Shown piece by piece: positions 1 to 64,000 of a stretch of 64,000 nt of DNA. The translations under genes and the position numbers were made by a program. How positions within the stretch are numbered: position 1 is the first letter of the stretch; each line of letters starts with the position of its first letter. This DNA comes from Medicago truncatula (lineage: Eukaryota; Streptophyta; Magnoliopsida; Fabales; Fabaceae), in contig NC_053046.1 in assembly GCF_003473485.1 (NCBI RefSeq), positions 36,789,832 through 36,853,831 on the forward strand. The letters run 5' to 3'. The notes under the pieces were generated by a model. That model saw only the letters and a list, made by a program, of their open reading frames with translations. It had not been told where the DNA came from and ran no database searches.

Positions 1-23
1 CTGAACCTTCACACCAGAGAATG

Positions 24-3000
24 TTACATGGACTTGTATACATAGGAAAGCCATGGATGTTTTAGTGCCTGTCTTGCAGTAGGCCTTCTTTTGGGGTTGA
101 CGTTAAGCAGATAACTGACGAAGTCGATAAACATAGTATCGTTGATCTGTAGGTGGTGCTCTAATGAAGTCTCTTCTGGAATTATGTACTCTAGTTGATC
201 TGTCTCCTGTGTACATTATTAAAGATTGGTTGGGGAAAAAATGTAATTTGAATGTATGGCTTGAATAAATCTAAGGCCCTTTTTTCTTCTTCTTTACTGC
301 GAATAACCAACACTAACGTATACTTCTCTTTTTTGGTCTAGTTAGTATAATCTGAGTTGAGTCGAGTGGCCTATTTTTTTCATTCACGAGACTCGAATTT
401 GAGACACTGTTTAACGACTAAAAAGTTTTTTTAGGCATAATCCAACTCGGATCGGGTGGCAGCAACATGAAAAAAGTATTTCAACCTAGGACTGATGAAT
501 AAAAACAAATGAAATATGTTAAAAATGGAACAGCTGAAGGGAAACAAACCTCATTTATGAAGTAAATGTCATATTCTTTGGTGAAGTACTTGTGTGTTTC
601 CTGCCCTTTCACCAACATCTCCATATCAAAAGGACCAAACATTCCAATCATGCGTGCTAGAATCATCACGACTGCATCATTTGGAAAAAGCACCTGGAGC
701 CAAAAAAGAACTCAGAATCAACAAATATATAAAAGAAATCTTTGAAAGAAAATCAAAATTCCATGCTCTTGTACGAGCCATAGAAAAAAGTATTTCATTA
801 ATATCATAAGAAATGCAGATTAGAACATACTTCACCGGAGCATAGCTCAGCCAAAATACAGCCGAGCGACCATATATCAATCTTTTCATCATATTGAAGG
901 CCTAACATCACTTCAGGAGCTCTATAAGACCGGGATTGTACATATAGACACAGATTGTCTGTTTTAAAGCAACTGCTTCCAAGATCAATAATCTTTATTT
1001 CACATTTTTTGTAACTTTTGATTAGAACGTTTTCAGGCTTCAGGTCGCAGTGAACAATTCCCAAGTTATGTAAATATTGCAATGCCTCCAAACACTGTCG
1101 AGTAATGAGCTGCAAAGAAGGATAGCAGCAACAACTCAGATCATCATGCTTTCACAATTTCTCTATTTCCGACAAAAACAAATCTATTCAAATTGATAAG
1201 CAATGATGTGGGATAGGTGCAAAAGTTAATTAGTCTAGTTGAACAAACCTGCAATCTCTTTAATGTAAAATATGCTTCACCACCAGATTCTTGGTTGAAT
1301 TTCTGAAATTCATATAAGTTTGCACGCAGAAGTTCGGTCACAATGAATAAATGTTCCTGATGGTAGAAATAGTCATAAAGACGCAGTATGTGGTGTTTAT
1401 CTCCTGGGTCGTGCTTATTGACGAGTTTAAGAAGCTTGATTTCATCTAGGCTTTGATCAAAGAAATCCTTGTCATTTTTAATAATCTTCAAACAAACATC
1501 AATTCCCATCTGAAGATCATGGGCTTGAACAACCCTACTGAATGCAGCTGAACCGAGATATTCTGTCACATAGTACCTTCCAGCCATGACTGAGTTGAGC
1601 ACAATTGGAACTTCCTTGTTTTCTTCAAATCCAGTCCTGTAGATTCAACAATAGATGGTAGAAAATTATGGTCAGAATACTTAAAGAGAAAAAGTGAATA
1701 ATGTTAGGTCAAAATCATGGTGAACTAAATTAATGCCAAATACGAAAAGTTGAAGGCTAAAAATACGAAAAGTAAAAGCATTTGATTTCAAATTTTATCA
1801 ACTAGTCTCCTACACATTCAAAATCAATTTATCCACCAGCATTATCGAGAATATTAAGTAGAAATGAAAGTTCACGACAGAAGATCATGATCAAGCAAAC
1901 CTGTTTTTTCTATGTACAATTCTTAGCTCAAATACTTCATATTCATCATCTTGAATGTATTTTAAGAGGTCATCATCAGTATTATTATCCTCTCCATCTG
2001 CGGCAACCTCCGGAACATGGAGTTCTTCATTCAAATCTCGGTCATCTCTTACTTCATAGCTTTCGATCCCATTCGGTAGATCTGTTTCAACAACTTCGAT
2101 GGTTAAGTCATAGGGATCCTTGTAGCAATCTGAACTATGCTTCATGGTAAGCACAGGAACAGAATCAAAAGAATTAATATCCTTCATATGAAAATCATTC
2201 AGATTCAGCTTAATTTCCTTCAAATTAAGGTAGCTAAAGTTCATAGGATCCTCGCTACAAGAACCTCCTGAACCTGGACTGCTTTTGCAAAAGGGAACTT
2301 CACAATTATGCGCAATGGCTTCTTTCTCGGCCCCGTGACAATAATCTTTTGAATAAGTCGCATTTTCATCACCTCCAGATGAATGATTACAAAGGCATTG
2401 CTCCATTGACTTGTCTATGTAACCTTCATTTCCCTCTAACTGAATTTCTTCAAAGTTGTAATGAAGATCACGAGAATCATCTTGTTGATTTTCTGTTTCT
2501 GAATTCAAGATAAACTTATCTTCACTTTGACATCCAAAGAAATCTGGTCCATCAAAATCAGGAGTCATGAAATCATCATCGTCATCGTTTTCGTTATACC
2601 AATACGGTTCATGTTGCATATCGAATTCGTGATAATCGCGTGCTGTGCCGAATTGGGACAATCTATCAGATGAGGATTCAGAATCATTCTGAGTCTGAGA
2701 TGAGGAATTAATTCCATATGGATTGATAAATTCTGCAACAAAAAAAAATCTAGGTTATATAATTGCCTATTTTTATGCATTACAAATTTTTAACATTGAT
2801 TGAATTTATTAAAAAAAATATAAAACACTCTTGGTAATAAGTAATAACTAAGCTTAATATAATCCAAATTTGGAAACATAAATAAATTCAACTAAAGAAA
2901 AAAAAATGCAGATCATATATAAGATATAAACATGAACTATGAATAATTTGAAATCCTATAACACAACATGCAATTGAAATTAACTTAAATCAAATACACA

Positions 3001-3597
3001 AATTCAAATTTGGTCAATCAATTATGCGATCCAAATGTAGAAATTGCAGAAACTAAATTTAGAACACTTAAAAAATCTAACTAAACATTAATTAATCAAG
3101 AAAATCTAAATTAACGATTATAATTACTAATTCTCTATTCTTTCTTCGATTTTGACCAAAAAGAAAAACAGAGTTGAAAACAGAGCATAATCACTAATAC
3201 TAGAAAGTAGAAACACATAGTGATAATTGATCATTAAGAAATAATTAAGCATAATGAATGAATAATCGATTATGAAAAGAGAACCTGAAGAAGAAACACG
3301 AGAACGAGAAGGAGAAGTAGAAGAAGCGATGCTAACAAACTGTTCTTCAGAAGAAACAGAGTTTGATTTGGAGAATTGACCGTCGCCAGAGGTAAACTCC
3401 GACGGGCGTGAAAATGAGCGGAGTTTGACCGGAGGAGGTGGAGGAACCATTGGAAAAAAGAATTTCTCGTAGTCAAAGGAAGCAAGATCATTGTTGTGCT
3501 TATCAATGATGTCTTGTCTTAGAGCTGATTCTGCTTCTGATAATCCATTTTTTCTTAGAAATTCGAACACAGCTTCGACACTGTTTGAAACAGCCAT
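24..3597 (-). CDS. Plant-specific DYRK-type protein kinase with N-terminal LisH motif (6 exons)
   Basis: Exons in transcript order are 3597-3285, 2732-1901, 1636-1249, 1109-831, 693-550 and 206-24; all introns are GT-AG and phases agree, giving about 712 residues. The first ATG (3597) opens a LisH-like stretch (VEAVFEFLRKNGLSEAESAL). An acidic, low-complexity middle follows, then a dual-specificity kinase domain from about residue 403 to the end. Visible residues are the ATP lysine (VCLKIIK, K432), the catalytic loop HCDLKPEN (about 531), DLG in place of DFG (IIDLGSS), and the DYRK activation loop YVQSRSYRAPE, whose tyrosine is autophosphorylated in this family. The family is plant DYRKP, Ser/Thr kinases that autophosphorylate on tyrosine; substrates here are unknown. 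As I recall, the longest Arabidopsis members are about 1150 residues, so this is a shorter member. Exon edges are hand-called but every key kinase motif is present. Confidence 0.92.
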
Positions 3598-3823
3598 GAC
3601 CACGAGAAGAAGAAGTTATAGAAGAAGATGAAGGTGTTTTTGTTGTATTGGAGAGAAGGGTAGTGATATGTGAATTAAGAAGTGTTGGAGGGGTAAAAGT
3701 GTAATAAGGTTCATGGTGTGTGATTTGCATGGTTTGGTGGTGGGAAGAGAGAGGGATTATGGGAAGTGTACATAGATGAATTTAGAGAGAGAGATATTCT
3801 GTCTGTGTTTTTTTCTTTCTTTC

Positions 3824-3861
3824 TTTGTGATTGTGTTTTCTGTTTGTGATTGTGTTTTCTG
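3824..3861. repeat. Two tandem 19-bp repeats upstream of the kinase gene
   Basis: A 19-bp unit (TTTGTGATTGTGTTTTCTG) occurs twice head to tail in the presumed 5' leader or promoter of the kinase gene, next to CT-rich sequence. No function can be assigned. Confidence 0.8.
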
Positions 3862-3869
3862 TGTAAAAC

Positions 3870-4370
3870 ATAAGCGAATCAAATGGTGTCTATGTCTTAC
3901 CAACTTTTGAAAAGTAGGATGAGAGAGGATTGTGGAATATTGCAAGAAATTTATCAAGTGTGTTACACACAAAAGTTAGCTCGAATGATTAATCTCTATA
4001 ATTGTATCTAACATTGTATAGTATAAAATTTAATTTGGATGAAGGTGGTGTTTAACTAATGCGAGAGTAAAACTAACTCATCAAAATTGAAAGGAGAAGT
4101 TTATGAAATTGAATTCGATACAGTCAACATTTGATGATCGTCTTGTATATGTAAAAAAAAATTAATTGAAATTGAATAATGATTTTTTGATTTTGATCAA
4201 ACAACTATCAACACTAATTGAAAGGATCTGTTGACCGAAATAAATTTGAGTTCGGAAGTTTATGGTCTTTTTTGTTTTGTAGCTAAAACAATGCTCTAAT
4301 GTCAATTTGATAAAAACAATAAAAATAAATAAGCATGTACTTAATTTTGACAAACCGATTTATTTTATTT
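3870..4370. other. Intergenic, no feature recognised
   Basis: AT-rich sequence upstream of the kinase gene. No ORF with family resemblance and no clear repeat structure was seen. Confidence 0.5.
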
Positions 4371-4374
4371 TTAA

Positions 4375-4548
4375 TTAATGATATTTGAACAACTTTTTTA
4401 TTACAATTTTTGGGACAATCTTGTTGTGCTCTTTTTTCATTGGTCAAAAACAATGGAGAGAGAAAAAAGAAGAGAGAGAATAAGAAGAAAATATGAATAT
4501 GATAAAGAAAGTTGTACAAAAATGGTTGTACAAATATATTTCTCTTTA
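4375..4548. mobile_element. MITE, 'ATTTGAACAAC' family, copy 1
   Basis: The left end GATATTTGAACAAC is mirrored by GTTGTACAAATAT on the right, with a GA-rich centre (repeated GAGAGAGAA). The same architecture recurs near 25.2, 43.2, 54.9 and 58.4 kb. Two of those copies have 9-10 bp flanking duplications, which suggests a Mutator-like non-autonomous element. Ends are approximate for this copy. Confidence 0.6.
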
Positions 4549-4559
4549 TTTTTACTATC

Positions 4560-4640
4560 CCCGTGAGCTTAGCTCAGTTGTGATATTGCATTTAATATGC
4601 AGGGGTCGGGGTTCGAACTCCGACTTGAAAAAAAAAATAA
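4560..4640 (+). mobile_element. tRNA-derived SINE-like copy
   Basis: A box A-like motif (TTAGCTCAGTTG) and a box B-like motif (GGGTTCGAACTCC), about 40 bp apart, are followed by an A-rich tail. It cannot be a working tRNA gene because no acceptor stem pairs across it. Family membership is inferred from the same layout at several other places in the window. Confidence 0.5.
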
Positions 4641-6170
4641 AAATATCATGAACTTTTACTTAAACAATTATATATTTGTCATTAAAATTTCAAATGATTT
4701 TAAAATATCCATCTATCAAATCTTGTACAATAAGCCTAGAGTGAGAGAGGGGTATACGTGATTGTGTTTAAGAGAGGTTGCTGTTTTTGGTGGGGTAGGA
4801 GACAATATAAATTGAAGGATTTGACACGTGTAATTATGATATGATATCCACGTCATGTTATGTTTTTCTCCCCTTGATTTATGGTGAGAAGTCAACATGT
4901 GTATGGGACCGGGACCATCTTATTTTGCTTTCTTTTCATTTCTAGTAACATGATTTTTGGGGTCCTATGATAACTTTTTCTTTTATTTTCAGTTGGGGAG
5001 TTCTTTCATTCTTCGTGAAAACATTAAATATTTATTATATGAAATGAGAATAAAATTTACTTATGATGTAAATTTTTACTTTATATATATATATATCTTT
5101 ATAAATATTTAGGTGACATGTTTAATTGAATGCATTTTTAAAAGAAAATTAAACTAGCATGCAAATTAAATCCATATAAAAGAGAATATAATATTTTATC
5201 AGAGTATATATTAACTAAATTTATGGTTGGAATATTCTGCGGTATAATTTTATTCGTTTCCCTTGTTTGATAGCAAAACAGTTGAAATTAAAATGATTTT
5301 AAATATGCAAAAGTGTTTGAATAGATTCCATGGATTTCTTTTTAATCACTGGTCTTAAGTTTGAATTCAAGCCCTAAAATTGCCATAGTCTAAAACTCTT
5401 GAGGAATAGTGTTGAGCGAGCATACGCGGATTCAAAGAATTTGTCTATTATAAATTATGCGCAAAGAATGGATACTTTATAAAAAAAGTATAAGGATTTT
5501 AAATTACTTAACCATAAAAAAAGTGTAATTAATATAAACTGGTTGATGATATGGGACAAAGTATATGCTTTCATAAGCAAACGTGGCTGCTGGAGGCTGT
5601 GGTACGTACAAAAGAACAAATTAGACCGGTGGCCAAAATAATAGTTTTGCATGGGTATGATCTCAGCTAATATAATGTTTATGGATAGATATGTATTGAT
5701 AATATTATAAAACTGAAATGATAAAAAAAATAAGGGATGGATTATTATTATTATTTTTTAAATTGGAGAAGGAGAAATTATATTATCATTTGTATGAAAC
5801 AAATAATATTAATATTGTTGGCGGCACGAGGAGAGTGCGTGGGAATCAAACCATCTATCTCCTTGTTATTTCACCCTTTAACATTTTAATCTCACCCAAC
5901 AAGTCAGTTTTTTTTTATTTTTTTTATTTTTAATAATAATAAATGATATTCGTTAATTAAAATTAAAAAGAAGAAAAGTGACGATGATTAGGGTTTGAGA
6001 AAGAAAAAAAAGAAGTGTTGAAGTTAGCTACCTACCAGGTCAATATTATATCTCCGACATTAATTCAGGTGAAACTAGTCATCCTTCTATAATTATTCTA
6101 TTTAAAATTTAAATTTTGTCTCTTAAAACTACGAAATTAAATTCTTACTAGCGAGATCAGATGTTATATA
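4641..6170. other. Intergenic, AT-rich, no gene recognised
   Basis: About 1.5 kb of AT-rich sequence with a short (TA)n run near 5080-5095. Reading frames are short and low in complexity. No TIR pair with a convincing target duplication was found. Confidence 0.5.
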
Positions 6171-6178
6171 TATATATC

Positions 6179-6262
6179 ATCGTGAGTTTAACTCAGTTGG
6201 TAAAAATAACACATTATATATATAAGATTCGTGGTTCAAACTCCGACCATCGTAGTTAGCAA
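6179..6262 (+). mobile_element. tRNA-derived SINE-like copy
   Basis: GAGTTTAACTCAGTTGGTAA (box A-like) and GTGGTTCAAACTCC (box B-like) lie in tRNA spacing, preceded by a (TA)n run and followed by an A-rich stretch. Same family type as the copies at 4560 and 57094. Confidence 0.5.
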
Positions 6263-7138
6263 AAAACAAAGATTAATACACAAAAATTCCATTATGAGTA
6301 GGACCACATGTACCATGTGAATCTTAAGAGTAAATTAAACTTTTTTACTACTACCATAACCTACTTTTTAAAGAAGGATTAATGAAATCAGCAGCACATA
6401 TATAGAGACCTCCCACCTTTGATCATAATTAATGTTTTCTCTCACCCACTACTTTCTCTTCCTGGTGATCAGTCACTAGATCTCACCACACTACTCACTT
6501 GGCTGGTATGTAGAATCATTAATCTCTTTTTTCTCTCTTTCCTTTGTTCCCTTTATGATTATTGTTGTCCTTTGGTTCCTTTTTATTTTCTTTTTTAACC
6601 TTTTTTTATCTCTGACCCCAGACAGCATCTGAATTTCAAATGAGTTGCCCGTTAGTGAGGCCACACCAAACATGCCATCAAATTATTAATTAAAGAATGT
6701 ACTTTTTTTTTTATAAAATAAAATATGTATACTCTATATTGTATGGATGAAGCTCAAAGCATATAGCTTAACTTTCAAATAAATGCAATATTAGTGAAAA
6801 TTCAGTGTCAGTAATAATTTGCGAAAAGGGTTTGATTGATTGTCAATAGTATTAGTGGGTGATTTATGGTTTAGTGGGTAAATACATTAAATGGGGTACA
6901 TAAATGCAAATTCAATAATGTTACTCTTTTTTTTATATATAAATGTTTTAATTCAATAATGTTACTTGTAAAAGGAATTTTTCCCCCAATTATCAATCTT
7001 TAGATTGCTTCTTTGTTTGGACAAAAGACCAACTTAAATGGTCATGAATAATGACATAATCCCTAACAAAATAATTGATTTTTCTATTCTTTTTCTTTTT
7101 TTATTTGATATAAACTTTTTCTCTCACTTCTCAAACAC
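6263..7138. other. Intergenic, no gene recognised
   Basis: AT-rich DNA up to the LINE insertion site. No coding similarity was recognised. Confidence 0.5.
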
Positions 7139-7149
7139 AACCTTTCATG

Positions 7150-7754
7150 CAGGTTTGCTAAAAAAAGTGATAGATTACAATACAACTGTTGTAGAAATAG
7201 GTCCGCTTATTGATGATATAAGGTCTAGGGAAGTTACAAATGTTAGGTTTGTGGGATTAAACCATGAGGAAGAGGTTCCTAATATCTCTGTAGAAGTGGT
7301 TAGTGAGCAAACTTTGCAGGTTGATTATTTTGTTCTGGCTGAGACACAGAATGATGACCAACGTCACAACAAATTTCCAGATATGCTTATTGTTGGCCCT
7401 TGGGATGACGCAGTCACGGATGCGGATTATATTCAAGATTCTCCTTCAAGTCAGGAGGACTTTGGTAGATCTATGGTGGTGACAAACCCTAATTTGTCGA
7501 ACTTTAGCTCAAATGTAATTCATGACATGCAAGTTTTAGGGCTAGTTCCTAATGATGCCCAACAAGTTACAGAATTTTTGAGTGAATCCCGGTCTAACAT
7601 GGCTCAAAATGATGAGAGTGTTGATTTGGGTGGAAACACAAATCAACCATTTCAACCGGTGGTTCCGAGAAAGTCAAAGAGAAGGTTAAAGAAGCAGCAA
7701 ACCGAGGCTAACAAAGGATTCAAGATAGGTGCTTCGAACTGTACCCCACGCTAG
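7150..7754 (+). pseudogene. ORF1-like C-terminal fragment carried by the LINE
   Basis: The frame stays open to a TAG at 7752-7754. Its upstream extension (7038-7149) is host flank, because the 5' junction of the retroposon is at 7150, so the ATG at the left is not a native start. The encoded tail is hydrophilic and ends in a basic stretch (VPRKSKRRLKKQ), as in the nucleic-acid-binding ORF1 proteins of plant LINEs. No zinc knuckle or enzymatic motif is present. It should not be annotated as a host gene. Assignment to LINE ORF1 rests on context plus the basic tail. Confidence 0.55.
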
Positions 7755-7810
7755 CTCGTTGGTCTATTGTTGTTCCTTATGCTTTTATTTTGTTCTTGTT
7801 TTTTTTTTTT

Positions 7811-9093
7811 GGGTTAATAGACCTTTACCCCCCTGTAATATAGGTCACTTTTGGTTTTGCCCCCTGTAAAAAAAAAAATTTAGATTCGGTCCTTGTAATT
7901 TTTTTTTGTTTTGGAAAACCCCCTAGACCAGCTGACTGTGCATTTTTTCTGATGTGGCATGCTCCGTCACCTTTTTTGGATGACGTGGCGGGCTGACTGT
8001 ATAATTATTATTATTTTTTTTTTTATAGGGTACACGTGGCATTAATGATTTTTTTAAAAAAAAAAATATTAAAAAAATTTCAAAAAACGAAAAAATATTA
8101 TAAAAAATAAAATAAATTCTGGAAAAATAAAAATGATTAAAAAAACGAAAATAATTATGAAAAAATAAATAAAATTTAAAAAAATCTGGAAAAATTTAAA
8201 AATTCTAGTAAAATCTAGAAAATTTAATAAAAAAAATCTGGAAAAAAAAATTAATATATATCAAAATTTTCAATAAAATTATTAAAAAAATCTGAATTAA
8301 ATTAAAATTATAAAAAAATCGAAATTCTATAAAAAAAAAATTAATGTATATCAAAATTATATTCTTCACGATCTAATGTTATGTTTTTTTATTTATGAAT
8401 ATACTTTCCAATATTTTGATTTTCTGTATAAAAAATAAAAAAACAAACTTTTAATTTCGAAAGAAAAATCTGAACTTTCATTTTTAATTCTATTCTTATT
8501 AGATTCATAAATTTTGAAATACTTTAAGTTGCTGAATTTTTTATAAATTAAAACTTCTTAATTTCGAAAAAAAAAATGATTTTTTTTTTATTTTTCCAGA
8601 ATTTTTAAATTTTTCCTCTATTGAAAATAATATGGATATATGAATTTTTTGAAATATATTAATTTTTCCAGATTTTATTTTATTAAATTTTCTATATTTT
8701 TTTGAAATATATTCATTATTTTTCATTTACCAGATTTTAATTAATTTTTCCATAATTATTTTTCGTTTTTTTAATCATTTTTATTAATATTTTTATTTTT
8801 CTAGAATTTATTTCATTTTTTAAATTTTTTTAAGAATTTTTTTAAAAAAAAATCATTAATGCCACGTGTACCCTATAAAAAAAATAAAAATAAAAATAAT
8901 TATACAGTCAGCCCGCCACGTCATCCAAAAAAGGTGACGGAGCATGCCACATCAGCAAAAATGCACAGTTAGCTGGTCTAGGGGGGTTTTTCAAAACAAA
9001 AAAATTTTACAAGGACCAAATCTAAAAATTTTTTTTTACAAGGGGCAAAACCAAAAGTGACCTATATTACAGGGGGGTAAAGGCCTATTAACC
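7811..9093. mobile_element. 1.28-kb foldback (long-TIR) element nested in the LINE
   Basis: The left end reads GGTTAATAGACCTTTACCCC and the right end is its near-exact reverse complement. The inverted match continues for over 230 bp, through CACTTTTGGTTTTGCCCC, GACGTGGCGGGCTGACTGT and TACACGTGGCATTAATG. A weaker AT-rich match runs on towards the centre near 8.4 kb. No transposase is encoded. It is flanked on both sides by T runs, which would hide a target duplication. Long TIRs and similar neighbours with 9-bp duplications suggest a Mutator-like foldback; the superfamily is unproven. Confidence 0.8.
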
Positions 9094-9364
9094 TTTTTTT
9101 TTTAGTTTGTTGTTTTCCTCTTTTTTGTTGAGGGTTTTGGCTTTAGCCCCCTCTTTTTTTTTTTTTTTTTTTTACTTTTCTAATATTATAAGATAAGATT
9201 AGGGTGTTGCAGCATGTTACCCCTCTGCATCCCGTCTTTTGCTTAAAAAAAAAAAAAACCTTTCATGTGGTGGATAATATAGTAATATACCCCACATAAA
9301 CATCAAAGAAAAAGAAACAATTGTTAGAGTTGGTCCCTGTCCCTAGGATCCAAAGGAAGTAACC

Positions 9365-11000
9365 TTTTTTTTTTTTGAATAAAGACATACTATTAATTAA
9401 GAGATTAACTCTTAAAAATACAAAGAGGAAGCTTGGGATGGGACATCTTCCATCCAAACTTTGTTTAGTTCTGTGACTGCTAATTGTGCCAAACAGTGGG
9501 CCACCTTATTGCCACATCTTTTAATATGAGAAAAAGAACAATTGTTGTCTTGCTCCTAGATAGTTCGGTAGCTCTCCACCAGAACCTTGAAGAAGCTTTA
9601 TCAGCCTTTCATTATCACTCTCAAATTGAACTTTATTGAAGCCACACTCATGAGCAAAGTGAACCGCTTGGTACAGACCCCAAGCTTCTGCAGTTCCTGC
9701 GCAGTGGAACCCAAGCCGCATCCAAGTTCCTGATGCCATCACTAGACCTTCATCATTCCGCGCAATCACACCGATACCCCACGAATCCGGATAAGATAAG
9801 TTCACATCGCTGTTTACTTTGATAACATCCTTCTCTGGTCTAACCCATTTAACTTTTGTAGGAACTTGAGCTCGGTGCATGCTTCTAGTGCTATCGATGT
9901 TATTCAGATGGTCCAAATCCGCTTGTTGCACATTTTTGTAGCTCAGGATACTATTTTTAGCTCGCTGAATAACAACTTCCCCATGTATATCCTTGTTCTT
10001 AAACACTAACTGATTGCGAGCATGCCAAACACTATATAATAGAGCTGCCATTGTGATTATAGTTGATTTGTCATTATTGAGAATAAAAGAAATCAGCCAA
10101 TCTATGAAATCAGTGAGGTTTTCATTTTGAAAATTGATCCCTAATTGGGATCCAAACCATTCTCTTCTGGTATGTTCGCAGTTAAGAAATAGGTGATTTA
10201 TCGTCTCTATGGTAGAATCACAACGCGGACACAACAAGGAACATCTGATTCCTCTGTTGATTAGTTCACTTCTAACGGGTAATGCTCTGTTAATGATTTT
10301 CCAAATAAGAACTTTGTGTCTAGGAATTGTCTGTAGGCCCCAGACTTTCTTCCAAACTGTCTTCATTATCTCTTCACTAGAGGGGCCTTGATCCCTATTA
10401 TTTTTCCAGCATTGTATAGCTTGATAACCGGTTTTGACTGAGTAGACTCCAGTCTCTGAAAACATCCACATGAGTGAGTCTTGATTCTCCTTATCGGTTA
10501 GGGGGAGTTGTTGGATTTGAATCCCTTCAAAAGGGATAAAAGTATCCTCTATGAGTTTTTTATTCCAATCTGGTGGAGAGCCTATTAAAAGATCTTTGAC
10601 CATGTGAATGTTAGAGTCCCTAGAGCTTGGGGTGATGACTTTGAATCCATTTTGATAGGGGAGCCACCTATCTTCCCAGATGTTTATAGATAGCCCATTA
10701 CCCACTTTTCAGCAGTAGCCTTTGTTAAGTATCCATAGAGATTGATGAATACTCCTTCAAGCATAACTAGGAGTAGTACCAATGTTGGCCTTTAAAATAT
10801 CCAAATGGGGGTAATATTTTGCTTTCTAGACTTGAGCAATAAGAGAGGTTGGGTTAGTGTGCAGCCTCCATGCTTGTTTGGCTAGCATGGCTAGGTTGAA
10901 GTCTCTAAGACACTTGAATCCTAAGCCACCCTCCATTGTTGATTTGAGAAGTTTTTCCTTTTTGACCCAACCTTTGAAAATGAATATTTCAAGGTTCTTT
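9365..11000 (-). pseudogene. 3' end of a second LINE: RT C-terminus, zinc-binding and RNase H domains, disrupted
   Basis: Read on the minus strand from about 11000. The RT thumb region (MEGGLGFKCLRDFNLAMLAK) is followed by an in-frame stop near 10828, another stop, then a frameshift near 10700. A long open frame (10705-9521) follows with the reverse-transcriptase zinc-binding domain (CPRCDS...HLFLNC) and an RNase H-like domain (VKVNSDVNLSYPDSWGIG). A further frameshift near 9540 separates its last residues (NKVAHCLAQLAV, then stop). The 3' end is a run of 12 A (T at 9365-9376). The RT core and endonuclease are missing, so it is a 5'-truncated, dead LINE copy. I could not find a convincing target duplication. 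Confidence 0.88.
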
Positions 11001-11320
11001 GTTAACAAATATCCTAAGTGTATTATTTAAGAAACTCATAATTTTTTTTTTTTTATAAAAAATACAACCCAAACAAATATAAATATCATAATTACACCAT
11101 TTTTAATATATATGTCACATATAATTTTGATTTGTGTTTGACTTGTATATAAGCCGATCGATAAATATTTCTTTAAACTTATGAGGTGTAACCAGAACAA
11201 ATATTTTAATCATATATATGCCATTATACTTTTCCAAATTTATAGCAAGAGCCTCAAAGAAACAACAATAGGGTTGCATTTCCTAAAAAATAAAGGATTA
11301 ATTTTGTCTCGGTTTTGTTA

Positions 11321-11619
11321 AGGTGTGTTTGTTTGAAGTTATATTTGTAGATTTTTCGGAAAAAAATCAGAAAAATGCATATGCATATATTTGTTACAAG
11401 TTTATTAAATTTTATTTCCGAGGATAAAATGTTTCCATGGAGATATGAATAAAACTATGTGTAAATTACCTATTATATACCATATTTTTAAGGTTCCTTG
11501 GAATATTAAAATGTTAACCAAACATTTTTTTTAAATACTTTAGAATAAAATTTCTATCTTTATATTCCAAAAAATGTTATTCCTAAAAATAATTTGGTAC
11601 ACTTGAACCAAACACACCC
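11321..11619. mobile_element. Tourist/Harbinger-like MITE with TTA target duplication
   Basis: The left end AGGTGTGTTTGTTTGAAG is mirrored by CTTGAACCAAACACACCC at the right end. TTA flanks both sides (11318-11320 and 11620-11622). A 3-bp TWA duplication and GGTGTGTTTGG-type termini fit PIF/Harbinger MITEs. It is 299 bp with no coding capacity. Confidence 0.7.
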
Positions 11620-11622
11620 TTA

Positions 11623-12351
11623 TAGTTTTCATTATGTCGGAGGAACTGTGGATCCTTTGCATAGTTTAATTGCTCTATTTTTTCTTTATTTTCTATATGA
11701 TTCATATACAGTACGTAGATAGCTCTGTTGAACTCCCACGTATTAACCATAATAATGGATATCGACGTTGGATTTCTCTTTGAGTGCCCACGTTCTGAAG
11801 CACCAACAATAAATTAATCTCATTCAAATTGAAAGTGACTGAAAGCATAGTGGAAGACCAACAACATTTTTCTAGAAATTTATATTTGGTGATGATTGCT
11901 ACTTAATGTCTAATTGGTAACATAACTTTGGGTGTAATTATCAGTTATTGTCTTAACATATTTTGAGGCCTAAAATGAATTATGATATGAACCTTTTTCA
12001 CAAGTTCTACAAATAAAAATAAAAAAATAATATTGATCACTCATAAAAAAAAATCACCTTTTCAATAAAACAAAAGTTAAATAAAGAATGCATAATTGCA
12101 TCATTTTTTTTTTTTTTTTTTTTTTACAAAAGATGGTTGAAGCTAAAGAAGAAACTACAAAATTAAACAAACATTCTTAGACATGTTATTCTAGAGATAT
12201 CATCACATTTTCGCGGTTAAAAGAGTTTAAGGAAGGCTAAAGTTTGTTAGTCAATCAATCAATACATTGGTTTCTTCCCTTCAAGTATGATGAAAACTGA
12301 ACATGTCAATCCAAAACTAAAATGTTTTGAAAGTGTTGCACTAAAATAAGA
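11623..12351. other. Intergenic, no gene recognised
   Basis: AT-rich sequence with a long T run near 12104-12125. No convincing coding frame or paired termini. Confidence 0.5.
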
Positions 12352-12405
12352 ATTGCCCCACTAAACTTTTTTTTTTTTTTTTGAGGTAATTGCCCCACTA
12401 AACTT
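12352..12405. repeat. Ultra-short oligo(T) insert between 17-bp direct repeats
   Basis: ATTGCCCCACTAAACTT is present exactly at 12352-12368 and 12389-12405. The 20 nt between are T14 plus GAGGTA. This looks like a target duplication around a minimal poly(A) retroposition product on the minus strand. Confidence 0.75.
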
Positions 12406-12915
12406 GTAATTGTTTGTAACCATGTATAAAAGAATTTTAGAGTTACTTTCTCCAACGAGATGAGAATTGCTCTCCATTCAAGCCATATCAAAACTAACGT
12501 AGATGCCCCATATTTCGAAATGAATTAAGGATGTCACAAGTTCCAAATTTTCTAATGTAACCTTTGATTCATCTTCGTTTAGAGTTTCATAACAAGCCGA
12601 CACATCCCGCGATCTCTCCATCTCTCTTAGAGGTACAATCATTGTTATGCTTTATCGGCCATCAGAGGGTTGCTTTGGGTTGAATATTATGATGAAGCGA
12701 TTGAGTATAACAATTAATGATTCCTCTTATAAAATTATGGATTGTCAAAATTGAATTATTTGGCCTTTGAAAATTATCTTCAAATATAACTTTATTACAT
12801 CACATCTATAGGATTAGGAACCAACAAGTGATAAGCCTACCGGTTAACATCCATAGCTCCAATGCTCAACTTGCATTATCTAATTATGAGAAAATGTAAC
12901 ATATTATTTTTGTAA

Positions 12916-14128
12916 GGCTAAAATATGTTTTTGGTTTCTGCAAATATAACGAGTTTGAGTTTTGATCCTGATAATTTTTTTTTTTTTGAAAAACGTCCTT
13001 GCAAAATTTTGTTTTTTAAAATAATCACTAGACCCATTTTCTTACTGATTTGGCAATATTTGTCCTATGTGTCACTTGCTAACTGTGTATAAGCAGTACA
13101 TGTGGCATTTAAATGAAATTAAATAAAGATAAATTAAATTTTTAAATCAGAAATTATTTTTTACTTTAATTATAATTTTTGAATCCTGATAAAAAAAAAT
13201 GTGACCTGATAAAAAAATAATTAAAATTTTCAATTTTAATTAACCTTTTATTCTATATTTTTGTCACAGATGCAATTATCTTCTCCAAATCCAGCAACAT
13301 ATAAGGAAAAATCCACAAACAAACACATATCAGTGAAAAATCAAGCCAATTTTAATTCAACCATCTTCTCCAAATTCAATCAATCCCAAATTCCTCAATT
13401 TTAGTGAATAACCCATCAACTCAAATTACTAAAACCCATATCAATTCCAAAAGAAATTCAAATCTGCATCCCCTTTCTCAGTGAGAAATTCCTCAATCTC
13501 AGTAAAAATTCCATCAACTCCAAATCAACCCTCACCCATGGCTGACCCTATCCTCGTCGCTTCTTCGGAACAACCTTCTTTCCTTCAAAATCAGTTTCAC
13601 CAATTAACAACAATAACCTTTAAACACCCAGGACTGAACTCTCCTTCAACATCCTTAATCATTTGTTATTCAACCAAAACCAATCAAAATTAGATGCAAT
13701 TCAAACCACAATTCGTGATATGAAATAGTTTAAGAAAACAATTCATAGAATTAGAAAATAGTGAAAAGCAGATCCGATAAATTTATAAATACAAAACAGA
13801 TCTGATGTTTGGTTAGGGGATCTGATGTTTGATTCGTACGAGAGAAGTTGAAACGAGCAGTTTGGTGGTAGTGACGAGAGGGGAGGGAAGAGACATGGTC
13901 AAGAAAGGATTCGTATAAATTAATTGCAACCTGGATGCCACGTGTACAAGTTTAGACATTCAGCACCTGCCATATAAGCGAAAATGCACCAAATCAGCAA
14001 GAAAGTGGGTTCAGAGACTATTTTAAAAAATAAAAAATTTTGCAAGGACGTTTTTCAATTTTTTTTTTTTACCATGAACCAAAATCCAAACTCGTCATAT
14101 TTTCAGGGACTAAAAACATAATTTAGCA
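12916..14128. mobile_element. 1.2-kb Mutator-like TIR element, 9-bp TSD, GC-richer interior
   Basis: The left end GGCTAAAATATGTTTTTGGT is mirrored on the right (GGGACTAAAAACATAATTTAGC plus one base). The inverted match continues about 200 bp inwards. TTTTTGTAA lies at 12907-12915 and 14129-14137, a 9-bp duplication typical of Mutator elements. The interior (about 13260-13930) is less AT-rich and contains a 70-codon open frame without recognisable family, so it might be captured host sequence. No transposase is present. Confidence 0.8.
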
Positions 14129-14299
14129 TTTTTGTAAAGATATAAAAGGGTCTTCTGGATTAACAAAAGGAAAAAAAGGTCTTGTTGAACTCTAAAAGAA
14201 ATAGCGTCTTCCAAACTTGTGTATAAGCACATATTAAAGAACTAAAAAATATCGATTTTATGAAAAAAGTGAATTTTGAAGCATAATTACTAAAACTAG

Positions 14300-14985
14300 G
14301 GGTGTTCATGGGTTGGTTTGAATTGAGTTTGATCAAACCCAAACCAAATCAAATAGGGTACTTCGGTTTAGATGAGGTAAAATAACCATCCATTATACTA
14401 TTGAGTGGGTTTAGGCAAACCCACTAATTTTTGGATTGGGTAATGGATTACCCAACTTATTTATTTATTTTATTTTTAATATTAAATGACTAAATGACAA
14501 GTTCTCATAATTTTGTTTAAAATAGTATTATACTTTTTAATTTTCTTAAAAAAATATGTTTAACTTATTTTACTATAATTTTATGCATCATAGAATATCA
14601 AATAATAAACTCCATCATAAAACACTTGCAAATAACTAAAGTTGCATGACATAAAATTGCATTAGTATCAAAATAACTAAAAAGTGCAACATATTAATTT
14701 ATAACTTTAGTATATTTTGATTTTCAATATATAGGGTACAATGTGAATGTTTTGGAAATATAACTTTCTTCTACCCTATGAAAATAAAGATAAAAAATAT
14801 TATCATTATCGGGGTAAGTGAGTTTTTTGGGTTTGAGTTTTGTTTTACCCGAAACCCATTTATTTTTATGAGTTTTCCATTTTTAGAAACCATACCCACA
14901 CAATTACCCAACCCAACCTATTTTTTAGAGTTTTTTTGGATGGATTTGATCAGATTTTCTGGGTTGATCCAACGCATGAACACCC
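14300..14985. mobile_element. TIR element with GGGTGTTCATG termini
   Basis: GGGTGTTCATGGGTTGG at the left is matched by CCAACGCATGAACACCC at the right. The interior is AT-rich with repeated GGTTTG/CAAACC words. I see no clean target duplication. Termini beginning GGGTGTTCA are common in hAT-type MITEs, but this assignment is tentative. Confidence 0.6.
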
Positions 14986-14988
14986 AAA

Positions 14989-15131
14989 TAAATCCTAGAG
15001 AGGAAGAAAAAATTTGAAACTAAAATCCTAAAGAGGAAGAAAAACCGTGTATGGGGCCTAGAACCTTTGTATTTGTCCAAAAAATGGTCTTTTGTATAAG
15101 TAAATCCTAGAGAGGAAGAAAAAATTTGAAA
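14989..15131. repeat. Tandem direct repeat, about 112-bp period
   Basis: TAAATCCTAGAGAGGAAGAA followed by AAAATTTGAAA appears at 14989 and again at 15101, with a weaker third match (CCTAAAGAGGAAGAAAAA) between. It is non-coding. Confidence 0.7.
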
Positions 15132-15890
15132 AAGTTCAGCAATCATATTTACCAATATGATTGCCAATGAGAAGTCCAATTTCTTCTGTCATAAAAACAA
15201 ATCGCAGGTTTTGAACATGCATCAGGAGACATGTTTTTTAGTGTGATTTCCTTGATTAAATTGGTAACACAAAGTTTCCATCTCTTATTTGAGTTTCTTG
15301 ATCAAGAACATGAATCTTTCTGGAGCTTTGTTGCTTGTAACAATGTGCTTCTTGTTTCTTAACTTAGACACCAGAATTTGCGTACCTTGTTCACTTAAGA
15401 TCCATGTAATGTTAGCATTTTCGTTGTAATTTAGTTACATTGTTTTTAGAAATTATTTCCTTAAAAAAATTCTTCTATTTTTCCCCCTTTCGTTATAACA
15501 ACAACAATATGAATATGTTGTGCAATATTTTAGCAACAACTCTTTCTATGACACCATACTTGAAGAAATTACTATAGCTCCATCAATGTTGGCTTCTACA
15601 ATAGAGCAAGCTCAAGGTGTATATACATTATTCTTGACTATTATTAAAGTTGAATTAGTGCCGAAAAATTTAGAAAGAAAACATATGAAATTTTCTCTAA
15701 TTGCATCAATAAATTTAGTGAAAAAAAAAAAAAAAAAGTTTGATTGCAGCTTGTGTTTCCCTTTTAAAATATAATTTTTGGTTCTTTGCTCAATTTTTAA
15801 ACCACACACTTAATATCTCTTTTTCTTTATAATTTAATATCTCATTTTCTCTCTCATATTTTTATAAAATTCTCACTTGATGATGAATTA
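15132..15890. other. Intergenic, no gene recognised
   Basis: AT-rich, with an A17 run near 15721. Short frames only, none with a recognisable domain. Confidence 0.5.
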
Positions 15891-15937
15891 AAATGTTACT
15901 TGTGGTGACCATTAAAAAAAGGGAAATGTTACTTGTG
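15891..15937. repeat. Ultra-short A-rich insert between 14-bp direct repeats
   Basis: AAATGTTACTTGTG is found at 15891-15904 and 15924-15937. The 19 nt between them include A7. Same kind of scar as at 12352. Confidence 0.65.
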
Positions 15938-17399
15938 CCCTGTCGGATTTAAGACCCATTTGTTTAATTTAGAACTTACATACTAATATTATTTCTTAAA
16001 ATTTGTTCACTATGCCACAATCAACCTAAATATATAATTGAACATTGATGTAAATTGTATTGAGTAAACCATTGTAATGTCTTAACAGAGAGCATTGAGG
16101 GATGATCTAGATGTTGGTGTGACTCCTATGAACACAAGTATGGAACCAAAGTTGGTGGAACCATTTTGACAGATTTGGTCGCTGCCACACTGCTGCTGAA
16201 TTGCCTGCTTCTGGAAATCCTCACAAACCCACTGTTTTGATCTATGCCACTGTCCAAAAGATTGTTTTTGATACAACAGGTTCACATCTATAAGAAGTTT
16301 TATAAGGCAAAATTGCATGATGTCCTAGATTGAAAAGTGCATTTATTTAACTGTGTGTTTATTTAAGCTAGCTGTGAGTTTGGACTTTGGACAGACCAAT
16401 GACAGCATTCATTGCCACCATGGTTTGTTGTCAGCTGAGATATGTCTTCACTCATCACCTAATTTGAGTTGTTTAATTTTCACACACAAAATTGACATTA
16501 AATTTCTAGAACAAATTAGATGGTTAACATAGTTCAAATATGCAGTTAATCAGGTTCATTATTCTCAGCGAGTCGATAGTTAATGAATTGCGACATCTTC
16601 ACCACCAAGAACCAATTCTCAAGCTACTGTCATGATGATGGGCAGGCATGTACAGGGGTTAACGGGGACTCCATTTCATAAATAGTTTTTCTAAATAAGT
16701 TGAAAACAGTTTAGATACATGTCATAAGTTAAGACTATAAAAACATTGTTTTTTTTTTCTTCCAACTATATATGAAGATGGCCGGTCATTGCATAATGCA
16801 TACTCAGGAGCTAGATAGCTGCAAAAACAAGATTTCAATGAGACAAAATAGTTTTTTATCTATAGAAAGTGCACATAAAAATTTTAATGTGTAATTAATA
16901 TGCACCAGAAATATCGAGTAAACTAGTATGAAAAAAATTAATTCCTACACTAAAGTTAAAGTATGAAAAAAACAAGCATGTGTAAATCATGAGCAAACTA
17001 GCTTATGTTGATTTTGCTGCTATGTCAGTAGTTAAAGTATGGCTATTAAGTTAAAGTATTTGATTATGGGTGAAGTATGAGTAAATTAGCTTATGTTCAT
17101 TTTCAGAATCTTGTAGAATTAATTCAGTATCACATAAACTTGTTTCTATATGTTTGTCAGTTTAAAATGAAACTATGATTCACTCCCTTTTTTGAGAATG
17201 CTAAATGTAATATTAGACAACATTACAACATTAACCTGCATAAAGTGTTAAATGTTTTCTGAGGGTCATGTAGATGAAAACCAGTTAATCAATGCAACTA
17301 ATTGATGCAATCTTGTTCAGAAAGATCCATCACATTGTATGTTACTTTGACTTATTCACATTTTAGCTGGATCATACACTAAACATCCATCTTGTAGAT
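15938..17399. other. Intergenic, no intact gene
   Basis: About 1.5 kb. The stretch 16085-16320 is less AT-rich and might be old exon debris on either strand, but I recognise no protein family in its frames. The remainder is AT-rich with no TIR or LTR structure that I could pair. Confidence 0.45.
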
Positions 17400-17533
17400 G
17401 AAGTTGATGTAGCTTCTGTTTCTGTGACATCAATCTTATGAAATATTGCGAAGAAGAAGAGAATTTCACCAGAATGTTGTTGGTTTTTGAATATGCTCCA
17501 AATGGAATACTATTTGAGCATTTTACACGGTAA
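17400..17533 (+). pseudogene. Receptor-like kinase exon remnant (MRH1-like)
   Basis: The plus strand reads MKYCEEEENFTRM-LLVFEYAPNG-ILFEHFTR before a stop. It matches the kinase N-lobe/hinge of MRH1-type leucine-rich receptor kinases (YCEEEEPFTRM, VFEYAPNGTLFEHLH). Just upstream in another frame is DEVDVASVSVTS, like the beta-3 strand region of the same kinases. The segment between (the alphaC helix and VNHKNF motif) is missing. ACACG|GTAAGA at the end looks like the ancestral splice donor. No other kinase exons are seen nearby, so this is a fragment. Confidence 0.6.
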
Positions 17534-17799
17534 GAACACACCTGTTAATAGTCATCATTACATATATGGTCCGTTTGAACAATAAAATATGTCAAATTAA
17601 TCACATCTAATCTGCACTTGCAGAACATACACGGTAAGAAATTAGTTCATTTAACTTGTGCATAATTTCAAAAAAGGAGCAAAATAACAAATGTATCAAT
17701 CGATTCACTCTATCCAAATAGTTACCTTGTTGTGGTTTTTCTTATCTCCACAATTCTCAAGGAAAAAAATAAAATAAGGAACATGCATTATTTAATAAT

Positions 17800-18134
17800 G
17801 GCTAAAATATGGTTTTGGTCCATGCAAATATGCATCGTTTTGGTTTTAGTCCCTGTAATTTTTTTTTTGTTGTTTTTGGTCCCTGTCGCCACTTTTGTGA
17901 TGATTTGCACACGTGACACATGATGACTGAACCCATTTATTATAAAATAGTCCCTGCAAAATCTTTTAATTTTTAAAAAGGTCCCTGCAAAATATTTTAC
18001 TTTTGAAAATAGTCCTTGGAGGGATTATTTTCAAAAACAAAAATATTTTGCGGGGATCAAAAACAACAATTTTTTTTAGAGGAACTAAAACCAAAACGAG
18101 ACATATTTGCAGGGACCAAAACCATATTTTAGTG
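17800..18134. mobile_element. Mutator-like MITE, 335 bp, 9-bp TSD
   Basis: GGCTAAAATATGGTTTTGGT at the left and ACCAAAACCATATTTTAG at the right are inverted. TTTAATAAT flanks both sides (17791-17799, 18135-18143). It contains repeated GTCCCTGCAAA words and belongs to the same broad family as 12916 and 20255. No coding capacity. Confidence 0.85.
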
Positions 18135-18176
18135 TTTAATAATAAATAGTGACCACATTACATATTCATGGTTTTT

Positions 18177-18236
18177 AAGAAGTAAAACTGAGTTTTCTCA
18201 AATAAAAAAAAAAAAAGAAAAAGAAGTAAAACTAAG
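18177..18236. repeat. Short A-rich insert between 17-bp near-identical direct repeats
   Basis: AAGAAGTAAAACTGAGT (18177-18193) and AAGAAGTAAAACTAAGT (18220-18236) differ at one base and enclose 26 nt with a 12-A run. Confidence 0.6.
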
Positions 18237-18445
18237 TAAAATGGGATAACATCCATAAACCTACACTCTCAACTTCTTTTCAAACAGACCGATCTCCCTT
18301 GGAGAAACACTTTCTTCATTTCTCAATGGTCCAAGCTTCCTTACTGATTCCAAATGCATCCACAAACATCTCAATCTTGAGCTGCTTTGAACGTACACAT
18401 TGTTCGATTTAGTTGTTTATTTTTCTTATCAACTAATCTAACGAC

Positions 18446-18556
18446 TAAAACTCACGCATTCTTATATATGGAGAAACATGATGTATGAGGTTCGAATCTT
18501 AACCCCTGCATATATTATGTATTGTCTATATCAATTGAGTTAAACTCACGGTTTAG
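18446..18556 (-). mobile_element. tRNA-derived SINE-like copy
   Basis: On the minus strand, GAGTTTAACTCAATTGATA (box A-like) and AAGATTCGAACCTCA (box B-like) are in order. The flanks are AT-rich. Confidence 0.45.
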
Positions 18557-20245
18557 TTCCTTATTCTACCTGTGGTTTATTGTGAAAAGAAAAACAATAG
18601 TGGTTTATTTGTTGACACCTACTACACTAATTTGCTTAATTGGTTGTTAATGTGTGTCCATTGTGCAGTGTGACATTTATTTAAAAAACCAGAATAATCA
18701 TTTTGACAATAAAACAGGTGGATGATATTGTATTTTTTATACGGTTGTCAACTAATCATAGTTTTTTCTCTCTTTCTTTTAATTAAACTAACATTTACTT
18801 TATATGTATTTATACACGATGTTTCAAAAATTGTCACATTTTGGTTGTTCAATCACAATTTTTTTATTAACAAAACAGCACCTAATTGAAATGACATTTT
18901 GATTAAAATTAAACTAATAAGGAATGTTTTTGTCCTTACTTTCCACTTTAAATCGTTGTCCCAATTTAGGCACTCTCTTCTTTTTCCTTCCTTCCTCCCT
19001 CCATTAAAATGGCCTTCATGTTAGAAATGTCTTGCTTTAGAGTTTAGACATATCATGTCATTATCAAATGCTCATTTGTGTCACTACGAAAACTAGCATT
19101 TTTGTTCTAACATATCATTTGATCAGCCGGCCCAATAATGTTAAATTATTAGAAAGAAAAAAAAAGTTGGAAATTAATTAATTACCATGCATATGTTAAC
19201 GACAAATGTAACATAATTTATGAATATATTTTCCCAAAAAATATATACAATTCAATTCTAGATTCTGGTGACTCACTCCCACTATGAGACAAACATGAGT
19301 GGCCTTTCAGATCATTTTCTAAATATACAATTCTTCAATATATTATATAATTAAAGGGAAAGCCACTAATTGCTGTACAGTTTCAAGCACATGATCAAAA
19401 ATTTATTTGATTGAACGTATAGTTTATATTAAAACCTTAATTTATAGTGGACAAAATTGACTTTGGAGCATGATCCGTTTAGATAATTTAAATAGTTACA
19501 CATTGTAGCAAGATAAAGTTATAACCTATGACATAAACAGATAGTCATGCATGTGGGTTTTTCATTTAAATAACAGCTTTGCATTCCAAAAAAAAAGTAA
19601 CAGCTTTGCTATTGCCAATAACCCACATTGTTGAATAGTCGGTTCAAAGTTGGCTAGAACTAGAGAGGAGTTAATAAATCCAATGACATTTTTTATATTC
19701 TTTATGAAAAAAGGGTTAGTAATATCTGAGTTTGATTTGTTGGATTGGAATACCACACCAAGTTGATTATTGAAAAAAGAAGCGAATAGGTGAATCCCTA
19801 AAAATATTATATTATTTTAAAATATTCGCTCATTCAAACACATTTAAATTATATATATATATATATATTATTAATATTTCTGAAATGGCCTCAATAAGGA
19901 CTAACTTGCCAATGTCCTACAAAGTCAGTGTCCATTTTAGTGGTTTATTCAACCTAAAGAGGGGCTCAATAGTCAATTGCTATTTTTAAATATACTTTCT
20001 ATGCTTTAATTTTTTTTAAAAGAATTTTATCCGAACTATTTGATACAACAATGATGTATGTCTAATAGCTAGATGATTTAAGTTGGATAATTGCAATTTT
20101 ATTTAAGAATTTTGACTCTAATACTATTCTTTTTAAATTGATCCCAAATTTGATACAACCTATTAAGTTTGAAAAGATAATAGATTCTTGTCGTTTGTTT
20201 CATACTCTCTTGAGTTCTCATACTATATACTCCCAAATATACATA
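18557..20245. other. Intergenic; one ultra-short A-rich insert, no gene
   Basis: At 19571-19609 the 12-bp string TAACAGCTTTGC is duplicated around ATTCC plus nine A and a G. A (TA)n run lies at about 19849-19869. The rest is AT-rich without recognisable coding sequence. Confidence 0.55.
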
Positions 20246-20254
20246 TATATAGAA

Positions 20255-20743
20255 GGGTTAAATATGTTTTTTATCCCTATAAATATATCAGCTTTTCGTT
20301 TTAGTCCTTCTAAAATTTTCCTTCAACTTTTAGTCCCTAAAATTTTTTCCATCTTCACTTTTGGTCCCTCCTTTAAAGTAAACTCATACGTAGAATTAAT
20401 ATTTTTAATAAAATTTTGCATAAAAATTCATAATATTTTAAAAATCTCTCCCAAAAAAATTTAGAATTTTTTAACAAAACATGAATTTTTATATTTTTTA
20501 TGGTTAAAAATTCATATTAAATTTATGTTTTGTTAAAAAAATTCTAATTTTCTTTGGGAAATATTTTTACAATATTCTACACATTTCTGCATAATTTCAT
20601 TAAAAAATACTAAAATTAACTTAAAAATAGGGACCGAAAGTAGTGATTGAAAATTTTATAGGGACTAAAAATTGAAGAAAAAATTTATAGGGACTAAAAC
20701 GAAAAGTTGGTATATTTATAGGGACCAAAAACATATTTAACCC
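20255..20743. mobile_element. Mutator-like MITE, 489 bp, perfect 9-bp TSD
   Basis: GGGTTAAATATGTTTTT at the left is mirrored by AAAAACATATTTAACCC at the right. TATATAGAA is present at 20246-20254 and 20744-20752. The inner arms carry TTTTAGTCCCT/AGGGACTAAAA repeats. No coding capacity. Confidence 0.9.
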
Positions 20744-20752
20744 TATATAGAA

Positions 20753-21589
20753 AATAGAATAAGAGTTATGCTCTCCCAAAATAATATATATTTATTTTTA
20801 TTTTTTTCATTAGCATCTGAAAACGATGGAAATTAATAATTAAGTGGGTAAATTAAGGGATCAATGAACTTCAGTTAAGTATGAATCGTCTAGGAGAATC
20901 TAAATTCGAATTTAACATAAGTAATATTTGATTAGACTTTAATTATATCTCAATCCAACTTTAAATTATTGAATCTAGTTAACACAACCCTTGTACAAAA
21001 ATGAAAAATATGAAAAACAAAGGGAGCTACCATAAATACTCATGTACACTGAATTTGAAGAGGACCTAAGCATTACATCAAATCATATTTAACACAATAG
21101 ATTCAATCATACAACCATATTACAAACATTGCCCCTGAATCATGGTGCATGCATGCATCACCCCAATCATCGGCTGAGAAGTGGGGAATACAATTCTTCA
21201 ATAATTAGGACCACCCAAATTACCAATCAGGAAGAGGTAAACATCATTTTCCATCAATTTCATATGCAATCTTTGTACCCTCACTTTCTTTCTTAATTGA
21301 TGTGCAATTTGTACAAAATTAACAAGTACCTATCTAACAAACAACAACATTTAAGATTATCTAATATCAACTCGAGGGAATGTTATATACGGCTTGTGAT
21401 TAAATGTTAAGGTTCACAACGAGTTTTACAGAATCACAATAGGTCATCACGATTTCAGTAAAAACTATCTTTCGAAACTTTAATAGTAGCTTCTGAAAAA
21501 ACACACGTCTCTTGCTTCACTGACACAAAAACAAACAGTGTAGATGTCATCGTGATTTTATAGACTTACCGCTGATCCAAACATGCGTA
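20753..21589. other. Intergenic, 3' flank of the dioxygenase gene
   Basis: AT-rich; no coding similarity or paired repeat seen. The 3' UTR of the minus-strand gene should lie at its right end. Confidence 0.5.
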
Positions 21590-24500
21590 TCATCTTGGAG
21601 ATTTTAAAGATTCAACTTGAGATTTTCCACATGGACCCCTCATTCTAATGAAAAGCCTATATTCATCAAAGGTCATAGCAGGGTAGAGGGCAGGTTTATC
21701 TGGCTTTACCAATTCTTTTGCTGGCTCTATTGGAATGTCACTTTTGGGATTGTAGAAGAAGGCTAAGGAAACTCTCTCTTTGTGTGAGTTTGCTATTACT
21801 CTATGCTCTACACTCCTGTAGATTGCATTGCTTAGAACCTTATCAAACACAAAATAAACAAATTTAGTAATATGCTATACTAACTATATAATGTTCAACT
21901 TTAATTAATTAAGAAATAATAACAAATCATTCATACTTATAAGGAAGGCAAAATCTTGGATCATTCTTGCCTCTCAAGCATCATCAATGATAGAAATCAT
22001 ATTATCATAGATGCAATTCTTAGGTGTTTATTTGCTAAGTTATTTTATTTCTACGTAATATACATATAAAAAGTTGGTCATTCGTGGACTCTTAATTACA
22101 TATGATTGTTAAGAATTGCGGTAATTCAAATAACTTTTTGTAACTTTTGAAAAATCACGATGCAGATAAAGAACATAATCATATATCGTTGGTCAACATA
22201 TAATAAGGTTGAAATGACTTCTTCCATTGCAAAGCTTTTGCATGACTTTTTTTTGTTATTTCAAATAAGAATTTAATCAATCTTACTGCAGTTTTATATA
22301 GATTCACTTAATATTCTAAAATCTAAACTGTACTCTTTTAGTTGAAGTATCTTGCTTTGAATTATTGGTCAATGTACATTACATAGGATAAGTTGTGATT
22401 GGTAGAGGACAACTTTACAGTCACAAATTAACTTAGGAAAGTAAAAGCACGATGGAGATAAAGTATATAATGAATAAGTTTTTTTTTTTTGACAAGGTAT
22501 CATGAATCATATGTCCATAATGTCGACATATCATGAATAAGTTTTTTTTTTTTTTTGACAAGGTATCATGAATAAGTTAACGACCCTATCCATCTTAAAC
22601 CTGTAGCAATGTGGCCAAATGTTTATCCACTTTGTGTGTGTGCATTGTGTGCTGATTATGCAAATCCTAGTGAAAAAGAACATTATTTATGATAAAACGT
22701 TTCTTTCAATTTTTCAATCAAACTATTTGACATGTCTATATTGATATTTATACGTCAATATACCAAGACTTTTTTTCACTTTGCTTAATTTGAGTGACAA
22801 AATGAGAAAGTGTAGTAAAATACTCATTTTGCCTTATATGAAAAATTAAGATACAAGTGTATATATATATATATATGTTTAAATATATCTTAACATTCTT
22901 TTTACGATAGTTATCTAATTTGATTTAGTTATCTAAACAGTAAATGAGTATTGTCGTCAAATTTGATCGGAAGGTCAAGTAGCAGTTCTATGTGGTGCAA
23001 TTGTTGTGTAATTTTTGTTGGTGGTGTTTAGGTTCTAACCCTGGACCATGCGTGCATTGTCCTTACCAATCGAACGAAATTTACGGTGATTGAAATTGTT
23101 GTGTATAATCTAATTAAATCCCTCTTGACATCTATTTTTTATTTTCAAAACTCAATATCTCGATTCTTCTTTTTATTAAAAATGCTCTCCATCCTTCTTT
23201 TAGAAAGCAAGCTCTTCCACACATTACTTATACTTTATATGTATTTTTAAAATCGTAATACTAGGTTTTGAACTGTTCTCATGTCACTTATAGTAACAAA
23301 CTTAAAAATATAATTAAAAAAATATCTTATCCCCCAACAAAATAAATAAAATAAAACAAAGAATGAGATGTGTCTTTCAAAAGGCCACAACCATCCAAAA
23401 AATCTGACGAATAGCAAAAATAAATAAACATATTATTATTAACAAAAAAAACGCACCAACTTCATCATGTGTCGCGTCCATGTGACAGATTCATGCATCA
23501 TGAATGAAAATTTTCTAGCCAAATATTATCAATAAGAATGTTATAAGAATTATATAATTCACCTGAATTTGATCACCAATATTGACAATAAATGCATTCC
23601 TAACAGGTTTCACCGTAATCCAATTATCACCTTTACGAACTTGAAGACCATGTATTTGATCATCTGGTAGCAAAAGAGTCATGCCTCCTGGATCTGAGTG
23701 TGATGATAAACCAAGAGTCAACTCTGGCTGTGGACATTTGGGAAAATAATTCACCCTTATGCAAGCACCAATATCTTCACCTCCAAAAGCATTTTGAAGA
23801 AAATTCTCTTCTAATCCAAGGTTTATAGATAGAACTTTCATCAACCGCTCACATAACTTCACCAATTCTATCCCATATTCATCAAACACCTCCCTACATT
23901 CAATATGCACAAAGTTAACATATTTATATAGGAGAAACTATTCATAAAAATTTAGAGATTAATGAGTTGGATAAAAATATAGTTTATGATAGAACATTAT
24001 GACCTAACTTGATTCATATAGCCGACCCATTTAGTGTGATAAAGTTTGACTGTTGTTGTATATGTTGAATTTTAACTCAAAATTTGATGTTTGTATTTTA
24101 GCAAAATCGCCATGGCACGATTTTGGTTCAGAAATTAGAGTTTGTTTCGACAAAAATCGTGGCACGAAGGAAAGAAATCGTTACACGATTTTGGATAACG
24201 TTCAATACTGTATTGTGTACTAAAGTGAAATCGTTGGATGATGGAAACAAATTGTGACATGATTTGACATGATCTAAAATACTATTTAAGCACTCCTTGA
24301 TTAATTTGTTGCGTAAGCTTGGTGAATCTCCTTGAAACCAAATGAAAAAACTTTTAGAGTATTTAGATACTAAAGGTTGAGGGTCTTTGAGTGAGGTTCA
24401 AAGCTTCAAGATGTGAATCTTGGAGAACCAAAAGAGGGGACTCTTGGGAAAGGGGTGATGCCTTTTGGGGAGAGATTCATGGAGTTGAGAAACACATAAA

Positions 24501-26203
24501 AGAAGAGTCTTTGTAATCAACTTTGGTGAGTCTTGGGAAACCAAAAGCGAAGATCATCAAGAAATCAAAGGCTAGAGTTGATTCTCTTTTGTGGTTAGAT
24601 TCTAGAGTTTGGAAACAATTAGGAAACACCTTGGGTGAGTGAAATCATTGAGTCTCTTGTTCACGGGAAGAGATTGAGAAATGAGTAGAAATTAGGTTTG
24701 TTCTTGGAGAGCTCGTTTAAGTTAATTTCTTGTAACCCTTTTGTATTTCTTTGTAAAGAACTCATTGATAGTGAAACATAATGATCTCTCTCACCTAGAG
24801 TAGGTCATTGTTGGACCGAGCTGGGGACATTTTTTGGTGTTTTTCTATTTTCTCTACTCTCCTTGTCTTGTTTATCTTTGGTTCGATTGTGTGGTTTTAC
24901 TTTACACTTAATTGTTAGATTAGATCTAAATTTATTGTTGTTGTTGTTTATGGTATTTTGTTTATTGGTTGCAACTGATACTTGCATTATGAATCTAAAT
25001 TTCATTAGTCTGAGATTTGGAGTGTCCGAGTTCACAACAGTATATAAATAGTACACTACTGATTATAATTAATATGTTAAATTATTGTGAGAAATTAGAA
25101 ATGAAAATGAATAAAATTAATTTTTCTTTATCTAAACTTTACGATGAAATTAAAAATGTTTCATATTTTCATGTTTATGTATGGAGTAGTGATATTTGAA
25201 CAACTATTTTGGTATAAATTTTGGGACAACCTTGTTGTTCTCTCTTCTTATTGGTCAAAAACAATAGAGAGAGAAAGTAAGAAATAAAATAATAACTTGA
25301 AGTAAGTATGAGAGAGAAAGTTGTATAAAAGTTATACCAAAATAGTTGTGCAAATATCATTTCTTTCATGTATGTAACTTGATCATCTGTGAGCTCGATC
25401 TGCAGCTTGTTTAGATAAGTAGCTGTATTAACACAATTACCTACCTCTGAATGAACGAGCCCATCACACACATGTATATAGAAATGATGCATAATAAATT
25501 CATGCATGATGATCAAATTTCTATCGTTGATTGTTATTTTAATATATACTAAAAAAACCATTACTAGTAAAAAATATTTATATAGAGAGAACACATAAAA
25601 TCTCTTTTTAATTCCATCACTGAAGTTTGTGACGATGAAATTAGAGATGATTGTATTTTTTCCATTACTAATTTAATTTTTGTAGTAGTAATATAAGTAC
25701 TTAAACCTGCAAGAGGGAGGCAGAGAAGGCCATTTGTTGTAGTCCTTCAAAGACAAAGGAAGATAATGAAGATAATAGTAATCACTCCAATCAAGAATAG
25801 CACCTTTCTTAACACCAAGTCTACTACCATACCCTTCATAAGTTTTTGGTGAGTTTGCATATAATTGTTTCACTTCCATAGGCAAGTGAAAAAATTGACG
25901 CCAAGTTTCCTTAGCTAAATCCATCAAATCATGGCTAACACCATGGTTAACAATTTGAAAGAATCCCCACTCTTTACAAGCCTCAGAGATTTGCTTGAAG
26001 GTTGAAGCTTTTTCATGTGGGTTAGTACTATATAAACCTCGAAGGTCAATTATTGGGATATTATTGATTGTTTCTAAAATAGAGTTTATTGATGGACGGT
26101 CACTAAGGGGTTTGATATATCTTTGAGGGATTGAATCTTTGCAACTTTCGGATAAAGATTGAACTCGGATTATTGGCTCAGGCCAATCTTGTGGGCTGAT
26201 CAT
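21590..26203 (-). CDS. JOX: Jasmonate-induced oxygenase-type 2-oxoglutarate/Fe(II) dioxygenase (3 exons)
   Basis: Exons are 26203-25707, 23893-23563 and 21838-21590; phases agree and give 358 residues. The start is the ATG at 26203 (MISPQDWPEP), since the frame further upstream has no ATG. Exon 1 holds the DIOX_N domain (IPIIDLRGLYS, WGFFQIVNHGVS) and LDWSDYYYLHYLPLS, typical of JOX. Exon 2 has the iron ligands H231 and D233 (HSDPGG), exon 3 has H288 (SVEHRVI) and the 2OG arginine R298xS300. The LFIRMRGP segment near the C-terminus matches JOX enzymes, which hydroxylate jasmonic acid to 12-hydroxy-JA and so damp jasmonate signalling. Substrate is inferred from homology. Intron 1 (1.8 kb) carries a solo LTR and a MITE. 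Confidence 0.9.
22530..22578. repeat. Oligo(T) insert between 14-bp direct repeats, in JOX intron 2
   Basis: ATCATGAATAAGTT is exact at 22530-22543 and 22565-22578, enclosing T13 plus GACAAGGT. A sister copy (T run plus GACAAGGTATC) lies about 60 bp to the left, so the scar seems to have been locally duplicated. Confidence 0.65.
24063..25039 (+). mobile_element. Solo LTR (Copia-like) in JOX intron 1
   Basis: The unit begins TGTTG and ends CAACA, and is flanked by the 5-bp duplication GTATA (24058-24062 and 25040-25044). That is the structure left by LTR-LTR recombination. The interior has no coding frame. It has a leader-like segment (TGATAGTGAAACATAATGATC, AGGTCATTGTTGGACCGAGC) as in the R/U5 part of plant Copia LTRs. 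Length is 977 bp. The orientation and the Copia label are inferred. Confidence 0.82.
25184..25364. mobile_element. MITE, 'ATTTGAACAAC' family, copy 2, in JOX intron 1
   Basis: TGATATTTGAACAACTATTTTGG is mirrored by CAAAATAGTTGTGCAAATATCA. The GA-rich centre is as in copy 1. The flanks TTATGTATG and TCATGTATG agree at 8 of 9 positions, consistent with a decayed 9-bp duplication. Confidence 0.7.
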
Positions 26204-27635
26204 TTTTTTGAGCAAGATTATTATAAAGATTAAGTGCTCTTCATCTAATATAAATGTGTGGCACTAAATATGTATACTATATAGTATGAAACAAGTTATT
26301 CAATTTTCTTGTAAGAGTTGGTGTGCGTGTGTGATTAGGGAAAGAGAAAAGGAGTGAGGTGAGTTTGTAGTTGTGGGAGAGATGAGGTGAGAGTGTGGGA
26401 CTTAAATGGACAAAGAAAATGGGTTGGATCATGGTGGGGACCATAATAATAAAACGTGGAATTCATGCATATTCCACAAGCAATAGATGAGACAATTTAG
26501 TGCATTTTGTTTTTAGTTTATTTATTTATTTTTCAAAGGTTATGTCGTGTGTGGTCTGGTCGGAAGATCGGATACTTTAAAATGGATGATATACCGATAT
26601 TTTCTATCGTATCCTGCACCGATATCTGCTTGATACTTTTCGATACATATCAAAAGAGTATTCAAAAATTTAATTTAATTTTTTATAAAAACAATTGTCC
26701 GATACTTTTAAGATACATCAGAGATACGCGGAGGATAGACAATAAAATAGTGATACACTCATGATACATGATGTTTCTATTATTTTTGGGATATATGTAA
26801 TTGAATAGGTAATAGTGTTCTCTTTTTGGGATATATTATGTAATTGACTAACTGTCATTTTCTTTATTATCAATATTGTTTATATTTATATTTCTGTTGT
26901 TGTCCATCGTCTATTTTGTGTTCTTTTGTTTGTCTGAGACGCTCCTATTGTTGATTGTCGTGTGAATGCAATTTTATTGTTGCGTCTTATCGTTGTTCTA
27001 TGTCTGTTTGATCTAGGTTTTGCGCATATTTTATTTTGCTTTTGATTTTTAGTCCATAATTTCTATTTTGAGTTTTAAAATGTAATTTAATTTTTTTTTA
27101 ATTAAAGTAACTCGGCTATATCGTATCTTAAATTTTAAAATTTTTCCGTATAGATGTATCAGTGTCGTATTGTATCCATATCGCATCAAGTACATCTGAA
27201 CTTCGTTTAAAAGCTATCAGAAGTCGCTCATTATCAAATCTTATGCATCGGAGATCAGTCCCCTCTCATCAACCTCCAACGTTACACTCTTCAATTATGA
27301 CGTAGATTTAAATTTAAATTTACCCTAACTATGTGATCTTGTATAAATTAACAGCTCTACTTCGGACAATATGTTTAAGAAATTGAAACTACTTAACAAT
27401 TGGATCATATACTAGTTTAATATATATGAGATAAAATGATTATATATATGTCTATATCCTTAGAAAAATGATTATATATGTAAACCATATTTTATGACTA
27501 ATTCTGTTTATTTTATTATTTTTGGAAACGTAATATGTCTAAAACAACATTTGCTTTTTCGTGCGGTAATAGTTTGTCCTTTTGTACATTTGCTTTAGAA
27601 GTTGATAATAATGCTGATAATGATATCATGTTTTT
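26204..27635. other. Intergenic: JOX promoter side, then repetitive AT-rich DNA
   Basis: The first few hundred bases should hold the JOX promoter and 5' UTR. From about 26560 to 27190 there are repeated GATAC/GTATC words that suggest an old degenerate repeat. No element ends could be defined. Confidence 0.45.
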
Positions 27636-27775
27636 TTAGATAAACGAGATGGTAAAGTCATCATAAACTCATACACACAGAGTGGAGGTACTGGAATTCG
27701 AACTCCGATCATGACGTCCGGTCTAATAATTTCGACGTTTTTTGCTAGTTGAGTTAGGACTTATGAGACATAATG
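27636..27775 (-). mobile_element. tRNA-derived SINE-like copy with A tail
   Basis: On the minus strand the order is box A-like CCTAACTCAACTAGCAAA, box B-like GGAGTTCGAATTCC, the body TGTGTGTATGAGTTTATGATG, then AAAAAAA. The layout resembles known legume SINEs. Confidence 0.6.
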
Positions 27776-28838
27776 ATGTTTATGCTAATGTGTAGACGAA
27801 TGGCTCAGTTTCTTCATATATACATTATTTTGTCTATCTTTCAAAAGAGTTTTTGGATGCATTTGATTTACTATAAAATGCAAGTATTACAAAAAAAAAT
27901 AAAAAAACAACATTATATAAGAGAATAATATATGACAAACTTTTAAAATTTTAAATAATATTTTACCATAGAAACACAAATCTTTTAATTTTTATCAAAT
28001 CATAAAAATCGTGAATTTCACGTTGTCAAAAATTTTTCTTACGAAACATGATGTCAACCATATCTAGTGACCATCTTTCAAAAATAAAAACATATCTAGC
28101 GACCATCAAATAAAGATTGAACAATTATACTTTTAAACTTGTTTTGAATTTATAAAAATTAAAATCCATATATTTTGTAAATAGTCCTACATAAACTAAA
28201 CAACGTGAATGGAGTAGATATATATATCCTGAAACCTCAATCATATGCCGACAAAGTTGTTCGGTGTATATTCCGGCGCCATGTACATCATTATCTTACA
28301 TTATTTTTCATGCTTATCTAATTCTACACCAAAAAATTAAATGCAATAATCACAACCATCAAATGCTGTAGCATTGCATGAAAATGTTCGAGATTGCGAT
28401 TTGAATTGAATTGTCCCACAACCTTGCTTTCATGTGTTATTTTGAAAATAATATATGCTACTAGAGAGTGGTCCAACACCAGTAACTGGCCAACATGGTG
28501 TATCAATCAAGACACGTGGATAGTCTATTTAATTCGATATAAATGTTTTATTTTAGCACGAGATGTATAAAGAATAGAAACAATAATGTTATTATACTAA
28601 AAGCCTCTCAAGAAAAATACAAACTGAAATTCAAAATTTTGAGCACCCAGACCACTATTTTAATCATATACACTGTAGTTGATTTATCCATCCACCAATG
28701 ATTTAGATCATATCCAAAACACACAGACTTTGCTTTTAACTAACTTCAATAATGAATTTTGATCATGTCACAATATTCATCACAATTGTCATTTGCTTTG
28801 AACAAAAAAAGGTTATGATTTTGTTCTTTGCCAAATCA
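27776..28838. other. Intergenic; one ultra-short A-rich insert, no gene
   Basis: CATATCTAG(T/C)GACCATC occurs at 28059-28075 and 28091-28107 around TTTCAAAAATAAAAA. The remainder is AT-rich without coding similarity. Confidence 0.55.
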
Positions 28839-28997
28839 CACTATTAGAAAAAGCAAAATTAGCGAGGGAAATTAGTGACGGAAAAAATAAATTCCTCACA
28901 AATTCCTTGGTCGCAAAATTTAGTGACGGAATTAGAGAAGGATTTCATGTTTTCCCTCACTAAATATCCCTCATTAATTTTTGTTTTTTTAGTAGTG
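28839..28997. mobile_element. Non-autonomous CACTA (En/Spm) element, 159 bp
   Basis: It begins CACTATTAGAAAAA, ends TTTTTTTAGTAGTG, and is flanked by the 3-bp duplication TCA on both sides (28836-28838 and 28998-29000). Subterminal repeats of TTAGTGACGGAA/TCCCTCACTAA type fill the arms. This matches the CACTA superfamily. It has no coding capacity. Confidence 0.8.
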
Positions 28998-29904
28998 TCA
29001 TCCAAGCCAATTACTAAACTATTTGAAAATAAATAACGATCAAAGAACTGATACACCTTTATTAGCCTCTACAAAATGGATGTACAATATCTACAAAATT
29101 TTACTAGATATACATGCAATATAATATATGTTTATAAAGTGAGAAAAAAATGAACATATATGTTTTATAAAATTTTATTGACCTATTAGCCTTTTAAGAA
29201 TTACATGTTTATTAGTCCTTATATAAATAAGTCAAATGTTTTATTTAAATTTTCTACTACAAATTGGACTTTTAGATATGCTAATATCATAGACCGACCT
29301 TTTAAAAAGAACAGACTAAAAATAAAAATTTTGACAGACTAAATAAGTCAGACTTAAGCTTTAGTTTTTACAAGTAGGTTTGACCTATTTAAGCAAAGTC
29401 GGACTCGGTTCGATCTATTTCCATACGTAAGTGTGACCAACAAAAATAAAATATTGAAATGGGAATTAAGAAGGATGTATATAAGAGAGTTAATGAAATG
29501 ATGATGAGTATAGCCTTGTGAATTCAGTTTTTCTTCCCCCCTCGATATTTATCATTGTATTCAATATCTATGAACTAAACAATCAACTGAATAATAAAAA
29601 AAATTTAAAAATAATATTAGGTGATATGACAAATATTTCTCTTTTAAATTTTATCATTTATGTATTTGCGTCTAAATACTTTTGATTTGAAATTGTATTG
29701 TATATGAATAAGTATTTCTAGTAAAACTATTAACCCTAGATACCGGAACTTATGTGTCTTACTTTTATCATCATCAACAAGAAAAAGAAACATTAATTTA
29801 GCACTTGCAAGTTTAAAAAGAAAAACAAAAGCTATAAACCTACACTCTTGAACAAGTTGATTTGGATGAAAATCAATACCCTCTTACACATATTTATTTC
29901 TTCT
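28998..29904. other. Intergenic, 3' flank of the transporter pseudogene
   Basis: AT-rich DNA with no recognised feature. Confidence 0.5.
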
Positions 29905-31665
29905 TCACTCTTGTTGATTCATGGCATCATATATAGCTAATTCTTTCTTCTCTTGTTGATCCATTGTATCACAAAGAACAATCCCTTTAGTCTCAGGCAA
30001 ATAGAAGAAAATTAAATTGGATAACATTATAACAACTCCAAACATACCATAAGAAAATATATTATTTTTCCTCCCTGCAGATATCAAAAAGGGACAAAAT
30101 ATGCAACCAAAAACTGTTGCTTGTCTCACCAACGACGTTGTTGTGTTTCTCACACATGTTGGAAACAACTCTATAATGTATATGAGAAACACGTTATAAG
30201 CCGTACTAGCACCAAAAAATGCAATCATAGCTAACACCACTTTGATTGCTGGTACATTATTTTCAACGACAACACACATCACACAACAAATTCCACTTAA
30301 GATTGAGAAAACAAGAATTGAAAGTTTTCTTCTATAGTTTTCCAAGAAGTATATTGCTACGCAAGAAGGTATTTCCATTGAAGCACTAAAAACTACAGCC
30401 AAATAAATGTTGAACCCTAAATTTCCAACAGCTAGTGGCATACCATAATAAACCATTCCAATTCCAATACTAAGAATCATAACAGCTATCATTCTTATAA
30501 GAGCCCATTTTTTATGAAACAATTTTCCTATTGAAGAGTAATGTTTAAAAATTGAAATTTTTTCTTTTGCGGGCGGTTTTGGTAAACTTGAAGCTAGGTT
30601 AATGTTATCATCATCAACACTTTCTTCTGATGAAACTTTATTGAGCATTTTCAGAATTTCTTTCTCTCGACCTTGCATAACAAGCCACCTTGGCGACTCG
30701 GTAACGAAGAAATAAGCAATGAAGGAGTAGAATATAGCAGGGATTGATGACCAAAGGTAAAGAGATTTCCATGAAGAGTTTCGGTTAATATAAGCGAAAC
30801 CGGGTAAAGACATGTACCCCATTGTGAAAGTAAAATACTCAACAATTCCAACTCGGAATCGCCATTTGGCGCTAACTTTCTCGGTAAGCAAAACAAGAAC
30901 ACATGTACCGATCGAGGATCGCCAGAAACCAATCAAGAATTTCAAGGCAGAGTAAATCCAAACATTGGTGGATAAGATTATAAGCATGGAAGTTATTGAC
31001 ATTGAGACACAAGAAAATATTAGGACTTTTTTCCGACCGAAAGACGAGTCAGCTAATGCTGCAAGAAAGGAAGAACCAAGAAGACAGCCTGTGAAGAAAG
31101 AAGATTGTGGTAAACCTATGACGAATGTGCTAGCACATTCAAGATTCCAATAAGAAATGATTGTGTTTGAAGAGTGTGTGTCCCAAGACCAAGAGGATCT
31201 TGGGAGTTTGCAAATATCAGAGGATGAAGAACATGATGAATTTGTGTTTGTGTTTGTGCAGTGCCATTTTGGGTAATTATCAGTGTAAATGCTTATGAAT
31301 GATTGGGACACCACTTGTGTACCATTGGGATACCAATGTTATATAACATTGGTCAATGAAAGTGTGCCACATAGGAAGGTCTAAAGAGGAAAGAGAAAAG
31401 ATATGCATGTGAAGTGTTATATGGCACATCTTCATTGGTCAATGTTATATAACATTGGTATCCCAATGGTACACAAGTGGTGTCCGAATGATTGTTGTGC
31501 ATCAAAGAACATTGCTATTGCTACAAGAACAGCTTGTAAGAAATCCATCCACCCAAAATTTGATAAACTTTTTTCTATGATTACATCCCATGATAACCTT
31601 GGTTTATTTTCTTGCTCAATATTGGAACGAGATTCAGGTACATCAATTTGCACCGGACCTTCCAT
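29905..31665 (-). pseudogene. Organic cation/carnitine transporter (OCT, MFS) broken by a MITE
   Basis: Single-exon gene read from the ATG at 31665 to TGA at 29905. The N-terminal part (LSWDVIIEKSLSNFGWMDFL) runs to MFFDAQQSF and then enters an inserted element that supplies a stop (31432). The rest, starting ISIYTDNYPKWHC, continues in the same frame to the end. It has the large extracellular loop with clustered cysteines, MFS motif DSSFGRKK, ESPRWL and a terminal LPETKG, with about 12 hydrophobic segments. Without the insert and one copy of its target repeat the frame would be about 523 residues, the usual OCT length. No internal ATG restores the first membrane segment. Such transporters move carnitine or organic cations across plasma or vacuolar membranes; the substrate here is unknown. 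Apart from the insertion I see no other lesion. Confidence 0.88.
31306..31485. mobile_element. 180-bp Mutator-like MITE in the OCT coding exon, 9-bp TSD
   Basis: GGACACCACTTGTGTACC at the left is the exact inverse of GGTACACAAGTGGTGTCC at the right. The TIRs extend over about 60 bp and include ATGTTATATAACATTGG. GAATGATTG flanks both sides (31297-31305 and 31486-31494). The 9-bp duplication points to a Mutator-type transposase acting in trans. Confidence 0.93.
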
Positions 31666-33388
31666 TGCTATTACTAAAAGCCAATAAAATTATTCTTATA
31701 GAAAGATCAATAAAATTATTAATAAGAAAATCCAAACGACTACACAGTACAGATTTTTATAACATTACGTTACTACTAAAATGTATTGAAAAGAGGCAAT
31801 GAAATCCCTTAAAAAAAGGCAACAAGATGACTATAGAGTACAGCTAAAAAGAAAGACATTTTTGTAGTAAAATAAAATACATGAAATAAAGGCAGACAAC
31901 TAAATGAAGAAAGTAAAAAAAAAACCTACTTCTCTTAACACTGTTCAACGAGAGTTAAGATCATCTCCATTTATGATATTTTTCATTTGTGAGTATCTCT
32001 CTTTCTAAATGACATTCTCCATTTATTTTTATAAATGGAGAGGATCCTTAATCGTTCAGCCGCACTCCCTTCACCCCCTCTCATTATCATCCCAAGACTT
32101 TCTTCTCTCTAACCTAGATCTGTACTATGCAACCCTTCCATCCGTTTAGCCGACTCTTATATTTTCACTCTCTTTTCTCTACCCCAGATCTACATCTCAT
32201 TTCTAATTTTCTTGATTGTATTTCTTTTTTTTTATTAAAAAAAAAATGAACAATCATGTATTGAACCGGTCCGGTTCACCAAACACCGCCCGGGTTACTG
32301 GTTTTTATCAATTTTGACCGAGTCACACCAGTTCTCTTGCATGCCCGATCTAGTGAGCAGCTCGGCCCAGTCATACCACCGGTTTTCAGTCGAACCGATC
32401 CAACCAGCTGGTCTGATCAGGTATTTGTCGTACTACCCATACAACTTTGTTTTCCACCATGACACAATTTCTGATTTTTATTCATTTATTTCAATTAAAA
32501 TTTCATTAAACAATGGAAGTGTGCCACATTTATGTCGTGTGGTTCGTGGTGCATATAGTATTGCTCTTATTAAAATAGCAAGCAACATCAAATAAAGAAA
32601 TTGAATTTTTGGAGCGCTATTTTTCTATTATACGCTCATTTTAATTCATCAATAAATTTCAATTTTTATTGCACACATTTTTTTCTTTTGAATAATTTAA
32701 TGTGCTATTTTCTCTCATAACAAACAATTGTTGGTTACTCTTCCTCTCTACATAGAATTCCTATTTTTTCGGACATACATTACCTCTCTCCAATACCAAA
32801 CAATTGTTCATAGTAATAATTAGTTAAAATTTTGTTTAAAAAATAAACATGTCATAGTTTTTTTTTAACTAATAACAAAAAATATAAACAAAGCTTGTGT
32901 TGATGGAGATTTAAATTTTCCTTGAAGATATGAAATTCTCTCAAACAAAATTGCAAATAAAATAAAATAAACAAACTTATCATTTCATATTAAATTTACA
33001 CATAAAAAAAAAAAAAAAAAAAAACAAACTTTGCTTTTTAAAAAACAAGAATTTTTCAAATGTATAGTATTAACTATTTTTATTGTAAATAAGTAAAACT
33101 GATATGCCACGCTCATCATGATGATGAGTGCTGTATGGCTATCAAGACATATGGCTGACATAATTTTTATGAATCAATAGGGTTGGCTCGTTCAGTTGAC
33201 CCTCATGTAAATATTTGCATATTTATAATTTTTTGTCTTTAATGTTATAATGTTTATTAAAACAAAGTAAAACTGAGAAAAGGGTATATAATTGACAAAT
33301 TATACCCTTAAACTATCAAACAACAGTTAAATAGAAACATAAAATATGTATTCAAACGACCCTTAAAAAGAAGTGGAAGGAATGCTCA
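31666..33388. other. Intergenic; CCGGT-rich repeat at 32265-32420
   Basis: The transporter promoter should lie at the left end. Around 32265-32420 there is a GC-richer patch rich in CCGGT/ACCGG words (GAACCGGTCCGGTTCACC, CACCGGTTTTCAGTCGAACC), which looks like a repeat fragment. The part from about 32600 on resembles 36500-37060 downstream of the second F-box copy, and so belongs to the same tandem duplication. An A22 run lies near 33003. Confidence 0.5.
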
Positions 33389-34475
33389 CTAATCCCATTG
33401 AAAATGTGGTGAAACCCAAAAAGGAGGATCATATGAAATATGATGTTCTTTTACCTTATATGTCTCCATATCAAATTGGCAAGGAGTTGCACAATTGAGC
33501 TTGTACGCATAAGTATCATTAGTGAAATAATTGTCTCCATAATAAATAGAATCTTTCTTTAGACAACCAGAAAAGTACGAAGCTGATGCACAAGTTGAAT
33601 CATGTATTCTCTCCCACAAACAAAACATTATCTCCAAGACTCTCAAGTTTTACCATTTGCTTAACTTTTCCACTTTGAGCATCAAATTCCAACTTGCACA
33701 CTTGAAAACATATGGTATAATAATTGTTGTACTCAAAACTCAAATCCCTTTTCACCAGCCACAAGTCTCCCTCTAATGACTTCACAAGATAACCTTTAAA
33801 GGTTCCATGAAAAACAACGTTGTTGGTTGGAATTATCGTCACGCCATAAGGGTCGTCTAAATCAAGATTGAAGGACACTATACCGCGACAGTGACTTACA
33901 CCATATACTAAATCTTTGTAGAACATAACATCCATAAAGAATAAACAGTTTCTTATATAATAAGTCCAACATGTTTGGCCTGCTTTTATAAAAGCAAGAC
34001 TAGAAGATTTGTGGATTGCTAGAACCACGTAATCATTTGGTCTTATTATAGGGTCAGCAGAAAGAGTAACCTTTTTCACAACATAGCAAGAACTTTTATA
34101 AGCATTATTGAGGGGTGGAAGACTAATATGAGCAACATTCTTAAAAGGATTCAATATAGTTACGACATGATTTCTATCTTCTAATGCAAGCCATCCATGA
34201 CTATTTCCGCAACAAGTAATTTTGTAGTTAATAATTGGAAATTTAAATGCATACATTCTCTTGGCTGGAATGCTATACAAACATATGTTTGTTCTTGGGA
34301 TCATTAGCATGGGTAGTACATGAGTTCTGAACTGCTGATTTTGATGGTTAAACTTTGCAATTGATCGCCAGTTCTTGCACACGGCACCGAACCAAACATG
34401 ATCTATTCGTTCTTCTAACTTGTCAAGAATTAAACCTAGTGCAAGTGCTTCTAAATTTTCCCAATCTGGTTCCAT
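33389..34475 (-). pseudogene. F-box/DUF295 gene copy 1, C-terminal frameshift
   Basis: From ATG 34475 the frame gives an F-box-like N-terminus (ALALGLILDKLEERIDHVWF, AVCKNWRSIA) and the beta-propeller-like DUF295 domain (NSHGWLALEDRNHVVTILNP, LVKSLEGDLWLVKRD). It ends after DNVLFVGENT at 33600. The next frame continues the family sequence at once (DSTCASASYFSGCLKKDSIYY...) to a stop at 33389, ending PPFWVSPHFQWD. The paralogue at 37 kb reads through this point in one frame, so a one-base-type indel near 33600-33612 is the likely lesion. Such proteins are substrate receptors of SCF ubiquitin ligases. The 291-residue product lacks only the last 80 or so residues and could still be made. A sequencing error is the alternative. 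Confidence 0.8.
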
Positions 34476-34551
34476 TCTGTTGAATATAAGAAGAACTAAA
34501 GATAAGATAAATCTATGATGATAAGATTTTGGTTTTTTCTAAATTACCTTT

Positions 34552-34692
34552 GAAGAATGGTGGGTAATTTACCCACCAACCAATGAAAATGAGCAATTTG
34601 TTGGTGGGATCAAGATAGTTCATGGATACCACTTAAAAATGTGCTTATGTGGCTAATGTGTATTGGTTGGGGTAAATTACCCACCATTCTTC
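34552..34692. mobile_element. MITE, 141 bp, in the F-box copy 1 promoter
   Basis: GAAGAATGGTGGGTAATTTA is mirrored by TAAATTACCCACCATTCTTC, about 75 bp upstream of the F-box ATG. No clear target duplication. It is non-coding. Confidence 0.7.
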
Positions 34693-34852
34693 CATGGGTA
34701 CTCTAGTTGTCACCTAAGATTTTGTGTTATGGCTTATTCAACCCTAGAAACCCTACTTATATTAGTGGACAAATGTCTCCCACTTATAAATATATTTTTA
34801 GGTTATATCAATATCACATTCAATGTGCAACTATTAACAATAATAATAATAA

Positions 34853-35227
34853 GGGTCATGTTAACCAATAACCGGTGTCCCAGGGCACTAGTTAAGCAAC
34901 TAAAAATGAAAAAAATGAAAGAAAAAAAAAAGACAAAATTAACATTAAAAATAACACTTTTTTCAAATTTCAAAAACCAAAATATACAATTTCCAACTAT
35001 ACATTTCCTTTTATAATTCCTTAACTACTGCTTCCCTAATAATAATAATTAGGAGAATGTTAATGAGTGCCTTTGATACATGGGTTAAGGTGTTAAAATT
35101 AGTAAATTTGCATAAAAAAGTAGTGCGATTATTGGTAAGACAAAAGTAAAAACTTATATTTTCAAAACAAAATTTCTATTAATGGATTCCTTAACCATTG
35201 TCCTTAGGGCACTAGTTAGCAAGACCC
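34853..35227. mobile_element. MITE with GGGTC(A/T)TG termini and probable 9-bp TSD
   Basis: GGGTCATGTTAACCAATAAC on the left and CACTAGTTAGCAAGACCC on the right are inverted. Flanks TAATAATAA and TAATATTAA agree at 8 of 9. GGGCACTAGTTA occurs in both arms. A relative is present at 61722. Confidence 0.65.
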
Positions 35228-36945
35228 TAATATTAATAATTGTCTCAATACTAGATCTAGATTTTTCAAACAGCTGTTTTGTCTAACGTGCAAAAGTAAA
35301 TTAGTATTGTAGTTCGTAAGTTTGTAAGTTTGTTTTCTACTATTAGATCAATAAATCACATCATTTCTCATTTTGATCAAATGATGACATTGACTAGACT
35401 TATCGTTCTAATGATGTAAACAAATTAATACATGAACAAGACTTATCCTACTTATGCACTATAGAATTGACATTAATATCAACTACAATTTAGGATTTTT
35501 TTTTTCTTCAAGATATTAGTAAATAGTTGCATTATTTATTAGCGAAAAGACGGGCACGTCGTGCCCATCTTTCTACTCTTTTTATTGCGTTAACGTTTTA
35601 AAATTATGAACTTTGTTTTTTTATGAAATTTTAATTTTGATTAAAAGTAAAAATATAAATGTTTATGCTTTCACATTATAACAAATCAAACTAACCATAA
35701 TTATCTATTAGAAAAATTGAAACCAAAATATAACAAAAAAAATATAATATAAATTCTTATTTTTTTTAATGACACAAACAATCACCTTTATTATAGAAAA
35801 ACTTGTTGATTAAGGGTATAATTGGGATAATGAAAAAATAGGTATAGATATAATCATCTAGTTTGTTACACTTTTTAAATGATAAAGGAAAAAACTAAAC
35901 ATTTGTGTTTGTTGCACTTTTATTTTAATATTTAAATTTATTCTTATCTATTTGTTACATGTGTTATTTGTATTGAAAATTGAAGGGATTTTTTGAAAAG
36001 AAAAATTCAGCCCAAAAATACTAAAATATTTGTAGTTTTCTTTATATATATATATATATAACAGATATTAATAGTTCTGATTGTAGTCTAGCTGTGGTTC
36101 AGATTTTGTATTTACTAATAGCAAAGTTGTAACATTGATTTGTATGGGTTGTTTTTCTGTACTATTTGTGTGTATGTGGGCGATAATAGACTTCATAGTG
36201 TGCATGTACGCATCATATATGCAAAAGACATCTCTGAATGAAATTAAAATACACCTAGAATTCGAAGAAGTTTCTTAAAAAAAATAAAAAACTAGAATTC
36301 ATAGAAGTATGTGTAACTTACCTCTTCATCGGTGCAAATATGTACTTCAACTTGATTCCCACTTTATAAGTATCGTCGCGGTATTACAGTGGTGACAAAC
36401 GGAATGAATATTTATGAACTCCTATTATACCCCATCCATTCTTTTTTAAATTTTGTTTTAGAATAATAACATCAAACTATTCCACTAATGTATTTATAGT
36501 TTTTTTTCACACTTTATCTTTCAAATAAATTTAGTGTGATATCTTTCTTTCATAACAAACAACTTAACCAAATTTATATTTTCATAAGAAACAATTGTTA
36601 GTTACTGTCTCTCCAACAAATATATATTTTCACAATGAACGTACAATTTATTTTAATAACAATTGTTCCTCTAGTTTTTTAATAATGTTAATGATCATAT
36701 TTATAAAATTCTAACTCCTCAATATGGAACCACAATGATAGGTAACAAAATTTTATTTAATGGAAGTTTAAATTTTCACATGCCAAAAAATAAATTTTGT
36801 TTAAAAATAAAACTTGAATTTTCCAAAAGTATAATATTAATCATTTTTATTGAAAAGAAGCAAGTAGGATTGAGAAAGAGTATAATCCACAAATTATACC
36901 CTTAAATTATCAAAACAATAATTAAGGAGCAGAGCGGAGTAACTT
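35228..36945. other. Intergenic between the F-box copies, no intact gene
   Basis: AT-rich, with a (TA)n run near 36043-36060. From about 36500 it shows similarity to the region downstream of F-box copy 1 (AACAAACAA..., AATTATACCCTTAAA.TATCAAA), marking the tandem duplication. Confidence 0.5.
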
Positions 36946-37066
36946 TTAGTTAGACAAAAAATATACAATCAATTGAACCTTGTACGTATAAATAGAAAAA
37001 TAATAAAAATAGTAATGAAAGACGTTAATAAGTAAAGGACAAATCAAAATAATCCAAGTTAAACCA

Positions 37067-38028
37067 CTAATCCCATTGGAAATTCGGTAAAACCCAGAAA
37101 GGTGGTGGCTGCTGCTTGTTGAAGAAATGATTGTGAAGATTGTGATGATCAAAGGTTCCATCTCTTACATTATACTAACTTGTTTGCATTAATGATTGTT
37201 TTCATATATCCCTATATGAAATGGACCACAAGTTACACAATCTAACTTGTTTGCATTAATACTTTCTGTGTAATAAATTGAATCTTTTTTCAGACAACCG
37301 GAGAAGTATGAAGCTGATACAGAAATTGAATCAGTGTCTCCCAAGAATAAAACATTGTCTCCAAGACTCTCAAGCTTTTTTATTTGTTTAAACTTTCTGG
37401 TCTGAGCATCGAATTCCAACTTATACACTTGGAAATCATTCTTAAAAGTAAAAAATCTTTTCACCATCCACAAGTCTCCCTCTAATGATTTCACAAGATA
37501 ACCTTTAAACCTTCCATGAAAAGCTATGTCCTGAATTGGATTTGGAGTTATCCTTTTATGACCAAGATTAAAAGATACTATACCCTGATATTTACTCCCA
37601 ACATAAACTAAACCTCTATAGAACATAACATCCATAAAGGAATGAAGCCAGCTCGAGCTACATACATAAGTCCAGCATGGTTCACCCGCTTTTATAAAAG
37701 CGAAACGTCCATGAATGCTAGTGTGAATTGCCGCAACCATATAATCATTTGGTCTTGTTATAGGGTCAGCAGAAAGAGTGACCTGGTACCCGACCTCAGA
37801 TAATCTTGTATATGATCGACCGAGGGTTGGAAGACTAATAGGAGCAACATTCTTAGAAGGATGCAATATTGTTATGGCATAACTTTTATCCATTGTTGCA
37901 AGCCAACCATGGCTAAATCCACAACAAATATGGTAATAAGGATTTGGCAATTTAAATGGATACATTTTCTTCGCTGAAATGCTATACAAACATCTTTCTA
38001 TTCTTGAGAGTTGCTGATGGGAGAGGCA
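37067..38028 (-). pseudogene. F-box/DUF295 gene copy 2, lacks the F-box and has a disrupted C-terminus
   Basis: The open part (37989-37189) is the DUF295 domain, closely related to copy 1 (FSHGWLATMDKS, LVKSLEGDLWMVKR, SASYFSGCLKKDSIYY). Family similarity extends upstream to about 38028 (FRSCLSHQQLSRIERCLYS) and then stops abruptly, so the F-box and the native start are absent. At the other end a local direct repeat (ACTAACTTGTTTGCATTAAT and AACTTGTTTGCATTAAT) interrupts the reading. The family C-terminus PPPFWVLPNFQWD follows in a different frame with stop at 37067. It cannot act as an SCF receptor as it stands. Confidence 0.8.
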
Positions 38029-39625
38029 CGATCGGAAAATTAAACAAAATAGAAAAGGTTCAAAACCAATATAAACTATTTTTTAGAGAAACATGCTTAT
38101 AGCATTTCAAGTCAAAAGATTTAGATGATTTTGTAACAAAAAAATTTCTTTTATATGGTTGTATATATCTAAATAAATTAAATTATTTTAAAAAATATGA
38201 CTTTGTTAAAATAAAAACAAACATAAATTAAACCAAATCAAGGGAACAATATTTTCACTAAGAAAATAAAAAAAGAAAAAAACACAAGACTATTTCTTAC
38301 TAGTAAATATTTTTGCATCAAATTTATTCAATTATATCTGATTTTTTTTTTATGGATTTAATTATATTTGATTGCTAATTACAAATAACATAACTTTGAA
38401 AAAATTACAAAATATAATTTCTCACTTATAAATTATACAAGAAATTAACATTTATTGCAAGAGATACACCTACTTTTCAGAAAATTGCAAATTTTTAAGA
38501 TTGCTGCTTTAATGAAATTAATCCTATGTTTTTTGTTTATATTATTGTCATATTATAAAAACATTTTGTCGTTGTTATAGATTATTAATTATTATATCCT
38601 TTGAATGTATGGATATATGTAAAACATCGGATAAATGATCAATGACTCACTAAATAATATAGTAGTACAATTCATACACGGACAACAGTTTGTCGCAAAT
38701 TTGTGCTATCCAAAGAAGCATGATCCTCCTGGTGATCGTGTTCAAAATCATCATTAGCTTCAAGGACCTCGATATATATCTATATCTTAATGATCTTACA
38801 TAAACTTCATGTTGTTCTGCGGATCAACATCAATAGTAGGAGAAGAATTTGGTAACTGCACAGACGCTTCTAGTGACTGTTTGTTTGTATCTTGCGTCCT
38901 CATCGCTAACAACAAGCACTTCCTCTGATTGTTTGTTTGTGTTATGCGTTGTTGTAACATTCTTAAGTGCATTCGATCATGGTATCTATATATGTATCCA
39001 TGAATGGTGACGGGGTCTTTGGAAGAATCCATCTTCTCTTTGTATTTTGTTTGGAAGAGTAATTATAATATAGTAATTATAATTTATTAACAAAAAAAAA
39101 TTAGCAGAGGTGGGAGCACATGTTTAAAAACCATCACACAAAAAACCAAAGAAGATTTGTAATGCTTATGTTTCCCTCTCAAGGTACCTAACTTTGCGTC
39201 AAACAAAAAGTAAACTAATTTTAATATATTATCACGTAATTGTGTTAAATTTAAGTAGGTTGATAGCATACTAAATTTTAAAAGAAATTGACTGACTAGA
39301 AAATAAATTAAATATATTAGCCTGGCCTTAATCTTGAATTGTTTTTATTGCATCAAACTTAATTATATTTTGTAAAGTCTAATTCAAATCAACTTATTCT
39401 TACTCCAATTTTTTTTAAAAGATATTCCTACTCCTAGTTAGAACTCAGTATGTCCTACAATTTATGTCATCTATTTTAAAGTAAGTCTTAAAATTTATCT
39501 CACATATTTATATTTCAAGTTGATTAACACTTGGTTGCCGAATTGTCGAAAAGCTTGTTTTTCGGTATACTACAGCTAGAGAAACCAATTCTCAAATTTC
39601 AATGATAAAAAGCTGAAAATATTAT
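38029..39625. other. Intergenic, no supported gene
   Basis: AT-rich. A 78-codon frame on the minus strand (39032-38796, MDSSKDPVTIHGY...) begins with ATG and is less AT-rich than its surroundings. I recognise no family and would not call it a gene without transcripts. Confidence 0.4.
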
Positions 39626-39636
39626 CCTAAAACTTA

Positions 39637-39795
39637 GACGGTTTCTTTTTCCATCCTATGAGTTTCTCACGCACCCTATGCATTTCAGATTCTGCATAAA
39701 TACCACATAAAATTTTAAAAAACACGTTTAAATATTTCAGATTTTAGAATAGAAATACGGCGTCCGAGAAACTCATAGGGTGGGAAAAGTAATGA
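39637..39795. mobile_element. Small TIR element, 159 bp, 11-bp flanking repeat
   Basis: Inverted arms CATCCTATGAGTTTCTC and GAGAAACTCATAGGGTG lie between two copies of CCTAAAACTTA (39626-39636 and 39796-39806). Likely a MITE; superfamily not assigned. Confidence 0.65.
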
Positions 39796-39887
39796 CCTAA
39801 AACTTATGAAATATGGATGTTTTGATTTGGGCCAATTTCCTTGACAGCCCAACGGGTCAAAGGTGGGCTTGATGTTGCTTAGAAACA

Positions 39888-40130
39888 GAAAAATTGCTCT
39901 TCTCATTTGTGAAATTGCTTATTCCCTTAAGTTCAGTGTGAGTTAATTCACACTCGATATTTTCAGCGTGAATTAACTCCCGCTGATACTTTTAAGATCG
40001 GTTCAGCTGACTTAAAAGGGGATTAAACCGATCTTAAAAGTGCACGCATGAGTTAATTCACGCTGAAAAATGCATCTCGCGCTGAATTAAAGGAATGAGC
40101 AAAACCGGAAGGGAGAAGAGCAATTTTCTG
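39888..40130. mobile_element. 243-bp foldback with reiterated TTAATTCACGCTGA words
   Basis: Outer arms AAAAATTGCTCTTCTC and GAGAAGAGCAATTTTCT, plus inner arms CTTTTAAGATCGGTT and AACCGATCTTAAAAG, are inverted about a centre near 40010. GAGTTAATTCAC and its reverse occur several times in both arms. No coding capacity. Ends uncertain by a few bases. Confidence 0.65.
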
Positions 40131-40420
40131 GTAACAGAGATTGTTATTGATTAACTTCAAATATTTATTTTAGAAAACACATAGTAGATTTATGGCCAAA
40201 TGAACATCGCAACAAGACATGAAATCAAACAATATCGCACAAGACGGTGAACAATACAACGATGCACTCGGACGACAAAACCATGAAGAAAAAACTTAGA
40301 TATATGTAAAAATCACTTATTTAGATTGAAATATAGGAAAAAGAGTTGAAGATGGGTGATTTCGACCCAAAACCATTCAATGAAGAAAATATAAGAGAAA
40401 AAACTTGGGTGGCTTGGGAG

Positions 40421-40455
40421 GGAGAGAGGGAAGGAGGGAGAGAGAGAGAGAGAGA
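40421..40455. repeat. GA-rich microsatellite
   Basis: An interrupted (GGGA)/(GA)n tract. Confidence 0.85.
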
Positions 40456-43207
40456 TTGTTCTTTGGCTATCAGTATTGCATCTCACTATTATGAGTTGAG
40501 TATATTTTATTGCTTCATTTAACTTTTTAATAAAGTATATATTTAACAATAATATATAAAAGATATATTAAAACTAATAAATTTCAATTACTAAATTTTA
40601 AATATTTAAATATTAGTTGATATAAATTTTATTATGAACTAAGAGTGTCTTTTTACTTATTTTACATATTTTAACTAGTTAAAACACTAATTTCATTAGT
40701 TTATTAGTTATCAACTATATAAATTATTAATCATTAGGCATAAATTATGGAGTAATGATATCAACACGTTCATTACAACATTTTTTATTAGGTAAAACAT
40801 ACGTGGATCTCGTCATTTTATGTAAGTTTCAATAGCATTCATTTAAACTATAAAGCTATTTTTATTAAAGAGAGTACTCTAAGTTAAGAGATTAATTTTG
40901 CTTAGATTTATGAAACCAAAATAGTGTATGTATGACTACGTCAAAAGTGTGGTGATTCATCATCAGTACTTCACTTTGTTTTTCAACACACACAAGTGCT
41001 AGCCTCGTGTGACAATAGAAGAGAGAAGAAAAGTATGCTTTCAAGTTTCAAAGGTGTCATAAATAATGGAAGGCTGACTCAGAAAAAAAACATAACATAT
41101 CTTGCTGTCTGTCACCCAACTACGACCCACTCATAGTTAAGCATTTATCAATCAAAAACATTATAGAAATAGAAATGTAGCAAAAGCCAAACACAGCACA
41201 AAAAACGCGTTCTAACTAGTTATGTTATGGGTTGAACTTCCACTCCCTTTTCTCATGTGGTCCCTAATCTAATCTATTGGACTTGGCTCCATTGCTTCTG
41301 TTCTGTACTCTTTCACAGTTCCACTTTCCAATATTTATTTATCTATTACATTTAAATATGTCTCTGATAGTATCTCTATAAAAATATAAAAAAAAACATA
41401 TTAAATATGAATTAAAATAAGAACAATGCTAAAAAAGTGTTCGGATATTTGTTAATGTATTGGAATTTCTGGAATCAATTCTTATTAAAAATCTTTAAAA
41501 TACATTTTTCAGTACAATTTTTTTATCAACTATCAAATTGACTAAAAAAAATCGATTATAAAAGTTTAATCACTTCACTTGAAATATTCAGTTTCGTTAG
41601 GAGGAGAATCCGACTAAGCGTATCTAACTAGATTTTTTGATAGAGATTAGTCATCGATAAAAGTTGTTGGATATTTCACATCAATAACATGGTTAAAAAA
41701 AGTTAAATTTTAAATGGGTAAATGCAACTAGTTAAATAGGTTTGTGTTTAAAAGTTAAGGGATAACGATATTAACCGATACAATCCACACTTATGATGGT
41801 GTTTCTTTTTTTATGGTGCTTAGGGTGTTTCTCTTTACAACCATTGTTTTTTTTTATGAATCAGATATCATTGACGCACAATGATTCTTCGAGTTGAATA
41901 AGACTAAATTTCGACAGAGTCTATCAATATGTAGTATTATGTGACAAATTTTACAGATTGTCATAGTGGCATGCTAATTTTTTGTTTAACAAAGTGACAT
42001 ACAATGTTTAGAATGAAGAGCATGGCGATGAGTTTGAGTTGATATTTTGCAAGTTCTTTATATTTCCTTAGTAGTGTTCACCACTTGACCAATTTTGACT
42101 CATTCAAATAATTTGTTTTGGTCCTCCTACAAAATCATGTGAAGCTACGTCACTAATTGGCCTCAAATATTTCTCAAATGTTTTATACTTATTGTTAACT
42201 ATTCTTTCCCTAAATGGTTTCAAAACTATTTTTAGTAAATTAACTTTATACTTAATGTCAACTACTCTTTCCCTAAATGGTTTCAGAACTATTTTTAGTA
42301 AATTAAATGAGAGTAGTAAAAATCTTTAGAATGAAATGCAGCAGTGGACAGTACTTTACTTGTTCTGTTGCTGTAGAAAAAAAGTAGTTACTTGTTCTTT
42401 CTAAAAAGGAAGGGAAAAACACCTGTCATTTTCACACAAATATTTCATGACAACATAAATAAATTCAGAATTTTATTCTCTTCAGGATGTTAACTTTCTT
42501 GCTAAACCCAGTATATCTATATTCTATTCTATTGCACCGTATACCTGCTAAACTTTTACATATTATGATTATGCATGATTATGATTTATATATGCATGTA
42601 TAAATTAATGCTGAAGTGACTCACCATTTAATCTTTGAAATTGTATTGGTTCAGTAATTTAGTTCTCTAAATTTATGAAATGAATTCAGTTTTTGAAATT
42701 AAAAAATTAAACTCACCTCATTTAGAAGCAAATTTTTTTTTCTTTTCAGATGAGGTTTATAATTATGGACAGTGGGAGTATAAGGAAGATACATGATTTA
42801 ATCTATATTAGACATATATCTTTTTTTTTTGAGCAAATTAGACATATATCTTGATCATCAAGAAAGTAAATAAAAATATATTTGGACATATATCTTGATC
42901 ATCCTTTATGGAAATTATTTCAAAACCAACATTGATGGATCTTTCAAACTAAGCTTGATGCTTAGATTGGCATGAGATAAGGGAGGGTCTCGATCAACTC
43001 ATATTTTAGATCTTCAACCCTCACCGATGGAAACTTCGTGTAAATTTGAAATTACAATGAGTTTGACAAAATTACAGCAACATTGTAATTTTATTAAAAC
43101 TCTAAAGTGTAGTTATTGTAAAATCAAACTCACTTCAAACATAAACTTCCACTTGCAAAATCAAGCTCACTTATCGGATATGTTTCACTTGTTCTCCATG
43201 TTCTGCT
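40456..43207. other. Intergenic, no gene; one ultra-short T-rich insert
   Basis: About 2.7 kb of AT-rich sequence. ATTAGACATATATCTT is duplicated at 42807-42822 and 42837-42852 around T8 plus GAGCAA. A direct repeat of about 75 bp (CTATTTTTAGTAAATTAA... TACTTAATGTCAACTA type) lies at 42185-42305. No coding similarity recognised. Confidence 0.5.
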
Positions 43208-43216
43208 CTTTTTGGA

Positions 43217-43401
43217 GAGTTGTGTTATTTGAACATCCATATATGTGACAACTTTTATGATAACCAAAATTTTACAAAGGAAAATGAATTATTGGCACAA
43301 AAACCAAAACAATAGAGAGAGAAACTAAAAAGATAATGTAAGTATAAGAGAGAAAGTTGTAACAAAAGTTGTCAAAAATGATTGTTCAAATATCATTTCT
43401 C
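43217..43401. mobile_element. MITE, 'ATTTGAACAAC' family, copy 3
   Basis: GAGTTGTGTTATTTGAACA on the left, TTGTTCAAATATCATTTCTC on the right, GA-rich centre. Left flank CTTTTTGGA (43208-43216) recurs to the right, where a hAT element has split it: CTTTTTGG at 43402-43409 and CTTTTTGGA at 44404-44412. Confidence 0.8.
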
Positions 43402-43409
43402 CTTTTTGG

Positions 43410-44403
43410 CAGTGGCGGAGTCAGACAAAAAGGTTTGGGGTGGCTGCAATTAAAATAAACTAAAATATATAAATCATATTGCATATAACACATTTAAGTT
43501 GTAATAAACCAAAAAACGATCATTCAAAATTTAAACTACATAATATATAAAGTCGATCATTAAATACTTAAAGTGACATTTTACGCTTTCCGAGTAACTT
43601 GAAATCATCGATAATTGACTCAGAACTAATACATGCACTAATTTCCCTTTTAATATAAACTAACATGTTATCTGCTATCAGTAACCCAAGTCTCATCTTG
43701 TTTTTCAACTTAGACTTGATAATTCTCATTGCTGAAAAAGATCTTTCAATTATGACGGTAGAAACTAGAAGGGTCATAATAAGACGCAACAACCTATCAA
43801 AAAAGAAATATTTTTTTGGTCAAGATAACCAGGAAGTCTCTAAATATGCTATTTTTTTAAGGGAATTTTATTGCGTTTGTGTATATGAATGTTTTAAATC
43901 ACATGATTAGATATTAATTGTTGAAAAAAAAAAAAAAAAGCAATTTGTAAAAGGAGTAAAGAAACGTGTAACAAAAAAACTTCAGCATGCCATTTAACAC
44001 AAACCCGGCGTGTATGTCTCCTGCCATCTCTCCGCTCCATTTTATACCGTCAGATTAATCCAGCGATTGAGAGGAAAGAGAAAAAATTGGCCACTAAAAT
44101 AGATAGTTTTCAGTTTCCAACACTTTTTTCTTTACTTCACCGTTGCCACAAACGCCGCGGCTGCTGCTACATGATTTCTTTCTCACTTTCTGCTCTAAAA
44201 CTTACAGTATCTCATAGTTTTTCCTTATATTATATTATATTGTATTTGTGAAAAAATATTCTTTCTTTTCTGAAGGAGGGTGACATTTAAAAAGAACAAC
44301 CAGGGAACCAGATCTTAAAATCAAAAAAAGGGATTCCAGGGTAAAAAAAATTGAAGATGGGGTGGCGGTGGCTCCCCATTGCCACCCCCTGGCTCCGCCA
44401 CTG
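43410..44403. mobile_element. Defective hAT transposon, 994 bp, 8-bp TSD
   Basis: Termini CAGTGGCGGAGTCAG and CTGGCTCCGCCACTG are near-perfect inverses of the classic plant hAT type. CTTTTTGG flanks both sides (43402-43409 and 44404-44411). It retains only the last transposase exon. Confidence 0.92.
43568..43792 (-). pseudogene. hAT transposase C-terminal dimerisation fragment
   Basis: The frame reads LLVSTVIIERSFSAMRIIKSKLKNKM...LIADNMLVYIKREI, matching the hAT C-terminal dimerisation region of TTF-type transposases. A TTTTTTGATAG|GTT site just upstream (about 43795) looks like the native splice acceptor. The BED/TTF finger and RNase H-like catalytic core are missing, so the element is non-autonomous. 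Confidence 0.85.
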
Positions 44404-44411
44404 CTTTTTGG

Positions 44412-45302
44412 ATGGGGTTTATCCAAAAATAAGGATTGACGATGGTTTGACATTTGGTGGTTTTGGTTACTTTGGAGGTTGCAAAATGAGGTTATCTTAC
44501 TCTTATTGGAATAAAATTTAAGTAAAAGTGGTAGTTGAAAAATCAATACATATGGTTAAAAATTTAGTCCATATACATCAACTTTTCACTTATCGTTTTT
44601 GTTTATATTTTATTCTAAAAGGAATACGAAAGAAGCTGGTGTTGAGCAATCGATAAATCTTATAAAAATAATTCTTTTGAAAGTGGTTATTGGGCAGGTC
44701 ATGGGACCCTCATGTACTTTTTATGAGTGAATAGTGAAATCATCTCCATGTGGTATTTGTTGAACTTTTGGTGGATACCTCTCTCTTCTTTGTTTTTGTG
44801 TGGACATGTGTTTATTTTTAAGATGCATCATTTTCTCTTGTATTTACCTTTTTATTTTGGAAAATGTGAACGAAGATTTTAAAGATATAAGTTAAGAAAA
44901 TCAATATAGTATTGTACTTTTAAAAGTATAAGTTAAGAAAATCGTGCTTTTAGAAAGTGTGTATTAAACTTTCTCAAAATTTTAGATTGCAAAAAAAATA
45001 AAAAATAAAATAAATAAAGTTTAAAAATGGTTAGTTTCAAAATAAAGTTTCTACATTTAACATTGTCCATTTGTTTTTTAGATTTTTGGGAATCTCTTGT
45101 CTTCTTTTGGTTTTTCTTTTTGCTTAGGTAGTTAGCATTTTGTTTTATTTCTTTTTGGATTTTTTTTAAGAATAAAAAATGGTATATTTTAACAACAACA
45201 ATGGAACCTCTTTAGCACAAGGTGTATTAAAAAGGCTTCTCCAAGATACAATCAGTCAATCATATAATTACAAGAACAACGATTAGCCGATACCCAAGCA
45301 TA
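44412..45302. other. Intergenic, no gene recognised
   Basis: AT-rich; short imperfect direct repeats near 44880-44945 (AAGTATAAGTTAAGAAAATC). No coding similarity. Confidence 0.5.
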
Positions 45303-46370
45303 ACAATGGGTCTGACCATCATCTTTGACAACCATACAACAAAGTAGCATTATTGGCCTTCAACCACTAGTAAGAATTATACTTAACTTTATTCATAAGA
45401 ATTATCCATAAAATGGGTCCGACCGTGATCTTTGACAAGCATACACAAAAGTGGTGTTATTAGCCTTCAACCACCGGTAAGAATTATACTTAACTTTATC
45501 CATAATCTATATGATGGGAGTTTGAATATTATTAAAGAACTTGTTAATACATTCACTCCAAACTAGTCAAACACAAAGCAAACATAAAAGGTGAAGAAAA
45601 GATCGTTGAGCTCTCGAACCACCTAGATAATAAGTGAACTGAATAAAATGATCACAGAGACTCTGAGGATCTAGTCCTAAAACACCAATCCAAGACCTGA
45701 CATGCTGCTATAAGGAGCCAAACATGTCGCAATGAAGAAACAAATGAGATGCAGATTCGGCCTGCCCACAATCCGCCACACACAAGCTTTTCTCGGCTGA
45801 GATGATGTTGCGGTTCAATATAGATTATGGAACCAACTTATTTTGTCGGCATCCTATCACGCATCAATCGTCAAGCAAGAATAGAGACCTTCAAGGGTAC
45901 CAGCTTATGCCAAATGAGGTCCTCCGTGACATCAACTCTGCGCCTCACCCCCTCATCCCATCATTGAGAGAACATAGTTGTCACCGTACTCGACTTATTC
46001 ACCGCTAAATCAAATAAGCAACTAAACCTCCTACAAAAAGGAACCTCACCTAACCACCTATGATACCAAAAATAAAGTGTATGTTCCATCCCCTACCTTT
46101 CGCGACACCCTCTTTTAAAACCAGCCACCCTCAGCCTCGCCTACGACATACCTAATCTTCCCCAAAAAGAAACACTCCGGTCCCCAACCTCCAACTTCAC
46201 TGCCTCCTCGCCATACCTCGCAACCAACACCTTGTACCATAAACCTCCTCTATCAACCAACAACCTCCAACACCACTTTCCTAATAATGCAAAATTTAAC
46301 TCCCTCAATTGCCTCACCCCAAACCTCCATGCTCCTTTCGTAAACAAATAGTATTCCAAGCGATCCATGA
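45303..46370 (-). pseudogene. LINE reverse-transcriptase 3' fragment with internal tandem duplication
   Basis: On the minus strand, a frame from 46368 gives the RT thumb (FGVRQLRELNFALLGKWCWRLLVD). This is followed, across several stops and frameshifts, by the zinc-binding region (GVRRRVDVTEDLIWHKLVPL, KLVCGGLWAGR) and a tail (DKVKYNSYRWLKANN). The tail segment is present twice in tandem (about 45303-45410 and 45411-45510). The base composition is less AT-rich than the flanks, as expected for LINE coding sequence. Different LINE lineage from the copy at 9.4-11.0 kb, judging by the divergent thumb sequence. Dead. Confidence 0.82.
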
Positions 46371-47253
46371 TATTTTCCTATTATCCTCACTCTTCCCAAA
46401 ATAAAATTTTAAAAAAAATTAAATTTTTTTGATATTATTTTATTGGGTTGGAGTACTCATTTTATTCATTTGTTAGATAAATTACATGTCATTCGAATAA
46501 AAATCTAGGTCATATGCAAGAATATGTACCCGTGCAAATTCAAATACCCTTCAGTGGACGACTAATCTGACTCGTGCGTAGAGGTATGCACACTGACCAA
46601 ACGTTGTTCCTCCTGAAAATCGAATTCAATATTCCCCAAATACGTCCCTGGAAGGAGTTCCTTGTCACAGAATCCCAAACAACTTGATTCCTTCTTTTGT
46701 TATTCTAAGATGTTAGTTTTCTCATTTAGTTGGTTTGCAGGCTTGGCAATCATTTTTTATTATAAAAAGATAGAATAATAACAAAGTTTATGTATGCAAA
46801 TTCTGTCAAAAAAGTGTTTGAAAATTATTTTTCTAAAAGTTATAGATATATTTCTGTCAAATAAATTATAGATAATTTTTTGTTATCAAATTTTTTAAAA
46901 GTGAGTTTGTTTTACAATTGACTAAAATGTACATATTTGTCTTTCAATAAGGGAATAATAGTTTATTTTTATTTTTATTGTAATTTAAATTTCTCACAAG
47001 AGAGCTGAATGATGTGATTTATATATCTACTCAAAGGAGATATTTATAAATCATCATTCAGTTACCTTCTTTTTATAAATTTGGACCTCTAAGTTCATCA
47101 GTAATTTCTAATTAATCCGTCGAACTAATTTCTTTTAATCAAATAAGCAAACTTTTAGAATTTGTCCTTTTAAATAATTTGTACGGAGTCCCTACATTTA
47201 GGATCTACTTACAAATTATTTTAAGTATTATAGACTTGATTGAGAATGTTTTA
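46371..47253. other. Intergenic, no gene recognised
   Basis: AT-rich. No coding similarity or paired termini. Confidence 0.5.
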
Positions 47254-47553
47254 GAGGTTGTTTGGTAACACAAAAAAACTAGCTTATAGTTTGTTGGATT
47301 AACTTATAAGCTCGTTAGATGAAAATGTGGCGTGTTTGATAACAAGCTTTTTTCACGAGCTTATAGCGTTTTTTGAAAAGTTATTTCAAATAGTTTTTTA
47401 GCTTATAGCTGATAGCTTTTTATATTTTCTTCCAACTTTAACCCTATTAATTTAAATTAATTATTTTTTTAATTAAACAACTACCCATATTCATCTTTAT
47501 AACCGCCCCATTTTTCCTTAAAAAAAAATGCCACGTTGTTTTTTTTAAGGAGC

Positions 47554-47612
<59 letters not shown>

Positions 47613-48124
47613 ATTTTTTTAAGGAAATACTTTATATTTTGCTATAAATAACCTGCCGTACACCACAAAAAAAATAAGTAGCCTATATTTTTTTTAAAGA
47701 AAAAATTACTAGTCTATTGTACGTTGTAAAATTTTATATATTTTAGATCACATTTTGTTTCCACCTTTCTCTTATTTTTGGGATTCATAAAGCAGAGATC
47801 AAAATTGTCGGTAAATTTTTTTTAGGATTAAAGGTCGAAGAATTTTTTTATGGAGACTAAGACCAAAAGTTTGAATATTTATAGGGACCAAAAACATATT
47901 TACTATAATTAAAAATATTAAAAAATAAATACATTACAAAAAAATGTGTGTGTCTATATGTATATTAAAAAAAAAAAACATGTCATTTTATACTTATCAG
48001 CCACTTCAACAGCTAATTTTATCAAATACATTATTTTTAATAAGCAAGCTTTTCAGCTATAAGCTATCAGCTATCAGTCATCAACTATCAGCTAGCTTAT
48101 AGCTTATTTTTACCAAACAGAGCC
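47254..48124. mobile_element. Harbinger-like MITE, TTA target duplication, with internal (TA)n
   Basis: The left end GAGGTTGTTTGGTAAC and the right end TTTTTACCAAACAGAGCC are inverted. Arms are rich in AGCTTATAGCT/ATAAGCT words. TTA flanks both sides. The interior carries a (TA)n run (about 47557-47606) and a remnant of the Mutator-like family (AGGGACCAAAAACATATTTA near 47884). 871 bp, no ORF. Confidence 0.7.
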
Positions 48125-48349
48125 TTAGTCTAATAATATAATTATTAAACTATTTTTTTTTTACAAAATAATTATTAAACTATTGAAAAGTTCAAGTATG
48201 CAACTATACATTTTTTAGTTTAAAAACATATTTGAAATTTGAAAATCTCCCTCATTTTGAGGACAGAGAGTGCAATTAAATTATATTATAGAAATAAGGC
48301 ACAGTATTATATTCTACATCCTCTTATAAAAGAATATCAAAACATGAAA

Positions 48350-49290
48350 TTGACCTCGAATATGTATAGTCTAGTGATTAAAGGATTGAAATATTAAGGG
48401 TCAGTTTGGGAAACCAAAAAAAGAGCTTTTAGTTTTTAACTTATAATTTATAAGCTCGTTTGATAAAAAAAGCTCTGTTTGATAATACTTTTTCACCATG
48501 AGTTTATAGCTTATTTCACGAGCTTATAAGCTATTTTTCAGAAGCTATTCCAAGTAGCGTTTGAGCTTATAGCTTATAGCTTCTCACTTTTTCTTTCAAT
48601 TTTACCCTTATTATTTCATTTAAATTGTATTTTTATCCATTATAATTTTTATAATAAGCTATGTAATAAAGACTACTATCCCTTTATTTCAATTTTTGTA
48701 TATATATCAGCTGACCTTTTTTTTTTTTTTTTTGAAAAAATATATACCTTAGTTTTTTTTTTTTAGGAACAAAATACTATTGTTCTATTAGTGTTACTTT
48801 TTATTTTATTTTTTTGAGGTAAGTGTTATTTTCTTTATTCTCTGTTATTAGTATTACTCTATTAGTGCTACTTTTTTTTTTGTTTTTGAGGTAAATGCTA
48901 TTTTCTTTATAAAGTAGAAACACTTAAATGATAATAAATATAAGATAAAATTTTAGTGAATAAAATTTAATTTAATTTATAATACATAGGATATATTAAA
49001 TTAATAAATTTAAAGTATTTTTTTAAAGAAAAATTAGTTTACAAAATTACAAATACTTAAATTAATGATATAATTTTTATTATGAATTAAGAATACCTTT
49101 TATGTCATTTTACATTTATCAGCTAGTTGAACCGCTATTTTTACCAAATACTTCAGTTAGCTTATAAGCTAAAAGTTATCAGCTAGCTTATCAACTATCC
49201 GCTATTTTTACCAAACAGAGCCTAAAAGAGTTTAAGAAGGAAGTTTAAAGTTCGATCCCTCTGCTGCTAAGATTTTCCCCTCGCCTCTAA
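48350..49290 (+). mobile_element. tRNA-derived SINE-like copy split by a MITE
   Basis: The left half (GTATAGTCTAGTGATTAAAGG, box A-like) ends at 48397. The right half (AAAGTTCGATCCCTCTGCTGC, box B-like, then AAGATTTTCCCCTCGCC) begins at 49223. Joined, they align with the intact minus-strand copy at 57733-57840, including the CTGCTGCTAA and TTTTC.CC.CGCC segments. Confidence 0.65.
48398..49222. mobile_element. Harbinger-like MITE, 825 bp, TAA target duplication
   Basis: GGGTCAGTTTGGGAAACC at the left and TTTTTACCAAACAGAGCC at the right. TAA flanks both sides (48395-48397 and 49223-49225). Same family as 47254, with AGCTTATAGCT-type arms. Contains a local duplication at about 48785-48912 (TTTTTGAGGTAA... 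units). No coding capacity. Confidence 0.75.
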
Positions 49291-50255
49291 CATATATACT
49301 AACAACTGAAATTTATCTATATAAAAAATTAAATCAACTAAAATGTAATCAAAACCATTCAAATAGTGATCATTGTGGGCTAATAGGTCAACATGCAAAT
49401 TAGCTTCACGAAACGCATAACATATGCTCTTCAAGTAGACTAAAAAGAGAAATGACATGTTGAAAGTTGAGGTTGAACAAACATGCATTTGGGGAAATCA
49501 TCAATCGTTATTGTTTGTTTCCATCAATGCAAGTTAATCACTTATAAAAAAAATAAAGCATCTTTACTATCAATGAGAAAAATTAAGAAATAATATTTTA
49601 TTTTAGTTTTTTGACTCAAGAAAGAATATTTTATTAAATATAGTATTTTTCAAGGGATATTAAATATTGCATTTTTTTAGGGGAATTAAATATAGTATAT
49701 AGTATTTCTTACATATCATAATAGAATATTACTTTTGTCAAGAAAAAAATCAATAAAATATCAATTTTATCATAAAGGATTGGAAGTACGTACCTTTCCA
49801 AGAGTGAGAATTTGCTCTAGTCAAAAAAGGAGAGTGAGAATTTGTTTAATAATGAAAATCAATTAGAAAAAGAAAGGAAAAAAACAAGTAAACAAACCAA
49901 ACTAGTCAAGCATTATATGATATTTTCTAATAGATACTTAAGATTAAAAATAATTTTAAAAAAGTTTTTAATTCTATTAAACTCTTAAACTGACCCATAT
50001 ATTTAACCACCTGTTATCAATTAGACCTTTGTATTTTAACAACTCAATTTTATCATTATATTTAATCACTTAATATTAATATAGTCTTTATCATAAGCAA
50101 GATAGAGAGAAAAAAAAGAGAAATAAGTTGTTATAAAAATTGTTATACGAATATCATTTCTTCATTTAAAATCATGTCGTGAACACAACATTATTAAACA
50201 TCCAAGAAAGATTTACCACTCATTAGAGTTGTATTGAGCTCGATGTATTAATATA
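49291..50255. other. Intergenic; ultra-short insert and a MITE half, no gene
   Basis: AGAGTGAGAATTTG is duplicated at 49801-49814 and 49831-49844 around CTCTAGTCAAAAAAGG. At about 50090-50165 the right half of the 'ATTTGAACAAC' MITE family is recognisable (AGAGAGAAAAAA... GTTATACGAATATCATTTCT). The rest is AT-rich. Confidence 0.5.
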
Positions 50256-50518
50256 CTCACTCCCTCCGTCCCCTATTTAGATGATATGTTTGACAATGTG
50301 CATTTTTGATCTGACATACTTTGACCATATTTTTCTACTAATATATAAAGATAAATAATATCATATAAAATGTTGTTGGATTTGTCTCGATAAATATTTT
50401 TAAAATATTAAATTTTCATAATTTTTTCAAATAGATAATTAAAGATATTAACAATAAAAAATATTAATTGGTGTCCATGTCAGAGTGAACTAGATCATCT
50501 AATATGAGACGGAAGGAG
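50256..50518. mobile_element. Stowaway-like (Tc1/mariner) MITE upstream of the TZF gene
   Basis: CTCCCTCCGTCCC at the left and GAGACGGAAGGAG at the right are the classic Stowaway termini. TA flanks the right end. It ends roughly 350 bp before the probable transcription start of the zinc-finger gene, so it may contribute promoter sequence. Confidence 0.8.
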
Positions 50519-50814
50519 TATAAAGTTGCACGAAAAAAGTGACAAGTGTATGAAAACCATCCGTTGAGCTTTGAGGCTCCCTTAGAAAATTGATGGGTGG
50601 GGCCTACATGACCATTTGCATTTGAATCTGAATTTGAGTTTGATTTACATTTCATTTGGGAAGAAGATAGAGACATTAAGCAAACGCTGCTGCCTGTGGG
50701 ACCCACTCTTACCACTAGCATTGAATAATTGACTTTGACCAAAGAGAAAGAAAGAAAGAGGAAGGAAAGAAAAGTCACACTTTCCTATCTTCTTCCTTTG
50801 CCTTTTGTTGCTCT

Positions 50815-51478
50815 TCACCTTACAAATAAAAACCCCTTTCTCATCATTCTCTCACTCATTCATCATCTCTCTCTCAATCCAACTCTTCTCCATTTTCTTA
50901 CTCTCTCACTTCAAACATCAGCAAAAACAACAACAAAAGCTTATTCAAGTGTTGTCTTATACTTCATCTCTACTAATCTAAAGGTATGTTTTTTAATCTT
51001 TTCGTGTTTCAATTACTTCTAAAGTTATGTTTTTGTGTGTGTTTTTGTTTGATCTTAGGTTGTTTTTGGTGGGTTTGAGGAAAAATATTTTGTTGGTCTA
51101 CTTATGTAAATCAAAGTTTCAATCTTTTGATTTTTTTTTTTGTTTCATCTTAAGTTGTTTTTGGTGGGTTTTGAGAAAAATATTTAGTGGGTCTGTTTTT
51201 GGGTAGATCAAAGTTTCAAGCTTTTGTTTTAGATTTAGGTTGCTACTTGTTTTTGTACTCATTTTGTTTTGTAACCATGATTGGTTTTGGAATACCAAGG
51301 TGTTGTCTTGTTTAGTTGAAAATATTTTTATGGATCTATTATTTTGGGATTTGAAACAAGGTTGTTGTTTTAGATATTGATGGAAATGAGAAATTTTGAT
51401 TATTTATCTTGTGCTGTGTGAATATTAAATTTTTTGAATTGAAAAGTTGTATTGATTATGTACTGGTCTATTGTGCAG
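50815..51478 (+). promoter_or_regulatory. Core promoter/5' leader of the TZF gene with a 5'UTR intron
   Basis: A TATA-like AAATAAAAA (about 50823) is followed by a CT-rich leader (TCTCTCTCAATCC), typical of a plant 5' UTR. AAAG|GTATGTTTT at 50984 and TTGTGCAG at 51478 delimit a 495-bp leader intron. Leader introns of this kind often raise expression in plants; that effect is not shown here. Confidence 0.65.
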
Positions 51479-51488
51479 GATTTGGATT

Positions 51489-53540
51489 ATGTGCAGTGGT
51501 TCAAAGAGTAAACTTTCTTCATCAGACTGTGCCATGGAGGATAAGCTTCAAATGGGTATCCACAACTCCTCAATCTTGCTTGAATTGTCTGCATCTGATG
51601 ATTTTGATGCTTTCAAGAGGGAAGTAGATGAGAAGGATTTGGATGTGAATGAGGAAGGCTTTTGGTATGGTAGAAGAATTGGATCGAAGAAGATGGAATC
51701 CGAAAAGAGGACTCCTCTTATGATTGCTTCCATGTTTGGAAGCACTAGAGTGGTCGAGTATATTGTTTCGGCAGGGAAGGTTGATGTCAACGGAGTTTGT
51801 GGTTCCGATATGGCCACTGCTCTTCATTGTGCTGTTGCTGGTGGTTCTGAGTTTTTGCTCGAGGTTGTCAAGCTCTTGCTTGATGCCGGTGCAGATGCTG
51901 ATTGTCTTGATGCCAGTGGAAATAAACCAGTTGATCTGATTGCACCGGCCTTTAATTCGTCGTCCAAATCGCGTAGGAAGGTATTGGAGATGTTTTTGAG
52001 AGGTGAGGTAAGTGCTGAACTCATCCAAGGGGAGATGGATGCTCCTTTCTCATTGAAAAAAGAAGGTGGTGATAAGAAAGAGTTTCCTATTGATATATCG
52101 TTGCCCGACATAAACAACGGTGTATATGGATCAGATGAGTTTAGGATGTACAGTTTCAAGGTGAAGCCATGCTCGAGGGCTTACTCTCACGATTGGACGG
52201 AGTGTCCCTTTGTTCATCCAGGTGAGAATGCAAGGAGGAGAGACCCAAGGAAATACCCTTACAGCTGTGTTCCCTGCCCAGAGTTTCGCAAAGGGTCTTG
52301 CCAGAAAGGGGATTCTTGTGAGTATGCACATGGTGTTTTCGAGTCATGGCTACATCCCGCACAATACCGAACAAGGCTTTGCAAGGACGAGACTGGCTGC
52401 AATAGAAAAGTCTGCTTCTTTGCTCACAGACCCGAAGAGCTGCGCCCCGTGTATGCTTCCACTGGGTCAGCTATGCCTTCACCTAAGTCCTATTCAGCTA
52501 GTGGAATGGACATGACATCGATGAGTCCGCTGTCTCTAAGCTCCTCATCTTTGCCTATGTCCACTGTTTCAACGCCGCCCATGTCTCCCTTGGCAGGTTC
52601 ATCATCTCCCAAGAGTGGAAACATGTGGCAGAACAAATTAAACCTCACTCCACCATCGTTGCAGCTCCCAGGTAGCCGGTTGAAGAGTGCTTTGAGTGCA
52701 AGGGATCTTGATCTTGAGATGGAACTGCTTGGTCTGGATAGTCCTCGTCGTCAACAGCAGCAGCAACAACAACAACAATTGATTGAAGAGATTGCTAGAA
52801 TCTCTTCCCCATCTTTCAGGAACAGCGAATTCAACAGGATTGCTGATTTGAATCCTACTAACCTTGATGACCTATTAGCATCAGCCGATCCCAATTTACT
52901 ATCTCAATTACATGGACTTTCCATGCAACCTTCGACACCCACACAACAGATGCATTCTCCAAGTGCAATGCAGATGCGCCAAAACATGAACATGGGCCAA
53001 AACATGAACCACCTTCGTGCAAGTTATCCATCAAACAATATGCCTTCCTCTCCAGTGAGGAAGCCCTCACCATATGGATTTGATTCATCGGCTGCCGTAG
53101 CAGCTGCGGTGATGAATTCCAGGTCTGCTGCCTTCGCAAAGCAGCGCAGCCAAAGTTTCATTGACCGTGGCGCTGCAACTCACCATCTTGGACTTTCTCC
53201 GCCTTCCAACCCTTCCTGCAGGGTGTCGTCCGGCCTTTCAGATTGGGGTTCCCCCACTGGGAAACTCGATTGGGGTGTAAACGGTGACGAGCTGAACAAG
53301 CTGAGGAAATCCGCTTCTTTTGGGTTCAGAAATAATGGACCAGCAGCACCAACTGCATCCCAACATGCTGAGCCTGATGTCTCATGGGTTAATTCATTGG
53401 TTAAGGATGTTCCATCTGATAATTCCGGCGTATATGGAGCCGAGAATATGCGGCAGCTGCAGCAATATGATCTGAGTCGAGACGTGCTTCCACCATGGGT
53501 GGAGCAGATGTACAAAGAGCAGGAGCAGATGGTAGCATGA
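51489..53540 (+). CDS. Ankyrin-repeat tandem CCCH zinc finger protein (RR-TZF, AtTZF7/8/9-like)
   Basis: A single coding exon of 683 residues from the first ATG after the leader intron (MCSGSKSKL). Two ankyrin repeats lie at about 73-145 (KRTPLMIASMFGSTRVVEYI, TALHCAVAGGSEFLLEVVKL). An arginine-rich/CCCH block follows at about 226-312: C-X5-H-X4-C-X3-H (CSRAYSHDWTECPFVH), then CPEFRKGSCQKGDSCEYAH and CKDETGCNRKVCFFAH. A Ser/Pro-rich region, a 9-glutamine tract (about 422-430) and a C-terminal WVNSLVKDV export-like motif complete it. Plant proteins of this type shuttle between nucleus and cytoplasmic granules and act in stress and hormone responses by binding RNA or DNA. Role here is by homology. 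No lesion seen; the gene is the least AT-rich part of the window. Confidence 0.95.
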   Translation: MCSGSKSKLSSSDCAMEDKLQMGIHNSSILLELSASDDFDAFKREVDEKDLDVNEEGFWYGRRIGSKKMESEKRTPLMIASMFGSTRVVEYIVSAGKVDVNGVCGSDMATALHCAVAGGSEFLLEVVKLLLDAGADADCLDASGNKPVDLIAPAFNSSSKSRRKVLEMFLRGEVSAELIQGEMDAPFSLKKEGGDKKEFPIDISLPDINNGVYGSDEFRMYSFKVKPCSRAYSHDWTECPFVHPGENARRRDPRKYPYSCVPCPEFRKGSCQKGDSCEYAHGVFESWLHPAQYRTRLCKDETGCNRKVCFFAHRPEELRPVYASTGSAMPSPKSYSASGMDMTSMSPLSLSSSSLPMSTVSTPPMSPLAGSSSPKSGNMWQNKLNLTPPSLQLPGSRLKSALSARDLDLEMELLGLDSPRRQQQQQQQQQLIEEIARISSPSFRNSEFNRIADLNPTNLDDLLASADPNLLSQLHGLSMQPSTPTQQMHSPSAMQMRQNMNMGQNMNHLRASYPSNNMPSSPVRKPSPYGFDSSAAVAAAVMNSRSAAFAKQRSQSFIDRGAATHHLGLSPPSNPSCRVSSGLSDWGSPTGKLDWGVNGDELNKLRKSASFGFRNNGPAAPTASQHAEPDVSWVNSLVKDVPSDNSGVYGAENMRQLQQYDLSRDVLPPWVEQMYKEQEQMVA

Positions 53541-53637
53541 ATGTGAAATGCAGCCATGTCAAAGCTTCTTGGTTTTCCTGACAAAGTTTTATTTATTTAT
53601 TTTATTAATTAATTAATTTGAACTGTTATTACTATCC
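53541..53637 (+). other. Start of the TZF 3' UTR
   Basis: AT-rich sequence after the TGA. The polyadenylation site is not certain; the UTR probably runs into duplicated block A below. Confidence 0.5.
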
Positions 53638-54495
53638 AACATTTACATATAGTATAGTTAGAATCAAAGAACAAAGTTCAGGTTAATATTCCAGAATTTG
53701 AAGATTTCCAACTTCACTAGATCAGGAATGACTTGGAGAAATATTGGATGAAGCAATCATGCTGAATTTTTTATTGTATTATATAATTTATTGCCCCTCT
53801 TTTCTTTAGTGGGTCAATGTATTTTCTTTAGCACAAGAGAACAAAGTATTTGTCATCGATTAATCAGCACATTTTTTTTTTTAATATATTGTTGTCTTTT
53901 AAACTATATTGTTGTCCATGGTTATCCATTATTGTGAAAGCATTCTTTAGGCATCTAATTAATATTTGTTTAATTGCAATCCTTAAGGTTATGATTAGGC
54001 TAATCGTGCTGTTTTTATACAAACACAACCATAATGGAATAAAAAAGTAGTTAGTAGTTACATGCAACAGCTAAAATAGAAAAACTTCGTTAGTGTGGAT
54101 AGATGCCCGCCGGCTATGATGAGTAACGTATTCAATCTAACTTATTCTAATGTTTTTTCTTGATAAGAACTTGTTCCTATTTTAATCTTTGGGAAATTAA
54201 GGTATGCTCCGTGCAATTGTAGGGACTAATTAGTTCTTTGAGGTAATTGAAATGTTTTTCCATACACCTCGTCAAGGACCAAACTTGAACTAAATGGTTA
54301 AGAGATCTAAGTATCTCTATCATTTATGTCGCATTATGTTCGTTGAATAACTTAAATTTACACCTTAGATGTTGTATGTTTTTGTAGCCAAGCTGTGCAA
54401 CCGTGTAAATAAGAGGTCTCTCACAGTAGGAGATCTATACACTATACAGGTCATGCACCAGAGATGGAGTCGTGCCATAGACCCGAAACAATGTC

Positions 54496-54793
54496 TTCCT
54501 CCCTTCGTCTCCAATTAGCTGAGTCATTTTTTCTTTTCACACATATTAAGACAAATATATAAATGAATGAGAGAGAAAAATGATTTTAAGTGATCTTGTT
54601 AAGTATTGGTGCATTCTCCACTATCATAAATGCAAAGTGGAATATATTGAATTAGAAGTTGTGAAAGTAGTATTAATTAGAGTTATAAAAGGAAAAAAGT
54701 AATTAATATCGTATTGAAAAGTGAAATGACTCAGTTATATTGAGACACTTTTTTTTTTGCAAATAGCTCAGTTATTATGGGATGGAGGGAGTA
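54496..54793. mobile_element. Stowaway-like MITE inside duplication copy A
   Basis: TCCTCCCTTCGTCTCC on the left and GGATGGAGGGAG on the right, followed by TA, are Stowaway-type termini. Arms contain AGCTGAGTCATTTT and GCTCAGTTATTATGG-like inverse matches. The paralogous block B passes from AATGTCT directly to (A)GGAGCAATGA, an empty site. Confidence 0.72.
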
Positions 54794-54872
54794 TACATGA
54801 GGAATGACTTTTCCTAGATCCTATCTAGTCCCACAACCCCGCTCCTGTCTCACCTTACACCTTTTTATCAAG

Positions 54873-55044
54873 AGAAATGGTATTTGAACAACCATTTTTT
54901 TATAACTTTAGTGATAACTTTCTCTCTCATACTCACATTATTTTTTTACTTTCTCTCTATATTGCTTTGGTTTTTGTGTCACTACCTCATTTCCTTTGTA
55001 AAATTTTAGTTGTCACATATATGGATGTTTAAATAACACAACTC
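54873..55044. mobile_element. MITE, 'ATTTGAACAAC' family, copy 4, 10-bp flanking repeat
   Basis: AGAAATGGTATTTGAACAACC at the left, GGATGTTTAAATAACACAACTC at the right. TTTTATCAAG flanks both sides (54863-54872, 55045-55054). It is in the opposite orientation to the other copies, judging from the CTCTCT centre. Confidence 0.8.
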
Positions 55045-57093
55045 TTTTATCAAGCATTCCAACCTCATATTTCCCATCTCTTTCCTTCTCTCTACCATCA
55101 ATCTTCTCTACAACCAGACAGTTTTATAACATGTGGAGAAATGATGGAGACAAGTCATAGATGTAAATTGAATTGAAACACGTAATTATAAAGGGTTTCA
55201 AAAGGCCGAGAACTTAACATTGGCAATGTCACTACTCACTAGTAATTGTCTAGGAACTTTTCCTATGTCATCTTTCACTACTATAAGAGCCAATACCAAT
55301 TGAAATTTGATGCAAATATGGCTGTGTTACGTTAATTAACTAGTATTCCTAGTCATCTTTCATCTATGTCATCTTTCACTAGTATTCCTTAATCCTAAAA
55401 GAAACTAATTCATAAATTTTCACTCTCTCATCAATTTAATCCTTAAACTATTTAAAGTCTATTAAAATATCCCTAAACTATTTTCTCATCTAACTATTTA
55501 GTTCCCAAGTTAACAAAATTGATTGTTTTTTATAATAGTTTAGGAATTAAATTAACATGCTTTCCGTAGTCCACGTAAAAAAAAAACCTTTTAATTGATT
55601 TAATAGTTTATAGTATACTAAATTGATGAGATAATGATAGTTTAAGAATTAAATTGACCTTTTTTCAGCAAGAAAGAGCGTCTATTGCAATCTAAAACAA
55701 ACATGCATTAAATTAGGTTATATCTTAATGATCAAATACTTAAACATTTAAGATAGTCAGCAAGATTACTTGTTATTTAAGATAATATTTTTTTGGAGGG
55801 AGTTAAATTAATCCACTCAAATTGATAACGAAGAGAATCGAATCACACTAAGATCTTAAACCAACATCATCAGGCTAAACCTAGTAGGTTAATTATTAAT
55901 AAAATTTTAAAAAATAGTTAATTTTTTTATCTTTTAATTTAGTTAATTCAATATTTTAAAATTAGATAATTAAGAATGAATAGATAAAATATTGTTAAAA
56001 TTTAATGAAATATAGTCACCGTTAGGACCCATTTAATACATTTTTTGTGGTGTTAGATTGAAGATATTGAATGATTATTAAGTATTAATTATAAAACGGG
56101 TAACATGTACAATCGAGACCCATTCAAACACTCAAAACATTCAAATAGAATGTTGTATTGTAAATGGTCTAAGCTTTAAGCATTCACATTTCATAGATAT
56201 GTAATAATTTAATAATAAACATTCATTTATATTAGAAAGACATGAGAAAGTATGAAATAATTATAAAATCGGACGAAATCTACTTAATGTGATCTATTTC
56301 AACAATTGAATCATTTCCCTTATTTTATATTTTGCAAAAAAAATATTGAATGTATAGCTTGACATCAAGTGTCATTGTATCATTTAGATTCGAAACCATC
56401 ATCAGCAAAGTGTAATATTAAATCTATAAAATATTTAATGAATAAAAAAAAAGTATATGCAAAGCAATGTGTTTATAAACACATTTACATATAATATAGT
56501 TTGAGTAAAAGAACAAAGCTCATGTTAATCTTCCATAGATTTGAAGAATTCCAACTTCTTGATCAGGAATGACTTGGAAAAACATTGGACGAAGCAATCA
56601 TGCTGAATTTTTTAGTGTATTATACAATTTATTGCCCCTCTTTTCTTTAGTGGGTCAATGTATTTTCTTTAGCACAAGAGAACAAAGTATTTGCCATCGA
56701 TTAATTAGCACATTTTTAAAAATTATATTATGTGGTTATCCATTATTGTGAAAGTATTATTTGGGAATCTAATTTGTTTAATTGCAATCCTTGTGGTTAT
56801 GATTAGGTTTCGTGCTGTTTTTATATATAGAGACACAGCCATAATGAATAAAAAAAAGTGTTACATGTAACAACAAAAATAGGAAAACTTCATTAGTGTG
56901 AAAGGATGCGCGCCGGCAATGATGAGTAACGTATTCAATCTTTAACTTGTTCTAATTGTTTTTTTAAAAGAACTAATTTTTTTTTTTTATGAGAACTTAT
57001 TTTTAGTTTAATCCTATATGAACAATTCATATTATTTATTATTTTTACAAATTTAAAAGTATCTTCCATGTAACCATTGAGCTAATCATTTAA

Positions 57094-57193
57094 GTTCCTA
57101 TGAATTTAGCTCAATTGATAAAGACAATACGTAATATATGTAACTGCGGTTCGAACCCCATACAAACGCCACACACAAAAAAACAAAAAAAAA
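57094..57193 (+). mobile_element. tRNA-derived SINE with A tail and 12-bp TSD
   Basis: Box A-like AATTTAGCTCAATTGATAAA and box B-like GCGGTTCGAACCCC are followed by an A-rich tail. CTAATCATTTAA is exact at 57082-57093 and 57194-57205. This is a clean retroposition and supports calling the other tRNA-like copies SINEs. Confidence 0.85.
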
Positions 57194-57677
57194 CTAATCA
57201 TTTAAAGTAACTAAAATGTTTTCTCATTCATATCGATCAAGCAAACTCTAAATCATAATTAAGAGATTCAAGTATCAACCAATGCACAATTTAGATTTAT
57301 ATTTTTATTTGTTTTATTTCTCCATTAAAACAACGTGTTTTAAGGTGATTATAAAATTAAAAAAAAAATCATGTTTCTAAGGTTGTATCAGTCTTTCATG
57401 ATTGAGTTATATATTCAACAATTATATATGGACATTTTAAATTTTTCTACCCCATTCAAGATCTTGTTTCTTTTCTATCTTCCCATTATATCGTCAATCT
57501 ATTATATTCGTCATATCATTTCTCTTATGCATATCTCTTTCGGGGTGTCTAACAACCATTTTTCTTATATATTTTTATTCCTTTTTAACATATTTTTTCG
57601 CTCTTTCCCTCTACTATTGATCCACCTTTAGATGTTCTATGTTTTTGTAATGAAGAGGTTCTACTCTTTTGTTATAG

Positions 57678-57717
57678 ACAAAGGTTAATTTTTTTAGTGG
57701 ATACACAAAGGTTAATT
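57678..57717. repeat. Ultra-short insert between 13-bp direct repeats
   Basis: ACAAAGGTTAATT at 57678-57690 and 57705-57717, with TTTTTAGTGGATAC between. Confidence 0.65.
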
Positions 57718-57732
57718 GTCAATATATTGTTA

Positions 57733-57840
57733 AAGAGGCGGAGAAAATGTTAGCAGCAGAGATCGAACTCTGAATCCTATTTTTGAACTTCTTCAATTCC
57801 CGATCCTTTAACCATCGAACTACACCTTCGACGAAGCTGT
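57733..57840 (-). mobile_element. tRNA-derived SINE-like copy
   Basis: Minus strand: GTGTAGTTCGATGGTTAAAGG (box A-like), CAGAGTTCGATCTCTGC (box B-like), then CTGCTAACATTTTCTCCGCC. It is the intact counterpart of the split copy at 48350-49290. Confidence 0.6.
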
Positions 57841-58229
57841 TCTACTCTTAACAACTTCTGGTTTATACATAATATGCCAGACCCCAAACAATGTCTAGGA
57901 GCAATGATTTTTCGTTATCCCATCTGCCCCAGCCCCACACCCCCACTCTTGCCCCACCTCACCTTCATCTTTTCCATTTCTTTTCCTCTCTTAAACATCA
58001 ACATCCTCTACAACCCGATAGTTTCATAACGTGTGGAAAATATCCGCTGAAGTGATGGAGACAAGTCATAGATGTAAATTGGAATGAAACATATAATTGA
58101 TGAGGAATTTCAAAAGTGGCCCGGAACTTAATCTTGGCAAAGTCACTAGTAATCGTGTGCGTCATCTTTGTAGACTTGGTTGAAAAGAATTTAATAAAAA
58201 TTCATTCTTTTGCATCATCTCACTCTAAA

Positions 58230-58291
58230 TTTGATACGGACCAGGGCCTTTTCTGCACACAATATGACTCACTTCCCTGGTCCGTATCAAA
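58230..58291. repeat. Perfect 17-bp inverted repeat (hairpin), 28-nt loop
   Basis: TTTGATACGGACCAGGG at 58230-58246 and its exact inverse at 58275-58291. It is not present in duplication copy A, so it arrived or formed after the duplication or was lost from A. Confidence 0.85.
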
Positions 58292-58365
58292 ATTGTAACT
58301 ACATGTCAGCATCATAAAAGTTATTATTTTTAAATGTTTACAAGTTACATGACGTGATAAAAGAA

Positions 58366-58535
58366 AGAGATGTGTTATTTGAACAATCATTTCAATGACA
58401 ATTTATGGAACAGTCATAATTTATAAAGGAAATAAGATATTGACACAAAATTAATGCAATAGAGAGAGAAAGTAAAAACATAATGTGAGTATGAGAGAAA
58501 AAGTTGTCAAAAAATAGTTGTTCAAATATTTTTCT
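58366..58535. mobile_element. MITE, 'ATTTGAACAAC' family, copy 5
   Basis: GAGATGTGTTATTTGAACAA on the left, TAGTTGTTCAAATATTTTTCT on the right, with the AGAGAGAGAAAGT centre. Absent from the equivalent place in duplication copy A. Confidence 0.75.
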
Positions 58536-59200
58536 AAAACAAATGACTCATTACAATGACCGCGTATGCCATTAAGCTCATTTGAGAAAGTGTATGAACC
58601 GATATCAGTTGAAATTAGATGCAAAATTCCTTAATCCAATTGTTCTTTGTATTATATTATGGAGCTCTTGGAATCTCATTTAGTTGAAGGATCCTCAGCT
58701 GGGTTGCTTTAGAAAAAATTACATTATGTTTTAGAAGTTAAGATCCTATCCATTTAGTCTCTCCTCCATTTCTTTCATTTGAAGAGATATAAACATAAAA
58801 AAATTTAAAAATAATTAATGATGGTGAAATTCATTTAATAATAGGACCCACCACCTATTTTTTGTGTCTATCTTTTTTCTAATTGCAATCTCCATTTATT
58901 TTAATAAATGGAGAGGATCTCAACCCATAGTTCATGGCAAATTTTTGTTATTAGAATGAAAGAGGGTTAAAGCTCCACAAAAAAACTACCCTATGAGAAA
59001 GATGCAGTCTAAAACAAACATGCATTCAATTACGTTATACCTTCTTAATGGTCATGTAAAGACATCGAAAGATTAGTCTCGGTTAACCTAAAAAAAAAAG
59101 ACATGGAAAATATCAAATAATTCTAAATCGTACGAAATCTAGTTAAAGAGATTTTTTTGCAATGTGATAAATTCATAAAATTCTAATCTCGACAATTTAC

Positions 59201-59588
59201 TTTCATGCAAACTACCAAAAAAGAAATATGGCCATAATTTTATCAATAAATGACTGTTAATTATATTTTTTTTGACAATAGACTGTTAATTTATTAGTGA
59301 TTTAAACAGATCCCAACTTATCTTTACATTGCGTTTAAAAAAAATTACCTTTACATGCTCAACTTATTGAGGCTGATATATATATATATACAAAATAATG
59401 TGCTATACAAAGTATGACAGTAATAATAAAACTACACTTAAACAAGATAAATATTACACTAACAAGCCTAAAGAAGCAAATGAATCAGAGCTACCATCCA
59501 AAACAAGTGAGGCCAAAGTGTAGACAGAATTTCAACTTCTAAGGGATTGCGGCAGAACAAGTCGATGAATACAAGAAATCATGCAACT
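59201..59588. other. 3' flank of the tomosyn-like gene; two short insertion scars
   Basis: GACTGTTAATT is duplicated at 59252-59262 and 59281-59291 around a T8 insert. An A8 insert lies between two CTTTACAT copies (59322 and 59349). A (TA)n tract is at about 59380-59391. Confidence 0.55.
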
Positions 59589-59838
59589 TTATAGCTGCCA
59601 CCATTTACGATTTTCCATTCTTCTAGCAAGTTCAGTTGCCATGGAAGCAAAATCTTGTGCCCCATTCTGCAACTCTTCAGTATGATCGTTGAGCATCTGG
59701 TAAACATGACAAGCAGAGATGGTTAGATGGAAATAAACAAAATTTGGAGAATTCCAGCCAAGTTTCAATAATTATTATTCTTTATTAGGAAAAAAAACTA
59801 CTTTGATTTCACGAAGTGGTTAACCGGTCAATTTTTGG

Positions 59839-60198
59839 TGAGTATTGTTGTTGACACATTTGGTTTGGCTGAGAAACACGAGTAAATTATTCAAATGCTT
59901 AATTTTTACACTGATTTAAATGTTATTCTTAATAAGATATATACGCATAAGTATAATACTGCAATTGTTTGAAATGTACCAAAATAATGATTGAAACATT
60001 CAAAATCAATAAATATTATTAATGACAATTTATGGTTTTTGTCAAAAAAAAGAAAAAAAGGTTTGAGGTTTCCTCAGCAGTTAACTGCCGAAGTTTTCAG
60101 TTTTCCTCGGTAGTTAAATGCAGCCGGTTCCATAACTGCCGATTTGGGTAAATTACTAGTGTTTCTCAGCCAATGGTAATGTGTCAACAACAATTCTC
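59839..60198. mobile_element. MITE, 360 bp, 8-bp flanking repeat, in the last intron of the tomosyn-like gene
   Basis: TTGTTGTTGACACATT and TTGGCTGAGAAACACGAGTAA at the left are mirrored by TTAC.AGTGTTTCTCAGCCAA and AATGTGTCAACAACAA at the right. ATTTTTGG occurs at 59831-59838 and 60199-60206. An 8-bp duplication fits hAT-type MITEs. Confidence 0.72.
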
Positions 60199-61721
60199 AT
60201 TTTTGGTTATTTGGAATGATATTTTTTTCTCACTACTAAAAGTTGTAATTGAAAACACGAGAACTTTTATCATTAAAGGGTGCAAAAGAGGATTTTTTTT
60301 TAATAGAGATGTGTCATGACTTGACTCATGGAGCTTGATAAGTCAATAATTTATGGACTTCCATTGGACCTCAGTTATAATAAAGAGGAACGCAAATCTG
60401 CCATACACTTACCTTATACATGAAAAATCTGTCTAGAAACTTCTTAAAAATGGAGATTTGTCTTTCGGTGATTCAGGTTTTCATATTCATTAAATAGTAG
60501 GAGATGAGGCTAGATATCGTGGAAGGATAAGATTCGGGTAAAGAAGAGTGGAATAGAATAACAGTCTAACCTGGAGTTTTTCTTGCCGCTCTACAAGCTT
60601 ATCCCTTGCAAGTGCAGCTGCCGCTGCGGCATCCTGAAGCAAGTGATTAAGTCAAGACATTGTGAGCTAAAAGGAGTAAATTACAGAATTTTCAATTCTA
60701 AGATTTACCCCAGTCTTTCTATATTTAGCCTTAATTTCTTCAGTTGTTCTAGCTCTTGGTTTTGCGTCAGTGGAGGACTCCTCAAGTAACTTCTGTCTGT
60801 CTGTTTCTTCTGCTTTTTCTGCAAGGTAGCCATTCATTGTTAAAAAGTTAAAATACTTTTAAGAGAAAAAATATAATAAAATAAAGATGTACCTTTCTTG
60901 TCAATCTTGATTTTCTGAGACGATAAAAAAGCCATAGGCTCATCAATTTGAATTTCATCTGCAAGAGAATGTAAACACTTTCAAATTATATAGAATAACT
61001 GGTAGTAGATGTTAAGCAAAGCTGGCAGTAGATGTTGAGGACAAACCTATGTCAAGTTCAAAACCATCCTGCGTATCTTCGGTCCCTGAAGAAGGCTTTA
61101 AGAATGGAGGACTGGAGAAACATTTTTCTAAATTTTCCAAATAATTATTATGATCTGCTTGATTTGTATCGTGATCGGCTTTCCTCGATTTGAAGTTCTT
61201 AGCTATATTAAGGAAGATAGAAGGTGCTTCCTATGGCAACATAAGTTGAATCACGGATCCTGAAAAAATATATGCGAAAAACAGAAGCACAACAAGCCTG
61301 AACAAACTGTACCTGTTTTTGATTTTGGTTTGGAGATAGGCTCACTGTAACATCTACTGCAGCTGCAAGAACTTCATCATGAAGACAAGGAAAAGACTCT
61401 GGAATCCTGCAATATTTTGAAAGTTCCTCTTAGGCATCAAAAATCTAATCGTTAATGAGATTACATCTAATTTTATCACAGATTTTTTGTAGAGAAGTTA
61501 TCATATTCAGCGACCGCCTCTGGGTTGTCTGGAGCTCTCTTCTATGGGAGCTATTAAATTTGCTTTGACAGTTTTTTGTCATAAGAAGTTGTGTTATGTG
61601 GAAATATTTTTTCCAATGCTTAACGAATATGAAAGATAGTTTGTTTTGAAAAGACGAATAAGAAAAGTAGTGATCTAAAATCTAAACTACGAGGTTAAGA
61701 TTTGATGGCTAAATAAAACAT

Positions 61722-61906
61722 GGATAATGCTAACCATTGCCCTTGGTGCATTGGATAAGGGGATAAAAATAGAAATATAGCATTGGAAAATGGTGAAAAG
61801 TGATAAATTTAACTTTTTGAAAATCAAAATGTTGTTGAAACCAATGCAAACATGGTACTTTTGGCTTCCTTAACCATTGCCCTGAGGGCAATGGTTAGCA
61901 AGACCC
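61722..61906. mobile_element. MITE, 185 bp, 9-bp TSD, intron of the tomosyn-like gene
   Basis: GGATAATGCTAACCATTGCCC on the left and GGGCAATGGTTAGCAAGACCC on the right are inverted. ATAAAACAT is exact at 61713-61721 and 61907-61915. Related to the copy at 34853. Mutator-like by duplication length. Confidence 0.85.
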
Positions 61907-63483
61907 ATAAAACATACATGGCTAGAAAAGGAAGGAACAGAAAGTTACCAGAGCTCATTTTCACAGGACAACAGGGACAAGAAAGCAGCTTCATTTTCAT
62001 TGACCTATAAAAAAAGGTAGCCACAGGTATGATTATAAAACCAAAAGCTATTGGAAATTAGCTTATCTGTAAGAACATGAAGAGTTATTCATGGCTCATG
62101 CAAAGCATTTTCTGCCAAGTTGAAATGCTAAGGAGGGTCTTGGCGCAACAGTTAGAGTTACTGTCTTGTGCATGCAATATAAGGCTTTCTTTAATAGCCT
62201 AATAATGGATCTGACCTTTTATTAGATCCTGCCACGGTGTGAGCTTTATTGCACCAAGTTGTCCCCTTTATCTATTTAAATGCTTTTTGAAGGATCCAAA
62301 GCTTCATAGTGGTTTTAATGGATTTTCATTATTTTCTTTTCTTTTTCTTTTGGAGAAATATTGTTGTTAATTGTGGATTATCATGAAATAACTCTCGTAA
62401 AAGCATAAGCCGTTAATTGGAGACACGAGAATGATTTTATATCTAACAAAACCCCCTACATAAGAGTTAAGAGCCCTTAGGACTTGATGCACAGGCCCAC
62501 CCTGCCTAATCTTTAAATTCAGCATTTTTTATGTTGTTTAGAATAACAAATACCAAGAATCAAACTTCTACCAAAAGTTTAAGATGTATAAGGTGAAGAC
62601 TCGTGACAGTTTTAGACCTAATGAGGATATTTCATGCAAATAGAAATAGCACATTCTGTTTCAAATTTTATCCTGGTAACAGCTACAAAATGCTAGTTAT
62701 TTCAGATCATTTTCAAACTTGAAAGAATATCAAATACAGAAGGAAAGAGATTAAAATGGAACACTCTTCCAGCACTGTTTCAATAGGAAAGTTCAGTTTA
62801 CTAAATTTCCTGCATGATTAACTGTTCAAAAAGGTTTAAGTGAATAGATATTAGTTAAGTGATATGTACTGAACTTCAAATATTTGAGATTCGTAAAATG
62901 ACATATGAAACTATGACAACAACAGACCAATCAGATAAGTTTTGGCAGCATATACTAACAAAGTAAATTCATTATAACAAGAAGAAAATATGCAAACCAG
63001 AACTATTTGTCCAATTGATGAAGAACATATTGTCTTCTCCATGTCAGTCTTCAAGTTCCATCTTAGGATTGACATTAAAGAGATTTCTCCCAACACGTCC
63101 AGACTAGGTAAGGACCTGCTCAAAGGGACATTAAATCCACCATAAGCTTATTAAGAAGAGTGAGAAGGAGAAATATAGTGAAGTAGACCATAATGTCAAA
63201 GCTAGTATGATACAAAATCAACATGCCCTACAATAGCTCATACAGATTCAGCGCAAGAAGGGTATGATTTATCTAATTCTCTATAAACAATCACAAAAAG
63301 AAATCATTAAATATTGCTAACGCACCAAGGCTGGGATTTAATATTGGGAAGGAAGAGAGTCCAAGTTCCAGTCAAGATTATAATATGAACTAATAAACTT
63401 CCATATATAGTTCTGATTATTTGGAGGATAGTCTTTTAGTTTGAAAAGGCCTGTCTAAGAGTTTGATTATTATTTCATTAATT

Positions 63484-63592
63484 TTTTTATAAGTAAATGT
63501 TAGTTGTTAGTAGTCAGAGTTTGAACACGAGATCTCATTCTCAAACTCCTTCGAGTGTCCCAACTCAACTACTTGAGCTACTCCTTGGGGAC
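63484..63592 (-). mobile_element. tRNA-derived SINE-like copy at the broken part of the tomosyn-like gene
   Basis: Minus strand: AGGAGTAGCTCAAGTAGTTG (box A-like), CGTGTTCAAACTCTGAC (box B-like), then ACTTATAAAAAAATTA. It begins immediately after the last recognisable upstream coding block (VKQSK). Confidence 0.6.
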
Positions 63593-64000
63593 CTCTTTGC
63601 TTTGCTTTACTTTTGATATCACGGGGTTCCTGAGTAAGGAGTCTAAGATCAGTGAAACCTCCCTCTCATAATAAAGTAAAACAAGTGAGTTCGATAATGT
63701 CTGCCCAAAATATGAATTTTCTATTGTAGTAGTAGTCTCAACTTTGACTTGTGTATTTTCAGATTGAATGTTAGCTTGCATTCCAGAATCATTCTTCTAA
63801 AGAGAGTGCCATTGCAGTTTTTCAGCTGATCCTTGATCCAAATACTTTCCTATAATGTGCGTTGAAATTGCTTTTGACTTTACTTTTGGGTTCTTTGTCA
63901 TATTAAAGACCATATTCCCTTTTTATGTATCTATCGCAACAAAGTGTGCATCCCTTGTCGTAATGGATCTGACCTTTTCTTGAGCTATGCATGACTTGAA

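Follow-up and report, generated by a model that had tools for sequence, protein, structure and literature searches.

The question raised by the window, the whole 64,000-nucleotide stretch of Medicago truncatula DNA analysed here, is what has produced the short A/T-rich inserts, each enclosed by a direct repeat, which a first-pass annotation named at eleven places and ascribed either to hyper-truncated LINE or SINE products or to templated repair of staggered breaks. A direct repeat enclosing an insert with an A or T run is present at all eleven. At ten of them the repeats span 11–18 bp (exact at nine of the ten, with one mismatch in 17 at 28059), and at 59322 the repeat is just 8 bp. On the A-rich strand the order of the parts is target site duplication (TSD), short body, A(n), TSD, with the tail adjoining the 3' copy. 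Scans of the window, from which low-complexity repeats were removed, yield three further sites, at 6909–6966 (17 bp), 48138–48184 (17 bp) and 42356–42398 (11 bp).

The insertion class is real and lies far above chance. Short-gap repeats of at least 12 bp number 25 in the window, compared with means of 0.48 and 1.04 in Markov sequences of order 2 and order 4 (100 replicates each, with maxima of 3 and 4). An A/T run of at least 6 lies inside the insert in 10 of the 25, whereas random positions would give 1.9 (at most 8 in 2000 draws). One of these ten, at 20655, is a repeat-internal case. When A-runs of at least 5 are taken as the starting point, 17 of the 761 in the window have a repeat of at least 11 bp whose second copy lies at the run end. 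The mirror arrangement yields 5 such runs, and mispaired flanks 1.5 on average. A few of these 17, such as 17975 and 20678, sit within other repeats. Bodies of 2–15 nt occur 16 times in the real arrangement and never in the mirror, while bodies of 16–30 nt occur 0 times and twice, respectively. The class is present again in a 150 kb sample of the host genome (430 Mb, in eight chromosome-size contigs) consisting of 15 systematically placed 10-kb pieces, where 18 cases are found compared with 6 in the mirror arrangement and 0.3 under the mispaired null. The nulls (Markov, mirror and mispaired flanks) all lie far below the observed frequency. Plain tandem duplication is rejected for the main class by these scans and their nulls. 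The window also contains a second, distinct class of short-gap duplications that lack a long A/T run, among them 13799, 27433, 31682 and 44886.

The identity of the bodies was evaluated against a set of LINE 3' ends. A protein search gave 106 scored LINE matches, and 3' ends were read for 40 of these plus the window's own LINE; the set comprises 37 copies, namely 36 of the 40 fetched and the window LINE, since L035, L041, L052 and L064 were left out (tail absent, or judged not a LINE end). The ends of L032 and L037 were set by hand ahead of an interrupted tail. The LINE in the window is an element of the source type: it is L1-type and 5'-truncated, lies on the minus strand at 9365–10975 (5' limit approximate), has zf-RVT and RNase-H-like domains, and ends in ...TATGTCTTTATTC-A12; a TSD was looked for around it and none was found. 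In 30 of the 37 LINE ends TC stands directly before the tail.

The bodies TTGCTC, TATTGTC, ATTCC and TCCCT are identical to 3' ends of L1-type LINEs of this genome, as is CTTGTC within the body CCTTGTC. The site at 42807–42852 (minus strand; 16-bp TSD, body TTGCTC, A8 plus two ambiguous A) agrees with the ends of L045, L057, L061, L063 and L067 at 6/6 nt, the site at 59252–59291 (minus; 11-bp TSD, body TATTGTC, A8, TAT) with L060 at 7/7 nt, and the site at 19571–19609 (plus; 12-bp TSD, body ATTCC, A9, G) with L042 at 5/5 nt, while the CTTGTC of 22529–22578 (minus; 15-bp TSD, body C+CTTGTC, A13 plus two ambiguous A) is the end of L066 and L068. This last site lies within a partial local duplication. 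Four-nucleotide matches are found at 48138–48184 (minus; 17-bp TSD, body TTTGT, A8 plus two ambiguous A; L053) and at 49801–49844 (plus; 14-bp repeat, body CTCTAGTC, A6, GG; AGTC is the end of L059), and a match of just 3 nt at 12351–12405 (minus; 18-bp TSD, body ACCTC, A14 plus two ambiguous A). At 18177–18233 (plus; 13-bp repeat around GAGTTTTCTC-AAAT-A13-GAAA) the letters ...TCTC are shared with L047, provided that the tail is counted as interrupted, and at 28059–28107 (plus; 17-bp repeat, body TTTC) the tail, A5-T-A5, resembles the interrupted tail of L037. Exceptions with no LINE match are 15891–15937 (plus; 14-bp repeat around GTGACCATT-A7-GGG, agreement at most 3 nt), the weak site 42356–42398 (plus; 11-bp repeat around GTTGCTGTAG-A7-GTAG) and 6909–6966 (minus; 17-bp repeat around AAAACATTTATATAT-A8-G). 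Of the eleven places originally grouped together two, and perhaps also 15891, do not belong. The first, 57678–57717 (minus; 13-bp repeat around GTATCCACT-A5), is an unclean case at the tail of a SINE-like repeat, and was also rejected as an empty-site case when a flank search and alignment gave that repeat instead. The second, 59322–59356 (plus; 8-bp repeat around TGCGTTT-A8-TTAC), is under all thresholds used, is absent from the scans, and is probably due to chance. An ordinary A-tailed insertion with flanking TSD is also present in the window, a tRNA-type SINE copy at 57082–57205 (plus; A9, 12-bp TSD CTAATCATTTAA) with box B GGTTCGAACCCC.

A LINE-end match of at least 5 nt is found in 8 of 33 candidate bodies and in 42 of 870 other A-runs (p 2.4e-4), or in 7 of 32 candidates when one duplicate is removed (p 1.1e-3); L082, L091 and L114, as copies of a single repeat, are not independent. 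The match is shorter than 5 nt in 25 of the 33 when the 37 ends are compared, and some of these candidates are no micro-insertions at all. The test owes its strength to the window, in which the idea originated; the signal is weak within the 150 kb sample on its own, with a match at 5 nt in 3 of 16 candidates and 25 of 527 runs (p 0.04), and TC before the tail in 4 of 16 and 50 of 527 (p 0.06). The reading ...TC-A(n), which had been offered for several sites, applies to TSD-bearing runs, where TC precedes 11 of 33 compared with 71 of 870 others (p 6.6e-5); before long A-runs overall TC is not enriched (9 of 104 runs of at least 8, compared with 0.111 before short runs).

LINE-end words were also counted across the genome. 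TTGCTC-A10 occurs 460 times compared with 23 for the reversed pattern, TTCCCT-A10 644 times compared with 59, and CTTGTC-A10 526 times compared with 27, so that these three words, which were picked after having been seen as bodies, stand at 11–20 times their reversed controls and mark 1630 places together. The 100 places read (60 for TTGCTC, which are all those listed on contig C1, and 20 each for TTCCCT and CTTGTC) are the first listed, all on C1, and not random; 5 are ordinary LINE copies, and in 95 the LINE match ends at 6–8 nt. A strong TSD is present in 58 and none strong in 42. By family, TTGCTC gives 4 LINE copies, 56 stops at 6–8 nt, and a TSD in 34 of 60 places compared with a null mean of 0.04; TTCCCT gives 1 LINE copy in 20 and CTTGTC 0 in 20, each with a TSD in 12 of 20 compared with a null of 0.0. 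The sole word chosen from LINE ends alone, TTATGTC, has little excess genome-wide (36 compared with 23), and 18 of its 36 places, read with one place already known as a LINE copy (L048) left out, include 1 LINE copy and 3 with TSD; the LINE match is 7–8 nt in 15 of the 18, and 9, 10 and 14 nt in one each.

Body length is unlike that produced by random truncation, and has one preferred value per family, 5–6 nt: the peaks lie at 6, 5 and 6 nt in the TTGCTC, TTCCCT (body TCCCT) and CTTGTC families, and among the 100 places read in these families none has a LINE match ending at 9–12 nt. The lower flank of the peak rests on the TSD edges, because a 6-letter search word hides most shorter bodies. 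The truncation at variable positions that characterizes L1-clade LINE insertions is accordingly not what the 95 short stops display. A common RNA hairpin just upstream of the stop was looked for and none was found.

Most TSDs in the two families tested measure 15–17 bp, and both of their edges fit a nick of the form TT/R, the slash marking the cut. At the second nick T stands at -1 in 31 of 41 clean sites and at -2 in 26, with A or G at +1 in 32; the first nick fits TT/R in most of the 41, but there the A tail confounds the motif. Such a motif would be looser than the TTTT/AA type expected at the repeat edge. Places without the insert were obtained for site 12352 only, where 7 of 11 distinct paralogous places, 5 of the 11 having been picked since their match pieces abutted, contain one repeat copy and no insert. 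In the repeat family of L091 no insert-free place was found among the copies read; of 40 matches, 24 cover the query from end to end, and the insert is retained even in the two of them that are most reduced in length.

Considered together, the LINE-end bodies, the tail at the 3' copy, the repeats of mostly 15–17 bp, the TT/R edges and the empty sites of 12352 support the original proposal of hyper-truncated LINE products, while templated repair of staggered breaks fails to explain family-specific LINE ends. It is very probable that the class consists of retroposition products of L1-type LINE machinery made by target-primed reverse transcription, whatever the cause of the stop. The proposal is amended in two respects: the evidence supports products of fixed length rather than varying truncations, and the nick motif is the looser TT/R. 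The endonuclease would nick both strands at TT/R with a spacing of about 15–16 nt; cDNA would be primed on the poly(A) tail of the RNA by the 3' end left at the first nick; the cDNA would include the tail and just the last 5–6 nt of the LINE RNA; and its end would be joined to the other overhang and then filled in.

Two accounts of the fixed stop fit this scheme. The template may often have been a LINE RNA stub, consisting of poly(A) plus 5–6 nt and copied to its end, which could for example be a decay remnant shielded by a bound protein; this is favoured as a frequent event because each family stops at a fixed template position, and we rate it somewhat short of an even chance. Alternatively, reverse transcriptase may have been stopped or intercepted at a fixed position on intact RNA, a serious contender whose probability is likewise a little below one half. 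A generic stub mechanism should strike every family, so the TTATGTC result counts against it. We suggest tentatively, and with some doubt, that these products represent a body-less class of retroposon in which the L1 machinery repeatedly integrates a defined tiny RNA of 5–6 nt plus poly(A), left by decay of LINE RNA or by cutting at a fixed distance from the tail, with reverse transcription running to the end of the stub as it does on full-length templates. In the 100 places read, these products exceed ordinary LINE copies with the same tail by 95 to 5, or by 58 to 5 when the count is restricted to strong TSDs.

An extreme form of ordinary 5' truncation, in which Ku and its partners capture nascent cDNA very early on intact LINE RNA, is possible but on balance doubtful. 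Zebrafish LINE insertions in chicken cells are reported to be longer after loss of Ku70, which implies that end joining can shorten them (PMC2666801); also in favour of this reading, tails vary in length and TSDs are normal. Random interception, however, predicts a spread of lengths, not 95 of 100 stops at 6–8 nt and none at 9–12 nt. For human L1, full-length copies are described as having a TSD peak at 14–16 bp and chance-level microhomology, while in 5'-truncated copies short TSDs are relatively frequent, with longer ones still predominating, and microhomology occurs in nearly 80% (PMC2912911); the sites analysed here appear closer to the full-length copies described there than to the truncated ones.

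That part of the class derives from mRNA or SINE RNA templates acting in trans is rather unlikely. If it did, TC would merely reflect the polyadenylation junction, which is usually Y-A. CTAGT, CTCCAAC, ACCTC and GTGACCATT match the 37 LINE ends by at most 3 nt, and site 57678 lies at a SINE-like tail, both in favour of this reading. Flowering-plant L1 elements are also presumed, in the account given in PMC3747384, to recognise poly(A) and mobilise SINEs and mRNA. Against this, the three strongly enriched words are LINE ends, and with ends read for only 40 of the 106 LINE matches and the window's own, other LINE families may account for the unmatched bodies.

Duplication of the patch type, in which fill-in of staggered nicks would duplicate 11–18 bp and A/T filler would be added or expanded by slippage, is very improbable, the evidence speaking against it for the TTGCTC, TCCCT and CTTGTC classes, and is possible for single sites such as 15891. 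The window does contain short-gap duplications with no long A/T run, and small tandem duplications are documented from breaks with complementary 3' overhangs (PMC8355091). The A-run nevertheless favours one copy (17 compared with 5 in the mirror, and 16 compared with 0 for bodies of 2–15 nt), three fillers are LINE ends at 11–20 times the reversed control with sequence and orientation fixed, and each family has a single peak in the length of its filler. Chance in AT-rich sequence, for which the A+T content of about 67–69% and the many A-runs might speak, has a negligible probability, since every null lies far below the observed counts, 59322 excepted.

The class shares with 5'-truncated L1-clade insertions of plants and mammals the poly(A) at the 3' TSD, the LINE 3' end, the TSD of about 15 bp and the AT-rich nick, but its bodies are 5–6 nt with one preferred length per family, whereas theirs vary. 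A human poly(T) insertion in NF1, which its authors regard as possibly an Alu, L1 or processed pseudogene that has undergone severe truncation and attribute to the L1 endonuclease, is similarly nearly body-less and consists of tail only; as described it is a single case of unknown source (PMC3219598), whereas the class described here is recurrent, with an identifiable LINE source and a preferred body length. Plant SINEs and processed pseudogenes are likewise poly(A)-tailed and TSD-flanked, and are presumed to be moved by L1 in trans (PMC3747384), but bodies of 4–15 nt leave no room for both box A and box B of a pol III promoter, and 5–6 nt cannot hold an mRNA body. Like the patch-mediated tandem duplications reportedly described by Vaughn and Bennetzen in 2014, the sites are short direct repeats in a plant genome; unlike them, they have as spacer a tailed LINE end of preferred orientation and length. 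Among the open-licence papers searched, no title or abstract opening describes such a class.

Standard repeat annotation is likely to miss the class, and a size floor of 50 bp, as used in one published survey (PMC2912911), lies above its size. Outside the window 15 sites, including a few repeat-internal false calls, were detected in 190 kb, and by rough extrapolation from these the number in the genome could be in the ten thousands; if it is so numerous, the class would add short A/T tracts and target duplications to the genome. Both nicks can be read from the paired TT/R marks. What determines where LINE cDNA stops is a long-standing question, and the near-identical stop base in most of the 95 places is a sign that either the stop or the template is defined. 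Insertions with little beyond the last five or six letters of a LINE and its poly(A) tail suggest a copying enzyme that frequently inserts an almost empty message of fixed length.

The first-pass annotation had described eleven A/T-rich inserts, each 14-26 nt long and enclosed by short direct repeats, and all are present in the window sequence. Ten of them have repeats of 11-18 bp; at 59322 the repeat is only 8 bp, and this site is absent from every scan. The layout on the A-rich strand is repeat, short body, A(n), repeat, and further sites at 6909, 42356 and 48138 emerged from a systematic scan of the window. The CTTGTC-A insert is present twice within a local partial duplication at 22465-22578. 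A second class consists of exact short-gap duplications of 13-17 bp with a filler A/T run of at most 4 (window 1738, 13799, 26783, 27433, 31682 and 44886), and these are perhaps patch-type break repair.

The window is 69 % A+T, and the possibility that composition alone generates such repeats, which the annotation had proposed checking, finds no support: there are 25 short-gap direct repeats of at least 12 bp, compared with an average of 0.48 in order-2 and 1.04 in order-4 Markov sequence (100 replicates per order). An A/T run of at least 6 lies inside 10 of the 25 inserts, where 1.9 are expected. Among the window's 761 A-runs of at least 5, a repeat of at least 11 bp whose second copy begins at the run end is found at 17, against 5 for the reversed (mirror) arrangement and 1.5 when flanks are paired across different runs. 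For A-runs of at least 7, a score of 10 is reached by 10 of 191, against 0.18 for the mispaired-flank null and 6 for the mirror, three of which are the same real sites with the repeat seen shortened.

The insert class is not peculiar to the window (C5:36789832-36853831, in a 430-Mb genome of 42 contigs, eight of them chromosome-size). Fifteen systematically placed 10-kb pieces of C1-C4 gave 18 matches from 281 A-runs of at least 7 (null mean 0.3, mirror 6), a few of them within other repeats. A stricter test over 254 kb (the window and 19 pieces) gave 28 matches (null 0.3, mirror 9); since 13 of these fall in the window, it appears richer than the remaining pieces. The class is also sharply short in body length, the body being the bases between the 5' copy of the target site duplication (TSD) and the A-run: in the window and 15 pieces, bodies of 2-15 nt number 16 against 0 in the mirror, those of 16-30 nt 0 against 2, and the longer bins pooled 15 against 9.

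The window contains a 5'-truncated L1-type LINE with zf-RVT and RNase-H-like domains and the 3' end TATGTCTTTATTC-A12. A protein search with this element as query produced 106 scored matches out of 3829 first-look candidates; 3' ends were read for 40 of them (the highest-listed matches and others with long open reading frames), and the 36 with a usable tail, together with the window LINE, form a set of 37. TC directly precedes the tail in 30 of the 37, and the family ends include TTTGCTC, TTCTTGTC, TTTATTGTC, TTTTATTCC and TTTTCCCT. Several bodies coincide in sequence with LINE 3' ends: TATTGTC at 59252 (7/7 nt of the end of LINE L060), TTGCTC at 42807 (6/6 nt, L045), ATTCC at 19571 (5/5 nt, L042) and CTTGTC, common to 22530 and the L066 end. 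A TSD is present at 33 of 903 A-runs of at least 6 in the window and sample, and a LINE-end match of at least 5 nt occurs at 8 of these 33, compared with 42 of the 870 that have no TSD (p 2.4e-4; 7/32 and p 1.1e-3 minus one duplicate), the remaining 25 falling below a 5-nt match to any of the 37 ends. Because the split is weaker in the sample (3/16 vs 25/527, p 0.04) than in the window (5/17 vs 17/343, p 0.002), this test on its own is modest.

Genome-wide counts weigh more. With A10 appended, TTGCTC has 460 occurrences and its reversed pattern 23; the figures are 644 and 59 for TTCCCT and 526 and 27 for CTTGTC, all three words being already known as bodies before counting. Of the places read (60, 20 and 20, respectively), only 4, 1 and 0 are ordinary LINE copies, and a TSD score of at least 10 is reached by 34/60, 12/20 and 12/20 (null 0.04, 0.0 and 0.0). 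Among places with a clear TSD, body length is 6 nt in 22/34 for TTGCTC, 5 nt (TCCCT) in 6/12 and 6 nt in 8/12 for CTTGTC, with all except two of the off-peak bodies in the three families within one or two nt of the peak; the lower side of the peak depends on the TSD edges, since the search word masks most shorter bodies. In the remaining 95 read places the LINE match ends at 6, 7 or 8 nt, as it would with a fixed body whose neighbouring base agreed with the LINE fortuitously or thanks to the terminal T of most TSDs. In the TTGCTC class the TSD averages 15.2 bp and is 15-17 bp in 23/34. A TTGCTC-A(n) micro-insertion is found in all five read copies (L091, L082, L114, L153 and L154) of a repeat family for which 24 matches are full-length, and it has therefore probably multiplied along with its host element.

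The annotation had asked for a nick motif of the TTTT/AA type. The TTGCTC and TTCCCT classes together supply 41 clean sites. At the 3' TSD edge their top strand carries T at -1 in 31 (partly imposed by the search word in the TTCCCT class) and at -2 in 26, and a purine at +1 in 32; the TTGCTC class, which escapes this selection, gives 23, 19 and 25 of 30 by itself. The bottom strand at the opposite edge has T in 40/41 and 34/41 and A or G in 35/41, counts inflated in part by the A tail. Both edges thus fit TT|R on opposite strands, with that reservation for the bottom strand.

Empty sites were sought for 12352, which is embedded in repeated sequence. Eleven distinct paralogous places were read (~72-77 % identity; paralogues, not the orthologues envisaged), five of them chosen since their match pieces abutted: 7 have one repeat copy and no insert, and 4 are too diverged for a call. 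The window also holds a tRNA-type SINE with a 12-bp TSD; a decayed relative, at 18482-18548 (within 18482-18550), of the SINE at 57094-57193; a match at 6181-6221 to the copy at 18.5 kb; a U11 spliceosomal RNA gene (33086-33206, plus strand; Rfam, 45.5 bits); and two minus-strand KIB1-4 beta-propeller reading frames (33603-34538 and 37192-38082).

The anatomy of the sites, together with known target-primed reverse transcription, suggests a scheme in which the endonuclease would nick the target DNA, a poly(A) tail would prime on the TT end, and the cDNA would cover the tail and 5-6 nt of LINE RNA. A survey of human L1 restricted to insertions of 50-10,000 bp (PMC2912911) places the TSD peak of full-length copies at 14-16 bp, with microhomology at chance level, while truncated copies have relatively frequent short TSDs and common microhomology. 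The present sites seem closer to complete copies of a very short template than to truncated ones. A rival is that end joining intercepts the cDNA early, since zebrafish LINE insertions in chicken cells are longer without Ku70 (PMC2666801); interception, however, predicts a spread of body lengths, and a peak is seen. A generic RNA stub as template is opposed by the lack of a common hairpin beside the stop and by TTATGTC, a word picked from LINE ends alone (36 against 23 reversed), for which the 18 of 36 places read included 3 with a TSD and one LINE copy; their LINE matches ran to 7-8 nt in 15 cases and to 9, 10 and 14 nt in a single case each.

A severely truncated, tail-only insertion is on record in human (PMC3219598); the truncation is alike, but the class described here is recurrent and of fixed length, and no description of such a class was found in the open-licence literature searched. 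The process of retroposition is known, with the fixed-length recurrent class as a variation on it.
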